This document shows, in pieces, positions 1-64,000 of a stretch of DNA of 64,000 bases. Made by a program: the position numbers and the translations under genes. This stretch comes from Hexactinellida sp. DTS-2022 (Eukaryota; Porifera; Hexactinellida), in assembly GCA_028753945.1 (NCBI GenBank), contig JAPNXP010000001.1:1302001-1366000 (forward strand), read 5' to 3'. The notes beneath the pieces are model-generated. The model ran no database searches, was not told the DNA's origin, and worked only from the letters and a program-made list of their open reading frames with translations. Within the stretch, counting starts at the first letter, position 1; each line of letters begins with the position of its first letter.

Positions 1-301
1 TTCTTTGTGTAGTATGAATATAAGTTGGCTGATAGATAACTTGAAATATAACTGGGAAATGTAATGACATATTTGTCACAAGTACAAAACTTTTATTTAT
101 TATATAAAATAGATAAATTAATATATATTTCTTGTATCTAAATTAGACTTACTAAATGCAGGATTGTTATTGTTTAATTAAAACTTTATTTAAGATCAAT
201 AACGTGCATTAATGAAAGCGATGAATATTGATATGCATGTGATTAAATGGAGTGTTATGAAAATAAGAGATTGCATACTCTGTAGAGTTGCTCACATTCC
301 T
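1..301. other. AT-rich intergenic DNA / 3' flank of IMMP1L
   Basis: No coding region, RNA gene or clear repeat is visible. The stretch lies downstream of the minus-strand IMMP1L gene and probably contains its 3' untranslated region. Confidence 0.5.
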
Positions 302-790
302 TCACTCCTCTTTGGCAGTTAGGGACGGCATTTGAAAAGACTTGTTGCCCGCCAGAGGCCATATCTTGCAGAGAGCTCTCCCTCGCAGGAGCGCGTAAGG
401 GATCGGTCCGTACACACGACTGTCTTTAGACTGATCCGCGTTGTCCCCTTCAAGCCACACGTGCCCTTTGGGGACAGTAATCATCTCTGCTTTATGTGAG
501 CTCTGGTTAGTGTTCAGAATCCTATCTCCCTCCATTCCCATTAATCGCTTGCATATATACATGCTGGGCTGGTGAGGGTGTTTGGCAGTTACTACGTCAC
601 CAACTTTTAATCGCTCCTTTCTGACACTAATTTTCTCGAAAATAGCGATTTCTATTTTGCGATTATTATTGATTGTGGGCTTCATAGACGGGCCTTCTAA
701 GAAAGTAGGCTCTGCCACGTATTCCGTGAGCACGTGATAAGCGCAGTAATATTTGAGCAAAACCCATGATGAGCGGGCGACCCGACGCAT
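302..790 (-). CDS. IMMP1L: Mitochondrial inner membrane protease subunit 1
   Basis: Type I signal-peptidase-like serine protease of the mitochondrial inner membrane (Imp1 family), which removes sorting signals from intermembrane-space proteins. Seen: an N-terminal hydrophobic stretch; the GPSMKPT box with the catalytic Ser at residue 35; the ICKR box with the catalytic Lys at about residue 81; then GHVWLEGDN, DSR and YGPIP, all typical of IMMP1L rather than IMMP2L. At 162 aa it is close to the usual 166. The frame extends 24 nt upstream but only to a TTG codon, with an in-frame TGA just before it, so I chose the ATG at 788-790. No intron is evident. The upstream side is intergenic and then a transposable element. 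Confidence 0.93.
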   Translation of the reverse strand: MRRVARSSWVLLKYYCAYHVLTEYVAEPTFLEGPSMKPTINNNRKIEIAIFEKISVRKERLKVGDVVTAKHPHQPSMYICKRLMGMEGDRILNTNQSSHKAEMITVPKGHVWLEGDNADQSKDSRVYGPIPYALLRGRALCKIWPLAGNKSFQMPSLTAKEE

Positions 791-948
791 TAAAGTACTA
801 ACAAAGCTAGGCAAATAACATCATTAGTTAAGTGTCCGAAACTTATTATTAAAGACAATAAACAGAAGAATTAAAGAGAGAAAGTTCTTTATAATTATTC
901 TATTTATTGCCTTTTTATGTTGCACCAATCAATAAAATTATGAACCAG

Positions 949-1707
949 TGTCAGAGGAGATCCTGTTCCCCCGTGAAAATTGTTCCCCCGAACAAAATTT
1001 CCTAGGGAATATTGTTCCCCTCTGCCTAATAGAAAATATTGTTCCCCCGAACAGTATTCACTAGGGAATACTGTTTCCCCTTTTAGTACAGTAATAATAT
1101 TAACATCCGTACAGTATGTTATATTGATATGACACAATCGAAAGTAAATTCGAGAAAATCCAATTAGTAGTTATCCATAAATTAATTAATTAAACAATTA
1201 TTAAACAGTATTACGCATTATTCTGCATTTATACATAACACAATGGAGAAATTTGACCATATTCCATATATTGAAAAGTAGACAACACATGTGTACTATT
1301 CAATACCTCCATATTCTCCTATATCTTCCGGGAGGAAAGTATACAGCAAATGTTCAAAGAGCGAGAAGTATGTAATAATAGGTAATTCATAACTTTTCTA
1401 CATATTCTAGTAACCTTAGTTCCATTTTGTATTGAGGGGAAGATAATTTTCTAGTGAATCTGCACTGTTCGGGGGAACAATATTTACTAGCGAATACTTT
1501 TCGGGGGAACAATATTTACTAGCGAATATTGTTCGGGGGAACAAAATTAACCAGGGGGAAACACTCTGGGGGGGGGGGTACATTATTCCCTAGGAAATAT
1601 GGTGTGGGGAACAGGATTTCCTAGGAAATATTGTTCGGGGGAACAGTATTTCCTAGGAAATCCTGTTCGGGGGAACAAAATATTTGGGAACAGGATTTAC
1701 TATGACA
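949..1707. mobile_element. Non-autonomous element A: TGT ends, GTTCGGGGGAAC hairpin arms
   Basis: The left end (TGTCAGAGGAGATCCTG) and the right end (reverse complement TGTCATAGTAAATCCTG) form a terminal inverted repeat. It continues into arms made of repeated GTTCGGGGGAAC palindromes separated by AATATTTCCTAG-like spacers, at about 960-1085 and 1460-1695. The 370-bp core is AT-rich and has no supported ORF. Flanks are CCAG (945-948) and CCGG (1708-1711), an imperfect 4-bp target duplication. It resembles the elements at 22909, 36890 and 48814. The superfamily is unknown. Confidence 0.7.
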
Positions 1708-1711
1708 CCGG

Positions 1712-2417
1712 ACTGGATCAAATCTGTATTATTTTTCTCCCATTTATTGTCATGTATTAAAAAAAAATTGATACTCACTCAATTAGTAAGAAATTGGATT
1801 TTCAATGTCAATTAAATAAGGAAATGCTTATATAGAGCTTATTCTACTAACTAGAGCAGTCGGTTGCTTTGCACTGATCAGTGATCACTCTCTCACAAAG
1901 TCCGCTTGGGAGACTTTGTCCGTTCTTGTAGGCATTAGACGACGCAATTATTAGCCGCTCTTCGCGGCCTTACAGTCCTAAATTCAGGAAAAAATTAATC
2001 TTACAGAAAGTACCTAGGCTAGTATTGCTATATTCCAAACCCACACTTAACAAAAACCTGTTGCTTTGTAAATTATACGTACCTACTTAATTAAGTTCAC
2101 TAACTATGTTGTTATACAGTATCTCAATACAGTCCTTGAAATTGTAGTAAATTTGTGTTTAAAACAAAAATACAGGAATAATTAGCAGGGCTAAATTTGG
2201 GGTTATTAAATATTCGCCTTTTCAATTTGCTTACTGAAGGTATAATAACTGAAGCCATAATAATGCCCAAATGCAGCCATATATATTCAATTGCCAATAT
2301 CATCCAATTGACAACCCCTCCCATAACATAGATAAATATTAAAATTATCCAATAAAATATCTAATATCTAGACACCAATCTAACTGTTTACACAGATGGC
2401 CCATATCGCTTCTTGTT
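1712..2417. other. Intergenic DNA
   Basis: No gene supported. It contains only a small hairpin near 1893-1922 (ACAAAGTC paired with GACTTTGT). A 66-codon minus frame here has no family features. Confidence 0.4.
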
Positions 2418-2870
2418 TGATTAGAGGTTTAGGCCAAGTACCATCCTCATTATGGGCCTCCAAGAGTACATCTTGTCTCGAAAACAGTCCGAAGTCTTGA
2501 GCTTCTTGATTAATAGGGCGCTGTGTAATGCTATGCCCGCGTGAGTGAACCAAAACACCCCAGCGAAATTAAACACATTCAGTTGATAAGACCCAGTGCG
2601 ATCTTTTGCAGAGCAGCATCTACCGTGCATTGTGGGTTCATAGGCCCAGACTCGGTCCCTCTGGGCTATCAGCTGTGATCTCTCCTCTCCACCCTCCTCA
2701 GGACTACAAATTAAGTCCTCATTGCGCATCAAGCTAATGCTCTATTTACAGGTCGATTAGATTATGGAACCTAATTTTGCCCCCTATCACCTCTTAATGT
2801 TCCCGAGTTCAACAAACGAAGATCTACTGAAATAAATTATCCCAAAATATGCAGTTCAAACATTTGGACA

Positions 2871-3677
2871 TCACGACAACTTGTCATTTACATGACTCAG
2901 AGATAACGGCCATATTTTGATTAGAGGTTTAGGCCATGTACCATCCTCATTCTGGACCTCTAAGAGTACATCTTGTCCTTCTAAAATTCCGAAGTCTTGA
3001 GCTTCTTGATTAAGATCTCTGATGAGCTCATAATTAGGAAACATTGTTCTGGAGTAAATTTGCGTCTTTTTCTTGGAATCAATGTTGTACACCTTTCTTA
3101 TCTTATTAACTATAGTACGGGCAGTATCACATCTTGACAATAATACTATAATGAAATCCTTCTGGCTAGAGTAGAGATAACACTTCAGTTCAAGAGGGTA
3201 GATCTCTACTTGACAACTTTTAACATACCTGCCATAATCTATAACTTGTCTCATGATCTTCATTGATCCTTCACTGATTCCGTACCAAGACAGGAGCTTA
3301 TTCCAAGCTAGTTCTGGTACTAGTTTGAAATGTGTCCCAACCTTTAGATCCCTTATTAACTTGCCATTCTCTATCAAAGATGTGTTGTCTATAGGACCCG
3401 GGTATACAGCCTCTTCTCCAGCTCTAGATTTATCCCAGTTGTCATACCCTACGTAACGCTTCCATTGTGTGTACCATCTTATATCGATTAGACACCATTT
3501 CTGACCTCTTAGTAGTACTTGCTTGAGGAGTGCATATATTTCTTGTTTTTGAGCTTTATATGAAGCTTGACTTAAAATTTCTATCTTTGTGTTCTGATTA
3601 CTATTAGACTCAGAATTTAATCGAATAGACTGAGTCAGGAGAGTAGCTTCTTCCACACACTCATCTTTTCTTGCCAT
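2871..3677 (-). CDS. DUSP-UBL module of USP4/11/15 type, left copy
   Basis: Open frame of 268 aa resembling the N-terminal non-catalytic part of the deubiquitinases USP4, USP11 and USP15. A DUSP domain (WCLIDIRWYTQWKRYVGYD, then YPGPIDN, WNKLLSWYG and CQVEIYPLELK) is followed by a ubiquitin-like domain ending NEDGTWP. In full-length USPs the catalytic Cys/His domain comes next; here the frame stops about 20 residues after NEDGTWP and no protease domain follows. The longest frame begins at GTG, so the first ATG (3675-3677) is used. It mirrors the copy at 3978. It may be a captured or duplicated gene 5' part; whether it is expressed is unknown. Confidence 0.72.
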   Translation of the reverse strand: MARKDECVEEATLLTQSIRLNSESNSNQNTKIEILSQASYKAQKQEIYALLKQVLLRGQKWCLIDIRWYTQWKRYVGYDNWDKSRAGEEAVYPGPIDNTSLIENGKLIRDLKVGTHFKLVPELAWNKLLSWYGISEGSMKIMRQVIDYGRYVKSCQVEIYPLELKCYLYSSQKDFIIVLLSRCDTARTIVNKIRKVYNIDSKKKTQIYSRTMFPNYELIRDLNQEAQDFGILEGQDVLLEVQNEDGTWPKPLIKIWPLSLSHVNDKLS

Positions 3678-3977
3678 TGTATCTTCTAACTCTGTCTTCA
3701 CACAAGGACCAGTGGATTAATTTTTGGGCAATGCCTTGTGCTTTACAGCTTTAGTATAAGATATAATAGTAACTTTAGTGTCTTCAGTAAAAACTCTATA
3801 GTAGTTCCTACTATAAGATGCACAGTTCTAAGATCGTTCTTGTCGTTCTTGTTTATACTGAAACACTAATGTTACTATTATATCTTAACATCTTAAAATA
3901 TCTTAATACTAAAGCACAAGGCATTGCCCAAAAATTAATCCACTGGTCCTTGTGTGAAGACAGAGTTAGAAGATACA

Positions 3978-4793
3978 ATGGCAAGAAAAGATGAGTGTGT
4001 GGAAGAAGCTACTCTCCTGACTCAGTCTATTCGATTAAATTCTGAGTCTAATAGTAATCAGAACACAAAGATAGAAATTTTAAGTCAAGCTTCATATAAA
4101 GCTCAAAAACAAGAAACATATGCACTCCTCAAGCAAGTACTACTAAGAGGTCAGAAATGGTGTCTAATCGATATAAGATGGTACACACAATGGAAGCGTT
4201 ACGTAGGGTATGACAACTGGGATAAATCTAGAGCTGGAGAAGAGGCTGTATACCCGGGTCCTATAGACAACACATCTTTGATAGAGAATGGCAAGTTAAT
4301 AAGGGATCTAAAGGTTGGGACACATTTCAAACTAGTACCAGAACTAGCTTGGAATAAGCTCCTGTCTTGGTACGGAATCAATGAAGGATCAATGAAGATC
4401 ATAAGACAAGTTATAGATTATGGTAGGTATGTTAAAAGTTGTCAAGTAGAGATCTACCCTCTTGAACTGAAGTGTTATCTCTACTCTAGTCAGAAGGATT
4501 TCATTATTGTATTATTGTCAAGATGTGATACTGCCCGTACTATGGTTAATAAGATAAGAAAGGTGTACAACATTGATTCCAAGAAACAGACACGAATTTA
4601 CTCCAGATGTATAACGCATATGTATACTACTTATGAGCTGATCAGAGATCTTAATCAAGAATTTGCAGACTTCGGAATTTTAGAAGGACAAGGTGTACTC
4701 TTACAGGTCCAGAATGAGGATGGTACATGGCCTAAACCTCTAATCAAAATATGGCCGTTATCTCTGAATCATGTAAATGACAAGTTGCCGTGA
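3978..4793 (+). CDS. DUSP-UBL module of USP4/11/15 type, right copy
   Basis: 271-aa partner of the 2871-3677 frame, divergently transcribed from a shared 300-bp centre. About 15-20 residues differ, including SMKII for SMKIM and a rearranged stretch near the UBL (CITHMYTTYEL versus TMFPNYEL), yet both frames stay open with the DUSP signature (RWYTQWKRYVG, YPGPIDN) and the UBL end (NEDGTWP). Known role of the module: substrate and partner binding and regulation of USP catalysis. Inference: if translated, a stand-alone DUSP-UBL could compete with the parent USP. The catalytic domain is absent. The longest frame starts at GTG (3954); the first ATG is at 3978. Confidence 0.72.
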   Translation: MARKDECVEEATLLTQSIRLNSESNSNQNTKIEILSQASYKAQKQETYALLKQVLLRGQKWCLIDIRWYTQWKRYVGYDNWDKSRAGEEAVYPGPIDNTSLIENGKLIRDLKVGTHFKLVPELAWNKLLSWYGINEGSMKIIRQVIDYGRYVKSCQVEIYPLELKCYLYSSQKDFIIVLLSRCDTARTMVNKIRKVYNIDSKKQTRIYSRCITHMYTTYELIRDLNQEFADFGILEGQGVLLQVQNEDGTWPKPLIKIWPLSLNHVNDKLP

Positions 4794-5282
4794 TGTCCAA
4801 ATCTTTGCATATTTTGGGATAATTTATTTCAGTAGATCTTCGTTTATATGAACTCGGGAACATTAAGAGGTGATAGGGGGCAAAATTAGGTTCCATAATC
4901 TAATCGACCTGTAAATAGAGCATTAGCTTGATGAGCAATGAGGACTTAATTTGTAGTCCTGAGGAGGGTGGAGGGAGAGATCACAGCTGATAGACCCAGA
5001 GGGACCGAGTCTGGGCCTATGAACCCACAATGCACGGTAGATGCCAGTGCTCGACAAAATGAAATTTTGATGGTGGTTAATTAAGCCACCACCTCACTTT
5101 TTCTGGTGGCTAAAGAATAAACAACGGCCGATTTAACAAACCACTGATGAATAACAAAAATCTAATGCCTAGAAAAACACTCATATTTATAGCAAATAAT
5201 GCAGCGATAAATATAATCTACACCACGTCAAATAATCCACAATTCTGTATGATTGTGAAGTTAGCAGTGAAAAAAAACAAAA

Positions 5283-5595
5283 AACCATGTGCAACTTAAC
5301 ACCCTATAACTTAGTCATACATCATCCGATTGAGGTGCCATTTGGAATATATCAATATCAGCCTAGGAGGTTTCTGTCATTTTAACTAGAACTCTCCCTA
5401 ACACCTATATACCAGACAGTGACATAGCAAATATTGCTATATTTTGACAAAAAAAATTGTTTCTGAAAACCATGTGCAACTTAACACCCTATAACTTAGT
5501 CATACATCATCCGATAGAGGTGCCATTTGGAATATATCAATACCAGCCTAGGAGGTTTCTGTCATTTTAATTTTATCTCAATCTGACAACTCAGT
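5283..5595 (-). repeat. Subterminal tandem repeat, left side, about 1.7 copies
   Basis: Two copies of the ~185-bp unit found at 9847-10805, here in opposite orientation. They begin near CCATGTGCAACTTAACACC at about 5283 and 5470. They form part of the transposon's extended inverted terminal region. Confidence 0.85.
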
Positions 5596-5922
5596 GACAC
5601 AGGGTGACATTGCAAAAATACACCAGACAGTAATCGGTTAAATTATACAAAATATGTAGATGTCTTTGAATCTGTTATCGTATGCTCGAAAATTTGTTTT
5701 ATAACTCACACAATATGAATTCGTATAAGATTGTTATTTCTTAATTATTATGTAATAATAATAATACGTGTATACAGTATATTAATAAATTACTTCAATT
5801 TCCATTGTAGTTACATATAGAGCTTCTTTATCATATGCGTGATCATAAGCGTAATTATATAACTAACATACTATTATTCATTTGATATTCATCAAATTTA
5901 TAATATTGTCCTACCTCGAATC

Positions 5923-6449
5923 ATGTTATTATTTTCACTTTATTTTCGCATTATTTTTTTATTCCACGATGTTTCTTTGGTACTCCGAAGCAGAGTGGAC
6001 CATGGGTCGATGGGTCATGGGTCATGGGTCAGATGGGTCACCTAAATCGATGGGTCAGATGGGTCATGGGTCACGGCTCCGTGACCCATGACCCATGACC
6101 CATTAGGAATTTCAATGTATTCTTCAGTTAAATACGAATCACTCATCATCATCATTATTATTATAACATTTAAGTGCATTGAAAGACTAAACATATTCAA
6201 CATTGCAACAAGTAGGTTTGTTGAGGTAATTTACACTGTTATTCTGTTAATGTTACAGTATAGTATATAGATATTTAAAATTGTGTGATGGGTCAATGGG
6301 TCACTCGATGGGTCATGGGTCAATGGGTCAATGGGTCATGGGTCAGAAATGGGATGGGTCAGATGGGTCATGGGTCACCAATGTTGACCCATGGTCCACT
6401 CTGCTCCGAAGTGGTGATATTGAAATAAACCCTGGACCTTTAACACAAG
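5923..6449 (+). pseudogene. First exon of the transposon gene with a 2A-like peptide, split by a MITE
   Basis: An ATG at 5923 opens a hydrophobic leader. When the 413-bp insertion (5991-6403) and one target copy are disregarded, this leader reads in frame into a 2A-like motif, GDIEINPGP, at 6413-6439 (consensus D-V/I-E-X-N-P-G-P, which causes ribosome skipping between G and P). The motif is 24-32 residues from the start. The exon ends at a splice-donor-like CAAG/GTAAGT (6449/6450); a candidate acceptor is CTAG at about 6517. N-terminal 2A peptides with a signal-like leader are known from non-LTR retrotransposons and from immune receptors of marine invertebrates; here one sits in a DNA transposon. 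The insertion destroys the frame. Confidence 0.7.
5991..6403. mobile_element. hAT-like foldback MITE of ATGGGTC words
   Basis: The 413-bp insertion has terminal repeats CAGAGTGGACCATGGGTC and GACCCATGGTCCACTCTG and an 8-bp target duplication CTCCGAAG (5983-5990, 6404-6411). The arms are iterated GATGGGTCATGGGTCA words (5999-6105, 6285-6395); the core is AT-rich. The 8-bp duplication and CAG end fit the hAT superfamily. It encodes nothing. It is younger than the transposon exon it interrupts. Confidence 0.85.
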
Positions 6450-6517
6450 GTAAGTAATTTCTGAAGTTAAATATTAACTAATTTCTATCCAATTGTTATT
6501 CTCTAACGATTTCTAGT

Positions 6518-8900
6518 TGATGGAAATTCTCGAAAGAATATGCAATATCTAATTGTGAATGCATTGTTTGCTTTGGAAATCGAATGGTCTGAAGTACCCA
6601 AATACAATTTGGGGTAAGTTATCTAAATATATATTTGGTAGAAATCGTGCTTGTCAACGTGCAAAAATAATGAACATATGGCGCAAAACCCAAACACAAA
6701 TTCATCATAAATTTCTGAGCTTTCAGATGTCCGATGAATCTGATAAACCTCTTCAGAATTCACCAATTAGTATTATTTTTCTACTATTCCCAGCAACATA
6801 TTTTCTCACTCCAGTTGGAAGATCTCTTATTTCACAATCTCAAAATATTGCTCTAGACAATTTAGAGAGTCTTAGTACAAGTAGTACCGATTCAATTTTA
6901 CGTATATTCATGCTGAGGAAAGAGACCATAGCTCCTTACCTATTTCGTCCGCCTACCTTGTTGAAGAATTTGGAATGTTTTCTCCCGTGTGCAATTTGAA
7001 AACAAGCAAAATTTCAGATAGGAACAACGAGAGCAAATTTGAATGTCCAAAATCTTTTGAATTCTCAATGAATAAAAGTGAATGGGATATTATATTGCCA
7101 AAAATTAATTGAAAACAATTGAAACCCGGATGGACGAACATTTTTTGTCAATTTTTTTCAATTTTTTCTCCTTTTTGCGTCATTAAATTTCTCTACCATC
7201 GTATTAACAAATCTACTATCGGAAATTGGTCATTTCTTGTTGGAGAAGCTATTTGTAAATTCAAGAACTGTTTAAGATATGAATTTCGGATAAACGGTAT
7301 TACTAATCCTGCAACAGAAAATACTTTTGTTAAAGTAAATGTTTTAGGATCGATTTCTTGCCAGCAATTTGATGACATAACATCATATTCGCGAAAATTG
7401 TCTGGCCAAGTAAGGAAATTAGTTGCTGGAAAATTGGTTCATAATTCTGCGAGTAGTATCCATTACAAACAATTCGAAAAATATAGTAGTTTAGATGTTG
7501 CAAAGCATGGTAATCTGAACTTTCTGAAATCCCAAGAGGTCTTTCGCAAAGTTATATCAGAACATGATTCAAATAGCAGATTAAGTGATGATATGTGGCA
7601 AGATATCATAGTCACTCAAAGGACCTATGATAGTAATATTAAAGGAGCTATTCTTAATGGTTATATACAGACCATATCTCGATATCCAATTGTCATCCAT
7701 ATGCATACGGAGGAACAATTACGTATTATCAAAAAATTCAACCTGGAAACTTGATAATGCATTTGGATGCAACTGAATCAATTGTAAGAAAAATGGACAA
7801 ATTTCACAAGAGAATCTTGTATTATGCTTTAACAGTGAGACATCCTGAAGCTAAAACTTACCTAATTCCGCTTGATGAGATGATAAGCAGTGAACATCTA
7901 ATGTTGAAATTTTTCCTAAGCAAATGGTTCTATAATCTATAATGTAAAAAAGGTATTAAATAAAGTTACTATTATTACATATGTTGAGGTAGATTTTAGC
8001 TGGGCTATGTTACACAGTGTTTCCAACAGCTTTAATACACAAACTCTAGACTTATACTTGGATGCTTGCTGGAAAAGAATTAACAAGAAAGAAATTGGTA
8101 TCAACAGTATTAAAATTTAAAACCACGATTCATATATGTTCAGTACACATAATGAACCGTTTCAGCTACAAGATTGAACGTAAATTAACCAAAAGGCCGA
8201 CAAAAGAGACTAAACGAGTGATGATGTTTATAATGGCACGGATTATAAGTTGTACAACTCTAGAGGAAGTAGACCAATTATTTACATCCCTGGGCATATT
8301 GTGTTTATCTCAAATGAGATACCCTGAAGTTGAGCAGTACTTTAAAAAATTGAGAATGCATTATTTCATGATGATGAAAATTATGAACTCGGAATGGATT
8401 GTTTGTCAGAAATTGATGAGGAATTATATATTGAATTAGGAGATAGTATGACATATAAAAATAGGTCTCCCTTTGGAAGACATTTTGATTCCATTCTACA
8501 GAAAAGTAATTCCTTCGTACAACATTTGCAAACTCGACGTCAAACTACGCATCTGGAAGTGAACAGCAGATATTTTTAACCGAATTTGCCTGAGTATTTG
8601 GTAACACATTACATGCCCATATGTCCTTTATGGACCGGAATGATTATTGGTGCAACTTTATTCCCTGGAAAAAATTAGATGTCACTTTTACGAACTCTAT
8701 TGTGGAAAATTGGATGAAAATAAAATTGAGGCCAGATGACTTTATAAGAAAAATTTATGAAGGAATTTCAGGTAGAATTAAAGCATTCGATTTTGCTTTT
8801 CTTCCAATTAGCACCAAGGTATTGAAGAGAATCAAGTTAAAGATAGAAAGCGATAACACACAAATCGAGGAAATCTGGGAAAGACGCAAGAGAAAGTGAA
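6518..8900 (+). pseudogene. Transposase remnant of the 5.9-kb element
   Basis: A series of partly overlapping plus-strand frames (6559-6999, 7119-7754, 7751-7942, 8062-8439, 8394-8579, 8621-8899) reads as one protein broken by frameshifts and stops. Recognisable parts in order: SYSRKLSGQVRKLVAGKLV (near 7400), HMHTEEQLRIIKKF (7700), LDATESIVRK (7760), PLDEMISSEHLM (7880), VDFSWAMLHSVSNSF (7989) and a CSVHIMNRF-like patch (8140). The acidic DATESIV and DFSWA patches look like DDE-type catalytic positions. Candidate introns lie near 6450-6517 and 6615-6725. No single intact ORF remains, so the element cannot be autonomous. The family name is uncertain. Confidence 0.6.
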
Positions 8901-8920
8901 GTTATTTCAAACAATGCCAA

Positions 8921-9699
8921 TTGTACAAAACAAAGTTTAGTGAAATAAATACGAAACAAAATAAACTCACTAAACCTGAGCAAAAAAAGAAAATAAGAAG
9001 AGGGAGAAAGTTCAAGAATACAAAAATATCAGAAAATCTTCTCAATGATATGCAAAGTGATGATAGTATCTCCGATCTAGTAGTACATGATGTTATTTTT
9101 TATGATCACGGACAATTTTCTCCTGTACTTCTGATTGGCAACGCCAAAAATGTAAGAATTTATGTTTACATATATTCTGGGTATCATTTATGAGAATGAG
9201 GCTTTTGATAAAAGTTTAGAGATTCGAAAGTTCAAAGGAAAAGCGAGTATCTTCCGATGGAAATTATCTCTTTAGTTCACTATCTTATGTTGTTACTGGC
9301 TCAGATCATTATCATAAATAATTTAGAGAGTTGTTAGTTACCAATATGAAAAATAAATATCGAGCAGAATGTACGAACTATTGCACAGCAAAATACGATT
9401 TACTTCCCGAGAAGAATTGTGATACAATAGAAGAATATATAACTGTAAGTATGATGGATCGAGTAAGGTCGTGGGGGACAGACTTAGAATTGTTTTTAGC
9501 AGCTCAACTCCTTAAAACGGATATTTTCGTATTCAAAGATGTAAATCTTTGCTGGAACAAATTTTCAGGCTATGGGTTCAATGACAAACAAAATGTACAT
9601 GATTTAACTGAGAGAAGGTTGTATTTGCGATTATATTTCAGTCATTTTCAACCAGTGACAAAAGTCAATACAGTAGAGAATGTGATGAATGATACGTAG
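8921..9699 (+). pseudogene. Linker and inactive OTU-like protease domain of the transposon
   Basis: A lysine-rich linker (8921-9193) is followed by an OTU cysteine-protease-like domain. The catalytic-loop box reads DGNYLFSS at about 9256-9279 where active OTU proteins have DGNCLFRS, so the nucleophile Cys is Tyr (TAT, one transition from TGT). An in-frame TAA follows at 9319-9321. Downstream, EEYITVSMMDRVRSWGTDLE and ELFLAAQLLKTDIFVF match the usual OTU core WGxxxELxAAxxLxxxIxV. OTU domains occur as accessory deubiquitinases in several eukaryotic transposons. Here the domain is dead both by the residue change and by the stop. Confidence 0.65.
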
Positions 9700-9846
9700 T
9701 TACATAGAAGAATTTGATCCAATTCAATAAGAAACTTTTCACTTTTATATAGACAGTAGAGTTTAGAAATCGGTTTGAATTAAGCTATCACTTATATGGT
9801 AATTTTATATCAGTAATCTAGAATACCTGTATTATTAGACATGACT

Positions 9847-10805
9847 ATGACTAAGTTGTAGGGTGTTAAATTGCACACGGTTTTCAGAAACCATTTTTTT
9901 TGCCAAAATATAGCAATATTTGCTATGTCACTGTCTGGTGTAGAGGTGTTAGGGAGAGTTCTAATTAAAATGACAGAAACCTCCTAGGCTGAAATCATCT
10001 GAGTCCAAATGGCACCTCAATCGGATGATGTATGACTAAGTTATAGGGTGTTAAGTTGCACATGGTTTTCAGAAACAATTTTTTTGCCAAAATATAGCAA
10101 TATTTGCTATGTCACTGTCTGGTGTAGAGGTGTTAGAGAGAGTTCTAATTAAAATGACAGAAACCTCCTAGGCTGAAATCATCTGAGTCCAAATGGCACC
10201 TCAATCGGATGATGTATGACTAAGTTATAGGGTGTTAAGTTGCACATGGTTTTCAGAAACAATTTTTTTTGTCAAAATATAGCAATATTTGCTATGTCAC
10301 TGTCTGGTGTAGAGGTGTTAGGGAGAGTTCTAATTAAAATGACAGAAACCTCCTAGGCTGAAATCATCTGAGTCCAAATGGCACCTCAATCGGATGATGT
10401 ATGACTAAGTTATAGGGTGTTAAGTTGCACATGGTTTTCAGAAACAATTTTTTTGCCAAAATATAGCAATATTTGCTATGTCACTGTCTGGTGTAGAGGT
10501 GTTAGAGAGAGTTCTAATTAAAATGACAGAAACCTCCTAGGCTGAAATCATCTGAGTCCAAATGGCACCTCAATCGGATGATGTATGACTAAGTTATAGG
10601 GTGTTAAGTTGCACATGGTTTTCAGAAACAATTTTTTTTGTCAAAATATAGCAATATTTGCTATGTCACTGTCTGGTATATAGGTGTTAGGGAGAGTTCT
10701 AGTTAAAATGACAGAAACCTCCTAGGCTGAAATCATCTGAGTCCAAATGGCACCTCAATCGGATGATGTATGACTAAGTTATAGGGTGTTAAGTTGCACA
10801 TGGTT
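9847..10805 (+). repeat. Tandem array of a 184/185-bp unit, about 5.2 copies
   Basis: Unit starts (ATGACTAAGTT) lie at 9847, 10032, 10216, 10401, 10585 and 10770, giving spacings of 184-185 bp. The first unit is the most diverged. It is inverted relative to the copies at 5283-5595, so the pair makes long foldback-capable ends of the transposon. It is a satellite-like transposon end, not a CRISPR array: there are no unique spacers. Confidence 0.9.
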
Positions 10806-11137
10806 TTTTCACTGCTAACTTCACAATCATCAATTCATGATAGATTAGTTAAGCCACCAAAGGAAATATTTGGTGGCTTGAATAAGATTTTTGGTGGCTA
10901 ACGCCACCAAACCACCTAATTTGTCGAGCACTGGTAGATGCTGCTCTGCAAAAGATCGGACTGGGTCTTATCCAACTGAATGTGTTTAATTTCGCTGGGG
11001 TGTTTTGGTTCACTCACGCGGGCATATCATTCACAGCGCCTATTAATCAAGAAGCTTATTATACTTCGAAAGTTTTCAGGAAAATATGTACTCTTAGAGG
11101 CTAGAATGAGGATGGCACTTGGCCTAAACCTAATTAA

Positions 11138-11558
11138 TCTTACAAAATTACAAATATGACAAGAATAGCAATACAGTGCTGTAGGAAAATTATGATTCGG
11201 GCTGTGGAGCTGAAACTATGGCCTTATTAGTGATTCCCACAAACTCTGATATTTATCCTAGTTTATAGTAAAACGTTCCCAATCCTAGTTTCTAACAGGT
11301 CCTATGATCCGATCTCAATTCTTTGATAATTTGAATTAAATCAGACAGATATTGACAGTATATGTAAACTTTGTTGTAATCTTCCCACCAATTCCATGAG
11401 AAATATTCCTCTGTTTTGGATGAAATTTTCAGGGTGGATCAGGATCTAAAAAATCGGCGGAAAAAAGTTCTTTGCAGAAATTTAACGAGGCTTAACTGTA
11501 GTTAGTTACATCACCGATTAATTATATACTACTAGTCTTCGCGTATAGTATATTCCCG
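11138..11558. other. Intergenic DNA upstream of the FYVE gene
   Basis: AT-rich, with no coding or repeat signal beyond the end of the palindrome at 11137. It presumably contains the promoter of the gene at 11559. Confidence 0.4.
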
Positions 11559-13250
11559 ATGGCTTCTGTAGGAGAGCGTCCCTCCTCCCGTGTGCCAACT
11601 ACCGATATGTGTAGCGAGGGAGAAAAGTTGGATGAACAGGAACTGAACGACGTATTCAACGACTCGGAGCTATCAAACGCCACTACACCCCTCCCCACAC
11701 CCACCAGCAGAAGAGGTATCCTATCCAAGATAGACAGCCAGGACATCATAGTCGCCTGCTCCTCCTGTGGCAGGCGACTAATGCTCTCCCGCAGGAAGTG
11801 CTACCTCTGCGGTCTCACCTTCTGTCTGCAGTGCAGCTCCCACTCCCGGGAGCTAGGCGGCGCCCTCAGACACACCTGCGCGCCCTGCTACGCAGACCTG
11901 CACGTGCGCCAGCAGCCCGGACACCAAAGGGACCTCAAGGGGCTCCTCTCCCTGCGGAGGTGTGCTGTCCCTCCGGCCCCCTATAGGGGGTACGCGGGCA
12001 CAGCAGCCGGCAGTCGGCAGGTGGAGCGAGAGCTGCGGCGGCTCTGCTGCGGCTACGCTGCCAGCACCAGCTCGAGACTCCGCTCCTCCCTTAGCGAGCT
12101 GGCCGGCACCGCTAGGATGCCCCGCTGGCAGCAGGGCGCCCTGTGGCGGCCGGGACACGAGGTAGGGGACTGCCACGGGTGTCGGAGGGAGTTCTCGCTG
12201 CTCGCCAGCAGACAGCACTGCCGGGTCTGCGGGCGCGTGTTCTGTGCAGAGTGCGTGGCTCAGGTGCTGATGCTGTACAAGGCGGAGACAGGGGACAGCT
12301 GTGCGCAGTGGGCGCTTAACGGCGTGGAGGGAATACCGTCAGCTGAGCCGCCGGTGTTCCAGCTGTTCCGTGTCTGTCCGGACTGCCAGGGGCAGATGGA
12401 GCAGCTGTTGCTAGCGACGCGGACAAGCGAGGAGCGCGAGCAGCTCCTCGACTGCAGCGACAGCTTCCTGGAGAGCCTCACAGAACTGTACCTGTCTCTG
12501 TACAGACACAAGCAATTCGTGCTGTCCTCCCTCCCCTCCTTCCACCAGCGCGTGCAGGGGCTGTCTCGCGGCAGCAGCGACAGCGCCCTGGCTCGGGAGC
12601 TGTCCACGCAGCAGAGTGACCTGTCTGACCACTTCTCGCTGCTGGCCGTAGAGCTGCAGAGGTTCCGACTGCTGCTGCCCAACAGCGGGAGACAGCAGAC
12701 TCTGCTGAATAACCTCACGAAGGCGTTCCTAGCGTTCTATCATACACACATGCCAACGTTCCGAATGGTAACCAGACAGCTGCATGAGATATTCTCACCC
12801 GACGTTATGCAGATTATTCTAGAACACAACAACTACACTGCACTTAACATAGTGTATCTGCTAATTAGACAGTTGTGTCTAGAGCTAACCTACATAGTGT
12901 CTAAATTCCAAATGTCAGAACGGTTGTTTGAGAAGTTAGGGCAGCTGGATGACGTCATAATCGCGGAGTTGGAATTAGTGGTAGCGAACAGAGGCGAGGA
13001 TTGGGAGTCACACAAGTCAGCTGTTTCTAAGCACGTTAAAGCGCAATTCACCGAGAGGCCACTGGTATACATAGGGAAACACAGATCTCTCTACTCAGAA
13101 GAACTTGTTAACAAGAGAGTGCTGGAAAAGCTATTGTTGTGCCTGCGTACTTTGGAAGCTAGGACGAATGAGAAGTCTTTCCAGGCTACCAAATCTGAAC
13201 TGAGGGCAATTCAACGGAAACGGGGATTACTCAGGGGAATAACTGTATAG
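11559..13250 (+). CDS. Double FYVE-type zinc finger protein
   Basis: 563-aa single open frame. Finger 1 has eight cysteines in FYVE spacing (C67, C70, C81, C84, C89, C92, C107, C110) but a weak basic motif (RRKCYLCG). Finger 2 (C205, C208, C221, C224, C229, C232, C273, C276) has the RQHCRVCG motif that normally contacts phosphatidylinositol-3-phosphate. The WxxD motif is not obvious in either. The C-terminal 300 residues are helical and unrecognised. Likely role, by family: endosomal membrane targeting. GC content is very high over finger 2 and the preceding linker (11.8-12.7 kb) and falls sharply in the last third. A precise orthologue could not be named. The start is the first ATG after an AT-rich leader. 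Confidence 0.8.
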   Translation: MASVGERPSSRVPTTDMCSEGEKLDEQELNDVFNDSELSNATTPLPTPTSRRGILSKIDSQDIIVACSSCGRRLMLSRRKCYLCGLTFCLQCSSHSRELGGALRHTCAPCYADLHVRQQPGHQRDLKGLLSLRRCAVPPAPYRGYAGTAAGSRQVERELRRLCCGYAASTSSRLRSSLSELAGTARMPRWQQGALWRPGHEVGDCHGCRREFSLLASRQHCRVCGRVFCAECVAQVLMLYKAETGDSCAQWALNGVEGIPSAEPPVFQLFRVCPDCQGQMEQLLLATRTSEEREQLLDCSDSFLESLTELYLSLYRHKQFVLSSLPSFHQRVQGLSRGSSDSALARELSTQQSDLSDHFSLLAVELQRFRLLLPNSGRQQTLLNNLTKAFLAFYHTHMPTFRMVTRQLHEIFSPDVMQIILEHNNYTALNIVYLLIRQLCLELTYIVSKFQMSERLFEKLGQLDDVIIAELELVVANRGEDWESHKSAVSKHVKAQFTERPLVYIGKHRSLYSEELVNKRVLEKLLLCLRTLEARTNEKSFQATKSELRAIQRKRGLLRGITV

Positions 13251-13311
13251 TTATATCTTGTTTATTTGTATTTTTTAACTATGTATGTATGTACATACTT
13301 TTGTCCAGGGT

Positions 13312-13463
13312 CAGTTTATGATTGTAAGAACATCGTCGGGATCAGCATATAGTGTTCTTAAAATCGGCATAAATTTAACAGGATATATGGAAACCGTTTT
13401 CCAATCTAATGTTCTTTTATATCCGGATGTTCTTATAACGGTTCTTATATCCGGAATCTACTG
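13312..13463. mobile_element. Pogo/Tc1-type MITE
   Basis: A short palindromic element ending in ATCTACTG with TA on the right side. Its inner words ATATAAGAACC / GGTTCTTATAT are shared with the cleaner copy at 41310-41433. The left end (CAGTTTATGATTGTAAGAAC) is diverged. Noncoding. Confidence 0.65.
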
Positions 13464-13589
13464 TATCTCTGAAATTAAGTGAACTAAAAGGAAACTTCCA
13501 CCCCTCGAAGGGTCGTTGCCTTCCCAAACACCTTTCTAAATTGGTTTAACATCTTCATAGTGAAGATGACGTGACGAAAATCTAAAATT

Positions 13590-13685
13590 ACACCTGTGCC
13601 TACAGCATGTTCTTTTGGAGGCACTATCAATTCACCAACCACCAAAAGATAGTGCCGCCAAGGAACATGCTGTCGGCACAGGCGT
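13590..13685. repeat. Hairpin MITE family H, copy 1
   Basis: Inverted repeat: CTGTGCCTACAGCATGTTC and GAACATGCTGTCGGCACAG flank a loop containing the second pair, GGAGGCACTATC / GATAGTGCCGCC. Related copies lie at 39286-39362 and 43321-43410. It forms a long near-perfect RNA hairpin if transcribed. Confidence 0.8.
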
Positions 13686-14055
13686 GATTTTAGATTTTAT
13701 TGGTCCGTATCCTCCACAGAACGGATTTTTTAGCACAAATTTTCAGGACAGGTGTCTCAATGTCATGGGTTACAGATGTGCACCTGGGGTCACGATTTTT
13801 TATTACATTGATTTGGACACATTTTTGCACCTGTTTAATATTGAAACAGGAACAATAAATAGTACCCGAATACATGTATTCAATTTATATGCATTCGCTA
13901 GAGAATTAAATACTACACCTTTTCACAGTGCACGAATTTTCAAATTGCGCTTCGTTTGTGCCACTATTGAGTTACAAATTTCCTTTGTTTACTAACACTT
14001 TAGTTCAATTGAAAGTGTTAAATCTAATTCTATTGTTTCAACTTGTGATAATTAT

Positions 14056-14234
14056 AGGGAATCCTTATACAGAGCTGAGCTTTGTAGAGTTCAGATTTTT
14101 TCCCATACTAAAAGCCCAGGCTTACTTTCTAAAGGTCAATTTCAAACTCTGGAAAAAAAACTGACCTTTCTCAAGGGCCTGAATACACATAGTGAAAAAC
14201 TGAACTCTACTAGAGCTGAGCTCTATATAAGTAA
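14056..14234. mobile_element. MITE with GAGCTGAGCTC ends, copy 1
   Basis: Terminal inverted repeat: AGAGCTGAGCTTTGTAGAG on the left, CTAGAGCTGAGCTCTATAT on the right. A second copy in opposite orientation lies at 45033-45210. Conserved peptides in frames crossing both copies come from this repeat, not from a gene. Confidence 0.8.
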
Positions 14235-14360
14235 TCTCATAATTATATTGATTCAACTTGTGAGATCAAGTATTATGAATCTTTTGGACAGTAAAAGTTT
14301 CCCTATTTGGACAATCCAAAAGTAAAATATACATAGTAATTGGTTTATTAATGTTAAATT

Positions 14361-14823
14361 TTATCTGAAACTAACCTTGATTCCATTTATAATCTTCAAA
14401 GATGACCGCGTTTGATTGAGTAGATTAAATAGTAAGGAATCCTTTAAGAGGAGGCTTATATATTGATCAAGAATTGATATTTCAACGCTAGCTAAACCAT
14501 GTTCATCTTGGCAGTCATCTTCAAAGGTCGTCTGTAATAATTCTATTCTTGCTAATTCTGTAGAAATGTCAGTTGAAGTCGGATAGTATAATGAATTTAA
14601 TTTAGTCAAAGATTGGCCTTGCGAAGAATTTGGAGTTGGTAAATGTGATATCTGTATCGAACAACATCAATTGATTGTAATTGGGAAATGTTTTCTCTTG
14701 AACGAGTTTACGTTTCTTATGTGTTGGATGTACTGTTGAGAATTGTTGAGACATTTCTTGAAAGATATTTACGAAACTAATATTGCAACTTGCAAGATTA
14801 AATTTTAATAAAGGAAATAGCAA
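14361..14823 (-). CDS. Possible small two-frame gene, unrecognised
   Basis: Two minus-strand frames (14602-14823 and 14361-14609) abut and together could encode about 140 residues with a frameshift or a very small intron near 14605-14650. The first contains a basic patch THKKRKL; the second is leucine-rich (LDQYISLLLKDSLLFNLLNQ). No family is recognised and no clear splice pair is visible. It could be an exon pair, a decayed gene or chance frames. Confidence 0.2.
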
Positions 14824-14905
14824 CGCTTATTCGCATGCGAATAGTAACTTATTAGCATACGAATAGTAACTTATTAGCAAATAGTAGCTTATTCGCATGC
14901 GAATA
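14822..14905. repeat. Short tandem repeat with ATTCGCATGCGAAT palindromes
   Basis: Three to four imperfect copies of a ~23-bp unit containing TTATTCGCATGCGAATAG. The next element (14906) begins directly at its end. Confidence 0.75.
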
Positions 14906-15007
14906 CAGTCGACTCCGCTTAATAGAGCCACCTCGGGACCAGGTTGTTTTGACCCGATTAAGCGGAGAAACCGATTAACCGGTGGCTCTATTAAGCGGAG
15001 TTGACTG
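14906..15007. mobile_element. 102-bp pogo-like MITE, TA duplication
   Basis: Ends CAGTCGACTCCGCTTAATAG and its complement, flanked by TA (14904-14905, 15008-15009). The related, longer element at 47217-47384 shares the first and last ~20 bp. The TA target and CAGT end fit Tc1/mariner-pogo MITEs. Confidence 0.85.
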
Positions 15008-15181
15008 TAGTAGTTTTTAATATATGCATTGTCATCTATAATATGAAGGGCTCGTGATCAAATACGGTAGCGAAACTAGGATAATGTAGCTGTTCTCAGC
15101 GACTTTACCTGAAGGCCTCGTTTCATAATAGTGGAAGAACAAATGATTTATTCTGCTATGTAAATATTTTCAACAAAGTAG

Positions 15182-16103
15182 ATGGAAAGTAGAGTTTCTC
15201 CTCGCGATATATTCAATCTCCCAATATTCGAATTTTACTGGATTATTGATCTGCGACCAGGAGCATCATTCGTAAAGGGTCACATCTGTTCTGCATTTAG
15301 TTTTCCCTGCGATGCTCTCCCTCCCTCCACTGAAAATCGGAGCCAGCTTCTGGCCAGCTTTATTAACTCCCAACTGGAAATTGGTCTTTTGCCGATGGAG
15401 AACTATTCCCCTATTGTTCTCTATGGAGACGAATCTCCTGTCTGCAGTGAGGCTATTTCCTGGATGGTTGAACAGCTGCAACTCCTGAAGCACAGCAAAA
15501 CTCAACTCGCACTCCACATACCAGATGTGCCAACAAATGCTGATTAGTCCAATGAACACTCGCGATTCCAGAAATTAATTGAGCAAATCGTTAATGGCAC
15601 TTCTAAGGTCTGGGTGCTGGAGGGCGGTTACGGCGCCTTCCAAGCTAAGTACGCGTTTCTCTGTTGCCTGCCCAGCCTCATGGATCTGTACCCACTGCCC
15701 CATCAAATAGCGGACCAAGTCTATATGGGGTCACGCCCCATGAACTTACAGCGGTCTTTGAAGGACCTAAGTATAACGCACCTCATTATTAGCTCGGAGA
15801 AGTACCACAAGCTCGTATCACAGGCGGGACCTGAGTCAGTTTATAACGTTAAAGTTCTAAATATAGAGATTGAAGATTTCACTGAACAGTCATGAGGTTA
15901 TTGACTCCGCAGTCCTCTCTCCTCACAACTCGGTTCTCATACTGTTTGAAGGCAGGAGCAGGTCTGCTTCAATCGTCATATCTTGGTTGGTGGCATCACG
16001 CGGGTACGCTATACACACAGCTGTAGACTACGTGACGTCATTAGCCCCTGCTGTGGACACGAGTCTAATATTCTCTTCTTACCTGCGCGAACTTTTGGTA
16101 TGA
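15182..16103 (+). pseudogene. STYXL1: STYXL1-like rhodanese-pseudophosphatase, broken
   Basis: Rhodanese-like domain (FYWIIDLRPGASFVKGHICSA at the N-terminus) followed by VWVLEGGYGAF and a dual-specificity-phosphatase fold (PLPHQIADQVYMGS, then LILFEGRSRSAS). This order matches STYXL1/MK-STYX, a catalytically dead MAPK-phosphatase relative in which the HC of the HCxxGxxR loop is replaced; here LF replaces HC. The frame carries a TAG at 15545-15547, after which the same frame continues with clear homology, and it shifts by one base near 15885-15897 before the active-site loop. It is either a pseudogene or affected by sequence errors. No introns are seen. Confidence 0.75.
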
Positions 16104-16274
16104 ATTAATTCACAGCTGTTTGAATATGGGAGATCCTGTGACTCACTCAAGGTATTTATATTATGTATTGCCACAGAGCCTTTTGCTTGTATATTTTTCT
16201 TGTTCACAATTAGATACATTTTATTGAAATATTTAAATTAAATTATTTATGAGGTTAGAAGGCCAGTTACGGAT

Positions 16275-17615
16275 ATGATCAGTCACCTGTTCATTTGCTC
16301 TCCTCGTGGTGACGTCATTGCAATCAAGCAGTATCGAGATGACATACCAGGGAACATTCCAGAACAGTTCTTCGACCTTATCAAGGAGACCCGCGAGTCT
16401 ACCCACCCAGTCATAGACGCGGGGGGCTACTCCTTCCTCTGGATGAAGAAGAACGGTCTGTACTTCGTCTGCACTTCCAAGTTTAACACTTCCCCTTCCC
16501 TTGTGTTCGAGATGATCAATCGGTTCACTGTGCTGTTGAAAGACTACTGTGGCGTGTTGAATGAGGAGTCGCTGAGACTCAACTTCGTGTTGGTGTACGA
16601 GCTGCTAGACGAGGTGTTAGATTTCGGTTACATTCAGGGCACATCCACTGATCTACTCAAAACCTATATCTACAACCAAGCGATAGAAATCCCTACAGAG
16701 CAGTCAATATTCGACTCTCTGGACAGAGTAGTCAACTTCGAGCCGAAGAAGAGGATCCAACCCAGCGTGGCCTCGACCAAGCCGCTGGCGCTGGTGGGGC
16801 CGGTGGCTAAGGACCGGAAGAACGAAGTGTACATTGACGTGTTGGAGCGTCTCACTGTGCTTATAGGCACCACTGGAGAGCTGATACGCTCCGAGATCAA
16901 CGGGGTTATCCAGGTGAAGAGCTATCTCAATGGGACAGCTGAGATCTGCATGGGACTGAATGAAGATCTCGTGGTGGGCCGCCCCGACCAGAACGCGCCG
17001 GCCTACAGCTCTCTCGTTCTGGACTACTGTTCGTTCCACGACTGTGTTCAGCTGCACAACTTCGAGGACAATAAACAGCTGACAATTCAGGCGCCAGACG
17101 GGGAGTTTATCGCCATGAACTATCGCATAACTGCAGACGCGGCTAGCGCGTGTATTTTCAAGTTGTACACTTTGTTCGAAGATATTGACGCTAGACATCT
17201 CAACTTGACACTTAGACTCAACTCCACACTCCCTGCGGCATACCATTCTGCTAATATCGTTGCTACGATCCCAATGCCAAGTTCCACATCAGCTGTTTCA
17301 TTTGAAATCGGAGGTCATTTACAAAGTGCGGAATTTAACACCTCTAGGAAAGTGGTTTTGTGGAGTATGAAGAGATTAGACAGCGGAGGGGAGCATGCGA
17401 TAAAAATTAAAATGAGTATTCCTGAAGTGAATAAGTCAACTAAGAAAGAGATTGGCCCAATGGGAGTTGAGTTTGAGGTCCCAGTGTACCTAGCTTCTCG
17501 TATCGAAATACGCAATCTTAAAGTGTACGATACTCATAGAGCCACGCAGCCCCAGCGTTGGGTGAGGTACGTCACTGATAGCGACTCTTATGTGTTCAGA
17601 ATTGCTCCAAACTGA
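16275..17615 (+). CDS. AP4M1: AP-4 adaptor complex mu subunit
   Basis: 446 aa, close to the vertebrate length of 453. The N-terminal longin/sigma-like domain (MISHLFICSPRGD to about residue 140, with LVYELLDEVLDFGYIQ) is followed by a linker and a mu-homology domain (from about residue 180, KNEVYIDVLERLTVLI) ending QRWVRYVTDSDSYVFRI, which matches the AP4M1 C-terminus better than AP-1, AP-2 or AP-3 mu. Role: cargo recognition by the AP-4 coat at the trans-Golgi network, including tyrosine-based signals. Single exon. It starts 172 bp downstream of the STYXL1-like locus on the same strand. Confidence 0.92.
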   Translation: MISHLFICSPRGDVIAIKQYRDDIPGNIPEQFFDLIKETRESTHPVIDAGGYSFLWMKKNGLYFVCTSKFNTSPSLVFEMINRFTVLLKDYCGVLNEESLRLNFVLVYELLDEVLDFGYIQGTSTDLLKTYIYNQAIEIPTEQSIFDSLDRVVNFEPKKRIQPSVASTKPLALVGPVAKDRKNEVYIDVLERLTVLIGTTGELIRSEINGVIQVKSYLNGTAEICMGLNEDLVVGRPDQNAPAYSSLVLDYCSFHDCVQLHNFEDNKQLTIQAPDGEFIAMNYRITADAASACIFKLYTLFEDIDARHLNLTLRLNSTLPAAYHSANIVATIPMPSSTSAVSFEIGGHLQSAEFNTSRKVVLWSMKRLDSGGEHAIKIKMSIPEVNKSTKKEIGPMGVEFEVPVYLASRIEIRNLKVYDTHRATQPQRWVRYVTDSDSYVFRIAPN

Positions 17616-18679
17616 TTGCTGTGTTTCCAACATAATCGCTATTTATATGTGTATATTTGTATAGTAACATTATGTGAGAATAGGAATTTTATTACAGGTG
17701 TAGCTCTTTATTGAAGTTGATAGTTGCGATTTGCGAAGGAATTTCGATTATTAACCTATCTTGATTTCGTCACACTCCGTACCATTAGCCCCCTATCTCC
17801 GCCTGATAATTTTATTGAGATATCCTCGATCAACATTTACCCTCCCTGACCGAAAAATGAAAGGAATATATGACATTTTCCGGACGCATATTTTGGTCGA
17901 AAATTGGCAACCAGGGATATCATAGTATTTCAAAAGGTGTTGAATGGTAAATTTTATTTTGGAAAATGACACTTTGAGATCTTGGAACAATAAATTGCGC
18001 ATGCCCATATATGGCGCAAGGTCATATGAGGAATTGTGGGCGAAAATGCTTATTTTCAGAGTTATAGTGTTTTGATGTATTACATAGTTGTGTATAGTAT
18101 ATCATGGATTGCATGCAAAATTCCGTTGAGAGCTAAGCTCTAGCTCAACGGAATCAAAAGTTAGAAAACAGTTTTTAGTTTCTGTTATGACCATATAGGA
18201 GACAAACGCGCATATTGTCAATTTTGGAGATACAACAATTTTTGAGTATTATTGTAATTTATTGGGGTATTGTAATTCGATGATTTATATTCTAAAACCG
18301 TCTAGATCTGAAGCTAGCACTTTCGCTTCGCGCGAACTTGATGTGGAAAACACGATTACCATATTTGGTATTTGTGGTTATAAGTCAGCCAGATGTTGTG
18401 ATTTTGATCTAAAATTTTTGAGTATTATCTACGGATCATTTGCTTGCGGAAACTTTAAAGCTAAGCTCTAGGACAAGTTTAAAAAATGACCATATATGGT
18501 CAAGTACCCGAAATAACCGTTTAGAAGAAATTTTCTATGACTAGCACCACATATGAAACCATATGTTCTCATTATTTTCATAATATAATTCTAGACCATA
18601 ACTGTTATATTTCTCTTAAAACCATGGATATTTATTGATTTTGTCGCATAATTGCACTTTTTAGAATTTTATAAGTCTT
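17616..18679. other. AT-rich intergenic DNA
   Basis: Probable AP4M1 3' UTR, then unassigned AT-rich DNA. A short perfect-stem hairpin lies at 18121-18155 (TTCCGTTGAG paired with CTCAACGGAA). Frames here have no family features. Confidence 0.4.
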
Positions 18680-18684
18680 ACAAT

Positions 18685-19746
18685 AGTAGGGTCAAAAATG
18701 AAGGTTCCGTGACCAACCTCTGGCTAGTTAAGTTTTATGCCTGATTCTGAAACTTTAGGATATAACTCGCGATTTAAGCTCCCATGCCGCTCTGGAAAGT
18801 TTGGGCAAACTTTTTTATAGCGACAAATTCAAAGGGCCTCCGGCAATCATTTTGAAAAATTAAGGCCCCTCTCTGAACATTTCATAAATTGAGATTAGAG
18901 TATTTTTGAACAGTATGCAATAAGTAGTAGCTGCACTGAAAATTTCAACTCAATCGGGACTATACTTTTAATGTAGTAACCTTTTGAAGATTCTTGCGTA
19001 ATTTGTCACCATGGGAGGTCCCTTCTTTAAACTATTTTTTTAAGGGATTTGAAGCATATCTCATCCTATATACATGCAATAACCTTTTAACTCGCTATGT
19101 AGTATGTCTCCATGTAAATCTCGGTAATAGACCTAAATTTACCACTTTGACTCTTCTGGAGATCTCACATGGGGGTGACGAAGCAAAGAAAATTGACCCA
19201 TAATCGTTTTAATCGGCCACTTTATATATATAATTATCACAATTTTGACGCCAAATGACTGGATTTTTTAATTTTTGTATAGTCAAAGTGGTAAATTTAG
19301 GTCTATTACCGAGATTTACATGGAGACATACTACATAGCGAGTTAAAAGGTTATTGCATGTATATAGGATGAGATATGCTTCAAATCCCTTAAAAAAATA
19401 GTTTAAAGAAGGGCCCTCATGGTGACAAATGACGCAAGAATCTTCAAAAGGTTACTACATTAAAAGTATAGTCCCGATTGAGTTGAAATTTTCAGTGCAG
19501 CTACTACTTATTGCATACTGTTCAAAAATACTCTAATCTCAATTTATGAAATGTTCAGAGAGGGGCCTTAATTTTTCAAAATGATTGCCGGAGGCCCTTT
19601 GAATTTGTCGCTATAAAAAAGTTTGCCCAAACTTTCCAGAGCGGCATGGGAGCTTAAATCGCGAGTTATATCCTAAAGTTTCAGAATCAGGCATAAAACT
19701 TAACTAGCCAGAGGTTGGTCACGGAACCTTCATTTTTGACCCTACT
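18685..19746. mobile_element. 1.06-kb foldback element
   Basis: Two arms of about 470 bp (18685-19152 and 19273-19746) are near-perfect reverse complements around a ~120-bp loop. The ends are AGTAGGGTCAAAAATGAAGG, flanked by ACAAT (18680-18684, 19747-19751), a 5-bp target duplication. No coding capacity. Autonomous partner unknown. Confidence 0.85.
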
Positions 19747-19896
19747 ACAATTGAATTATATTATTTAGAAAGTATCTATAATTATGTTTTTGGTATGTGT
19801 GAACTATGAGGGACTATATTGACATTCTATTTTATCATTCTGACTCAATTATACTTTATCAGAACTAAATACAATGCTACAATATCAGAACTAAAC

Positions 19897-22212
19897 TCAA
19901 GAATGACAGTTCTTGCAAAAATAATATTCAGGCTCTTGCCGTTTACTCTTTATCCCTTCGCAGCTACTGTGGTACCACTGTTCACATAAAATACAGCAAA
20001 TCCACAATTCGTATTTGCGGGAAGTAGGAATGGGACTTTCCCTCAGATTACAAGTGCCGCACAAGGTGTCACTTTCGTCGCCACTTGACTGTAACTCGGA
20101 GCCAAACTTTCCGGAGGAATAGACGGCCTTATCGCGACGCTTTCTTGAGGTCTCAGCTATGCGGATCTGTGTTACAATTTGCCTTCTACGGCGCTTATGA
20201 GTTTCCCTTATCCGACGTACTCTAGCTTGGTTTCTTCGGCGATCGCGTCTATACAAGTGTTGAAGGGTTTCATGACTTGCCGTAAGTCCGAGTTCCTTCA
20301 TGAGGACTGAGTAGGATAAAGATCCTTCATTGAAGGACAGGACCGCTAGAGCCGTACTCGCTACAAGGGACTTGTGTCCCACTCTCTTCGCCTTGGGTGC
20401 GTTATGCCACAACATATTGTGAAGGCTTTCGTTACTGTTTTGCGTCTTCCCTAGGGTGATGGTTTTACAAAAGGATAGACAGGCGAAGACTTTAAAGATT
20501 TCCGCGGTCCGACTGAACTCGGCAACGGTTAGAAATGGTGCTCTGGTTACTGGGAATGGTAAGGAACTATCTTCCAGATGCTTTGCTACTAATTTACTGT
20601 AGTAGCACCAGGAAGTGGAACCCTCCGGACAATTATCGTGCTTTTCATCCGTGTGTAGGAGAAGGACCTGTAGGGCTTCGTGTATTTCCAGAGCACTTTC
20701 ACCCCGGTGTTGGACTATTACCAAAGCGTACAAGTGCGCGATCAGGTCAGCTTTCGCTTCTGGTAGGCCTTTGAAGGTTTTAGACTTCTTGCGTAAGTTT
20801 TTTTTTACGCGCTTCTGAACATGTCCGAGACACTCTTCCTTTCGAACCGTTGTTAGACCATTATAGGGATCAGATTTGACTAAATTCTTATATGAAGAAG
20901 AATCCCCATCACCGATATAAGTATCGTATATCAAACTATGACTGGATACTGACCTCTTCCAAATTTCGACAGCGGCCGCGGTCTCCATGGATTGAGAGGA
21001 ACCAGAGAAATTCGCGGTGCAGAGAGGTTTATGAGTGCTCCAGTATTCCTCATACTCTTCTGGGTTATTCTCCTTTCTATCTTCTGGCCATTTGGAGCAA
21101 AGATAACATACTCTGTCGTAGAGTTGATAATCGAGTACTTTGCCGAATTCCGAATCAATAGCCGCTCCAAATCCTTGATTGGAAAAATGGCCTCTACGAT
21201 GCCAGGATGCGTCGAAGCTTACAGTGCAAGCCCGAAGGTTTTCTGGCAGAAGATCGGTTGCATGGGAAGAAGAATGGACCTGGTTCGCTGCTATTTCCAT
21301 TGACTTCGATACTACTCGTGTGGTTGAGTCAACGAAGTTATTTAGGTGACGCTTGGAGATTGTACTGGCTGGAACTTTGAGATCCAGGAGACTGCACGTT
21401 AGTCGAAAGTCTTCCCAGCTTTGCGATGTCGTGTGTACTGCCAACAGCGAACGTAAGTTTAGGTCGCTTTGGCCTCGTTTACGAATTTGTTTGTTGTTTA
21501 CACACTTATCTGCAGTAACTCCAATTGGCAGAGACGCTGGAAATTCCGCTACAACATTATGACAGTAGTCACATTTTATCAGTAAGAACTTTTGGAGGCC
21601 GTCCTCTAAAAGTTGCTCATATAACCGTATCTTTCCTTTACAGGTCTTATCCACGCAGCTCAGAAGAGAAAACACGTGAGTGAGTATGGATAGATTCACA
21701 ATCTGGTTACTGGTTGCAAGTGAAAGATTTTTCGAATATTCCAGACCTTCCGAACAAAGTTTGATATTGCACACCCTTGTCTCCCTTTCAAAATGCATAT
21801 CTTTGTATAGGGACGAAGTTGGGCGAACGACTTTGACAGCCTTTCTTCCAGGATGAATAGAGCTGCGCAACACGAAAGGTGAGACTCCTTTCTTGAAACC
21901 GTATATCTTACGTTTCATTATTCTCTTCCTCTTAGGTTTAGGCGTGGTAAATGACTGATCGTCGGAGGTTTGTGACGACAAGCCGACGTAGGAGAAAGCA
22001 GCCCCCAATGACGCCGCTGGACTAGCCGGAGTTGTTGGTGTTGAGTGACTGGTCGGAGATTCGGCGTACTCAGATTCGCTTGACGACGAGGTGTCAGAAT
22101 CATATGGAGTAGGGTTTGATATGATGGGTAGGTCTGCTGACCTAAAGGACTCTGTTGGTTCGGGAATATCTTCGTCCGAAAAACTCTCATGATCAATATC
22201 AAATGATGCCAT
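19897..22212 (-). CDS. Mutator-like transposase with C-terminal PHD finger
   Basis: Intact 771-aa frame; the first ATG is at 22210-22212, since the frame upstream begins only at TTG. Order: acidic Ser/Thr-rich N-terminus with basic KPKRKRIMKRK; a zinc-binding patch (CVDKTCKGKI, KCDYCHNV); a transposase core of the Mutator-like type, with VSFDASWHRRGHFSNQGFG, YIGDGDSSSY, CLGHVQKRVKKNLR and NSNESLHNMLWHNAPK giving candidate D, D and E residues; an arginine-rich segment; and a PHD finger (LCGTC, then WICCILCEQWYHSSC and YFCKNC). Role: cut-and-paste transposition, with the PHD finger perhaps contacting chromatin. Absence of stops suggests recent activity. Element ends were not identified. Confidence 0.8.
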   Translation of the reverse strand: MASFDIDHESFSDEDIPEPTESFRSADLPIISNPTPYDSDTSSSSESEYAESPTSHSTPTTPASPAASLGAAFSYVGLSSQTSDDQSFTTPKPKRKRIMKRKIYGFKKGVSPFVLRSSIHPGRKAVKVVRPTSSLYKDMHFERETRVCNIKLCSEGLEYSKNLSLATSNQIVNLSILTHVFSLLSCVDKTCKGKIRLYEQLLEDGLQKFLLIKCDYCHNVVAEFPASLPIGVTADKCVNNKQIRKRGQSDLNLRSLLAVHTTSQSWEDFRLTCSLLDLKVPASTISKRHLNNFVDSTTRVVSKSMEIAANQVHSSSHATDLLPENLRACTVSFDASWHRRGHFSNQGFGAAIDSEFGKVLDYQLYDRVCYLCSKWPEDRKENNPEEYEEYWSTHKPLCTANFSGSSQSMETAAAVEIWKRSVSSHSLIYDTYIGDGDSSSYKNLVKSDPYNGLTTVRKEECLGHVQKRVKKNLRKKSKTFKGLPEAKADLIAHLYALVIVQHRGESALEIHEALQVLLLHTDEKHDNCPEGSTSWCYYSKLVAKHLEDSSLPFPVTRAPFLTVAEFSRTAEIFKVFACLSFCKTITLGKTQNSNESLHNMLWHNAPKAKRVGHKSLVASTALAVLSFNEGSLSYSVLMKELGLTASHETLQHLYRRDRRRNQARVRRIRETHKRRRRQIVTQIRIAETSRKRRDKAVYSSGKFGSELQSSGDESDTLCGTCNLRESPIPTSRKYELWICCILCEQWYHSSCEGIKSKRQEPEYYFCKNCHS

Positions 22213-22326
22213 TATATCAAACAAGGAACGTTTTCTTTCAGTTGTCCAATTTTATTAGTGGTGTACTTTTGAACAGTATTTATACTTTCCAATTATCAAG
22301 TGTGGTTTCACATATACTATTATGGC

Positions 22327-22640
22327 ATGGATTCAAATATCATTACTGTAGAGTGGTTGCTTAGTTCAAATTGCAAAATGGTTTCAAATATCTTTGTTGT
22401 ATAGTGGTTGCTTATTTCAAATTGCAAAGTGGTTTCAAATATCTTTGTTGTATAGTGGTTGCAAAGTGATTTCATAGCATTTTTGTATAGCAGTTGCTAA
22501 TATAGAATTCTGATATACTACTTTCAAATAACATTATAGTTTTGTGGTTACTAAAATAGAATTTCTAAAGTGTTTTCAAATATCATATAGTTTTGTGGTT
22601 GCTAGGTTCTGAATTCAAAACGATTGCAAAGATTGTTCGT
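22327..22640. repeat. Subterminal-type tandem repeats of GTGGTTGC-TTTCAAAT words
   Basis: About five degenerate copies of a ~60-bp unit (GTATAGTGGTTGCTTATTTC followed by AAATTGCAAAGTGG). They lie just upstream of the Mutator-like transposase and could be its subterminal region. Confidence 0.6.
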
Positions 22641-22649
22641 ATAACACTT

Positions 22650-22800
22650 GTATTTTCTCAACTCATTTTGAGTTGGCAAAACAACTAATTTTTGTCTACC
22701 AACTCATTCAACTCATTCATTTTGCTGTTACCAACTCATTCAACTCATTCAAGAAAATGAGTTGATTCTGCCAACTCAAATTAGTTGATACAACCCTGCC
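22650..22800. repeat. CAACTCATT inverted/tandem repeat
   Basis: CAACTCATTTTGAGTTGG and its complement are interleaved with direct CAACTCATTCAACTCATT copies. The right end, read in reverse, is CAGGGTTGTATC, as in many hAT ends, but the left end is unclear. Confidence 0.5.
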
Positions 22801-22908
22801 GGGCAATGAAACTGGGATTATTTTGCTAATATTTTTATTGCTGTATAATTCAAATTTTTCGATTTTTGAAATTCTGAGTTTCTACGTCCTTCTTAGAATA
22901 ACTAGTAC

Positions 22909-23805
22909 TGTTGCATGAGAAATTGACCCCCATGAGAAAATGACCCCCCCCCCTTCATATGAACCATGGATACTGTTTAGGGGGTCATTTTCTCACGACC
23001 ACCTTGCGCATGTGAAAAAACATCATTGTTTTGTATACCCCAGCCTATTATTTAAGTTTTTCCCGTTTCCCTACTCTTATTCCCTACTCTTATACTTCTT
23101 TATTTATTCACTTCTTTATCTATTCATCTCTTTTTTTTTTTCTGTTTCTTATTGGTACTATATTTAGTTTTTGAAGTGCCTAAGCCTTCTCAGGCAGTAC
23201 TTTCTGTAATTGTACTTTTTTCCTTGCACAAATTATTATTATTATTATTATTATTATGCAAGCCCCGTGAGAAAATGACCCCTCATGAATTTCCGCATTG
23301 TCATTGCAATAATGTAAAGACTACTTAAACAAAACAATGATGTAGTGCAATTATACAAAATGACTTGGCAACTATGTTAATTAACTGAATACTTCTTCTG
23401 GCAATGTACTATTTATATTTGTTGGTACTAGTAATATGATAAATAAGAGTATTTTTTGAGTAAACTTTATTTAGCCTTATTCGAAATTAACCATTTTAAT
23501 GACAAATAAGAGATAGAGCTTCAATATTAGTTCCAAGTATTTGGTAGAAAACCTGGGTAACAATATGGGATTACCAAGTTAACATATTTACCAAGTCATT
23601 TTGTATAATTGTCACTACATCATTGTTTTGTTCAAGTAATCTTTACATTATTGCAATGACAATGCGGAAATTCATGAGGGGTCATGTTCTCACGGGGCTT
23701 GCATAATGAAATGACCCCCGTGAGAAAATGACCCCCTAAACAGTATCCATGGTTCATATGAAGGGGGGGGTCATTTTCTCATGGGGGTCAATTTCTCATG
23801 CAACA
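22909..23805. mobile_element. Non-autonomous element B: TGTTGCATGAG ends, ATGACCCCC arms
   Basis: Terminal repeat TGTTGCATGAGAAATTGACC and its complement, about 85 bp per arm, including CATATGAACCATGGATACTG. Flanked by GTAC (22905-22908, 23806-23809). The arms iterate ATGAGAAAATGACCCCC. A second inverted pair lies inside (23259-23370 with 23580-23703). Noncoding, with a TTA triplet run at 23232-23255. It ends about 165 bp upstream of the RPS20 start codon. Confidence 0.85.
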
Positions 23806-23970
23806 GTACTGTTCAAAAACGCAATAATAATTGGCGGTTATCGGGTGTCGAAAACGTACCATTGTATCTCCTTAATTATACTTTATTAGTCCGTCTGTGT
23901 TTCTAATTATAACATGTACTCACTGAGATGTAATTAATCTGTTCCTACAGTATAATTTCCAGCTGTACCC

Positions 23971-24330
23971 ATGGCTATGAAAGATTACAAAGAAGGGAAA
24001 GGCCTCCCCGAAGAGAGCACTGACCACAAAATCCGAATAACGCTCACCAGTCGTAACGTGAAGAGTCTGGAGAAGGTCTGCCAGAATCTGGTGACCGAGG
24101 CTAAGAAGAAAGAGCTGAAGGTGAAAGGGCCGGTCCGGATGCCGACAAAGTTTCTGAGAATCACGACTCGCAAGACCCCCTGTGGAGAGGGGTCGAAAAC
24201 TTGGGACCGCTACGAGATGCGGATCCACAAGCGACTGATCGACCTCCACAGTCCTTCTGAAATTGTAAAACAGATTACTTCGATCAACATCGAGCCAGGA
24301 GTCGAGGTTGAGGTAACCATAGCCGAATAG
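23971..24330 (+). CDS. RPS20: 40S ribosomal protein uS10
   Basis: 119 aa, the normal length, with the strongly conserved [56 protein letters not shown] and [13 protein letters not shown] segments. Role: small ribosomal subunit head, cytoplasmic translation. A polypyrimidine-AG (CTGTTCCTACAG) at about 23939-23950 upstream of the ATG could be the acceptor of a 5' UTR intron, which would place the first exon near or beyond element B. A poly(A) signal AATAAA follows at about 24411. Confidence 0.97.
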
Positions 24331-24767
24331 TTTAGCTCTGTAGCATGCTTTAGGTGTTAGCAATGGATGAATAGATATTTCACATAAAATTATATGATCT
24401 TACCCTGTCTAATAAATAGTTTATTCGTATTTGCGTGCATAGCGACTCAAGAATATACACTGTAACTAGTCTGATTTATAAAACATAAATTTCGTGAAAT
24501 CAAGTATTGACTACAATTATACAAACGTAGTATACAACATAACTTATTTGGATGTCTTATATCGTATCTTCATATATCGACTGAACCTTTGTTGTTTCTT
24601 GTACAAAATTTATTTATTGGTAAATTTATCTTGGACCATGACTATCACACTAACAGTGCCACTTATAGATACTAAGGACAAGTTCGTAATAATTTATTCT
24701 CTAATTTTCAAATTTATGGATCACTGATAAGTACACGTATTTATGTCTAATTAGAATTTATAAAACT
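24331..24767. other. Intergenic DNA between RPS20 and ACADM
   Basis: Contains the RPS20 3' UTR with AATAAA at about 24411, then AT-rich DNA and the presumed ACADM promoter. Nothing else is seen. Confidence 0.5.
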
Positions 24768-26413
24768 ATGTTGCGATTTTTCGTTAAACTGAATGCTCTA
24801 AACGTAACAAGAAGAGTGCGTCATATTCACACTTCGCGTGCGAATCTTGCGTTCAGTTTCGAGCTAACTGAAGATCAGAAATCCTATCAGGAGCTCGCGC
24901 GAAACTTCACGCGGGAACAAATAATTCCTAACGCAGCCCACTTCGACCGCACGGGCGAGTACCCTCTGGACATCATCCGCAAGGCGTGGGAGCTGGGTCT
25001 GGTCAACACAGACATCCCGGAGAAGTACGGAGGGTCGGGGCTGAGCAACCTGGACTCTGTCATTGTAGGGGAGAGTCTCTCCTTTGGATGCACAGGTCGG
25101 TTTTAATAGCTATCAATGAATAGCCTATTCTCTCCTATAGCAGCATGTTACCACTGTGATTTGAATAGGCATATCAACTGCGATACTAGCAAACGGGCTA
25201 GCGGAGATGCCGGTGATAATAGCCGGCAGCGAGGAGCAGAAGCATAAGTACCTGGGCCGGATGACCCAGGAGCCGCTGATAGCCGCCTACTGCGTCACCG
25301 AGCCCGGCGCCGGGTCCGACGTGGCCGCGATTAAGACGCGCGCGGAGAAGAGAGGAGACAGCTGGGTTATAAACGGGTCGAAAATGTGGATCACGAATGG
25401 CGGGAAGGCTAACTGGTACTTCCTGTTGGCCCGGTCAGAGGCGATGGAGAAGAAGGCCTCGAAAGCTTTCTCTGGGTTTATAGTGGATGCGGACTCGCCT
25501 GGCATCACAGTGGGACGGAAGGAATGGAACATGGGACAGCGGTGCTCGGACACAAGAGGGATAACTTTCGAAGACGTAATGGTGCCACACCAGAACCTAC
25601 TAGGTCAGTGCATACTGTATTAATGTACAATCCCATTCTCTGAGCTTATAGAGTCTAATGGTTTCAAGAAATATTCTCAATTCTGTTAAATTTCAAACAT
25701 TGTGCACTGAAAATCACTTGAGAACCAAGATTTTATACCTGTCTGTAAAATATAGAAAATATTGCATTCCAGATAAATCGATGCAGTCAATTGTGACTAT
25801 GCTTATGCTTCTTAAGATTATACTTTGTTTACTACCTTATTAACATTGCATTTGTTGTTGATCTGTAGGCGAGGCTGGGAAGGGATTCCTGATAGCGATG
25901 GGTGCATTCGATCGGACGCGACCGGCGGTTGCCTCTGGCGCTCTGGGCCTGGCCGCCAGGGCGCTGGAAGAGGCCACTCGCTACGCGCTTGAGAGGAAGA
26001 CAATGGGTGTCCCCATCATAACACACCAGGCTGTCGCGTTCATGCTAGCAGATATGGCAATTGGTATGTCATTGTGTTGTGTGGAGGAATTGGGTATTTG
26101 TAATTTATTTTTATTGTATTTAGGGATCGAAACTTCGCGACTCATTACTTACAGAGCTGCCTGGGAAATAGACCAAGGACGCAAGAACACTTACTTTGCT
26201 TCGATAGCCAAGGCGATTGCCTCTGACGTTGCTAACAAATCTGCTTCAGACGCCGTACAGATATTCGGCGGGAACGGCTACAACTCGGATTACCCAGTGG
26301 AGAAGTTGATGCGAGACGCTAAGATCTACCAAATATACGAGGGAACTTCTCAGATCCAGAGACTGATTATTTCTCGCTTCCTCGCGGATGAGGCCAAGCA
26401 GAATATCACGTAA
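24768..26413 (+). CDS. ACADM: Medium-chain acyl-CoA dehydrogenase, mitochondrial, four exons
   Basis: Join 24768-25095, 25169-25603, 25869-26063, 26124-26413: 415 aa (human about 421). All three introns have GT/AG ends and are 73, 265 and 60 bp. FAD enzyme catalysing the first step of mitochondrial beta-oxidation. Seen: an Arg-rich N-terminal mitochondrial presequence ([11 protein letters not shown]); [76 protein letters not shown]; and [15 protein letters not shown], holding the catalytic Glu. These match ACADM more closely than SCAD or IVD. The codons all stay in phase across the joins. Confidence 0.95.
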
Positions 26414-27699
<1,286 letters not shown>

Positions 27700-28526
27700 T
27701 TAATTAGATTTATTTTATATTATATTAATTACTGGAGTTATTGAATTTTAGCTAACTCGTGCTCTATAGAACTCTCAGCTAGATTATGTACTGTCAAGTA
27801 AACAATAAGAAGTTGACAAGCTATCATCTGAATGGAGTTTTATAAGAATTTCTATCTATATTCTATATTTTGATGGCGCGTTACTCTCCTACTACTGCTG
27901 TTATGTTTCTTGTGTGTATTATTTGCTTCTACGTTCTACTCTAACTGAAGTTTGCAAAGAATATTCACAAACCCCTGGTCGTCCCGAAGAGGTAAGTTAA
28001 ACAATTTCCCCCAATGAAAAACCTTTGGTATAAATTTCAAAAAAACTGGTATAATTACATGTTAAATAGTCCTGATGAGAGAATTAAACTATACTGCTCA
28101 TTGGTTCGTTTATTACTTGATACGCTCTGAAATATCCAGAAGAGTTTTGTGAGCTGCTTTGCATGAAACACACTTGATATTCCACAAGTTTCTATTAGTC
28201 CTTATAACCTATTTCTAATCTCTCTTTTAATACAATCTTTTTAATAGAAACTAACTTCAAAATATGCAACAGGCTAGGAATTTACATATGAGTGGATTGT
28301 TGAAGAACTCGCCACATTTATTTGTCCGCTGTCGTGATACAATGTGAGTTAACCGTTAGATTTATTATACACAATATTTTTCAATACAATGGTGTCATTA
28401 TTTCATACACTGCAAATCAATTTATGAGAGTGATTGATAAAGTCCATCACAATTACTATATGTGTATTTAATTATATTTGCTCTACACCATTATTAACAA
28501 TTACCTAGTCAGCCAACATAATACAG
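27700..28526. other. Intergenic DNA
   Basis: DPM1 3' UTR and AT-rich DNA with no supported feature. Confidence 0.4.
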
Positions 28527-28913
28527 TCAGGGGTGTTATTCACCTTAAACTTAAACTTAACTTAAACTTGGATATATAGTTTATAGGTAAACTATATCAA
28601 CATACAATAAACACTATCAATTCTTTCTTTTATGGCACTCGCTTTTCTACTTGATCTCGATCTTTCACAAAGTTTGTCACGACAGAGAGTATTTCGTGAT
28701 CGACTCAATCCAATTGATGTTTATAATGATACAGAATTTATCGCGCGTTACAGAGTTACTAAATATATGTTCGTTCAGCTGCAAGAAAAAGTTGTAACAA
28801 TCCTTCATCGATCAACTATTCGATCACATTCCATTCCAGCTACCACACAATTAGCTGTCACACTACAATTTATATCGCAATATCCAGCGCAATTATACGT
28901 ACATTATTTATAA
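28527..28913 (+). pseudogene. PIF/Harbinger transposase N-terminal fragment
   Basis: A Harbinger-like end (AGGGGTGTTATTCACC followed by TTAAACTTAAACTTAA) at 28527-28575 precedes a 93-codon frame (28632-28913). The frame shows the typical N-terminal helices: FRDRLNPIDVYNDTEFIARY, RVTKYMFVQLQEKV, IPATTQLAVTLQFIS. The DDE catalytic domain is missing: the frame stops after LYVHYL and nothing similar follows. This is a truncated relic. Confidence 0.6.
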
Positions 28914-29119
28914 TCCTAGCCAACCATGATTTAACATGTTAAATTTTACAAATAATTATGTGAAAGTCACTTCATCATATTCTTATTTTAAGTGTATACT
29001 ATATTGGGAGATACTACGAATTGTTACAAAGCTCTAAAATTATATTTATTGATTCCATCATATCCAAAAAGGAGCGAATAATCAAGTTAACTGTTAGTTA
29101 ATTAAAATCTTCTACAAAA

Positions 29120-29521
29120 CAGTCAACTCCCGTTATAACGAAGTGCTCGGGACCGTAGTTTCATTTCGTTATAAGCGGGTTTGTTATAAGCGGGAGTTCG
29201 TTTTAAGCAGAGTTCGATCTAGAAAGAGTTCATTACAAGCTGAATTTCGTTGTAAGTTGTAACCGGAGTTTAGTATAAACGGATTTCGTTATAGGCAGAA
29301 TTCGTTATAACCAGAGTTCGTTATAACCGGAGTAAAATCAATAGCTTAGAAGGCTATATGGGATTTAAATTACTTCGTTATAAGCGGTATTTCGTTATAT
29401 CCATTTCGTTGTAACCAAAGTTTTAATAATGTAATAAGATAGAAGATTTCCGGCCATTGAATGACTTCGTTAGAAGGAGGTACTTCGTTATATCCGACTT
29501 GGTTATAACGGGAGTTGACTG
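29120..29521. mobile_element. 402-bp pogo-like MITE of CGTTATAA words
   Basis: Ends CAGTCAACTCCCGTTATAAC and its complement. The interior is built of repeated TTCGTTATAAC/GCGGGAG-like words. Same end class as 14906 and 47217. Noncoding. Confidence 0.8.
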
Positions 29522-30515
29522 TACTTGTTATTAGCAGGGACTTCTTTAATATAGGGACTGTAAACTTCGTTTTACGGTAAAATTAGCGTAGGCCTAAAAC
29601 TGTATTGCTACTTATGATATCCCGTAATCCGCTAATGCTAGACACAGGAAATGTATTATTGTTGTATAGGAAGTAATATTTTTGGAGTCCAACGATCATA
29701 TTGGTTTACCGAAAATATTTGTGGAATGTAAGTTATGCGATTTTCACACCTTTCCATATATGGTAATATTGTTAAAATCTCGAGATTAGTTAACTTTATC
29801 CATATGAAATTTATTATTGGCGGATGGGAAATGGGAATTCATATTTAGGGACTCAGTAGATCACATTGATTTACCTAAGGCGTTCCCCTTAGCCTATATT
29901 ATTATTTTGGCACTCTCCACAGGAGGATTGCCCCGACCCTGTTTTATAGTTTAGCTAATTCTTACCTATCAGATATCTGTCATTATGTTGTTTATTAAAA
30001 AACTTGGGAAGTACAGAAGATAACTGTATATTCGAAGTATCATTTGTCAGTATTGGGGCATAGAGTGTTGTAAAAATGAACTTGAAATTTACGTCCTTCC
30101 TGACCTGACAGTACCCAGAATTGTGCAGGGAAAATTAATCTGTCCTGTATAGTTAGATTATTTGTAAGCTGTGAATCCCAGTTGGCTAGTATGTTGTTAT
30201 GTTTTGCCTCTGTATTATGTCATGCATGGTGTATCCACCATTATGTTCTCTAATAAATCAATTGTAGAAAGTGAATTCCAGTTGGTTAGTATGTTGTAAT
30301 GTTTTCCCTCTGTATTATGTCATGGTGTCCTAGTTCTGACATGGATTACGCTCTCTGATGAATGAGATATAGAAATGCATTAACTTAAACAAACATTCCT
30401 ATCCTTATCTTAAACTAAAACGAAATAACTGATGTTGAAACTCAAATAACTTAGTTCTGATAAATTCAACAATTATAGCGCAATGATTATCTCACTTGAC
30501 TCACTGCCAATTGTG
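29522..30515. other. Intergenic DNA with one ~100-bp direct duplication
   Basis: The segment starting GAATCCCAGTTGGCTAGTAT (about 30172) recurs, diverged, at about 30273, each followed by CTCTGTATTATGTCATG. Nothing else is supported. Confidence 0.5.
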
Positions 30516-30523
30516 TATAAAAG
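30516..30523 (+). promoter_or_regulatory. TATA box of the small zipper gene
   Basis: TATAAAAG, 109 bp upstream of the ATG at 30625. A start site about 30 bp downstream would give a leader near 80 nt. It is the clearest TATA box I noticed in the window. Confidence 0.65.
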
Positions 30524-30624
30524 GGGGATTCGAGCTTCGTATTCAACTTGCAATTTACAGCTCAACAAACAGGATTACTTACCCTAACAGTTATTGATAT
30601 AACTAAAAGTTGTAAACAAGAACT

Positions 30625-30819
30625 ATGTTGACAGAATACCCTCTAAAATCAAACCATCACTCTAAGCTCCTAGAAGAGCAAACACGAGTCTTGAAGTTGG
30701 AGAATCAGGAGTTGAGTTTGGATATCGACGCTTTGAAGCTTCAGCTAAGTATGCTAAAATATGACCAACTTCAGTGCAAGCATTTATTTAACAATGGCTC
30801 TAGCCCAGAAAACCTTTGA
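30625..30819 (+). CDS. 64-residue leucine-zipper protein without basic region
   Basis: Small complete transcription unit: TATA box at 30516, ATG at 30625, 64 codons, and AATAAA at 30831-30836. Leucines fall exactly every seven residues (L16, L23, L30, L37, L44). Core a positions are T20, N27, I34 and L41; an Asn at a central a position is typical of bZIP dimers. The DNA-contacting basic region expected before residue 16 is absent (PLKSNHHSK instead). Not a known family member that I can name. Inference: a stand-alone zipper that could dimerise with a bZIP factor and block DNA binding. Alternatively it is a short coiled-coil protein or the last exon of something larger, though the TATA box argues against that. 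Confidence 0.55.
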   Translation: MLTEYPLKSNHHSKLLEEQTRVLKLENQELSLDIDALKLQLSMLKYDQLQCKHLFNNGSSPENL

Positions 30820-31042
30820 GATTTAATTTGAATAAATGTATGTATAATTTGTGCTTAGTTTTTATTAAAAAATTATGCTACTGGGCAATTAGTTCTTCTG
30901 GGATAATATGTACTGTACTAGTGTTGTAAAATTTCCAAAAATTTTGTTTTCCATGGAAATTTCTGGAAAGATTACATATTTTAAATTATGCTTAGGAACT
31001 TTATTTGAATTGCCAAATTTTTTGTGCTACTTAAGTTAGACT

Positions 31043-31455
31043 GTCATAGGGGAAAATAACAAGCGCACAGTAACAACTCTACATTATAGATATGGTTTAT
31101 CCAAATCGCGTTAAAATTTCCTTCGCGATAATTTCATGGAGCTTTAATTTCCATGACCTTAATTTCCTGCTATTTAGCAAAATTATACAATGGATGGACA
31201 AACTTCCGAGCTACATATTTTCAGATGTGCAACTAGTTTGAAAGGATATGCCATGTCTATCAAGTAGATTGGAAGCCTATTTGGGCACAATAATAGTATT
31301 AAATCAGGAGATTAATAATCCTGAAAATTTTTAATAAAATTTATTCGCGTTAATTTCATGTATTTGAAAATGTTCAGCTCCAATTCGCGTTAATTTCATG
31401 GAGCGTTAATTTCCTTCGCGTTAATTTCATGGCGCGTTTATTTCCTATAATAAGG
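31043..31455. mobile_element. MITE with AAATTAACGCG words
   Basis: Approximate inverted ends (AGGGGAAAATAACAAGCGC and the complement of GCGCGTTTATTTCCTAT). The right half has iterated CGCGTTAATTTCATGG words (31130-31160, 31345-31440). Boundaries are approximate. Confidence 0.5.
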
Positions 31456-31504
31456 TAGTCCGTAGATCGACACAGAACAGAGTTTTAGTAACTAAGAACT
31501 GAAA

Positions 31505-31735
31505 TTTTCAGGACAGGTGTCTCATGGGTTACAGATGTGCACCTGGGGTCACGATTTATTATTTCGATTTGGAAAAATTGTTAACGGAACTTTTTTGTCC
31601 CATAGGAAAATAAATGCAATAACAAAAATATACTCTGGTTTAGTTGGTAGAGCCATGGCCATAAAAAAATTGCCAATTGAATCACCAATGGGCAATGATC
31701 TCACAAGTCAAAATGTCACCGTAATGTACTAACCT
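31505..31735 (+). repeat. Interspersed repeat shared with 13738-13815
   Basis: TTCAGGACAGGTGTCTCATG and the following TTACAGATGTGCACCTGGGG reproduce 13741-13793. Probably fragments of one transposon gene; neither copy has an intact recognisable protein. Flanking sequence diverges after about 60 bp. Confidence 0.55.
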
Positions 31736-32150
31736 ATGGGCCCTACTAATCCCATTCCGAGACTACGTCAAACTCCGTATGTGGGAATTCTCCGAATCGA
31801 AGATGTTGACATTTTTCAGACTACTTTCTCAATATTGGAAAATTCGTCTAAAAATAATAATTGTTATAATATGCAACCAGAGATGGTGTCCAAATTCCTA
31901 GGGAATTAGAGTTTTAAAGATTTTAAGATTAATCCCAGTCATTCAGAATGGGATTGGGAATTAATCAGAAAATCTAAAACTCAAGGTCAGTGTGTGGGAA
32001 TTAAGGAACTTCTAAATGATATTATTTCCAAACTGCTCTGAATTGGTGAATGACAAATAGGACATGTCAATCCAAGTTCTTTAAATTTAATGCGGCAATC
32101 TACACCAATTTGCATGTCTACAGGGTCTGAAAAGTACATATATCAACAAT
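31736..32150. other. Intergenic DNA left of the Chapaev-like element
   Basis: No feature supported. Confidence 0.4.
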
Positions 32151-32154
32151 TATT

Positions 32155-35100
32155 CACGGTTCGTTATTCTAGGTACGGAGGGTAATCTGTGCCGCGCAAC
32201 TTTTGAGCTACTAAAAAGTTTGTAGCACATGACTTAAATAATTTCTGAAATTTTAGCCGACGGGAAAAAATCGTTTTCTTAACTTATGCCTCTTTGAATT
32301 TTTTTTGAATTTTTTCATATTTTTCTTGACAGTCACCCCATAAGCCTATTTATTGACATTTTGTGTAGATATTCTTGCTATTATGCCCTAAATCCATTTA
32401 TAATTGACTTGTATTAGATTTCTTTATAATATGGAGTGGGTGTGTTAGGTAGTTCTAAATCTTTGGCTGAATAACTATAAGGTGATCACCGGTGCCATTC
32501 TCAGAGCCCCCCCTACTTCAGAACTAAATTATGAACACTTATGCATCTCCCATTGGGTTACTACTTACTAACCAGTTAGTACACATATCTATGTAATTTT
32601 ATATATATATAACTATTAGAAATGGATACTGCTTAACAGTCCTTAAACTAACTAATTGTCAGGAAGCAATACTAAATATTTCTTCCTATATTTGATAAAT
32701 ATAAAATTATAGACAAAATTACAACTATTTCATTTACACGTACATAATAATACTCTAAGTCTAAGTTATGTCTCATCTATAAATTACTTTGGAAGAAACC
32801 AAAATGCAAGCTATTTTACTTAACAACTGAGCGTAGAAGTCTATGTTTACCAACGAATAAACCGAAGGATTTATTGAAACTATGGTGACAACTTTCAAGA
32901 ACTTGTTCTGAAAAATATCCAAGCCCCAATTGTTTTTGATGTTCTTGAAACTCGTTAATTTTAATCAGGTATTTTTCCAAGTGATCCAACAGAAAGTGAA
33001 TTTTAGGTGTTGGTCTAGTGATCTCCATAACATGCTGAAGTGCCTTTTCAATTTCTTTGTCTATAGTAGCCCTACTAGCTACATTATCTTTCATAACTTG
33101 CTCAATTGCTATTTCTTTAAAAGTTTCCCGCATTTTTTGGTACGCATCTTTAAAGTTAGAAATGCTGCTTTGCCAACCTTCTTTCAGTTCTCTCCCAAAG
33201 ATTTTATGAACAAGTATGGAGGCGCACTGTAAAACTGGTACAATTGGTCGTATACCTTGGAATTTTTGGAGGTCAATTAGATTTGCATTGTCAAGGAGTT
33301 TTAGACTAGCACTTCCTGTATAACTTCCACCGTGATATTGTTGAGGTGGACCTACAACTGGCTCTATCCACTCAAGTTGTAGGTTTCTGAAATCCAGAGG
33401 GCCCAAAATCTTCCCTGCTAACCTATCAATGAGTTTTCTCTTAGTCCTAATTGAGCGTGACTGCAGCGATCGGAAATGATAATGCTGGATTTTGAAAATG
33501 TAAGAGGGGAAGTGCTTCAACACCATAGCATTCTTTTGCATGATTTGGATTACCTTGATACTCACACTGCAGTTTTTCCCACATTTTCTCGAAATGAATG
33601 CCTGATCTAGGGAATCCCGTTTCTTCAGTTGTTCTCGAGTAAGTACAGTAAGGACATGGGTATTTTGCAGCACCTCCACGTAAACCACAAATCATGCTTA
33701 TGACCTTTAGATCAGATGTAAGCGTTGTCTTGGGATCAGTTAGATCAAGAGTCGGAAATAACTGAAATTTTTTCCTTAAGTTTTCCCTTGTTTCAGGAGC
33801 ATTTGTAACAGCGACTAAAAGGCAACCCTTAACACTGTCAATATAATCTAAATTATACGTCAGTTGTAGCACAACTTTGAGAAACCCTTTTCCATGATCT
33901 ACACCCCAACGGTAATACTCTGTATTGATCAGACGTTTACCTTCAGTCCTTCGAATAAGCTCGGGTATATCATTGCAATAAACAATCTCGGTCTCCTTTT
34001 CTATGTATTTCTCATCTTCTTCGTGTAATTTGGCTCGATGTTGCAGAAATATTTGATTTTCTGTGAAAAGGTCTCCAATTTCGATTTTAAGAGCATTCAG
34101 GGCGCTACGAGGATTAGGTGTCATGAGGCCGTGATTATTCATCCATTTACAAATTTTGTTCAAACCATTATCAGATATAGCAAGATCGATCTTCAACTGA
34201 ATAGTATCTTCGGTACTTACTGATGGGTTGGCAGGTAAGCTACCGTAACGTCCATTCAATAGCCTAACTTTAAGCGAATCTACTTCAACTTCTGGTGATT
34301 TTGTATTACTCGCAAGTTTTCTTAGAATATTGGCCACTACTTCGTTAGTAATTCCCTTCCTTTCCAACATTTCAACAGCATTCTGAATTGATTGCTGCCT
34401 ATTGCACTCATGAGCAACTGGTTGGGTGCTTAAGCATTTTGAACACTTTGCAGGAGTGCTGTGATTCTTGAGGTAAGTAGACTTTGAAGATTCATCATCT
34501 GAATAAGATATTTGGTCTATTACTTCGGAGGATTTCGAGTCACAGGAATCTTTTATTAACCGATTAACTCCACGACACCCACGATATATTTCGCAAACTA
34601 AACAATTTTCAGAGTCATGAGTACGTGTTACACGACGAGAGTTATCACCAGTTCCTAGAATACCAAGTTTAGGGGGTTTGAACACCTTGGGGTTATCAAT
34701 ATGTCGATGTAATGATGAAGCACATCCTTTGCATATCCGAGTTAGGTAATATGATTGAGATTGTTCCTCTATTACGTCAATACAGTAAACATTATGTAAC
34801 CATTGTTGGCGGTCTTGATTGATTGGTCTTAGATTTTCAGATTTTTGTTTTTTACAACAAACACGACAAATATGTCCTGTAGCTTTTAAATGGTACTCAC
34901 TCATAATATCGAAATATTGATATTTTGGAAATAGATTAGGAATATAATCTCACGGTTATCAAAAAAAGTGAAATGTGATAATAGATAGAAGCGTTTCAGT
35001 ATATATTGAATATATACAATGCATAGTATATTACATTTCTCAAAAAGCATAGGTAAAATAGCTAGGTCTTCAATTTCATGGTAAAATTAACATTTTGTAC

Positions 35101-35777
35101 GCTCAGTTGTTAAGTACAATAGCTTGCATTTTGGTTTCTTCCAAAGTAATTTATAGATGAGACATAACTTAGACTTAGAGTATTATTATGTACGTGTAAA
35201 TGAAATAGTTGTAATTTTGTCTATAATTTTATATTTATCAAATATAGGAAGAAATATTTAGTATTGCTTCCTGACAATTAGTTAGTTTAAGGACTGTTAA
35301 GCAGTATCCATTTCTAATAGTTATATATATATAAAATTACATAGATATGTGTACTAACTGGTTAGTAAGTAGTAACCCAATGGGAGATGCATAAGTGTTC
35401 ATAATTTAGTTCTGAAGTAGGGGGGGCTCTGAGAATGGCACCGGTGATCACCTTATAGTTATTCAGCCAAAGATTTAGAACTACCTAACACACCCACTCC
35501 ATATTATAAAGAAATCTAATACAAGTCAATTATAAATGGATTTAGGGCATAATAGCAAGAATATCTACACAAAATGTCAATAAATAGGCTTATGGGGTGA
35601 CTGTCAAGAAAAATATGAAAAAATTCAAAAAAAATTCAAAGAGGCATAAGTTAAGAAAACGATTTTTCCCGTCGGCTAAAATTTCAGAAATTATTTAAGT
35701 CATGTGCTACAAACTTTTTAGTAGCTCAAAAGTTGCGCGGCACAGATTACCCTCCGTACCTAGAATAACGAACCGTG
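32155..35777 (-). mobile_element. Chapaev-like DNA transposon with ~678-bp terminal repeats
   Basis: Ends CACGGTTCGTTATTCTAGG and its complement. The inverted arms run from 32155 to about 32831 and from about 35100 to 35777. Target duplication TATT (32151-32154, 35778-35781). The 3.6-kb element encloses one minus-strand transposase. CAC-type ends with 4-bp duplications are characteristic of the Chapaev group of the CACTA-like superfamily. The arms look nearly identical over their length, so the insertion is probably recent. The left arm includes the last few codons and the stop of the transposase, so the right arm carries the same coding end. Confidence 0.85.
32816..34904 (-). pseudogene. Chapaev-like transposase, one frameshift
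   Basis: Frame 1 runs from the ATG at 34904 to a stop at 33447 (485 aa), frame 2 from within 33688 to 32816. Homology must pass between them in the overlap near 33450-33510 (around LLHFQNPALSF). Seen: an N-terminal Cys-rich finger (ICRVCCKKQK, ICKGCASSLHRH); CGLRGGAAKYPCPYC, a zinc ribbon common in Chapaev/RAG1-related transposases; ECYGVEALPLLHF; YHGGSYTGSASLKLLDNAN; and the C-terminal KIHFLLDHLEKYL and LGYFSEQVLESCHHSF motifs. No obvious intron accounts for the shift; programmed frameshifting, sequence error or a recent disabling mutation are all possible. Confidence 0.75.
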
Positions 35778-35781
35778 TATT

Positions 35782-36340
35782 GTGTTGAGTGAAAACATCA
35801 ATAAATTACAATTGTATTGAATACTCACATTACGATAATTAATAAACAGTCGGAGAAATGCCAGCATAAAACATAGAGACAAAGTAGTAGGAAAATTCTA
35901 AACATATGATATTTGGAATTTTGGACAAATGCCGACATACGGAGTCGGACAAATGCAGGCCATTCGTTAGTTTTTATCTCAAATAGAGATGCGTTTTTTA
36001 TATCCGAATTACTTTAATGAAAACCGGACAAACACACACACACTCACAAATAACTATTGTGCTTTTAATATATAGATTATTGTGGTCTGCTTAAGCACTG
36101 CCGGATTTGGTAGCCCGCGAGACCATAGGCGGGCTAACAATAGTGCAATCTTAAGGATTAAGGTTATCCACCAGTTGTAATTCTGGTAGTTCAATAATTG
36201 TTTTGCTATCGCGTAACCTATCTTATTCAAGAGGTTTTGATCAGGGGTCCCGGCTGTCTATTAACGGCCACCCCAAATATTATTATGAGGGGCGAAATGA
36301 TACCTATTTTAATTTGAACATACAGACTAGACTCAATTCA
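35782..36340. other. Intergenic DNA
   Basis: No gene or repeat supported apart from a short CA run near 36032. Confidence 0.4.
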
Positions 36341-36344
36341 CAGA

Positions 36345-38340
36345 TCTAGACTAAATTCGGTTAGCCGGGTAACCGCTTAACCGCTGCTAATATTGGTTAA
36401 CTGTTACAGATTTAATTGAGTAGTTAACCGGTCTGTTAATCTAGTTAAATAATATCAATGTAATTGCGTATATAGAACACTAAATTATATGAATTTTGTT
36501 AGAATATGGTAATCTTAGATCTACGTATTTCATACGTAGTAAATTCCTATAAACCAAGGGTGAGGTTGTTATTGTTAACCGTTCTGAGGTTACAGTTATG
36601 ATTCGTTTTGTTTATACTATCCATAAGTAGTACATTAACTAATATATTTCGCAATTTGGGCAAGTTAGAAACAGTGTAGTTACAGAAAATATACATATAA
36701 TGTGGTCATTGTGGTGATGAGAAATGGATTTATGATAATCTTTTCCAACAAAATTCAGATATTTTTAATTATTTTTATGTACTTTCTCACTACTCCCAAC
36801 AGAGGTGTTCCGATTCAAAAAAATTATGTTCCGAACTTCCGATTAGTGAATTCGTTCTGATTAGTGAAGTAATACATTTTCTATTGGCCTGTTGATGGGA
36901 AATGGACCCCGTGGGAAATGGACCCCCCTAATTAAGTGACCATGGATATGTTCAGGGGGGGTCCATTTCCCACGGGAGTCCATTTCCCAGACGTATGCGT
37001 GGGATTTGGACCCCCCTTGATATTATGTTATGATAATGTATTACTAGTCATCCTGTTATGAAATACTTTGTACATATTAATGTAGACTAGTTCTCAATCA
37101 ACTAGTTCTTGAATGAAGTTGATTCCATCAAATCAGGAACCGTGAATGAGCTAATAAGTATACTCAAAAAACGACAATCCAAATTGGTAAATATGCAGTA
37201 ACAATTAGGCAGGAAATTCACAATTCAACTCAACTAAAGGAAGACGCACCAAATTTTGTGCTCAGTTAGAATGTATTTATTGAAAGTCAACAAATTCCGT
37301 TCTTAGATAACAGGTGATAATTGTATTTCATAACAGGATATGACTAGTAATACATTTTCATAACAGGACATTGAGTAATGTATTTTCATATCAAGGGGGG
37401 TCCAAATTCCACGCATACGTCTGGGAAATGGACCCCCGTGGGAAATGGACCCCCCCTGAACATATCCATGGTCACTTAATTAGGGGGGTCCATTTCCCAC
37501 GGGGGTCCATTTCCCATGCAACAGGCCTCTATAACATGAGATTCCGATAATTTGGATAAAACTTGTCTAAAACCTTTTAAACCAAACTAAACATGTAGTA
37601 TACTACCTAATAATTGTCTGAGACTTATTAATTTATTATTCCATTGTAATTTACGTTGGATCTCCTGTTCGGACTAGCGAGGATGTACTGTAAGATAATT
37701 TCCAAATAATACTGCTGATTATCAACAGACCGGCTAACTGGTTAACGAAATCTGTAACCGCTTAACTTAACTTAACTGTTGATATTAAATATCGATTTAA
37801 TAGCAACAGTTAAGCTGTTAGCCAGCCGGTTAACAAATCCAGCCTTGTATAAACAATAGTTAAGGGTGGGGTCGGTTAACCGTTTGAGGCCACGGTTACG
37901 ATTGTCTTAACACTACGGTTAACCGGTTAACCGCCACTGAAAGTTAAAACAAAATATATAGACATTTCTCTGAAAATATTTAAATTGTAGTCCGACACAA
38001 ATACATTCTTTTTACAAGTACTCTATAAGTACAATTAACATACGTACAAGTTTATCACTTCAGGTTACTTCTACACTGTTGTCCAAAAATTTGTACTTCT
38101 AATTGTAATATTAACATATCGGTTAACTGATCACTAAATCCGTAATAGTTAACCGGTATTAGCGGCGGTTAACCGAATCCAGCCTTGATTTAATATTTTC
38201 TGAAGGACGAAATGTAGCAGTAGTAAGGAATAAAAGCAAAGCTGAACCTACTAATTATGTAGTATAAATAAATGTTCTACTGTGCTGATCAGCATGGACG
38301 GTTAACAGTGGCGAGAAATTGAATCGTAACCGTAGCCCCA
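36345..38340. repeat. Composite repeat rich in GGTTAACC words, probably hAT-related
   Basis: Many copies of GGTTAACCG and its variants at 36360-36450, 37730-37940 and 38120-38175. One block ends CAGTGGCGGTTAACCGG on the minus strand (37920-37945), as in hAT ends; two others end CAAGGCTGGATT. It is split by element C. No transposase is visible. Confidence 0.55.
36890..37523. mobile_element. Non-autonomous element C: TGTTG ends, TGGACCCCC arms
   Basis: Ends TGTTGATGGGAAATGGACC and complement of TGTTGCATGGGAAATGGAC, with GGCC on both sides (36886-36889, 37524-37527). The arms (about 130 bp) iterate GTGGGAAATGGACCCCCC. The ends are clearly related to element B, but the arm word differs. Inside, a second inverted pair occurs near the arms (ACGTATGCGTGGG / CCACGCATACGT), as in B. 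Noncoding. Confidence 0.85.
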
Positions 38341-39285
38341 GAATTTACCATTGAATAAAATATTGGGAACAAGAAGATACTCTCTCTCCCCTCCCCTCCC
38401 CCTGACTTTAGGGTGGGCTCGACTCCTCCCTCCTGACGCTATACAGTATGTGGCTTAGAAATTAGTACGTATCTCAAATACAAGTGTCACTAAGTGTCTC
38501 TTTAACAACAAACAGCCCTTATTTGCAAGTAGATAATTCTAAATTCGTATACTTAAAATAACCGTCTAATCTCTATGTAAATTCTAATATTTTACAAACT
38601 TGTTTACTTATATTGTCAACAACAACAACAACAATAAATATTTGTATTATAAATTTGTAAATGGGTCAATCGTGTTCAGCATACTTGCGTACATATAACT
38701 CCCGTTGGAAGTTAGGCTCTATGTTAATTTGGAATATTCCTTAATTTTTTACCTATATTGTCAATAACAACAACAAATAGACATAATAGAAATTTGTAAG
38801 TGTAAAATTCGTATTCAGCGTACTTGTTTAGCTAGTAAATAACTGGGTTAGATCTGGGATATAATTAATTTTTAACAACCCATAATATTTAGTTAAACAT
38901 TTTCTATAAGTAAATCCCTCCTAGACCATAATGTGACTTATTTTGGACTATTCCAAAATAGTCCAAAATCAGCCTTAGGCAGAAGTCGTGTTCAACGCAA
39001 TACTTCTAAAGAATTCTTTACAAATATTGTGCAGAATAGCATTCAAACTTCTCTTTAGTTTGATCTCAATTTGTGACATCTTTTAACGAAAGCGTCGTAT
39101 CAAACAAAACCTTCAAGCTACACGCCAATCTCTTCAGATTCTCGATAGCTTCCAAGGGTGGTTAAACTCAAGATGATTTATGATAGAAACAAACTTCAAA
39201 TTTATCTACCGTTCCTTGTTACTCAATAACGAATGGTTCTTGACACCTTGAGGCGTTGATGACTTGGCAAAAAATCCTAAATTGC
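38341..39285. other. Intergenic DNA with one diverged ~160-bp direct repeat
   Basis: The TTATATTGTCAACAACAAC region near 38610 recurs, diverged, near 38755, with similar downstream TTGTAA-GTATTCAGC stretches. No gene seen. Confidence 0.45.
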
Positions 39286-39362
39286 AGCTGTGCCGACAGC
39301 ATGTTCCTTTGGAGGCACTATCAATAAACCACCACCAAGGAACATGCGTCTGCACAGGCTGC
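39286..39362. repeat. Hairpin MITE family H, copy 2
   Basis: GCTGTGCCGACAGCATGTTCC pairs imperfectly with GGAACATGCGTCTGCACAGGC across a short loop. It matches the copies at 13590 and 43321. Confidence 0.8.
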
Positions 39363-39411
39363 AATTTTGGATTTTTAATCTATTCTAAACCAATTAAATT
39401 ACAGTAGAATC

Positions 39412-39555
39412 TCGTTAGTACGAACACCAAAGGACCGTCAAAATTCGTTCGCCTTGTCCGAAAATTCGTATTGCCAATATCATTTGTATTGAAAAGACTG
39501 AAGGGGACTGAAATAGTGTTCGTATAACCCTGTTCCTACAAACGAGGTTCTACTG
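39412..39555. mobile_element. 144-bp pogo-like MITE, TA duplication
   Basis: Ends CAGTAGAATCTCGTTAGTAC and complement, flanked by TA. A partial copy lies at 41225-41300. It abuts the 5' side of the cadherin remnant. Confidence 0.85.
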
Positions 39556-40352
39556 TAGATATAAACCTAAATGTAACAAAGTACCATGGGACATTAAATT
39601 GTCCCTCAATGGACCTTCATACAGAGTTACTTCCAATATCACCAATTGTTACTATTTAAAGATATTCGCTATAGATGGTGGCTCTATTCCTCTCGGTTCA
39701 TTGGCTACTGTGATTATAAGTGTCTCAGGTATAAACGACAACGCTCCTATTTTCACACCTAACACACCCATAGGTGTTAACATTAAAGAGAACCTAGATA
39801 TCGGTCAGGCAGTGGCGACAATAACCGCAACTGATGCTGACATTGGTTCCAATATGGTCCTGAAATATTCTATTTATAGTTCCCAACCTATTTGTGGTTT
39901 GAATACGTTTCGTATTGATGAGAACACTGGGCAAATTACAGTTAAATCAGCTGATATCGATAGAGAGAATATTAACAGTTATTTCATTACCATTCTTGTT
40001 ATGGATCAGGGGACACCACAACTTAGTTCTAGTACCAATTTAGATATTATTATAGTCGATGTTAATGATGAGAACCCGAGTTTTTCACAGAGTGTTTACA
40101 CAGCCACACTGTTGGAGAGTAGAGCGGTCGGTACATTTGTTCTGAGTGTGTTTGCTTTTGATAGAGACGAGGGGCTGAATAGTTTGGTCAAACTTTGGTG
40201 ACATATTCTATAAATGGACCTGAAGCTGTTAATTTTGATATTGACCCACAAACAGGTAAGTTTGCATACAAATTTTTTATTTCAAAAAACGACATTGCCA
40301 TGCCAGTGCCTACAATTATATTAGAAAAGGTGTTGGAAAAGTTCACTGTACA

Positions 40353-40631
40353 TACCGTATTTATTCGAATAATATCCTAGGCGATTATTGTTTTTAGGCC
40401 ATTTTCTGACCAATAATTTTTGTGAATTTTCGAGAATATCACTTGTTGATACATTCTATTTAGTATAGTCGGTTGATAATCGTATTGCGACTAATATTAG
40501 ATAAATAAATTTACTCAGGGTACCGGTAGTAAATTTGTATTTGCTAATTTGGGGGGGGGGGGGGGGGGGGGGGCTATTATTGGAGGTAGGCGATTATTCG
40601 AATAGGGGCTACAATTAGAGTATATACGGTA
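40353..40631. mobile_element. MITE with TACCGTAT ends in the cadherin intron
   Basis: Ends TACCGTATTTATTCGAATAA and the complement of TTCGAATAGG...ACGGTA. It contains the G23 run at 40551-40573. A related fragment lies at about 49637-49672. Confidence 0.65.
40551..40573 (+). repeat. G23 homopolymer
   Basis: An uninterrupted run of 23 guanines inside a MITE. It could form a G-quadruplex, and its length is likely to be uncertain in sequencing. Confidence 0.9.
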
Positions 40632-41309
40632 CTTAAGTGATAACTATATGAATTTAAAGTTGAATTAATTTTTTTCCAAAAATCAAACTCCAAAAGGAGA
40701 GTCTCGCGCTCCTGGATAATTCCTTGCCCCAGAGTGTTCACTTCAATTCTAGTCCTGTATTATACCTTGGTATACATTATAGTACAGTCAGGTCTGCTTA
40801 TTGTGAACATTTTATTATGAACCCTATTTTCCAAATTTACATAGGGTTTGTATTAAGTTCATTTCGCTTATTATTAAGTCTCTCTATTATGAACACAATT
40901 ATGGTCCCTTGATTTTTCATAATGTACTTTAGTACCAGTTCCAATTAACACCTGCTATTTAGGTCAGGTTTCTACAACTGACACGTTTGACTTTGAGACT
41001 AAGGCTCTCTACACGTTTACCGTTACAGCGGTAGACGCTGGTAACGCGAGTAGGCAGAGAAAAGCTGATATACGAGTCAGCATTTCCGATGTTAATGATA
41101 ACCATCCAGAGTTAGTTCCAGTTTCATATTCCACTGAGCTGTCAGAAGATGTTGTTGTTGGTGTTGTTGTCTACTCGTGTCTGCTACTGATAGGGATATC
41201 AAACTAATGCGGTTGTTAAGTGATCTTATACCTCGTTAGTAGGAACACCAGGGGACCGTCAATATTTATTCGTATTATCCGGAATTAGTATTAATCGGTG
41301 TCATTTGTA

Positions 41310-41433
41310 CAGTGGATGCCGGTTATAAGAACATCGTTGGGAACTGCATATAATGTTCTTATAACCGGCATAAATTATGAGGGTATATGGCAACCATTTT
41401 CCAATAGAATGTTCTTATATCCGGCATCTACTG
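41310..41433. mobile_element. 124-bp pogo/Tc1-type MITE, TA duplication
   Basis: Ends CAGTGGATGCCGGTTATAAG and complement, flanked by TA (41308-41309, 41434-41435). Sister of the copy at 13312. Confidence 0.85.
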
Positions 41434-41435
41434 TA

Positions 41436-41917
41436 ATCTCTATGAGAGTATCTTTCGATTTTCGCGCGCCTATAAAACTATTACTATTATTATTGTGCCG
41501 ATGTAACTGTAGTATAGTGGCCCAGTATTGAAATGACTGCTTTGGCATATAATAATTACAAGCTGCTCGTCCGCGCTACGCGCGTTCTTACAACTTGCAC
41601 TCGGGTCTGTGGCCCTCGCTTGTATTCATGGCAAATACCTTTTCAAATGTTATGCCAGTTGTATTTAGATACTGTGGAGTGTAACGGAAATTAACGAAAT
41701 TTACACATCCCTTTGCTTACTTCAAGTTTTTTTGCCATTCTGGAATAAAAAATACGATGTGACATTCGTAATCCTTCTCCCCCCTCCAAAGCGTTACAAA
41801 CAAAAAAATCATTGTGATTTATTATATAAGATAATTAGGGTATATTAGATTATTCTACACACAGTTTCATTTAACAAATTTTCAGTTCCTACCTTTTAGA
41901 ATCAACAAATAAACAAG
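41436..41917. other. Intergenic DNA
   Basis: Includes ATTTTCGCGCGCCTATAAAA at about 41459-41478, related to 49050-49080. Otherwise it is the 3' flank of the NHL gene. Confidence 0.4.
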
Positions 41918-43132
41918 CTAGAAACATTGCAGATAATAGTTGGGATTACGAGATAAAACACAAATAGTTCCTAAGTTGGAAATACAAACTCCAAAGGGCT
42001 CAATAAAACTTCCCAAGGTGAGAATATGCTGTCCGGATTCAGTATATACTTTGATGGCATTACTCCCATAGTCGCTAATGATAATATTTCCAGCTGAGTC
42101 CAAACAGAAGAAGAAAGGGTAAGCTATCAAATTGTCCTCTGTCCCTTTAGAGATACAGGAACTGAGGGGGTGTCCTTCTCGAGAGAAGAAATGGACACAT
42201 TTTCGACTCCCGTCTAGCACCACGATTCGATCAGCTGACAGCTTAACGTCACTAGGGTGATACAGCTGTCCTATTCCGATACAGGACTTGAATTTGAGGA
42301 GTTTCGAGTATACGCACACTCTGTTGTTGAAGCTATCTGCAACTAACACATCTCCGTTAGTGTCGATACAGAGTCCATTGGGACCGCTAAACTCTCCTTC
42401 CTTGTTGCCTTCAGTTCCAGTTCTGTTGATGAGTTTGCAATCTTTCTTTCGGAACTGTAACAATGCATGGTGCCCTGTGTAGGTTACGAATATGGACTCT
42501 TTATTAACGGCTATTCCCCATGGATACTCTAGCTTATCATTACCGAACTGTCTCACAAACTCTCCCTTTAATGACACTATTTGCACACGATGGTTCCGAT
42601 GATCTGCTACGTACATTAGCTCAGTGGATTCATCGATTGCTATTCCTGTGGCTTCCAACTCATTAGCACCATAACCTAACTTCCCAGCTGTTATTACCGG
42701 TTCTCGCTTGAGAGAATAGTCCGGTATCTCATACTGGACTATCTCTCCTAGCTCGGATATCAGCTGTCGGATTGTGTCCTTATTTTGACACCTGGAAACG
42801 GGACATAGGAATGTGGCAGATGGTCCCAGTTTCTTAATGCCCTGTTGGTAGAATTGTGTGGCCTGTTCATGGAACTCTAGGTTTGGGTTTACCTTTATGC
42901 TCATATCCTGCATTTGTTGTTGTACCCTTTCCAGTTCTTGTATGGCAGCGATACGAGTGGCCTCTTTGTTCCTGTGGTCCTCTCGCAGCTCACGGACCCT
43001 CTGGAGGAGAGCGTCCCTCCTCGCGATCAGCTGATCGATTAGGGGATCAAATGTTTGGTGGATTATAGTGGCGACATTGTCGAAATGTGCCGTTTTATCG
43101 GAAGTTACATTTGTAGGCATATTAGTGGCCAT
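41918..43132 (-). CDS. Coiled-coil NHL-repeat protein (TRIM-NHL-like without RING)
   Basis: 404 aa. An N-terminal coiled coil (about residues 30-90) and a linker with CPVSRC are followed by a six-bladed NHL propeller from about residue 152: ATGIAIDESTELMYVADHRN, YPWGIAVN, GPNGLCIDTNGDVLVADSFN, YHPSDVKL, CLDSAGNIIISDYGSNAIKV and EPFGVCISNLG. This resembles the coiled-coil plus NHL half of TRIM2/3/32/71-type proteins but has no RING or B-box. Family roles include RNA binding and substrate adaptor functions; the target is unknown. Single exon. Confidence 0.8.
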   Translation of the reverse strand: MATNMPTNVTSDKTAHFDNVATIIHQTFDPLIDQLIARRDALLQRVRELREDHRNKEATRIAAIQELERVQQQMQDMSIKVNPNLEFHEQATQFYQQGIKKLGPSATFLCPVSRCQNKDTIRQLISELGEIVQYEIPDYSLKREPVITAGKLGYGANELEATGIAIDESTELMYVADHRNHRVQIVSLKGEFVRQFGNDKLEYPWGIAVNKESIFVTYTGHHALLQFRKKDCKLINRTGTEGNKEGEFSGPNGLCIDTNGDVLVADSFNNRVCVYSKLLKFKSCIGIGQLYHPSDVKLSADRIVVLDGSRKCVHFFSREGHPLSSCISKGTEDNLIAYPFFFCLDSAGNIIISDYGSNAIKVYTESGQHILTLGSFIEPFGVCISNLGTICVLSRNPNYYLQCF

Positions 43133-43973
43133 TTTAGTTTCGGTTACGAATTGAGTTTATTCAAATAATATAATTAGTCTAATACAGATCTATTTATAAT
43201 TGTGTAACTTGAGAATACCAATGTACGTCAATGGTTGCTATGGTGATATCTGGAAAGTTAGGGAAATTTTATTGGTTAATTATGTCTACTATGACACAAT
43301 TAGAATAATGATCTGGAATTGTTTAACAGTTTTCTTTTGGAGGCACTATTGATCAACCAACGACCAAAATATAGTGCCTCCAAAGGACATGCTGTCGGCA
43401 CAGCTGTAATTTTATTTTAGCGGTACTAAAGAGTATAGCAAATCATGACGTTGAATGAAGCATATTTATTGATCGTCACCGCTTACCTCCACTAAGTCCA
43501 AGTTGATTATTTGCTCTCCAAACTGGTAACTTATCATGGTATTAAGTACTATTAACCTATTTCTAACAAGATCCTTTGTTTAAGTTTAATTGAAGTAAAC
43601 TGAAATGACAATAAGTGACATTCTAAATTGAGTAGCCGTATAGAGTTCCTTCCATTATAATTAAGTATACCAATATTTCTGTCTGTGAGCTAGTTTCCTA
43701 TTGTAGATTGTAAGGTTTGTGAACAGTGCCAATTGAGAAGACTATACATCCAAACAGCTGTGTCCAACTGGCTTCAGGTTGTAATCGTTAGGAGTCCATT
43801 CCAATCAAATGAAAGTTGGTTTGAGTTAAACCACAATTAAGGCTTCTGAAATTGCTCGAGATTCAATAATATGTTGTTGTTTAAGTTAATAAGATTCCTT
43901 TAAAGTGGCGTATACTAAGCATCGTATATAAATACAATCGATAGTATTTTGTAGATGCATAGAGTTTTCCGGA
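43133..43973. other. Intergenic DNA between NHL gene and OSTM1
   Basis: A divergent promoter region for the two flanking genes, with one hairpin MITE (43321-43410). No other feature. Confidence 0.5.
43321..43410. repeat. Hairpin MITE family H, copy 3
   Basis: TTTTGGAGGCACTATTGATC pairs with the complement in TATAGTGCCTCCAAAGG; the outer CATGCTGTCGGCACAGCTG is retained only on the right. Partial copy. Confidence 0.7.
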
Positions 43974-44900
43974 ATGGACCTAATTTATTCTATTTTTATT
44001 GCATTTAGTTTGGCATGTGTCCTAGGAGAGATCTTGGTAATTCCATTTAACGAGCACCACAATCTCACAATCGATTCAAATCAACTTGTGCCCCGACAAC
44101 AAAAAAATATTCATAACAGTAAACTACGCCTCGTGCCAGATGCCAGTGTTCCATACTTTTCCGAACTGAGTGAGCATTGTAAAGGTCTATTGACCAATTT
44201 TAGTGCAACTGTATCCACGTACTTAAAGTGTATGACTTACTATTCAAAACCTGCCAAATTGTGTCAGTCCTGTCAATACAAACTAACTGAACTTGAGAGA
44301 TCGTACAGAGACATCAAGGATGATAGCACGGAACCTGTTTGTCCCACGCTATTATTGTCTTCTGACAGTTTGCATATGATTGAACGAGAGTACGAGCATG
44401 CGCAGTATGTCTGGAAGATCGCAGATTGTGATTACTGCTACGATAATCCCGAAGTGAAGAGTGGAAAGTGGATTATTTCTAATACAACAAATGAGTTCTT
44501 CTATCTTTTCAATCGCACTATAGATTGTTTTGCTGCATTTCTTCCAATTAATAAAACTAACTCAACAAGAGGAAATCCAGGCATTTGCTCCAACTGTTCA
44601 CTGGAGTACTCATCCCTCGACCAAATGTTCCTCTCTACATTCCAGTTTGACGATGAGATTTGTACAGATATATTTGAAGCAATGAATTACACAAGAATTG
44701 TGTGGAGCAAACAGTACCAGTGTTATGCGAGAAAGAGGAATTTGCTGGAAATGGTTCCTATTATTTCTCTGCTCTTAGCTATTCCGATCTTCTTTTATCC
44801 AGGCATCAAAGTGACCATGGATATTTATGATTACAGACAAAAGAAGAAGGAAGAAGAGTTGGAAAGGTCTGGTTCAAATGATTATGAAATAAAATATTGA
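43974..44900 (+). CDS. OSTM1: Osteopetrosis-associated transmembrane protein 1-like
   Basis: 308-aa type I membrane protein. Signal peptide (residues 1-18), a Cys-rich luminal domain with many NxS/T sites and conserved blocks (CQSCQYKLTELERSYRDI, LLLSSDSLHM, IADCDYC, CSNCSLEYSSLDQMF, AMNYTRIVWSKQYQC), one membrane helix (about 257-278, ending FFYPGI) and a short charged tail. These match OSTM1, the beta subunit that stabilises the chloride/proton exchanger ClC-7 in lysosomes. No introns. AATAAA follows at 44940. Confidence 0.88.
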   Translation: MDLIYSIFIAFSLACVLGEILVIPFNEHHNLTIDSNQLVPRQQKNIHNSKLRLVPDASVPYFSELSEHCKGLLTNFSATVSTYLKCMTYYSKPAKLCQSCQYKLTELERSYRDIKDDSTEPVCPTLLLSSDSLHMIEREYEHAQYVWKIADCDYCYDNPEVKSGKWIISNTTNEFFYLFNRTIDCFAAFLPINKTNSTRGNPGICSNCSLEYSSLDQMFLSTFQFDDEICTDIFEAMNYTRIVWSKQYQCYARKRNLLEMVPIISLLLAIPIFFYPGIKVTMDIYDYRQKKKEEELERSGSNDYEIKY

Positions 44901-45534
44901 CGTAGTTAATTTATATTATATATACTAATGATTTGTTTGAATAAAATAAACAGGACTCGTAAGGGAATTTAATATCAATTTATAATCTCATTTTTTAAAT
45001 TACCAAACAAGTAATAAACAGATTTATATGAAATTACTTATATAGAGCTCAGCTCTAGTAGAGTTCAGTTTTTCACTATGTGTATTCAGCACTGAGAAAG
45101 GTCAGTTTTTTTCCAGAGTTTGAAATTGACCTTTAGAAAGTAAGCCTGGGCTTTTAGTATGGGAAAAAATCTGAACTCTACAAAGCTCAGCTCTATATAA
45201 GGATTCCCTAGAACATCAGGGGGAAAGTTGCGAGTTGTGGTATTGGTGAAAGGAAATATACAATCCATAAATTTCATAATAATATATACGTACAGTATAT
45301 ACATGTATATATAATAATATTGCCCTAATGACTTCACAAATTCTAACAAATGGGCAACATCGCAAACTCTAACAAATTAAATGACGACATATGTATAGCA
45401 AATACATTCGGATAAATGAATACATGCATACCTACATAATTCTGACAAAGACAGTACCCTATTTTATACCCAAACAATATACGTACTGTAATTCTTTTAG
45501 AGTGAATCTAGAACAGTAATTAATCGAGTGTAGA
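44901..45534. other. Intergenic DNA between OSTM1 and second NHL gene
   Basis: OSTM1 3' UTR, a MITE (45033-45210) and AT-rich DNA. No gene supported; a minus frame at 45086-45349 is made by the MITE. Confidence 0.5.
45033..45210. mobile_element. MITE with GAGCTGAGCTC ends, copy 2
   Basis: Reverse complement of 14056-14234, with ends TATATAGAGCTCAGCTCTAG and complement. About 178 bp. Noncoding. Confidence 0.85.
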
Positions 45535-46773
45535 ATGGCAACTGAGTTTGTAGCTGAAATGGAAGAGACGGCCAGAGAGCTGGAACGAATTCGAGGTGAA
45601 GTGATGATAGCTAAAAAGGAGTTACGAGTCCGATTTGAGCATTATTTCCAAGTGCTACGTGGTAAACACCTCGAACTGGTGGCACAGCTGGATGAAGTGG
45701 TCCGTGTGGCAGAGACACAAGTGGAGGAAAGACAGCTGAAGTTGAAACAGCTGAAAGTAACCAAAGTTGAAGTGTCACACAATCTCCAACACAATGAACT
45801 CAACGAGACGCTAATAAATGTGTCCCGAGAGTTGGACGAGAAGATACAGGGACTAGAGGCGACTGTGGGTTGGATTCCATCTGTGTGGCTCAAGTGGCAT
45901 GACGGGTGGTTGGAAGGTGGTATGGATGGATTGTGTCGCTTGTTTGAGAGTGTATCCTACGTGAACAGACATAAACCAGTGTGGTCTGGTGTTAATAATG
46001 GAAAGGGAAAGACGGAAATATATTTTCCCGGTGGTTTGTCAATAGACCCAGACAATGGCGATATATTTGTGTGTTGTTTTGTTGCAAATAAGATTCAGGT
46101 GTTTGACAAAGAAGGCAAATTTTCGAGAACAATTAATTCACTAGGAATAACTCATTATATTTCGATAACTGTCTCACTCCATCACCTGTTTGTCAGATGT
46201 CATATTCCACTTAGTATTTCTATCTACAAGCTAGATAAAGTGTCTGGGGACATTCTGTGTCGTGTTGAGACAGAGTATAGCATGTGTGGTCTGTCAGTTG
46301 ACACAGACACACTGTATGTAGGAATGAGTCCAACTAATCGAATATCTCATTTGAGAATTGAGGATTTGAGGTCTGTCAATATTATTCCGCTTAACTCTCC
46401 ACAAATAACAGAAGACACTAAGCTAGTCGACATAAAATTAGCTCCCTCTCTATTTATAGTCTTGTTTCGCGAGAGTCCCTACTCTGTACAATCTTTCTCC
46501 AGAGATGGGAACCTGATGCGTTTAATCGTATCACAGGAACAGCTGATTGATGCTCAATATTTCAGTCTGGACAGACACGTGAATATTATAATTAGTGACA
46601 TGTTCGCTCATAATATTAAGGTGTTCACAAGAGAGGGACAGCTTGTCAGTACAATTGGACACGAAGGGACAGGACCTGGAGAGTTCCAATCGCCTCATGG
46701 GATAGATATAAACAAGGAGGGACTTATTGTTGTTGTTGATCGGAAGGAATCTCGTTTATTGCAATTCTTTTGA
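45535..46773 (+). CDS. Coiled-coil NHL-repeat protein, second gene
   Basis: 412 aa. A long N-terminal coiled coil (about residues 1-115, rich in E, R, L and K) is followed by an NHL-type propeller (about 150-412): FPGGLSIDPDNGDIFVCCFV, MCGLSVDTDTLYVG, YFSLDRHVNIIISDMFAHNI and GEFQSPHGIDINKEGLIVVV. Blades are more diverged than in the 41918-43132 protein but the plan is the same, again with no RING or B-box. The two genes flank OSTM1 and point away from each other, suggesting local family expansion. Function unknown. Confidence 0.75.
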   Translation: MATEFVAEMEETARELERIRGEVMIAKKELRVRFEHYFQVLRGKHLELVAQLDEVVRVAETQVEERQLKLKQLKVTKVEVSHNLQHNELNETLINVSRELDEKIQGLEATVGWIPSVWLKWHDGWLEGGMDGLCRLFESVSYVNRHKPVWSGVNNGKGKTEIYFPGGLSIDPDNGDIFVCCFVANKIQVFDKEGKFSRTINSLGITHYISITVSLHHLFVRCHIPLSISIYKLDKVSGDILCRVETEYSMCGLSVDTDTLYVGMSPTNRISHLRIEDLRSVNIIPLNSPQITEDTKLVDIKLAPSLFIVLFRESPYSVQSFSRDGNLMRLIVSQEQLIDAQYFSLDRHVNIIISDMFAHNIKVFTREGQLVSTIGHEGTGPGEFQSPHGIDINKEGLIVVVDRKESRLLQFF

Positions 46774-47216
46774 ACCTTTATTTATTTACAAGTTAATTGT
46801 AATTTAGAGTATTTTTGTGACTTTATACACTTAAATACCTCCCTATTTCACGTTTTTTTACCATTTTGTTATACAAAAGGATTATATGTTAGTTACACAT
46901 TGGTTAATTGTTACGTAACTTTTAAACTCGCTAACGTAACCTGAAGGCAGCTATTAAGTTTATATACTAGCCAATCCCTGGTTCAGAAATTTGAGTGAGT
47001 GCCATTGCCTTATGTAGAATGCTACGACTCAAGTTTTATTGGATTATTGAAACTAGTATGGAGTTCCAATTCCAAACAATAATATTTATTATTATAGACC
47101 AAATATAGCCGTTGTAAACTTGAGTAGATCGGCGAATTTATTGAAAACTTGAGCATATTTGGAATCTTCCAATAAAACTTGAGCATATTTGGAATTTTTC
47201 AAAAAACTTGAGTATA
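46774..47216. repeat. Intergenic DNA with AACTTGAGCATATTTGGAAT repeats
   Basis: Three to four imperfect copies of a ~37-bp unit around AAAACTTGAGCATATTTGG lie at 47115-47215, just before the next MITE. The rest is AT-rich without features. Confidence 0.6.
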
Positions 47217-47384
47217 CAGTCGACTCCGGTTAATAGATTTGCCCGCTTAATGGGGTCAAAATTTCACAGGATTTATAGGACGGAATGACAGTTTGACTTA
47301 AAATATTTTCGGTTAATATATTTCTCTGCTTAATCGGGTCAAAGGTAACCTGGTCCCGAGGTGACTATTAAGCGGAGTCGACTG
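47217..47384. mobile_element. 168-bp pogo-like MITE, TA duplication
   Basis: Ends CAGTCGACTCCGGTTAATAG and complement, flanked by TA. Same family as 14906-15007 with a longer interior. Confidence 0.85.
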
Positions 47385-47853
47385 TATTTGGAATTTTATA
47401 AAAAAATAAATATCGGAATTTTCACAATATTAATATCATCGAGACCAAGTGGTTTGTAGGCAAGAAAAAATTAGCCCAAAAGTTACCCGACCCTAGACAG
47501 AAACTGAGTACGGCAAAGATCGGCTATCACACATTCACATTGTAATTCGTATAATCAAACAAAGATAACTTTAAATGCCATACGTAGTTAATTATTAAGT
47601 TGTTATTCGAGGACAGTAATTATGCAAATAAGAAATACCTTGGCTTCAATCCCTTTTGGCTGGCGGGACTAAAAGTATAGTTGACCTTCACCGCTTGGCT
47701 CCATTGGAGGTAAATCACCCATTAACCCCACCCCAGGCCCAGAACCCCTATGCGTATGTGAGGACCATTATTACATTTAGAGTTTAATTCTACCGACAAA
47801 TAAGGATTACACATAAATCTAATACGTACCACCTAATAATTATCTGAGTTAGT
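47385..47853. other. Intergenic DNA
   Basis: 3' flank of the minus-strand COMTD1 gene. No feature seen. Confidence 0.4.
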
Positions 47854-48639
47854 TTATAACTTCATTAGGAGAGTAACGCCATCTGCAATAGGTAGCATGA
47901 CTAACTGAAACCGAGCGTCATCTCTCAGCTTTATGTTCATCTCTCTAATGCCTATAGTATCCGTATTGGTGGTGCTAGCGTCTAAAACCCTCCCGGACCA
48001 TAGCACGTTATCTATGACGTAGACTCCTCCCTTCCGTAACAGCTGATAGCCCAGGTCAACGTACCGACTGTAGTTCTCTTTGTCTGCGTCCAGAAATATA
48101 ATGTCGAAGGTGTCAGCTGCCCCCTCTGAGATCAGTTCCTGCAGGGTCTCGAGGGCGGGCTTTATGCGCAGGTCGATCTTGCTGAGAACGCCTGCTCTCT
48201 CCCAGAAGGGCCTCCCAATGGCCGCGAACTCTTCGCTTACGTCACAGCCGACTATCGTACCGTCCCTAGGTAGAACCAGGGATACTGCTAGCAGACTTAG
48301 CCCGGTGTACACTCCGATGTCGATAGCTTTCCTCGCTCCGATGAGAGAGGCTAGGAACCCTAGGAACTGGGTTTGCTCCGGCGGGGTACTCATCCTATTC
48401 GCCGGGTGTGCCAGGGTGACTGAACGCAGTTCTGTTAGGTTCGGATCTTCTCGTGGTGTTACGGAGTGCTCATAAATGTAAGCCATGATTGGACTGTCTC
48501 GTTTTTGGACTTTAGATAACCCAGCTAGCATGTTTGGGCTGACAAGACCAGATCTCAGGAGTTTGTATACAGCAACAGCTCCAACCAATATGCAAGCACC
48601 AGTGCCAATTGCGGTGTAGAGAGTAGTTTTGTCGCTCAT
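47854..48639 (-). CDS. COMTD1: Catechol O-methyltransferase domain-containing protein 1
   Basis: 261 aa, matching the usual 262. An N-terminal membrane anchor (about residues 9-29, IGTGACILVGAVAVYKLL) is followed by a class I SAM-dependent methyltransferase of the COMT/CCoAMT type: AIDIGVYTGLSLLAVSLVLP (SAM loop), DGTIVGCDVSEEFAAIGRPF, FDIIFLDADKENYSRYV (metal and SAM site) and GGVYVIDNVLWSGRVLD. The physiological substrate is not established in the family; vertebrate COMTD1 is linked to mitochondria. Single exon. Confidence 0.92.
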   Translation of the reverse strand: MSDKTTLYTAIGTGACILVGAVAVYKLLRSGLVSPNMLAGLSKVQKRDSPIMAYIYEHSVTPREDPNLTELRSVTLAHPANRMSTPPEQTQFLGFLASLIGARKAIDIGVYTGLSLLAVSLVLPRDGTIVGCDVSEEFAAIGRPFWERAGVLSKIDLRIKPALETLQELISEGAADTFDIIFLDADKENYSRYVDLGYQLLRKGGVYVIDNVLWSGRVLDASTTNTDTIGIREMNIKLRDDARFQLVMLPIADGVTLLMKL

Positions 48640-49094
48640 TCTTGGATTCAGTCTAGTATTGGAATGTCTTACAGTAATTAATTAATACAAAATTAGTCTG
48701 TAAGTTGGCCTTCCTGAAGTTATTTACAACCTAGGTATCCAAACTTTTTCCATTCACGACCCTATTTTTTGGTTCGACACACTTGTCCAAAAGCCATCAA
48801 AATCCGGTTCCGGTGTAAACGCGTTTTGGGGACGCCCAGCGTTTTAGGAACCACGTCCCTAAATCGCTAGCGTTTTGGCCCCCCTGGGCTTTAAAACACT
48901 AGCGATATAGGGACGGGGGGTCCCTAAAACGCGTCTCGCGACCCTGGTATGAAGAACCAGGCTTTCATCAAGGCAAAAAATTTTAAGTTTGAGCTCACTC
49001 ACACGCGCCTAAAATACTCAATTTGTATTACGTCGTCTATGGGAGCATCTCTCGATTTTCGCGCGCCTAGAAAAGTTTCCTTTCAAAATAACGC

Positions 49095-49136
49095 GCCTGG
49101 AGCCTGGAGCCTGGAGCCTGGAGCCTGGAGCCTGGA
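49095..49136. repeat. Microsatellite (GCCTGGA)6
   Basis: Six perfect 7-bp units. Confidence 0.95.
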
Positions 49137-49513
49137 TGAAACCCTGTGAAGAACCTGATTTATACTATTCTAAATTCTTCCAACTTATCTATTGTAGTTT
49201 ATGTCTGCGTGCACACCACGATTAATTGAGGCATAATTCACTTTCTGAGATTATATGAATTCTCTGTGTCACCAAACTAGTCCCGAGAACAAGATTGGTC
49301 CGGTGTGAAGTGAATCAGAGAATCCTGTTCCTCAAGCAATATCCCTTCGGAATAATGGTCCTCAAACAAAATTTCGAGATAGAGACAGTTTCGATTTATT
49401 CGTGTATTGAAATGGTAGACACTATATTCACTCATTCAAAAAAATGCGCCTAGATTTAGTTTGAGCTCGCTCATACGTGCCTAAAATACTCCATTTGTAT
49501 TACGTCTATGAGT

Positions 49514-49931
49514 TGTCACGGAAATTTTGGTCCCCTTGGAAAATTGGTCCGGGGGGACCAAAATTTTCATGGAAATTTGGTCCTTCTGTGGAAAATTGGT
49601 CCCTCTGAGGTTTGTGTTTATTAGTTGCCGTATTTACTAGAATAGTAGCCTAGGCAATTTTTCGTCTTATTGGGGACAAAAAAAAATTATGAATAAGCCT
49701 GTCACTGGAAAATTGGGTCCCGAAAAATTGATCCGGGACCAAAATTCCATGGAAAACTGGTCCTAGGACCAGTTTTCCATGAAATTTTGCTATTGGTCCC
49801 CGCGGACCAATTTACCTGAAAAAATTGGTCCGGGGGACCAATATTCCATGGAAATGTGGTCCTAGGACCAGTTTTCCATGGAATTTTGGTCCCCCGGACC
49901 AATTTTTTCGGGGACCAATTTTCCAGTGACA
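49514..49931. mobile_element. Nested element E: TGTCAC ends, TTGGTCC hairpin words
   Basis: Left end TGTCACGGAAATTTTGG, right end the complement of TGTCACTGGAAAATTGG, with an inner start of the same end at 49700. The 232 bp from 49700 to 49931 are mostly interleaved palindromes of GGTCCTAGGACC and CCATGGAAAA words. A possible GAGT duplication (49510-49513 and 49933-49936, one base offset) is weak. It was inserted into sequence related to 49033-49085. Confidence 0.65.
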
Positions 49932-50899
49932 GGAGTATCTCTTGATTTTCCGCGTTTAGAAAAAAATCCATTCAAAATTACGCGGCTCGCATGTGTCTGG
50001 ATGAACCTTGTCTGGTATTCACCGTGTTTCCAAAGGGTTGTATACAGTGTTTTTTTAAGGATTTGCTTAGGGGCCCTACCAACAATTAGAGGCCCTCACT
50101 CTACATTTCATGATATTGAGTACTTAGCACGTTAAAAATTAGAGGCCCATTGAGAAAAATTAGAAGCCCATTTTGGGCCTCTAATTTGCCTTAAAAAAAC
50201 ACTGGTTGTATATCAGTAGACTTTTCTATTATTATTATTTTTAGTTATTGCACAGTTTATAAATTATTGCATATAAGGCAGGTGTAAGCGCTTTGGGGAC
50301 CCCAGCGTTTAGGCAACTTTTTGTAAGCACAAAGCGTGATATTTTGTCCTTTTTTTGAAAACAAGCGTGAGATTTTGACTAAAAAGCGTGGAAAACAATT
50401 TTTCACCACAAAAATCAGTATATTGAGGGGTTTTTTTAGCGTCCACCCCTTAATTTTAGCTACTTTCTCAGGCGCGGGACGTCCTTTCTAACGTGAGGTT
50501 TTGAATGTAAGCGTGAGATCGTGAGATTTAGAAAAAGCGTGAGATTCACGCCTAAAGCGTGATAATTGGCAACCCTGATCCGTCCCCATATCGCTAGTGT
50601 TTTAAAGCCCAGGGGGGCCCAAAACGCTAGCGATTTAGGGACGTGGTACCTAAAACGCTGGGGTCCCCATAACGCGTTTACACCGGATTATGGTGATAAA
50701 CAGATAATCCCTTTTGATACTATTATAATTAGACGGATCTTTCAGTTACTGCGTGACAGATCTAATCAATAGAATATAATTTAGTTACAACCAGGAATAA
50801 TTTTGACTAGGCAGTTTTGCTATTCCTCATTCCTTACCTTAGTTACTCATTATTTATATCAGCTGTTAGCCTGTTACATTAGTATCGCTATTTATTCCC

Positions 50900-53800
50900 A
50901 TGACGTCCGAGTCTAACTCGCTAGCGGACTTGGAGGAAACCGACCGATCTGAGTTTGCCCGTCCCCCCACGCCCCCCTCCCCCGCCCCCTCCCCCTCCCT
51001 CTCGGACAGGTTCGAGGCCCCCACCTCGCTGGCGCGGGCCCGGGAGCTGTCTCTCGAGATCCTGGAGGGGATCCGCGAGGAGATCCGGCGGGAGGAGGGT
51101 GTGGAGGTTGCCTGGTGCGAGGAGCACTTCCGAGAGACGGAGAACTTCCTCATGGACCGGAAGTCCGCTCCGGTGCTGCTCACGTACCGAGACGAGCTGA
51201 GCGGGGAGCTGAAGGTGACGCAGGCCGCGCCGCTGTCGGGCCCGCTCCCCAAACACTTGTTCTTCCTTCTGAAGCTGGAGGAGGAGGGGCAGCTGCAGAG
51301 GGGCCGTCTGCAGGAGAGCCACCTGATGAGTCTCCTCAAGCAGATGCAGACCGTGTACGCACCCATCTTCTTCAAGGCGGGCTACTGGCCCGGTAATGTC
51401 AAGAACGAGCTCTCCTCGCACCTGCACAGGTTCCTGGCCGGCCTCACCGACAGCCAGCAGGCGCGCGGCGGACAGACGGTCCTCTACATTCCGAACGAGG
51501 GTCCGCTGATGTCGAGCGAGACCGCGGCGCAGTCCCGCGAGCTGGTGCAGCGGCTCGAGACGGCCATGATCCACTGGACGCGGCAGATCAAAGACGTGCT
51601 GGGCGCGCAGGACTCGGTCGAGACCTCCGACAGCGACGGCCCTCTGGAGGAGATCCAGTTCTGGCGGGACCGCTGCGAGAACCTGTCGGGCATCAGCTCG
51701 CAGCTGCGCGACCCCAAGGTGGCTCGGATCTCGGAGATCCTGGAGCAGACCCAGTCTTCCTATCTGGCCTCCTTCCTGAAGATCAGCCGCATGATCCAGG
51801 AGGGCTCCGGCACCGCGGAGAGCAACGTGCAGTTCCTGTCTCTGCTGCGCGGGCCCTGCGAGGCCCTCAGTCGCGCCCCGCCCGCGGAGATCCCCGCCCT
51901 CCTTCCCGAGATCCTCTCCGTCACGCGGGTCATATGGCTGCACTCGCAGCACTACAACACGCCCGAGCGGTTGACAGGACTGCTGCGCAAGGTCAGCAAC
52001 GAGATAATCACTCGCTGCTGCGAGCACATCTCTCTGGAAGACCTCTTCGCTGGGAACATCAAAGCCAGCCAGGCGTCCCTGCGCGAGAGCATCGGCTGCT
52101 GCGAGCACTGGCGCCAGCTGTATCTGGACACCGCCAAGCTGCACAGCACCAAGAGCCCCGCGCGGCAGTGGATCCTCGACGAGTCCAGCATCTTCACGCA
52201 GGTGGACGCCTTCATCCAGAGGTGCAGAGACCTGCTGGACGTGTGCGAGGGACAGATACACTTCGGGCGGTGGTGGGACGGGAGCAAGCTGCCGCTGCCC
52301 TGCATCCCTGGTTCGCGAGGCTCCGAGCTGATGCGCAGTCTGCAGGAGATAGAAGCCACCTTCGAGAAGTACATGCGAGAGCTGAGAGAGATAAAGCCGT
52401 TCATCCTAGACATCAAGAGCACGGTCTGGAACGAGAGATCCAACTCGTTCCGCGGCGGCATCAAGGAGATGGAAGTCATGATGCAGAATGCGCTCAGCAC
52501 CGCTTTCGAGTCCGTGACGCTCGTGGAGGAGGGCGTCAGTCTGCTGGACGCGTTCCACCATCTCAGCTCGCGCGAGTCGATCCGTCGCACGCTCAACCAG
52601 AAGACCGTGGAGGTGTATCATCACTTCATGGCGGAGATGAACCGAGTTAAAGCCGAGTACAACGCGCGCGCCCCGCGCCTGGGCCCCTACCTGCCGCACT
52701 ACGGAGGCATGGCCACCTGGGCGCGCAAGCTGAAGATGCGCATCGACAAGCCCATGCGCGTCCTGGAGCGGGCGCACTACCTGCACCACGTGGGACAGGG
52801 GGAGGAGGCCAAACACCAGTACGACCGTCTAGCCAACAGCCTGAGCGTGTTCGTCACCAAGATGTTTGACGACTGGGCCTCTTGCATCGACAAGGACGTG
52901 AGCAAGCTGCTGGACAGCTACCTGATGTGCAGGGGCGGGCCCGAGGGGCTGCTGCTGGACCTGCGGTTCCCGAGACAGCTGCTGAAGCTCCTCCCCGAGA
53001 TCCATTACTGGGAGAAGCTGCGCTTCGAGATCCCCAACTACACCACCGAGGTGTACTCCAAGCGCGAGGAGCTGCGAGCGCTCAGGGAGCACGTGCTGCT
53101 CGTCGTCCGGGACTACAACAAGATCGTGACGCTGCTAACAGCTGACGAGCGGAAGCTGTTCAAGGAGCGCATCCGCTACCTCGACAAGAAGGTGCAGACT
53201 GGTCTCTCGAAGCTGACCTGGATGAGCAAGGGCGTGTCCGAGTCCTACATAACCCAGTGCCGGCAGTACGCCAAGGAGGTCAAGCTGTCCGTCAAGCTGT
53301 ACAAGGGGAACTCCAAGCGCGTGGGCCAGCTGTGCAAGGGCCTGTCGGAGCTGCTGCTGATCCGACACGAGACGCCCGTCAAGACGCTCTTCGAGAAGGA
53401 CGAGTTCCTGCGGGAGCAGGTGGCGCACCGCAAGAGCACCGGGGACCGGATCCGACAGAGACACGAAGAGGTCGTGAGCATAATCCGCGAAACGGCCGCT
53501 GTCTTCTCGCACGACGGGCCCGAGATACAGACATACCTACAGCGCTATACGGTAACCATGGACCATCTGGTTGAAGAGGCGCTTAGGCTGAATGTGAAAT
53601 GGTCGCTCCAGGAGCTGAACAAGGCCGTGAATGGGGACGGACGGACGGCCGCGGAGCCCTTCTGTCTCGTGAAGGTCATGCTCACCTCCGTGGAGAGCTC
53701 CCCCGCGCGAGTCGACTACATCCCCAGACTGGAACAGCTGACTGATTACGTGACGTCATGCGCCACAGAGCTGACACTCACCCTGGCCGGCATCCACCGC

Positions 53801-56800
53801 CTGCCAGACATCCTGCACAAGAAGAGAACATTCCAGAACACGATAACTGACGTCATAACTAACGACAGCGACATCAACAAGTTGCAAGACAACATAATTC
53901 GGGGCGTGAGGGCTAGCGTTGAGGAGGTTAACAGGTTTATTCAGACCACGTGGGTGGTGAAGGGCTTCAAGGAAGTGTGGGAGCTGAACAAGGACAAGTT
54001 CATAGAGCGCTACCAGACGAGTCTCAAGGAGAAACCGGTGGCTATAATGGGGGAGGACGTCGGGAGGTACAACGAGATCTCTAACAACGCCCAACAGCAG
54101 GACACCAAGGTTCCTATTCACTTCGTGATGCTGGATTGCTCTCCGCTGAAGAACCACATCCTCCGACACTGCACTGAGTGGCAGACGCGGCTCTGCGACC
54201 TCTTGCAGGAGGACGCGACCACGCGGCTGGACGCGCTGCACGGGTACGTGCGCGTGGGGCGGGAGACCCTCTCAGCTGACGTGGTTAACCTGGACGAGCT
54301 GGGGGATCAGCTGGGGTTCCTGAAACAGCTGCAGGAAGACAAGAGTGCGAAGGAGCAACTCATAAAGCCGATCCAGGACCAGTTCGTGATGCTGGACTCG
54401 TACTCCGTGAGTGTGTCGGAGCAGGTGACTGACAGACTGGAACAGCTGAGACCCTCTTGGGAGGAGTTCAATGCGTTCCTCGTGACCAGCGAGGAGAAGC
54501 TGAAGAAACACAAGGAGAAGTTCAAGGCAGGCCTGCTCCAGTCAGCGGAGGACTTCAAGAGACAGGTGTCACACCTGTGCGATGACTTCCAAGCGAAAGG
54601 ACCGTTCAGCAGTAAGGTTAGTTCTGGCGATGCGCTTGAGATTATTCGTCAGACCAAGAAGCAGTTGGAAGACCTGAAGGCTAGGGAGAGCAAGCTGAAG
54701 AAGGGACTCACACTGTTTAACATTAAACAGCCGGCAAACAACGCCATAGCGATCTTAGAGAAGGAGCTGGAACAGCTGGAGCTGATCTGGTCGCTCAGTG
54801 GCGAGTGGGAGGAGGCTTGGAGTGCTTGGAAAGTGGGGAAATTCGGCGACCTGGACACAGACAAGATGTTGTATGACGCCCAAGGCATCTACAAGCGGCT
54901 AATTCGCATCGGCCGCGAGGTTAAGGAGAAGGGGTGGGACATCTGTGAGATTCTTAAAGAGCGGATTGATCAGTTCAAGCGGACGATGCCTCTTATTCAG
55001 GACCTGAAGAATGACGCGCTGCGACCCCGTCACTGGAACCAGCTGCAGGAGGAAATACAGAAGCCTTTCGACCAGGAATCTGAAGAGTTTACGTTGGAGA
55101 AGATAATCGAGCTCGGGTTCGATGCGCACTCTGACGTAATCGCAGAGATCTCCAGCGCGGCCAGCAAGGAGCTGGCGATTGAGAATCTCTTGAAGAGCAT
55201 TGCGGCGACGTGGGAGGAAGTTAATCTGGACATAGCGCCGTACAAAAACAGGGGACACCATCGGATCAAAGCCTCGGAAGAGTTCTTTCAACTACTCGAC
55301 GACAACCAAGTTTCTCTGTCTACCGTGAAAGGGTCTCGATTCGTAAAACCTTTCGAGGAAGAGGTTGACAAGTGGGAGCGCAAGCTCTCCCTGGTCGTAG
55401 AGGTTATAGAAATGGCTCAACAGGTGCAGCGCAGCTGGATCTATCTCGAGAACATATTCATCGGACAGGACATCCGGAAACAGTTGCCGGGCGAGACTTC
55501 GGAATTCGATAAGGTAGACGTGGACTGGAAGGCCATAATGCAGATCATAAGCGAGGACAAGAACGCGCTGAGGGCAACTCACTACCCCCAGCTACTCGAC
55601 AGACTCACCGACAACTACAGCAAGCTCGAGAAAATACAGAAGAGTCTAGACATGTACTTGGAGACGAAGCGACAGCTGTTCCCTCGGTTCTACTTCCTCT
55701 CCAACGAGGACCTGCTCGAGATCCTGGGGCAGTCTAAGAACCCCGAGGCGGTCCAGCCGCACCTGAGGAAGTGCTTCGACAACCTGAAGCTGCTCGAACT
55801 CAGGAAGGAGAAGACGAAGACCTACGCTCAGCAGATGGTGTCCGGAGAGGGAGAGAAGGTGGACCTCCACACAGAAGTGCTCCTGGAGGGACCCGTGGAA
55901 AGCTGGCTGACTGACATTGAGAACCAGATGCGTAACTCTCTGCACGAGCGACTGATCGAGTGTAGGATAGACCTGAGGAGGAACCCGAGCAAGAGAGACA
56001 GGTGGGTGTTCAACTGGCCGGGACAGCTCACCCTCACGGCCTCTCTCATCCAGTGGACCTCTGACTGCACCAAGGCCCTGCAGCAGGTCAAGGAGCGCGG
56101 CGAAAAGCGACCCCTCAAGAGTCTGAAGAAGAAGCAAATCGCACTTCTGGAAAAGTATTCCGAGATGGTGCGCGGGAAACTCGATAAGATGCAGCGAGCA
56201 AAGATAGTTGCGCTCATTACCATTGAGGTTCACGCGCGTGACGTAATTGATCGGATGGCTAAAGGTAACTGCAACGATGTAAATTCGTTTGAATGGCTTC
56301 TGCAGCTGAGGTTCTACTGGGACCGAGAAGTAGACGATTGTATTATAAGACAAACGAATACTCATTTCCAATACAATTATGAATACTTGGGCTGTTCAGG
56401 CCGACTGGTCATAACTCCACTAACTGACCGTTGCTACATTACTCTCACAACCGCAATGCATTTGTTCAGAGGCGGGAGTCCCAAAGGCCCGGCTGGAACT
56501 GGCAAGACAGAGACGGTTAAGGATCTCGGGAAGGCGATGGGTAACTACGTCATCGTGATAAACTGCTCCGATGGCCTGGACTACAAGTCCATGGGTCGCA
56601 TGTTCTCTGGCCTAGCGCAGACAGGCGCTTGGGGCTGTTTCGACGAATTCAATCGGATTAACATAGAAGTGCTGTCAGTAGTGGCGCAGCAGATTCTCTC
56701 CATTCTCAAGGCTCTCGGGCTGAAGAAGACAAGGTTCACATTCGAGGGCCGCGAGATCAGTCTCATCTCCACCTGTGGGATATTCATAACTATGAACCCC

Positions 56801-59800
56801 GGGTATGCGGGCCGCACTGAGCTGCCAGACAACCTGAAATCCATGTTCAGACCAATCGCGATGATAGTCCCTGACTCGGCTCTAATCGCAGAGATAATCC
56901 TATTCGGGGAGGGGTTCGGTCAGTGCAGACTGCTGGCCAAGAAGGTGAACACGCTCTACGTGCTGGCGCTCCAGCAGCTGTCTAAACAGGACCACTACGA
57001 CTTCGGCCTCAGGGCGCTGGTCTCAGTGGTGAAGTACGCCGGAAAGAAGAAGCGAGCCTCTCCAGAAGTGTCGGACGAAGAGATCCTCCTCCTGGCCATG
57101 AAGGACATGAATCTGGCCAAACTGACCTCACACGATCTCCCGCTGTTTAATGCCATCACCGCCGATCTATTTCCTGGTATCTATGTGCCCCAGTTGGACT
57201 ACTCCCTCATGACCACTGCGCTCTCCACCGAACTGAAGGCCGCTAACCTGCAGTCGAGAGAGGCCTCCATATCAAAGGTCATCCAGCTGTACGAGACCAA
57301 GAACACGCGTCACGCCACTATGATGGTGGGCTACTCTGGGGCTGGGAAATCAGTGGCCTGGACCATGTTGCAAGCCACCCTCACTCGCCTCAACAAGGAA
57401 AACCCCAAACTCACTCAATACCAAAAAGTATTAATACACGCCATCAACCCTAAAGCAGTTAATCTAGAGGAGCTCTATGGCAAGTTCGACCACAATACGA
57501 ATGAATGGACGGACGGTATTCTAGCTAGCGTGATGCGTACAACGTGTTCTGACGAGAAGCCTGACGAGAAATGGATCCTCTTCGACGGGCCTGTTGACAC
57601 CCTCTGGGTAGAAAGCATGAATTCTGTCATGGACGATAATAAGATTCTCACCCTTATAAATGGGGAGCGCATTGGGATGCCCGACCAAGTCTCTTTGCTG
57701 TTTGAGTTAGAAGATCTGGCTGTCGCTTCTCCATCAACAGTTAGTCGCTGTGGAATGGTGTACTTCGACAGTAACACTCTTGGATTCGAACCCTACTTCG
57801 TGTCTTGGTTGCAGATGATGCCAAACAAACTACAAGATCCGCTTAAATCCCTTGTAAACAAACACGTAAACAGAGTTCTTGAGTTTCGCAACAAAAATTG
57901 TACAGAGTTAATCCCCATAACTTCCCTCAGTTCCATGCGTAGTTTGTGCCGTCTGTTGAAGATATTTTGTACTCAAGAGAACGGCGTTAATCCGGATGAT
58001 ACGGAGAACTTCCCGCGTCTATTGGAAATGTGGTTTCTTTTTTCTATTATTTGGTCGATTGGCGCTTCCGTAGACGAAGATGGTAGAAAGAAAATGGACA
58101 CTCTCTTCCGGGAAATTGAGGGCGCGATTTCTGCCAAAGACACTGTCTATGAGTATTACATTGATGTTAAGAACAAGGCTTGGACGCATTGGGACCAGAA
58201 ATTGATTGACGGTTGGAAATACAACTCTTCTCTTCCTTTCCACAAACTTATAGTTCCCACTGTCGACACGGTCCGCTACCACTACTTGGGAAACACACTG
58301 ATACAGAACTTGAACCCCGTCATGTTCGTGGGGCCTGTCGGCACTGGCAAGACGCTCGTGTCTTCTGGCATTCTTTCCAAACTCGATGAGAATGCGTGGA
58401 AGGTGCTGGTGATAAACCTCAGCGCCCAAACAACCTCGAATAACATCCAAGAGATAATCGAGAGTAAAATGGAGAAGAGAACAAAGGGAGTGTTCGTGCC
58501 TCTTGGCGGCAAGAAGATGGTTACCTTCCTGGACGATTTCAATATGCCGAAGAAGGATAGATACGGGTCTCAGCCGCCCCTGGAGCTGATGCGACAGTGG
58601 ATGGACTATGGATTCTGGTTCGACCGGCAAAAGCAGATAATTAAGAACATTAAGGACATGCACCTCATGGCAGCAATGGGCCCCCCTGGGGGCGGGAGAA
58701 TGGTGATATCCCGACGTCTCCTGTCTAAGTTCTCTCTCTTCAACATGACCTTCCCCACAGAGAGTCAGATTAAACGGATCTTTGGATCTATGATCAACCA
58801 GAAGTTGCAAGAGTTCGAGGAGGACATAAAACCTCTCGCGGTGCCCATCATTCAGGCTACGATTGACGTTTATAACTTTGTGTCTGTTCGCTTCTTGCCC
58901 ACGCCTTCCAAAATGCATTACCTCTTCAACATGAGAGATATGGCTAAGGTTTTCCAGGGAATGATGAGAGCGAATAAGAACTACCACGATAGGAAAGAGT
59001 CCTTGGTTCGCCTATGGATACACGAGTGCTACCGAGTGTTTGCAGATCGCCTCGTGGAGGAGAAAGATAAAATTATGTTCAATGAGCATATCACTGGAAA
59101 GCTCGCTTCTATGTTCGACGTATCCTTCCATTCCATTTGCAAAGACAAAGTTGTTCCTATATTCGGGGACCTCCTGAACCAACAGTACATGTTCTACGAG
59201 GATTTGAATAACTTCAAACACCTCAAGACCTCAGTTGAAAACGCTCTGCAGGACTATAATAATGAGCAGGGGATGATCCCAATGGACCTCGTGCTTTTCA
59301 GAAACGCGATTGAACACGTAACCCGCATCACTCGAGTCATCCGTCTGGAGCGCGGAAACATGCTGCTCATCGGCATCGGAGGCAGCGGCCGGGGGAGCCT
59401 CACTCGCCTTGCCGCGTATGTAATCGGATACTCCGTGTTTCAGATTGATGTGACGCGTTACTACAAACTCAACGAATTCAGAGACGACATCCGAAGGCTG
59501 TACTACAAGGCCGGCGTGGAGTACAAGCCCACCGTGTTTCTGTTCTCAGACACACAGGTAGTGGAGGAGAGTTTCCTTGAAGACATCAACAACATTCTCT
59601 CCAGCGGCGAGGTTCCCAACCTCTATACCCCGGAGGAATTTGAACCCGTCATGACAGAGCTGGCTCCTATCGCCAAGCGGGAGGGGATCCCGGACAGCCC
59701 TGAGTCAATGTACTCATTCTTCATTGAGAGAGCTCGGAACAACCTGCATGTCGTGCTCGCGATGAGTCCCGTGGGGGAGCCCTTCCGAAATAGGATCCGA

Positions 59801-62800
59801 ATGTATCCTGCGTTCGTTAACTGCACAACAATAGACCTGTTCACGGATTGGCCGAGGGACGCGCTCCTCGAAGTGGCAGAGAAGTACATGGAGGAGGTCA
59901 ACTTCGGAGACAACTCTGCTGCTCTCACAAAGGCTGTAGCCTCTATGTTCGTAACGATGCATCTTTCTGTTGTCGAGTATTCCAAAAAAATGTTGACAGA
60001 AATGAAGCGACATAATTACGTCACCGCGACTAACTACCTCGAGTTGGTGACTGGGTATAAAGGCCTGGTGGAGGAGAAGAGGAAAGAGCTTGGACACTCC
60101 AAGTCAAAGCTGGAGAACGGAATATACAAGTTGAACGACACCAAACAGAAAGTGGAAGAGATGTCTAAGGAGCTGAGCGCACAGAAGATCCTCGTGGAGA
60201 GCTACCAGAAGGACTGCGAGGAGTACCTGGTGGTGCTGGTGCAGAACAAACACGACGCTGACGAGCAGATGAAGAGCGTGGCCTCCAGAAGCGCTAAGAT
60301 CGGAGAGGAAGAGGAGAAGTGTAAACAGATGGCAGAGATCGCACAGAAGGACTTGGACGAAGCTCTGCCCGCGCTTCTTGAAGCTGAAAAGGCACTGGAG
60401 GCGCTCAACAAGAACGATATCGATGAGATCAGAGCCTATCCCAACCCGCCCAATCACGTTAGGATTGTTATGGAGGCGGTGATGACTCTGAGAGCGTGCG
60501 GCACTTCTTGGGCCGAGGCCAAGAAGGAGCTCGGGGGAGGCGGGTTTATAAAATCTCTGGTAAACTTCGATAAGGACAATATTCCGGATAAAATACTTAA
60601 GCTCATCGGCAGTAAGTACATCAACGACCCTGAATTTACCCCAGAGAACGTGGGGCGTGTCTCTTTCGCTGCCAAGTCGTTGTGCATGTGGGTGCGAGCG
60701 ATGGAGAAGTTCGGCAAGATCTACCGGACCGTGGAGCCCAAGCGGAAGCGCTTGCTGGAGGCGGTGTCTCGGCTGGAAGAGAAGCAGCGGAGTCTGGCCG
60801 AGGCGCAGGCCAAACTGAAGGAGATAAACGAGCGAATCGAAGAGCTGAAGCTCCAGTACGAGGAGAAGCTAGCGCAGAAAGAAGAGCTGAGAAGGAAAAT
60901 GGAGATAACTCAGGAGAAGCTGGAGAGAGCCGGAAAACTCGTGTCGGGTCTCTCTGGGGAATGCGAAAGGTGGACCCTGAGTGTCGCAAAGTACGAGGAA
61001 TCAATCGGTTTCCTGGTTGGGGATTGTTTGTTGGCTTCAGCGTTCCTGTCTTACATGGGACCGTTCCTATCTAATTACAGAGATGAGATGGTTTCCAAAC
61101 TCTGGATCAAACAGGTCAGAGAGCTCGACATTCCTTGCACCCCTGACTTTTCGTTTGCTACATTCCTGTCTGACCCGGCCATTATCCGCGACTGGAACTT
61201 ACAGGGACTCCCAGCTGACTCGTTCTCAGCTGAGAATGGAATTATCGTCACTCGCGGCAATCGATGGCCTCTTATGATAGACCCTCAAGGGCAGGCCATC
61301 AAGTGGATAAAGATGATGGAAATGGAGGCAGGCTTGAAGATTATCGATCTGCAACAGCCCGACTTCCTAAGGACCGTAGAAAACTCTGTTCAGTTCGGAA
61401 CTCCTGTTTTGCTGCAGAATATTGAGGAGGAACTGGACCCCTCTCTGGCGCCTGTCCTCAACAAAGCCATAATTAAGATCGGCAACAGACACGTCATAAA
61501 GCTGGGCGACAAGGAAGTGGATTACAACCCGGACTTCAGACTGTACATAACCACCAAACTCAGCAACCCGCACTACACACCCGAAATATCGACTAAAACC
61601 ACGATTGTTAACTTTGCTGTGAAAGAGCAAGGCTTGGAGGAACAGCTGTTATCGACTGTTGTCCAGAAGGAGCAGCCGGATCTGCAGAACCAGAAGAACG
61701 AGCTCGTGGTTAGCATTTCCACCGGCAAGAAGCAGATCAAGGAGCTGGAGGATAAGATCCTGTATCTGCTCAACACTGCGCAGGGGTCTCTCCTGGACGA
61801 CGAGGTTCTGGTTAACGCGCTGCAGTCCAGCAAGGGCGTGTCCCAGCAGGTGACGGACAAAGTCAAGATTTGCGTTGAGACGGAAAAGCGGATTGATGGC
61901 GCGAGAGACGCGTATCGATCGTCCGCCAAGAGAGCTTCCATTCTCTTCTTCGTGATGACGGACCTGGGGCGTATCGACCCGATGTACCAGTTCTCGCTGG
62001 AGGCGTACTTCGATCTGTTTGTTCTCAGCATCGACAAGAGTCAGAAGGGGTTCAAGCCGGAGGAGCGGATCCAGTACCTGAACGAGTACCACACCTACTC
62101 CGTCTACCGCTACACCTGCAGGGGTCTGTTCGAGAGACACAAGCTGCTCTTCTCGCTACAGATGTGCGCCAAGATCCTCGAGGCCTCCGGCAAGCTCAAC
62201 ATGGAGGAGTACAACTTCCTGCTGAGAGGGGGCGTGGTGCTGGACCGCGAGACGCAGATGGATAACCCCGTGTCCAGCTGGCTGGAAGACTCCTCCTGGG
62301 ACCACGTCACGGAGCTCGACAAGCTGTCCAACTTCAACGGAGTGGCGAACTCCTTCGAGCAGTACGGACGGGACTGGCACCGCTGGTTCACACAGCAGGA
62401 GCCCGAGAATAGCCCGCTGCCCGGCGAGTGGGAGAACGCGTGCAACGAGCTCCAGCGCATGCTCATAGTCCGCTGTCTCAGACAGGACAGGGTCACTCAG
62501 TGCGTCACTGCGTTCATAACTAACAACCTGGGCGTGCGCTTCGTGGAGCCGCCAGTGCTCAACATGCAGTCGGTGGTTAGCGACAGCAGCGCGCGCACCC
62601 CGCTCATATTCGTGCTCTCGCCGGGCGTGGACCCGGTGGGGGCGCTCACGCAGCTGGCGCTGGACCTGGGCAAGAGCGACCGGTTCGACACCTTGTCACT
62701 GGGACAGGGACAGGCCCCCATCGCGAGGAAGCTCATCACGAATGGCGTGAAGGAAGGCAGGTGGGTGTTCCTCGCGAACTGCCACTTGTCGCTCTCTTGG

Positions 62801-64000
62801 ATGCCGCACTTCAACAAGCTGGTGGAGGAGGAGCTGTATATCAAAACTCCGCACAAAGACTTCCGACTCTGGCTGAGCTCCAGTCCCCACCCGGAGTTCC
62901 CCATCGCCATCCTGCAGGCCGGCGTCAAGATGACCACGGAGCCCCCCAAGGGCATAAAGGCAAACATGAAGCGTCTCTACCAGACCGTTAGCGAGAGCCA
63001 CTTCGGCGAGGTGGGGTGTGCGCACAAGTTCAAGAAGCTCCTCTTCGCGCTCTGCTTCTTCCACGCAGTGCTCATCGAGCGCCGCAAGTTCCTGATGCTC
63101 GGCTGGAACGTGGTGTACGGATTCAACGACTCGGACTTCGAGGTCTCCATGAACATTCTGGACATCTACCTGCAGTCGTACCCGGACACGCCCTGGGACA
63201 CGCTCAAGTACCTCATAGCGGGCGTCTCCTACGGGGGCCACGTCACGGACGACTGGGACAGACGGCTGCTGCTCAACTACATCAACGACTTCTTCTGCGA
63301 CCAGTGTCTCGAGGAGCCCTACTTCAAGCTGAGCTCCCTCCCCACCTACTACATCCCCAAGGACGGGTCTCTGCAGAGCTACCGGGACCTGGTCGACCGG
63401 CTGCCCACTGCCGACAAGCCGGAGGCGTTCGGACAGCACAACAACGCAGACATCGCTTCGCAGATCCGAGAGACGCGCACCCTCCTGGACACGCTTCTCT
63501 CCCTGCAGCCCCAGGTGTCCGTGGTGCAGGGGCAGTCCAGCGAGGACAAGGTGCTCGAGCTGGCTTCGGACGTGCTGAGGCAGATTCCGGAGCTCATCGA
63601 CCCGGAGGCCGCCGCCGCGGTGCTAGCCGAGGACTCCTCGGCCCTCAAGGTGGTGCTCCTGCAGGAGATCGACCGGTACAACGCGCTGCTGCGGGCCATC
63701 CGCTCGTCCCTGCTGGATCTGGAGAGGGGCATTAAGGGACAGGTTGTGATGTCATCGGACCTGGACCAGGTGTTCCTCTGCATCCTGGAGGCCAGGGTCC
63801 CTCCCCTGTGGGAGAGGGCGTACCCCTCCCTCAAGCCGCTGGCCTCCTGGACGCGGGACCTGATACAGCGGGTGAAGCAGTTCTCGACCTGGGCAGAGAA
63901 CGCGCAGCCGCCGGTCCTCTTCTGGATGTCTGCGTTCACATTTCCGACGGGCTTCCTGACGGCCGTGTTGCAGACCGCGGCGCGGCAGAACAACGTGTCT
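50900..64000 (+). CDS. DNAH2: Axonemal dynein heavy chain 2, single open frame, 3' end beyond the window
   Basis: 4367 codons open from the ATG at 50900 to the window edge (vertebrate DNAH2 about 4430 aa, so roughly 120-130 residues are missing). Beta heavy chain of the two-headed inner dynein arm (I1/f) that bends cilia. N-terminal tail (VLYIPNEG, RLETAMIHWTRQIKDVLGAQ), linker, then AAA1 with GPAGTGKT at 1863 and CFDEFNRI, AAA2 GYSGAGKS at 2144, AAA3 GPVGTGKT at 2478, AAA4 GIGGSGRGS at 2825, stalk coiled coils at about 3055-3175 and 3280-3355 around the microtubule-binding tip, then AAA5-AAA6 and the C-terminal domain (WMSAFTFPTGFLTAVLQ). AAA1 and later blocks match DNAH2 above other dyneins. 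There is no intron over 13.1 kb. GC is very high at both ends and lower in the middle. Confidence 0.96.
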   Translation, partial: MTSESNSLADLEETDRSEFARPPTPPSPAPSPSLSDRFEAPTSLARARELSLEILEGIREEIRREEGVEVAWCEEHFRETENFLMDRKSAPVLLTYRDELSGELKVTQAAPLSGPLPKHLFFLLKLEEEGQLQRGRLQESHLMSLLKQMQTVYAPIFFKAGYWPGNVKNELSSHLHRFLAGLTDSQQARGGQTVLYIPNEGPLMSSETAAQSRELVQRLETAMIHWTRQIKDVLGAQDSVETSDSDGPLEEIQFWRDRCENLSGISSQLRDPKVARISEILEQTQSSYLASFLKISRMIQEGSGTAESNVQFLSLLRGPCEALSRAPPAEIPALLPEILSVTRVIWLHSQHYNTPERLTGLLRKVSNEIITRCCEHISLEDLFAGNIKASQASLRESIGCCEHWRQLYLDTAKLHSTKSPARQWILDESSIFTQVDAFIQRCRDLLDVCEGQIHFGRWWDGSKLPLPCIPGSRGSELMRSLQEIEATFEKYMRELREIKPFILDIKSTVWNERSNSFRGGIKEMEVMMQNALSTAFESVTLVEEGVSLLDAFHHLSSRESIRRTLNQKTVEVYHHFMAEMNRVKAEYNARAPRLGPYLPHYGGMATWARKLKMRIDKPMRVLERAHYLHHVGQGEEAKHQYDRLANSLSVFVTKMFDDWASCIDKDVSKLLDSYLMCRGGPEGLLLDLRFPRQLLKLLPEIHYWEKLRFEIPNYTTEVYSKREELRALREHVLLVVRDYNKIVTLLTADERKLFKERIRYLDKKVQTGLSKLTWMSKGVSESYITQCRQYAKEVKLSVKLYKGNSKRVGQLCKGLSELLLIRHETPVKTLFEKDEFLREQVAHRKSTGDRIRQRHEEVVSIIRETAAVFSHDGPEIQTYLQRYTVTMDHLVEEALRLNVKWSLQELNKAVNGDGRTAAEPFCLVKVMLTSVESSPARVDYIPRLEQLTDYVTSCATELTLTLAGIHRLPDILHKKRTFQNTITDVITNDSDINKLQDNIIRGVRASVEEVNRFIQTTWVVKGFKEVWELNKDKFIERYQTSLKEKPVAIMGEDVGRYNEISNNAQQQDTKVPIHFVMLDCSPLKNHILRHCTEWQTRLCDLLQEDATTRLDALHGYVRVGRETLSADVVNLDELGDQLGFLKQLQEDKSAKEQLIKPIQDQFVMLDSYSVSVSEQVTDRLEQLRPSWEEFNAFLVTSEEKLKKHKEKFKAGLLQSAEDFKRQVSHLCDDFQAKGPFSSKVSSGDALEIIRQTKKQLEDLKARESKLKKGLTLFNIKQPANNAIAILEKELEQLELIWSLSGEWEEAWSAWKVGKFGDLDTDKMLYDAQGIYKRLIRIGREVKEKGWDICEILKERIDQFKRTMPLIQDLKNDALRPRHWNQLQEEIQKPFDQESEEFTLEKIIELGFDAHSDVIAEISSAASKELAIENLLKSIAATWEEVNLDIAPYKNRGHHRIKASEEFFQLLDDNQVSLSTVKGSRFVKPFEEEVDKWERKLSLVVEVIEMAQQVQRSWIYLENIFIGQDIRKQLPGETSEFDKVDVDWKAIMQIISEDKNALRATHYPQLLDRLTDNYSKLEKIQKSLDMYLETKRQLFPRFYFLSNEDLLEILGQSKNPEAVQPHLRKCFDNLKLLELRKEKTKTYAQQMVSGEGEKVDLHTEVLLEGPVESWLTDIENQMRNSLHERLIECRIDLRRNPSKRDRWVFNWPGQLTLTASLIQWTSDCTKALQQVKERGEKRPLKSLKKKQIALLEKYSEMVRGKLDKMQRAKIVALITIEVHARDVIDRMAKGNCNDVNSFEWLLQLRFYWDREVDDCIIRQTNTHFQYNYEYLGCSGRLVITPLTDRCYITLTTAMHLFRGGSPKGPAGTGKTETVKDLGKAMGNYVIVINCSDGLDYKSMGRMFSGLAQTGAWGCFDEFNRINIEVLSVVAQQILSILKALGLKKTRFTFEGREISLISTCGIFITMNPGYAGRTELPDNLKSMFRPIAMIVPDSALIAEIILFGEGFGQCRLLAKKVNTLYVLALQQLSKQDHYDFGLRALVSVVKYAGKKKRASPEVSDEEILLLAMKDMNLAKLTSHDLPLFNAITADLFPGIYVPQLDYSLMTTALSTELKAANLQSREASISKVIQLYETKNTRHATMMVGYSGAGKSVAWTMLQATLTRLNKENPKLTQYQKVLIHAINPKAVNLEELYGKFDHNTNEWTDGILASVMRTTCSDEKPDEKWILFDGPVDTLWVESMNSVMDDNKILTLINGERIGMPDQVSLLFELEDLAVASPSTVSRCGMVYFDSNTLGFEPYFVSWLQMMPNKLQDPLKSLVNKHVNRVLEFRNKNCTELIPITSLSSMRSLCRLLKIFCTQENGVNPDDTENFPRLLEMWFLFSIIWSIGASVDEDGRKKMDTLFREIEGAISAKDTVYEYYIDVKNKAWTHWDQKLIDGWKYNSSLPFHKLIVPTVDTVRYHYLGNTLIQNLNPVMFVGPVGTGKTLVSSGILSKLDENAWKVLVINLSAQTTSNNIQEIIESKMEKRTKGVFVPLGGKKMVTFLDDFNMPKKDRYGSQPPLELMRQWMDYGFWFDRQKQIIKNIKDMHLMAAMGPPGGGRMVISRRLLSKFSLFNMTFPTESQIKRIFGSMINQKLQEFEEDIKPLAVPIIQATIDVYNFVSVRFLPTPSKMHYLFNMRDMAKVFQGMMRANKNYHDRKESLVRLWIHECYRVFADRLVEEKDKIMFNEHITGKLASMFDVSFHSICKDKVVPIFGDLLNQQYMFYEDLNNFKHLKTSVENALQDYNNEQGMIPMDLVLFRNAIEHVTRITRVIRLERGNMLLIGIGGSGRGSLTRLAAYVIGYSVFQIDVTRYYKLNEFRDDIRRLYYKAGVEYKPTVFLFSDTQVVEESFLEDINNILSSGEVPNLYTPEEFEPVMTELAPIAKREGIPDSPESMYSFFIERARNNLHVVLAMSPVGEPFRNRIRMYPAFVNCTTIDLFTDWPRDALLEVAEKYMEEVNFGDNSAALTKAVASMFVTMHLSVVEYSKKMLTEMKRHNYVTATNYLELVTGYKGLVEEKRKELGHSKSKLENGIYKLNDTKQKVEEMSKELSAQKILVESYQKDCEEYLVVLVQNKHDADEQMKSVASRSAKIGEEEEKCKQMAEIAQKDLDEALPALLEAEKALEALNKNDIDEIRAYPNPPNHVRIVMEAVMTLRACGTSWAEAKKELGGGGFIKSLVNFDKDNIPDKILKLIGSKYINDPEFTPENVGRVSFAAKSLCMWVRAMEKFGKIYRTVEPKRKRLLEAVSRLEEKQRSLAEAQAKLKEINERIEELKLQYEEKLAQKEELRRKMEITQEKLERAGKLVSGLSGECERWTLSVAKYEESIGFLVGDCLLASAFLSYMGPFLSNYRDEMVSKLWIKQVRELDIPCTPDFSFATFLSDPAIIRDWNLQGLPADSFSAENGIIVTRGNRWPLMIDPQGQAIKWIKMMEMEAGLKIIDLQQPDFLRTVENSVQFGTPVLLQNIEEELDPSLAPVLNKAIIKIGNRHVIKLGDKEVDYNPDFRLYITTKLSNPHYTPEISTKTTIVNFAVKEQGLEEQLLSTVVQKEQPDLQNQKNELVVSISTGKKQIKELEDKILYLLNTAQGSLLDDEVLVNALQSSKGVSQQVTDKVKICVETEKRIDGARDAYRSSAKRASILFFVMTDLGRIDPMYQFSLEAYFDLFVLSIDKSQKGFKPEERIQYLNEYHTYSVYRYTCRGLFERHKLLFSLQMCAKILEASGKLNMEEYNFLLRGGVVLDRETQMDNPVSSWLEDSSWDHVTELDKLSNFNGVANSFEQYGRDWHRWFTQQEPENSPLPGEWENACNELQRMLIVRCLRQDRVTQCVTAFITNNLGVRFVEPPVLNMQSVVSDSSARTPLIFVLSPGVDPVGALTQLALDLGKSDRFDTLSLGQGQAPIARKLITNGVKEGRWVFLANCHLSLSWMPHFNKLVEEELYIKTPHKDFRLWLSSSPHPEFPIAILQAGVKMTTEPPKGIKANMKRLYQTVSESHFGEVGCAHKFKKLLFALCFFHAVLIERRKFLMLGWNVVYGFNDSDFEVSMNILDIYLQSYPDTPWDTLKYLIAGVSYGGHVTDDWDRRLLLNYINDFFCDQCLEEPYFKLSSLPTYYIPKDGSLQSYRDLVDRLPTADKPEAFGQHNNADIASQIRETRTLLDTLLSLQPQVSVVQGQSSEDKVLELASDVLRQIPELIDPEAAAAVLAEDSSALKVVLLQEIDRYNALLRAIRSSLLDLERGIKGQVVMSSDLDQVFLCILEARVPPLWERAYPSLKPLASWTRDLIQRVKQFSTWAENAQPPVLFWMSAFTFPTGFLTAVLQTAARQNNVS

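Follow-up and report, generated by a model that had tools for sequence, protein, structure and literature searches.

The window analysed here, a stretch of 64,000 nucleotides from contig JAPNXP010000001.1 of the sponge Hexactinellida sp. DTS-2022, contains five elements, A to E, that begin with TGT and end with ACA. They carry no genes of their own and are non-autonomous inverted-repeat elements. Element A (949-1707, 759 bp) has TGTCA ends and is flanked by CCAG on the left (945-948) and CCGG on the right (1708-1711). Its terminal inverted repeat (TIR) is imperfect, the two arms aligning locally with a score of 125, and in its arms GTTCSSSSSGAAC-type palindromes alternate with TTTCCTAGGAAA palindromes. 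Element B (22909-23805, 897 bp) possesses TGTTG ends and GTAC on both sides; its inverted repeats comprise an outer TIR of ~89 bp and an inner inverted pair (23253-23347/23613-23707). Element C (36890-37523, 634 bp) belongs to the same family as B, with TGTTG ends, GGCC on both sides and a TIR identical at 174 of 201 columns. Element D (48814-50682, 1869 bp including the nested elements E and G) has TGTAA ends, CCGG on both sides and a TIR of ~103 bp (99 of 104 columns identical). For these four, the coordinates, TGT starts, ACA ends, inverted ends and flanking 4-mers are those of the original prediction. Element E (49514-49931, 418 bp), nested in D and absent from that earlier list, is related to A and has TGTCA ends and a TIR identical at 61 of 73 columns. 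Its flanks, GAGT and GGAG, can be read either as an offset 4-bp pair or as GGAGT minus one base, and a paralogous, unfilled copy of its insertion site is located at ~49007-49060. A separate element at 49700-49931 (E2) was considered and rejected, its flanks being mismatched (AGCC/GGAG), and this segment is taken as part of the long right arm of E. TGTNR is present at both termini in all five elements.

The flanking 4-mers are exact duplicates at B, C and D and differ by one mismatch at A. The proposal that the targets are self-complementary 4-mers holds at the three exact duplications, while A is imperfect and E departs from it. Self-complementary 4-mers represent 6.86% of all 4-mers of the window, and the chance of finding them at three of three sites is ~3e-4, or ~3e-3 for at least three of five with A and E scored as misses, figures that concern five insertions only, picked by the reader after looking at the sequence. 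The CCAG at A is one CpG transition away from CCGG and may derive from it. A strict scan of the window (ends 80-4000 bp apart, a 16-bp TIR with at most one mismatch and an exact 4-bp duplication) yielded six matches: B, D, three within A's own repeated arms and one within the foldback at 18684-19747. The same scan gave 0 matches in 60 dinucleotide shuffles, and under each of two looser settings there were eight matches, where the shuffles averaged 0.05. The strict setting passes over C, which has a 1-base deletion in its left arm, and A, with its CCAG and CCGG flanks.

A palindromic duplication is indistinguishable from an additional inverted repeat, and such matches are frequent within the window's long inverted repeats, where many self-complementary 4-mers mimic duplications. 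The flanking 4-mers might then be the outermost bases of the inverted repeats, and the target rule an artefact. This is very improbable, as the homology between B and C extends from TGT inwards, while the next four bases differ (GTAC and GGCC) and the farther flanks are unlike; the element boundary was set at TGT for this reason. Furthermore, D and A are flanked by CCGG/CCAG, CCGG being the published target of Ginger1 transposons, described below.

The arms of A to E are built of short words that are iterated in both orientations within each arm. Seven stretches were folded, namely the left arms of A, B, C and D, two pieces of E and the left part of a comparison element, F; each of the seven is more stable than all of 200 shuffles (z from -3.8 to -13.0). 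The count of self-complementary 8-mers lies above the 95% threshold set by 300 random stretches (0.296) in eight of the ten arms of A to E, the exceptions being the left arm of A (0.14) and the right arm of D (0.23). Element F (5991-6403) exhibits CAGAG ends, an 8-bp duplication (CTCCGAAG) and arms of iterated ATGGGTC words (18 copies on the plus strand, 4 on the minus strand). A second comparison element, G (50045-50204), nested in D, has CAGTG ends and the 8-bp duplication GTTGTATA. An 8-bp duplication together with CA.. ends is the rule for hAT elements, and F and G appear hAT-like by these features. Arms rich in G-run words had been put forward as a trait of the TGT class; since F, whose ends differ and whose duplication is 8 bp long, harbors such arms as well, they are not a mark of this class and were rejected as its defining trait.

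The earlier account had B and C sharing only their outer 20 bp. Their homology in fact spans the whole arm, with 74 of 102 columns identical in the right arms and 69 of 106 in the left arms, and the right-arm alignment scores 117, where the best of 500 shuffles reached 47. The arm pairs of A and E align with Z values of 13.7, 12.2, 12.0 and 4.7. Within both pairs, the arms are homologous and the repeated word differs coherently, copy by copy. Position 3 of the word is an A in 9/9 copies of B and a G in 10/10 copies of C, and position 9 is a T in 9/9 copies of B and a G in 10/10 copies of C; word copies from opposite arms of the same element are not independent, as these arms are near copies of each other. 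In the A/E pair, TGTTC[CG]{2} occurs 17 times in A and never in E, TGGTC[CG]{2} never in A and 12 times in E, TTTCCTAGG six times in A and never in E, and TTCCATGG never in A and six times in E. These differences look like concerted change, in two families (B/C and A/E). That arm words differ between members while the ends stay was correctly perceived; a wholesale replacement of the word is contradicted by arms that stay alignable and by word copies that differ in step.

A/E resembles B/C weakly (Z 1.6 to 5.5, judged against single-base shuffles); for A versus B/C, the resemblance (Z up to 5.5) could stem from G/C runs present in both and was not counted as homology. D has no convincing similarity to the other elements (Z -0.7 to 4.2). 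Judged by their sequences, the five elements do not form one family but two related pairs, B/C and A/E, with D alone. The grouping of A to D into one class stands for the TGT/ACA ends and the mostly 4-bp self-complementary duplications, without making them a single family. Two or three unrelated superfamilies could have arrived independently at TGT...ACA ends and 4-bp duplications, A/E and D being moved, for example, by a Ginger1-type enzyme and B/C by another. The isolation of D, the weak resemblance between the pairs and the different targets (CCGG, GTAC/GGCC and GAGT/GGAG) make this a possibility of some weight, roughly one chance in a few. Conversely, the same TGTNR ends occur in 5/5 elements, and transposon families of one superfamily often have little in common beyond a few terminal bases.

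The original prediction recognized no described superfamily in these traits, yet TGTNR ends together with a 4-bp, mostly CCGG, duplication already characterise a published group, Ginger1 (Bao, Kapitonov and Jurka 2010, PMC2836005). As described in the accessible part of that paper, Ginger1 elements have TGTNR ends, TIRs of ~40-270 bp and 4-bp duplications of CCGG (75%) or CCGT/ACGG (24%); their transposase is Gypsy-integrase-like with an OTU or Ulp1 domain, and non-autonomous copies are reported from lancelet. The sponge elements resemble Ginger1 in their ends, in the length of the duplications of A to D, in their TIRs (~89 bp in B and ~70-200 columns across C, D and E, within or near the Ginger1 range) and in the CCGG target of D and of one half of A. 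If CCAG is a decayed CCGG, A fits the Ginger1 target. The flanks of B (GTAC), C (GGCC) and E (GAGT/GGAG) fall outside the published target set, and these three elements were not filed as Ginger1 for this reason; word-array hairpin arms are also not mentioned for Ginger1 in the same part of PMC2836005. D fits Ginger1 in ends, duplication length and target and is a candidate member of the superfamily; B and C agree with it in their termini and in the length of the duplication, though not in target. A new superfamily, recognised by TGT...ACA ends and a 4-bp target of any self-complementary sequence, is unlikely. It would accommodate the three self-complementary duplications, with their chance of ~3e-4, and the occurrence of GTAC and GGCC, not among the published Ginger1 targets; however, a group with such ends and the CCGG target has already been described, the flanks of E are not self-complementary, and the rule is drawn from the same five insertions chosen after looking.

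Other described systems share some of these features. Ginger2/TDD, in the accessible part of PMC2836005, has TGTNR ends, 4-5 bp duplications and a target with a self-complementary core (TATA within RTATAY), but this AT-rich target is found at 0/5 sites of A to E. IS481EU/Banshee elements have TNT..AYA or TGT..ACA ends and, in some families, 4-bp duplications; they differ by their parabasalid hosts, by duplications of ~15 or 25 bp in other families and by TIRs mostly shorter than 50 bp (PMC10045372, as far as accessible). IS481EU, KolobokP and the coral CMITE were considered as closer matches and, from the accessible descriptions, fit no better. Among the matches listed in the literature search, partly titles and the first lines of abstracts, no description of these elements or of Ginger in a sponge was found.

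The surroundings of B hold another candidate enzyme. An ORF at 19897-22224, ~685 bp from B, codes for a transposase with a strong match to PF20700 (E 1.4e-51), accompanied by a weak PHD match, and B could be a Mutator-type (MULE) derivative moved by it. Type 2 foldback TIRs, long and with subterminal repeats, are common in mosquito MULEs: according to the accessible part of PMC5225508, Muta1 of Aedes aegypti has long TIRs made of a terminal motif and many short subterminal repeats, and many non-autonomous derivatives. Its repeats are tandem and 12 bp long and its duplications are 8-9 bp, as in mosquito MULEs, whereas the words described here occur in both orientations and the duplications at B and C are 4 bp. 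The 8-10 bp duplication typical of Mutator is likewise absent at B, C and D, where it is 4 bp, and no clear TIRs frame the PF20700 ORF in 17650-22905, among 25 of 26 inverted pairs. The MULE origin of B is therefore highly improbable.

With a confidence slightly better than even, A to E are considered to be non-autonomous cut-and-paste DNA transposons of integrase (Gypsy-integrase-like, Ginger) type. Their transposase would come from an autonomous relative at another place in the genome. Once bound to the word arrays of both arms, it would draw the two ends together; the 3' ends would be processed at the CA of TGT...ACA and joined to the target DNA with a 4-bp stagger, generating the 4-bp duplications. 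A two-fold symmetric enzyme would prefer self-complementary targets, such as CCGG (D and, originally, A), GTAC (B) and GGCC (C). As each arm contains its word in both orientations, it could fold into a hairpin, and pairing, gene conversion or template switching between word copies may keep them alike. If copies are kept alike, a change in the word appears everywhere in the element.

The ends and landing sites partly match Ginger as described in 2010, and the notable part is the coherent difference in arm words between related elements. Were these words transposase-binding sites, B/C and A/E would illustrate how a word can change in every copy at once with no alteration of ends or layout, and such concerted change would help to explain specificity shifts and the escape from cross-mobilisation in transposon families. 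If a Ginger-type enzyme moves B and C, the range of targets known for TGT...ACA elements with 4-bp duplications would be extended by GTAC and GGCC; otherwise, further gene-less elements are added to a described kind. A bolder proposal, put forward with low confidence, is that of an integrase-type lineage with a general preference for self-complementary 4-mers as targets, its putative transposase-binding word being swapped as a unit by concerted evolution with the TGT and the arm layout kept. Related families would then be different "keys" on the same chassis, and a natural series for transposase/binding-site co-evolution.

Exact patterns for the B/C end and for the D end gave 0 matches in viral_contigs and genome_contigs, collections that are viral or prokaryotic and say little about animals, and one arm word each of A and C gave 0 matches in viral_contigs, with the same restriction. 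Among 27 ORFs tested of the 58 of at least 90 amino acids in 1-50800, none harbors an integrase domain. An OTU match at 9325-9696, inside a different element, is weak and stays below the cut-off (E 0.0044).

The window is eukaryotic and animal-like, with adaptor mu-subunit, FYVE, DUSP, signal peptidase, acyl-CoA dehydrogenase and cadherin domains found by Pfam search. Its gene-less TGT...ACA inverted-repeat elements A (949-1707, flanks CCAG/CCGG), B (22909-23805, GTAC on both sides), C (36890-37523, GGCC on both sides) and D (48814-50682, CCGG on both sides) lie exactly where the original prediction had placed them, and that observation is largely real. A fifth element, E (49514-49931), is nested in D and has TGTCA ends flanked by GAGT/GGAG. 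A paralogous copy of its surroundings, lacking E, lies ~500 bp upstream and points to a short target duplication near GGAG(T), of 4 or 5 bp and not self-complementary. D also contains, at 50283-50320, a second partial copy of its own left end in direct orientation (TGTAAGCGCTTTGGGGACC), perhaps left over from an older nested or recombined copy.

A strict scan (TGT..ACA, 16-bp TIR with at most one mismatch, exact 4-bp duplication) yields six matches, namely the whole elements B and D, three within A's arms and one within an unrelated foldback, versus none in 60 dinucleotide shuffles; each of the looser settings gives 8 matches, where the shuffles average 0.05. Since only 6.86% of the window's 4-mers are self-complementary, chance would rarely make all three exact duplications so (~3e-4), or at least three of five (~3e-3), bearing in mind that a palindromic duplication is indistinguishable from a continuation of the inverted repeat and that the scan frequently meets spurious ones inside long inverted repeats. 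The self-complementary flanks attributed to the class hold for B, C and D, but not for E, and those of A are mismatched. Homology between B and C runs inward from TGT while the sequences outside are unlike, and the TGT boundary is therefore sound.

Comparison of the arms (the inverted end regions) gives two related pairs. The likeness of B and C, previously confined to the outer 20 bp, extends end to end over the whole arm: 74/102 columns are identical between right arms (score 117, maximum 47 in 500 shuffles) and 69/106 between left arms. The four A-E pairings (Z 13.7, 12.2, 12.0 and 4.7; 60 shuffles each) indicate that these arms are related, whereas D stands alone (Z -0.7 to 4.2 with the other four elements). 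The short words iterated within the arms differ coherently. Allowing up to three substitutions, B holds 9 copies and C 10; position 3 is A in 9/9 versus G in 10/10, position 9 is T in 9/9 versus G in 10/10, and position 8 is A in 7/9 and T in 2/9 of B versus T in 10/10 of C. In the A/E pair, A contains TGTTC[CG]{2} 17 times and E does not, E contains TGGTC[CG]{2} 12 times and A does not, TTTCCTAGG is present six times in A only and TTCCATGG six times in E only. For both pairs, copies from an element's two arms are non-independent, and palindromic words are counted on both strands. Independent re-amplification of the B and C words seems less likely than concerted change, because the arm layout is conserved.

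Single-strand folding was applied to the left arms of A, B, C and D, to two parts of E and to the left part of F; all seven sequences come out more stable than each of their 200 shuffles (z -3.81 to -13.00). Self-complementary 8-mers lie above the 95% level obtained from random stretches in 8/10 arms of A-E, the left arm of A and the right arm of D being the exceptions. Such G-run hairpin arms had been taken as a mark of the TGT class, but F (5991-6403; CAGAG ends, 8-bp duplication CTCCGAAG) carries them too. Together with G (50045-50204, nested in D; CAGTG ends, 8-bp duplication GTTGTATA), F is presumably hAT-like. Its arms iterate ATGGGTC (18 copies on the plus strand, 4 on the minus) and its left part folds more stably than any of 200 shuffles (z -3.81); iterated G-run word arms thus occur in this genome in transposons of more than one type. 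F sits, immediately ahead of a DIEINPGP motif that resembles a 2A peptide, within a large element (approximately 5246-10834) whose tandemly repeated inverted arms (5279-5619 versus ~9846-10809) enclose an ORF run with a weak, below-cut-off OTU-like match (9325-9696, E 0.0044).

The superfamily had been considered unrecognised, which is not supported: the DNA transposon group Ginger1 has TGTNR ends, TIRs of ~40-270 bp and 4-bp duplications that are CCGG in 75% and CCGT/ACGG in 24% of 112 Hydra elements (PMC2836005). D agrees with it in ends, CCGG duplication and TIR length, as does A provided that CCAG is a decayed CCGG, possibly altered by CpG transition. B and C agree in ends and duplication length but not in their targets, and E agrees in its ends, its duplication being uncertain. 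From these shared traits, we call A and D Ginger1-like, whereas B, C and E are Ginger-like only at their ends. Two aspects merit genome-wide attention, namely the words that change coherently in two families and the targets GTAC and GGCC. Positions 1-50800 contain 58 ORFs of 90 aa or longer; testing 27 distinct ones revealed no integrase. Behind the ends, flanks, nesting and word coherence seen directly in the elements may stand an integrase-type transposase supplied by an autonomous relative, which would bind to the word arrays, synapse the two ends and integrate at a symmetric target with a 4-bp stagger; a homogenising process would act on the word copies. Arms in this style have a precedent: long TIRs of subterminal repeats are described from mosquitoes as type 2 foldback ends of Mutator-type elements (PMC5225508).

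Other features were observed in the window. A 775-aa ORF (19897-22224) strongly matches a Mutator-like transposase (PF20700, E 1.4e-51) and has a C-terminal PHD-like finger; no clear TIRs framing it were found. A CAC...GTG element (32155-35777) has 680-bp TIRs (679/681 columns identical), a 4-bp duplication TATT and minus-strand ORFs of 485 and 290 aa, the first weakly matching DUF1280 just below cut-off (E 2.6e-05); its ends are reminiscent of CACTA/Chapaev-type elements. A foldback (18684-19747) with arms of ~467 bp (465/469 columns identical) is flanked by CAA, or by ACAAT with the end taken one base inward, and 2616-5044 is a near-perfect inverted duplication of a gene piece with DUSP and ubiquitin-like domains (2871-3701 versus 3954-4793).
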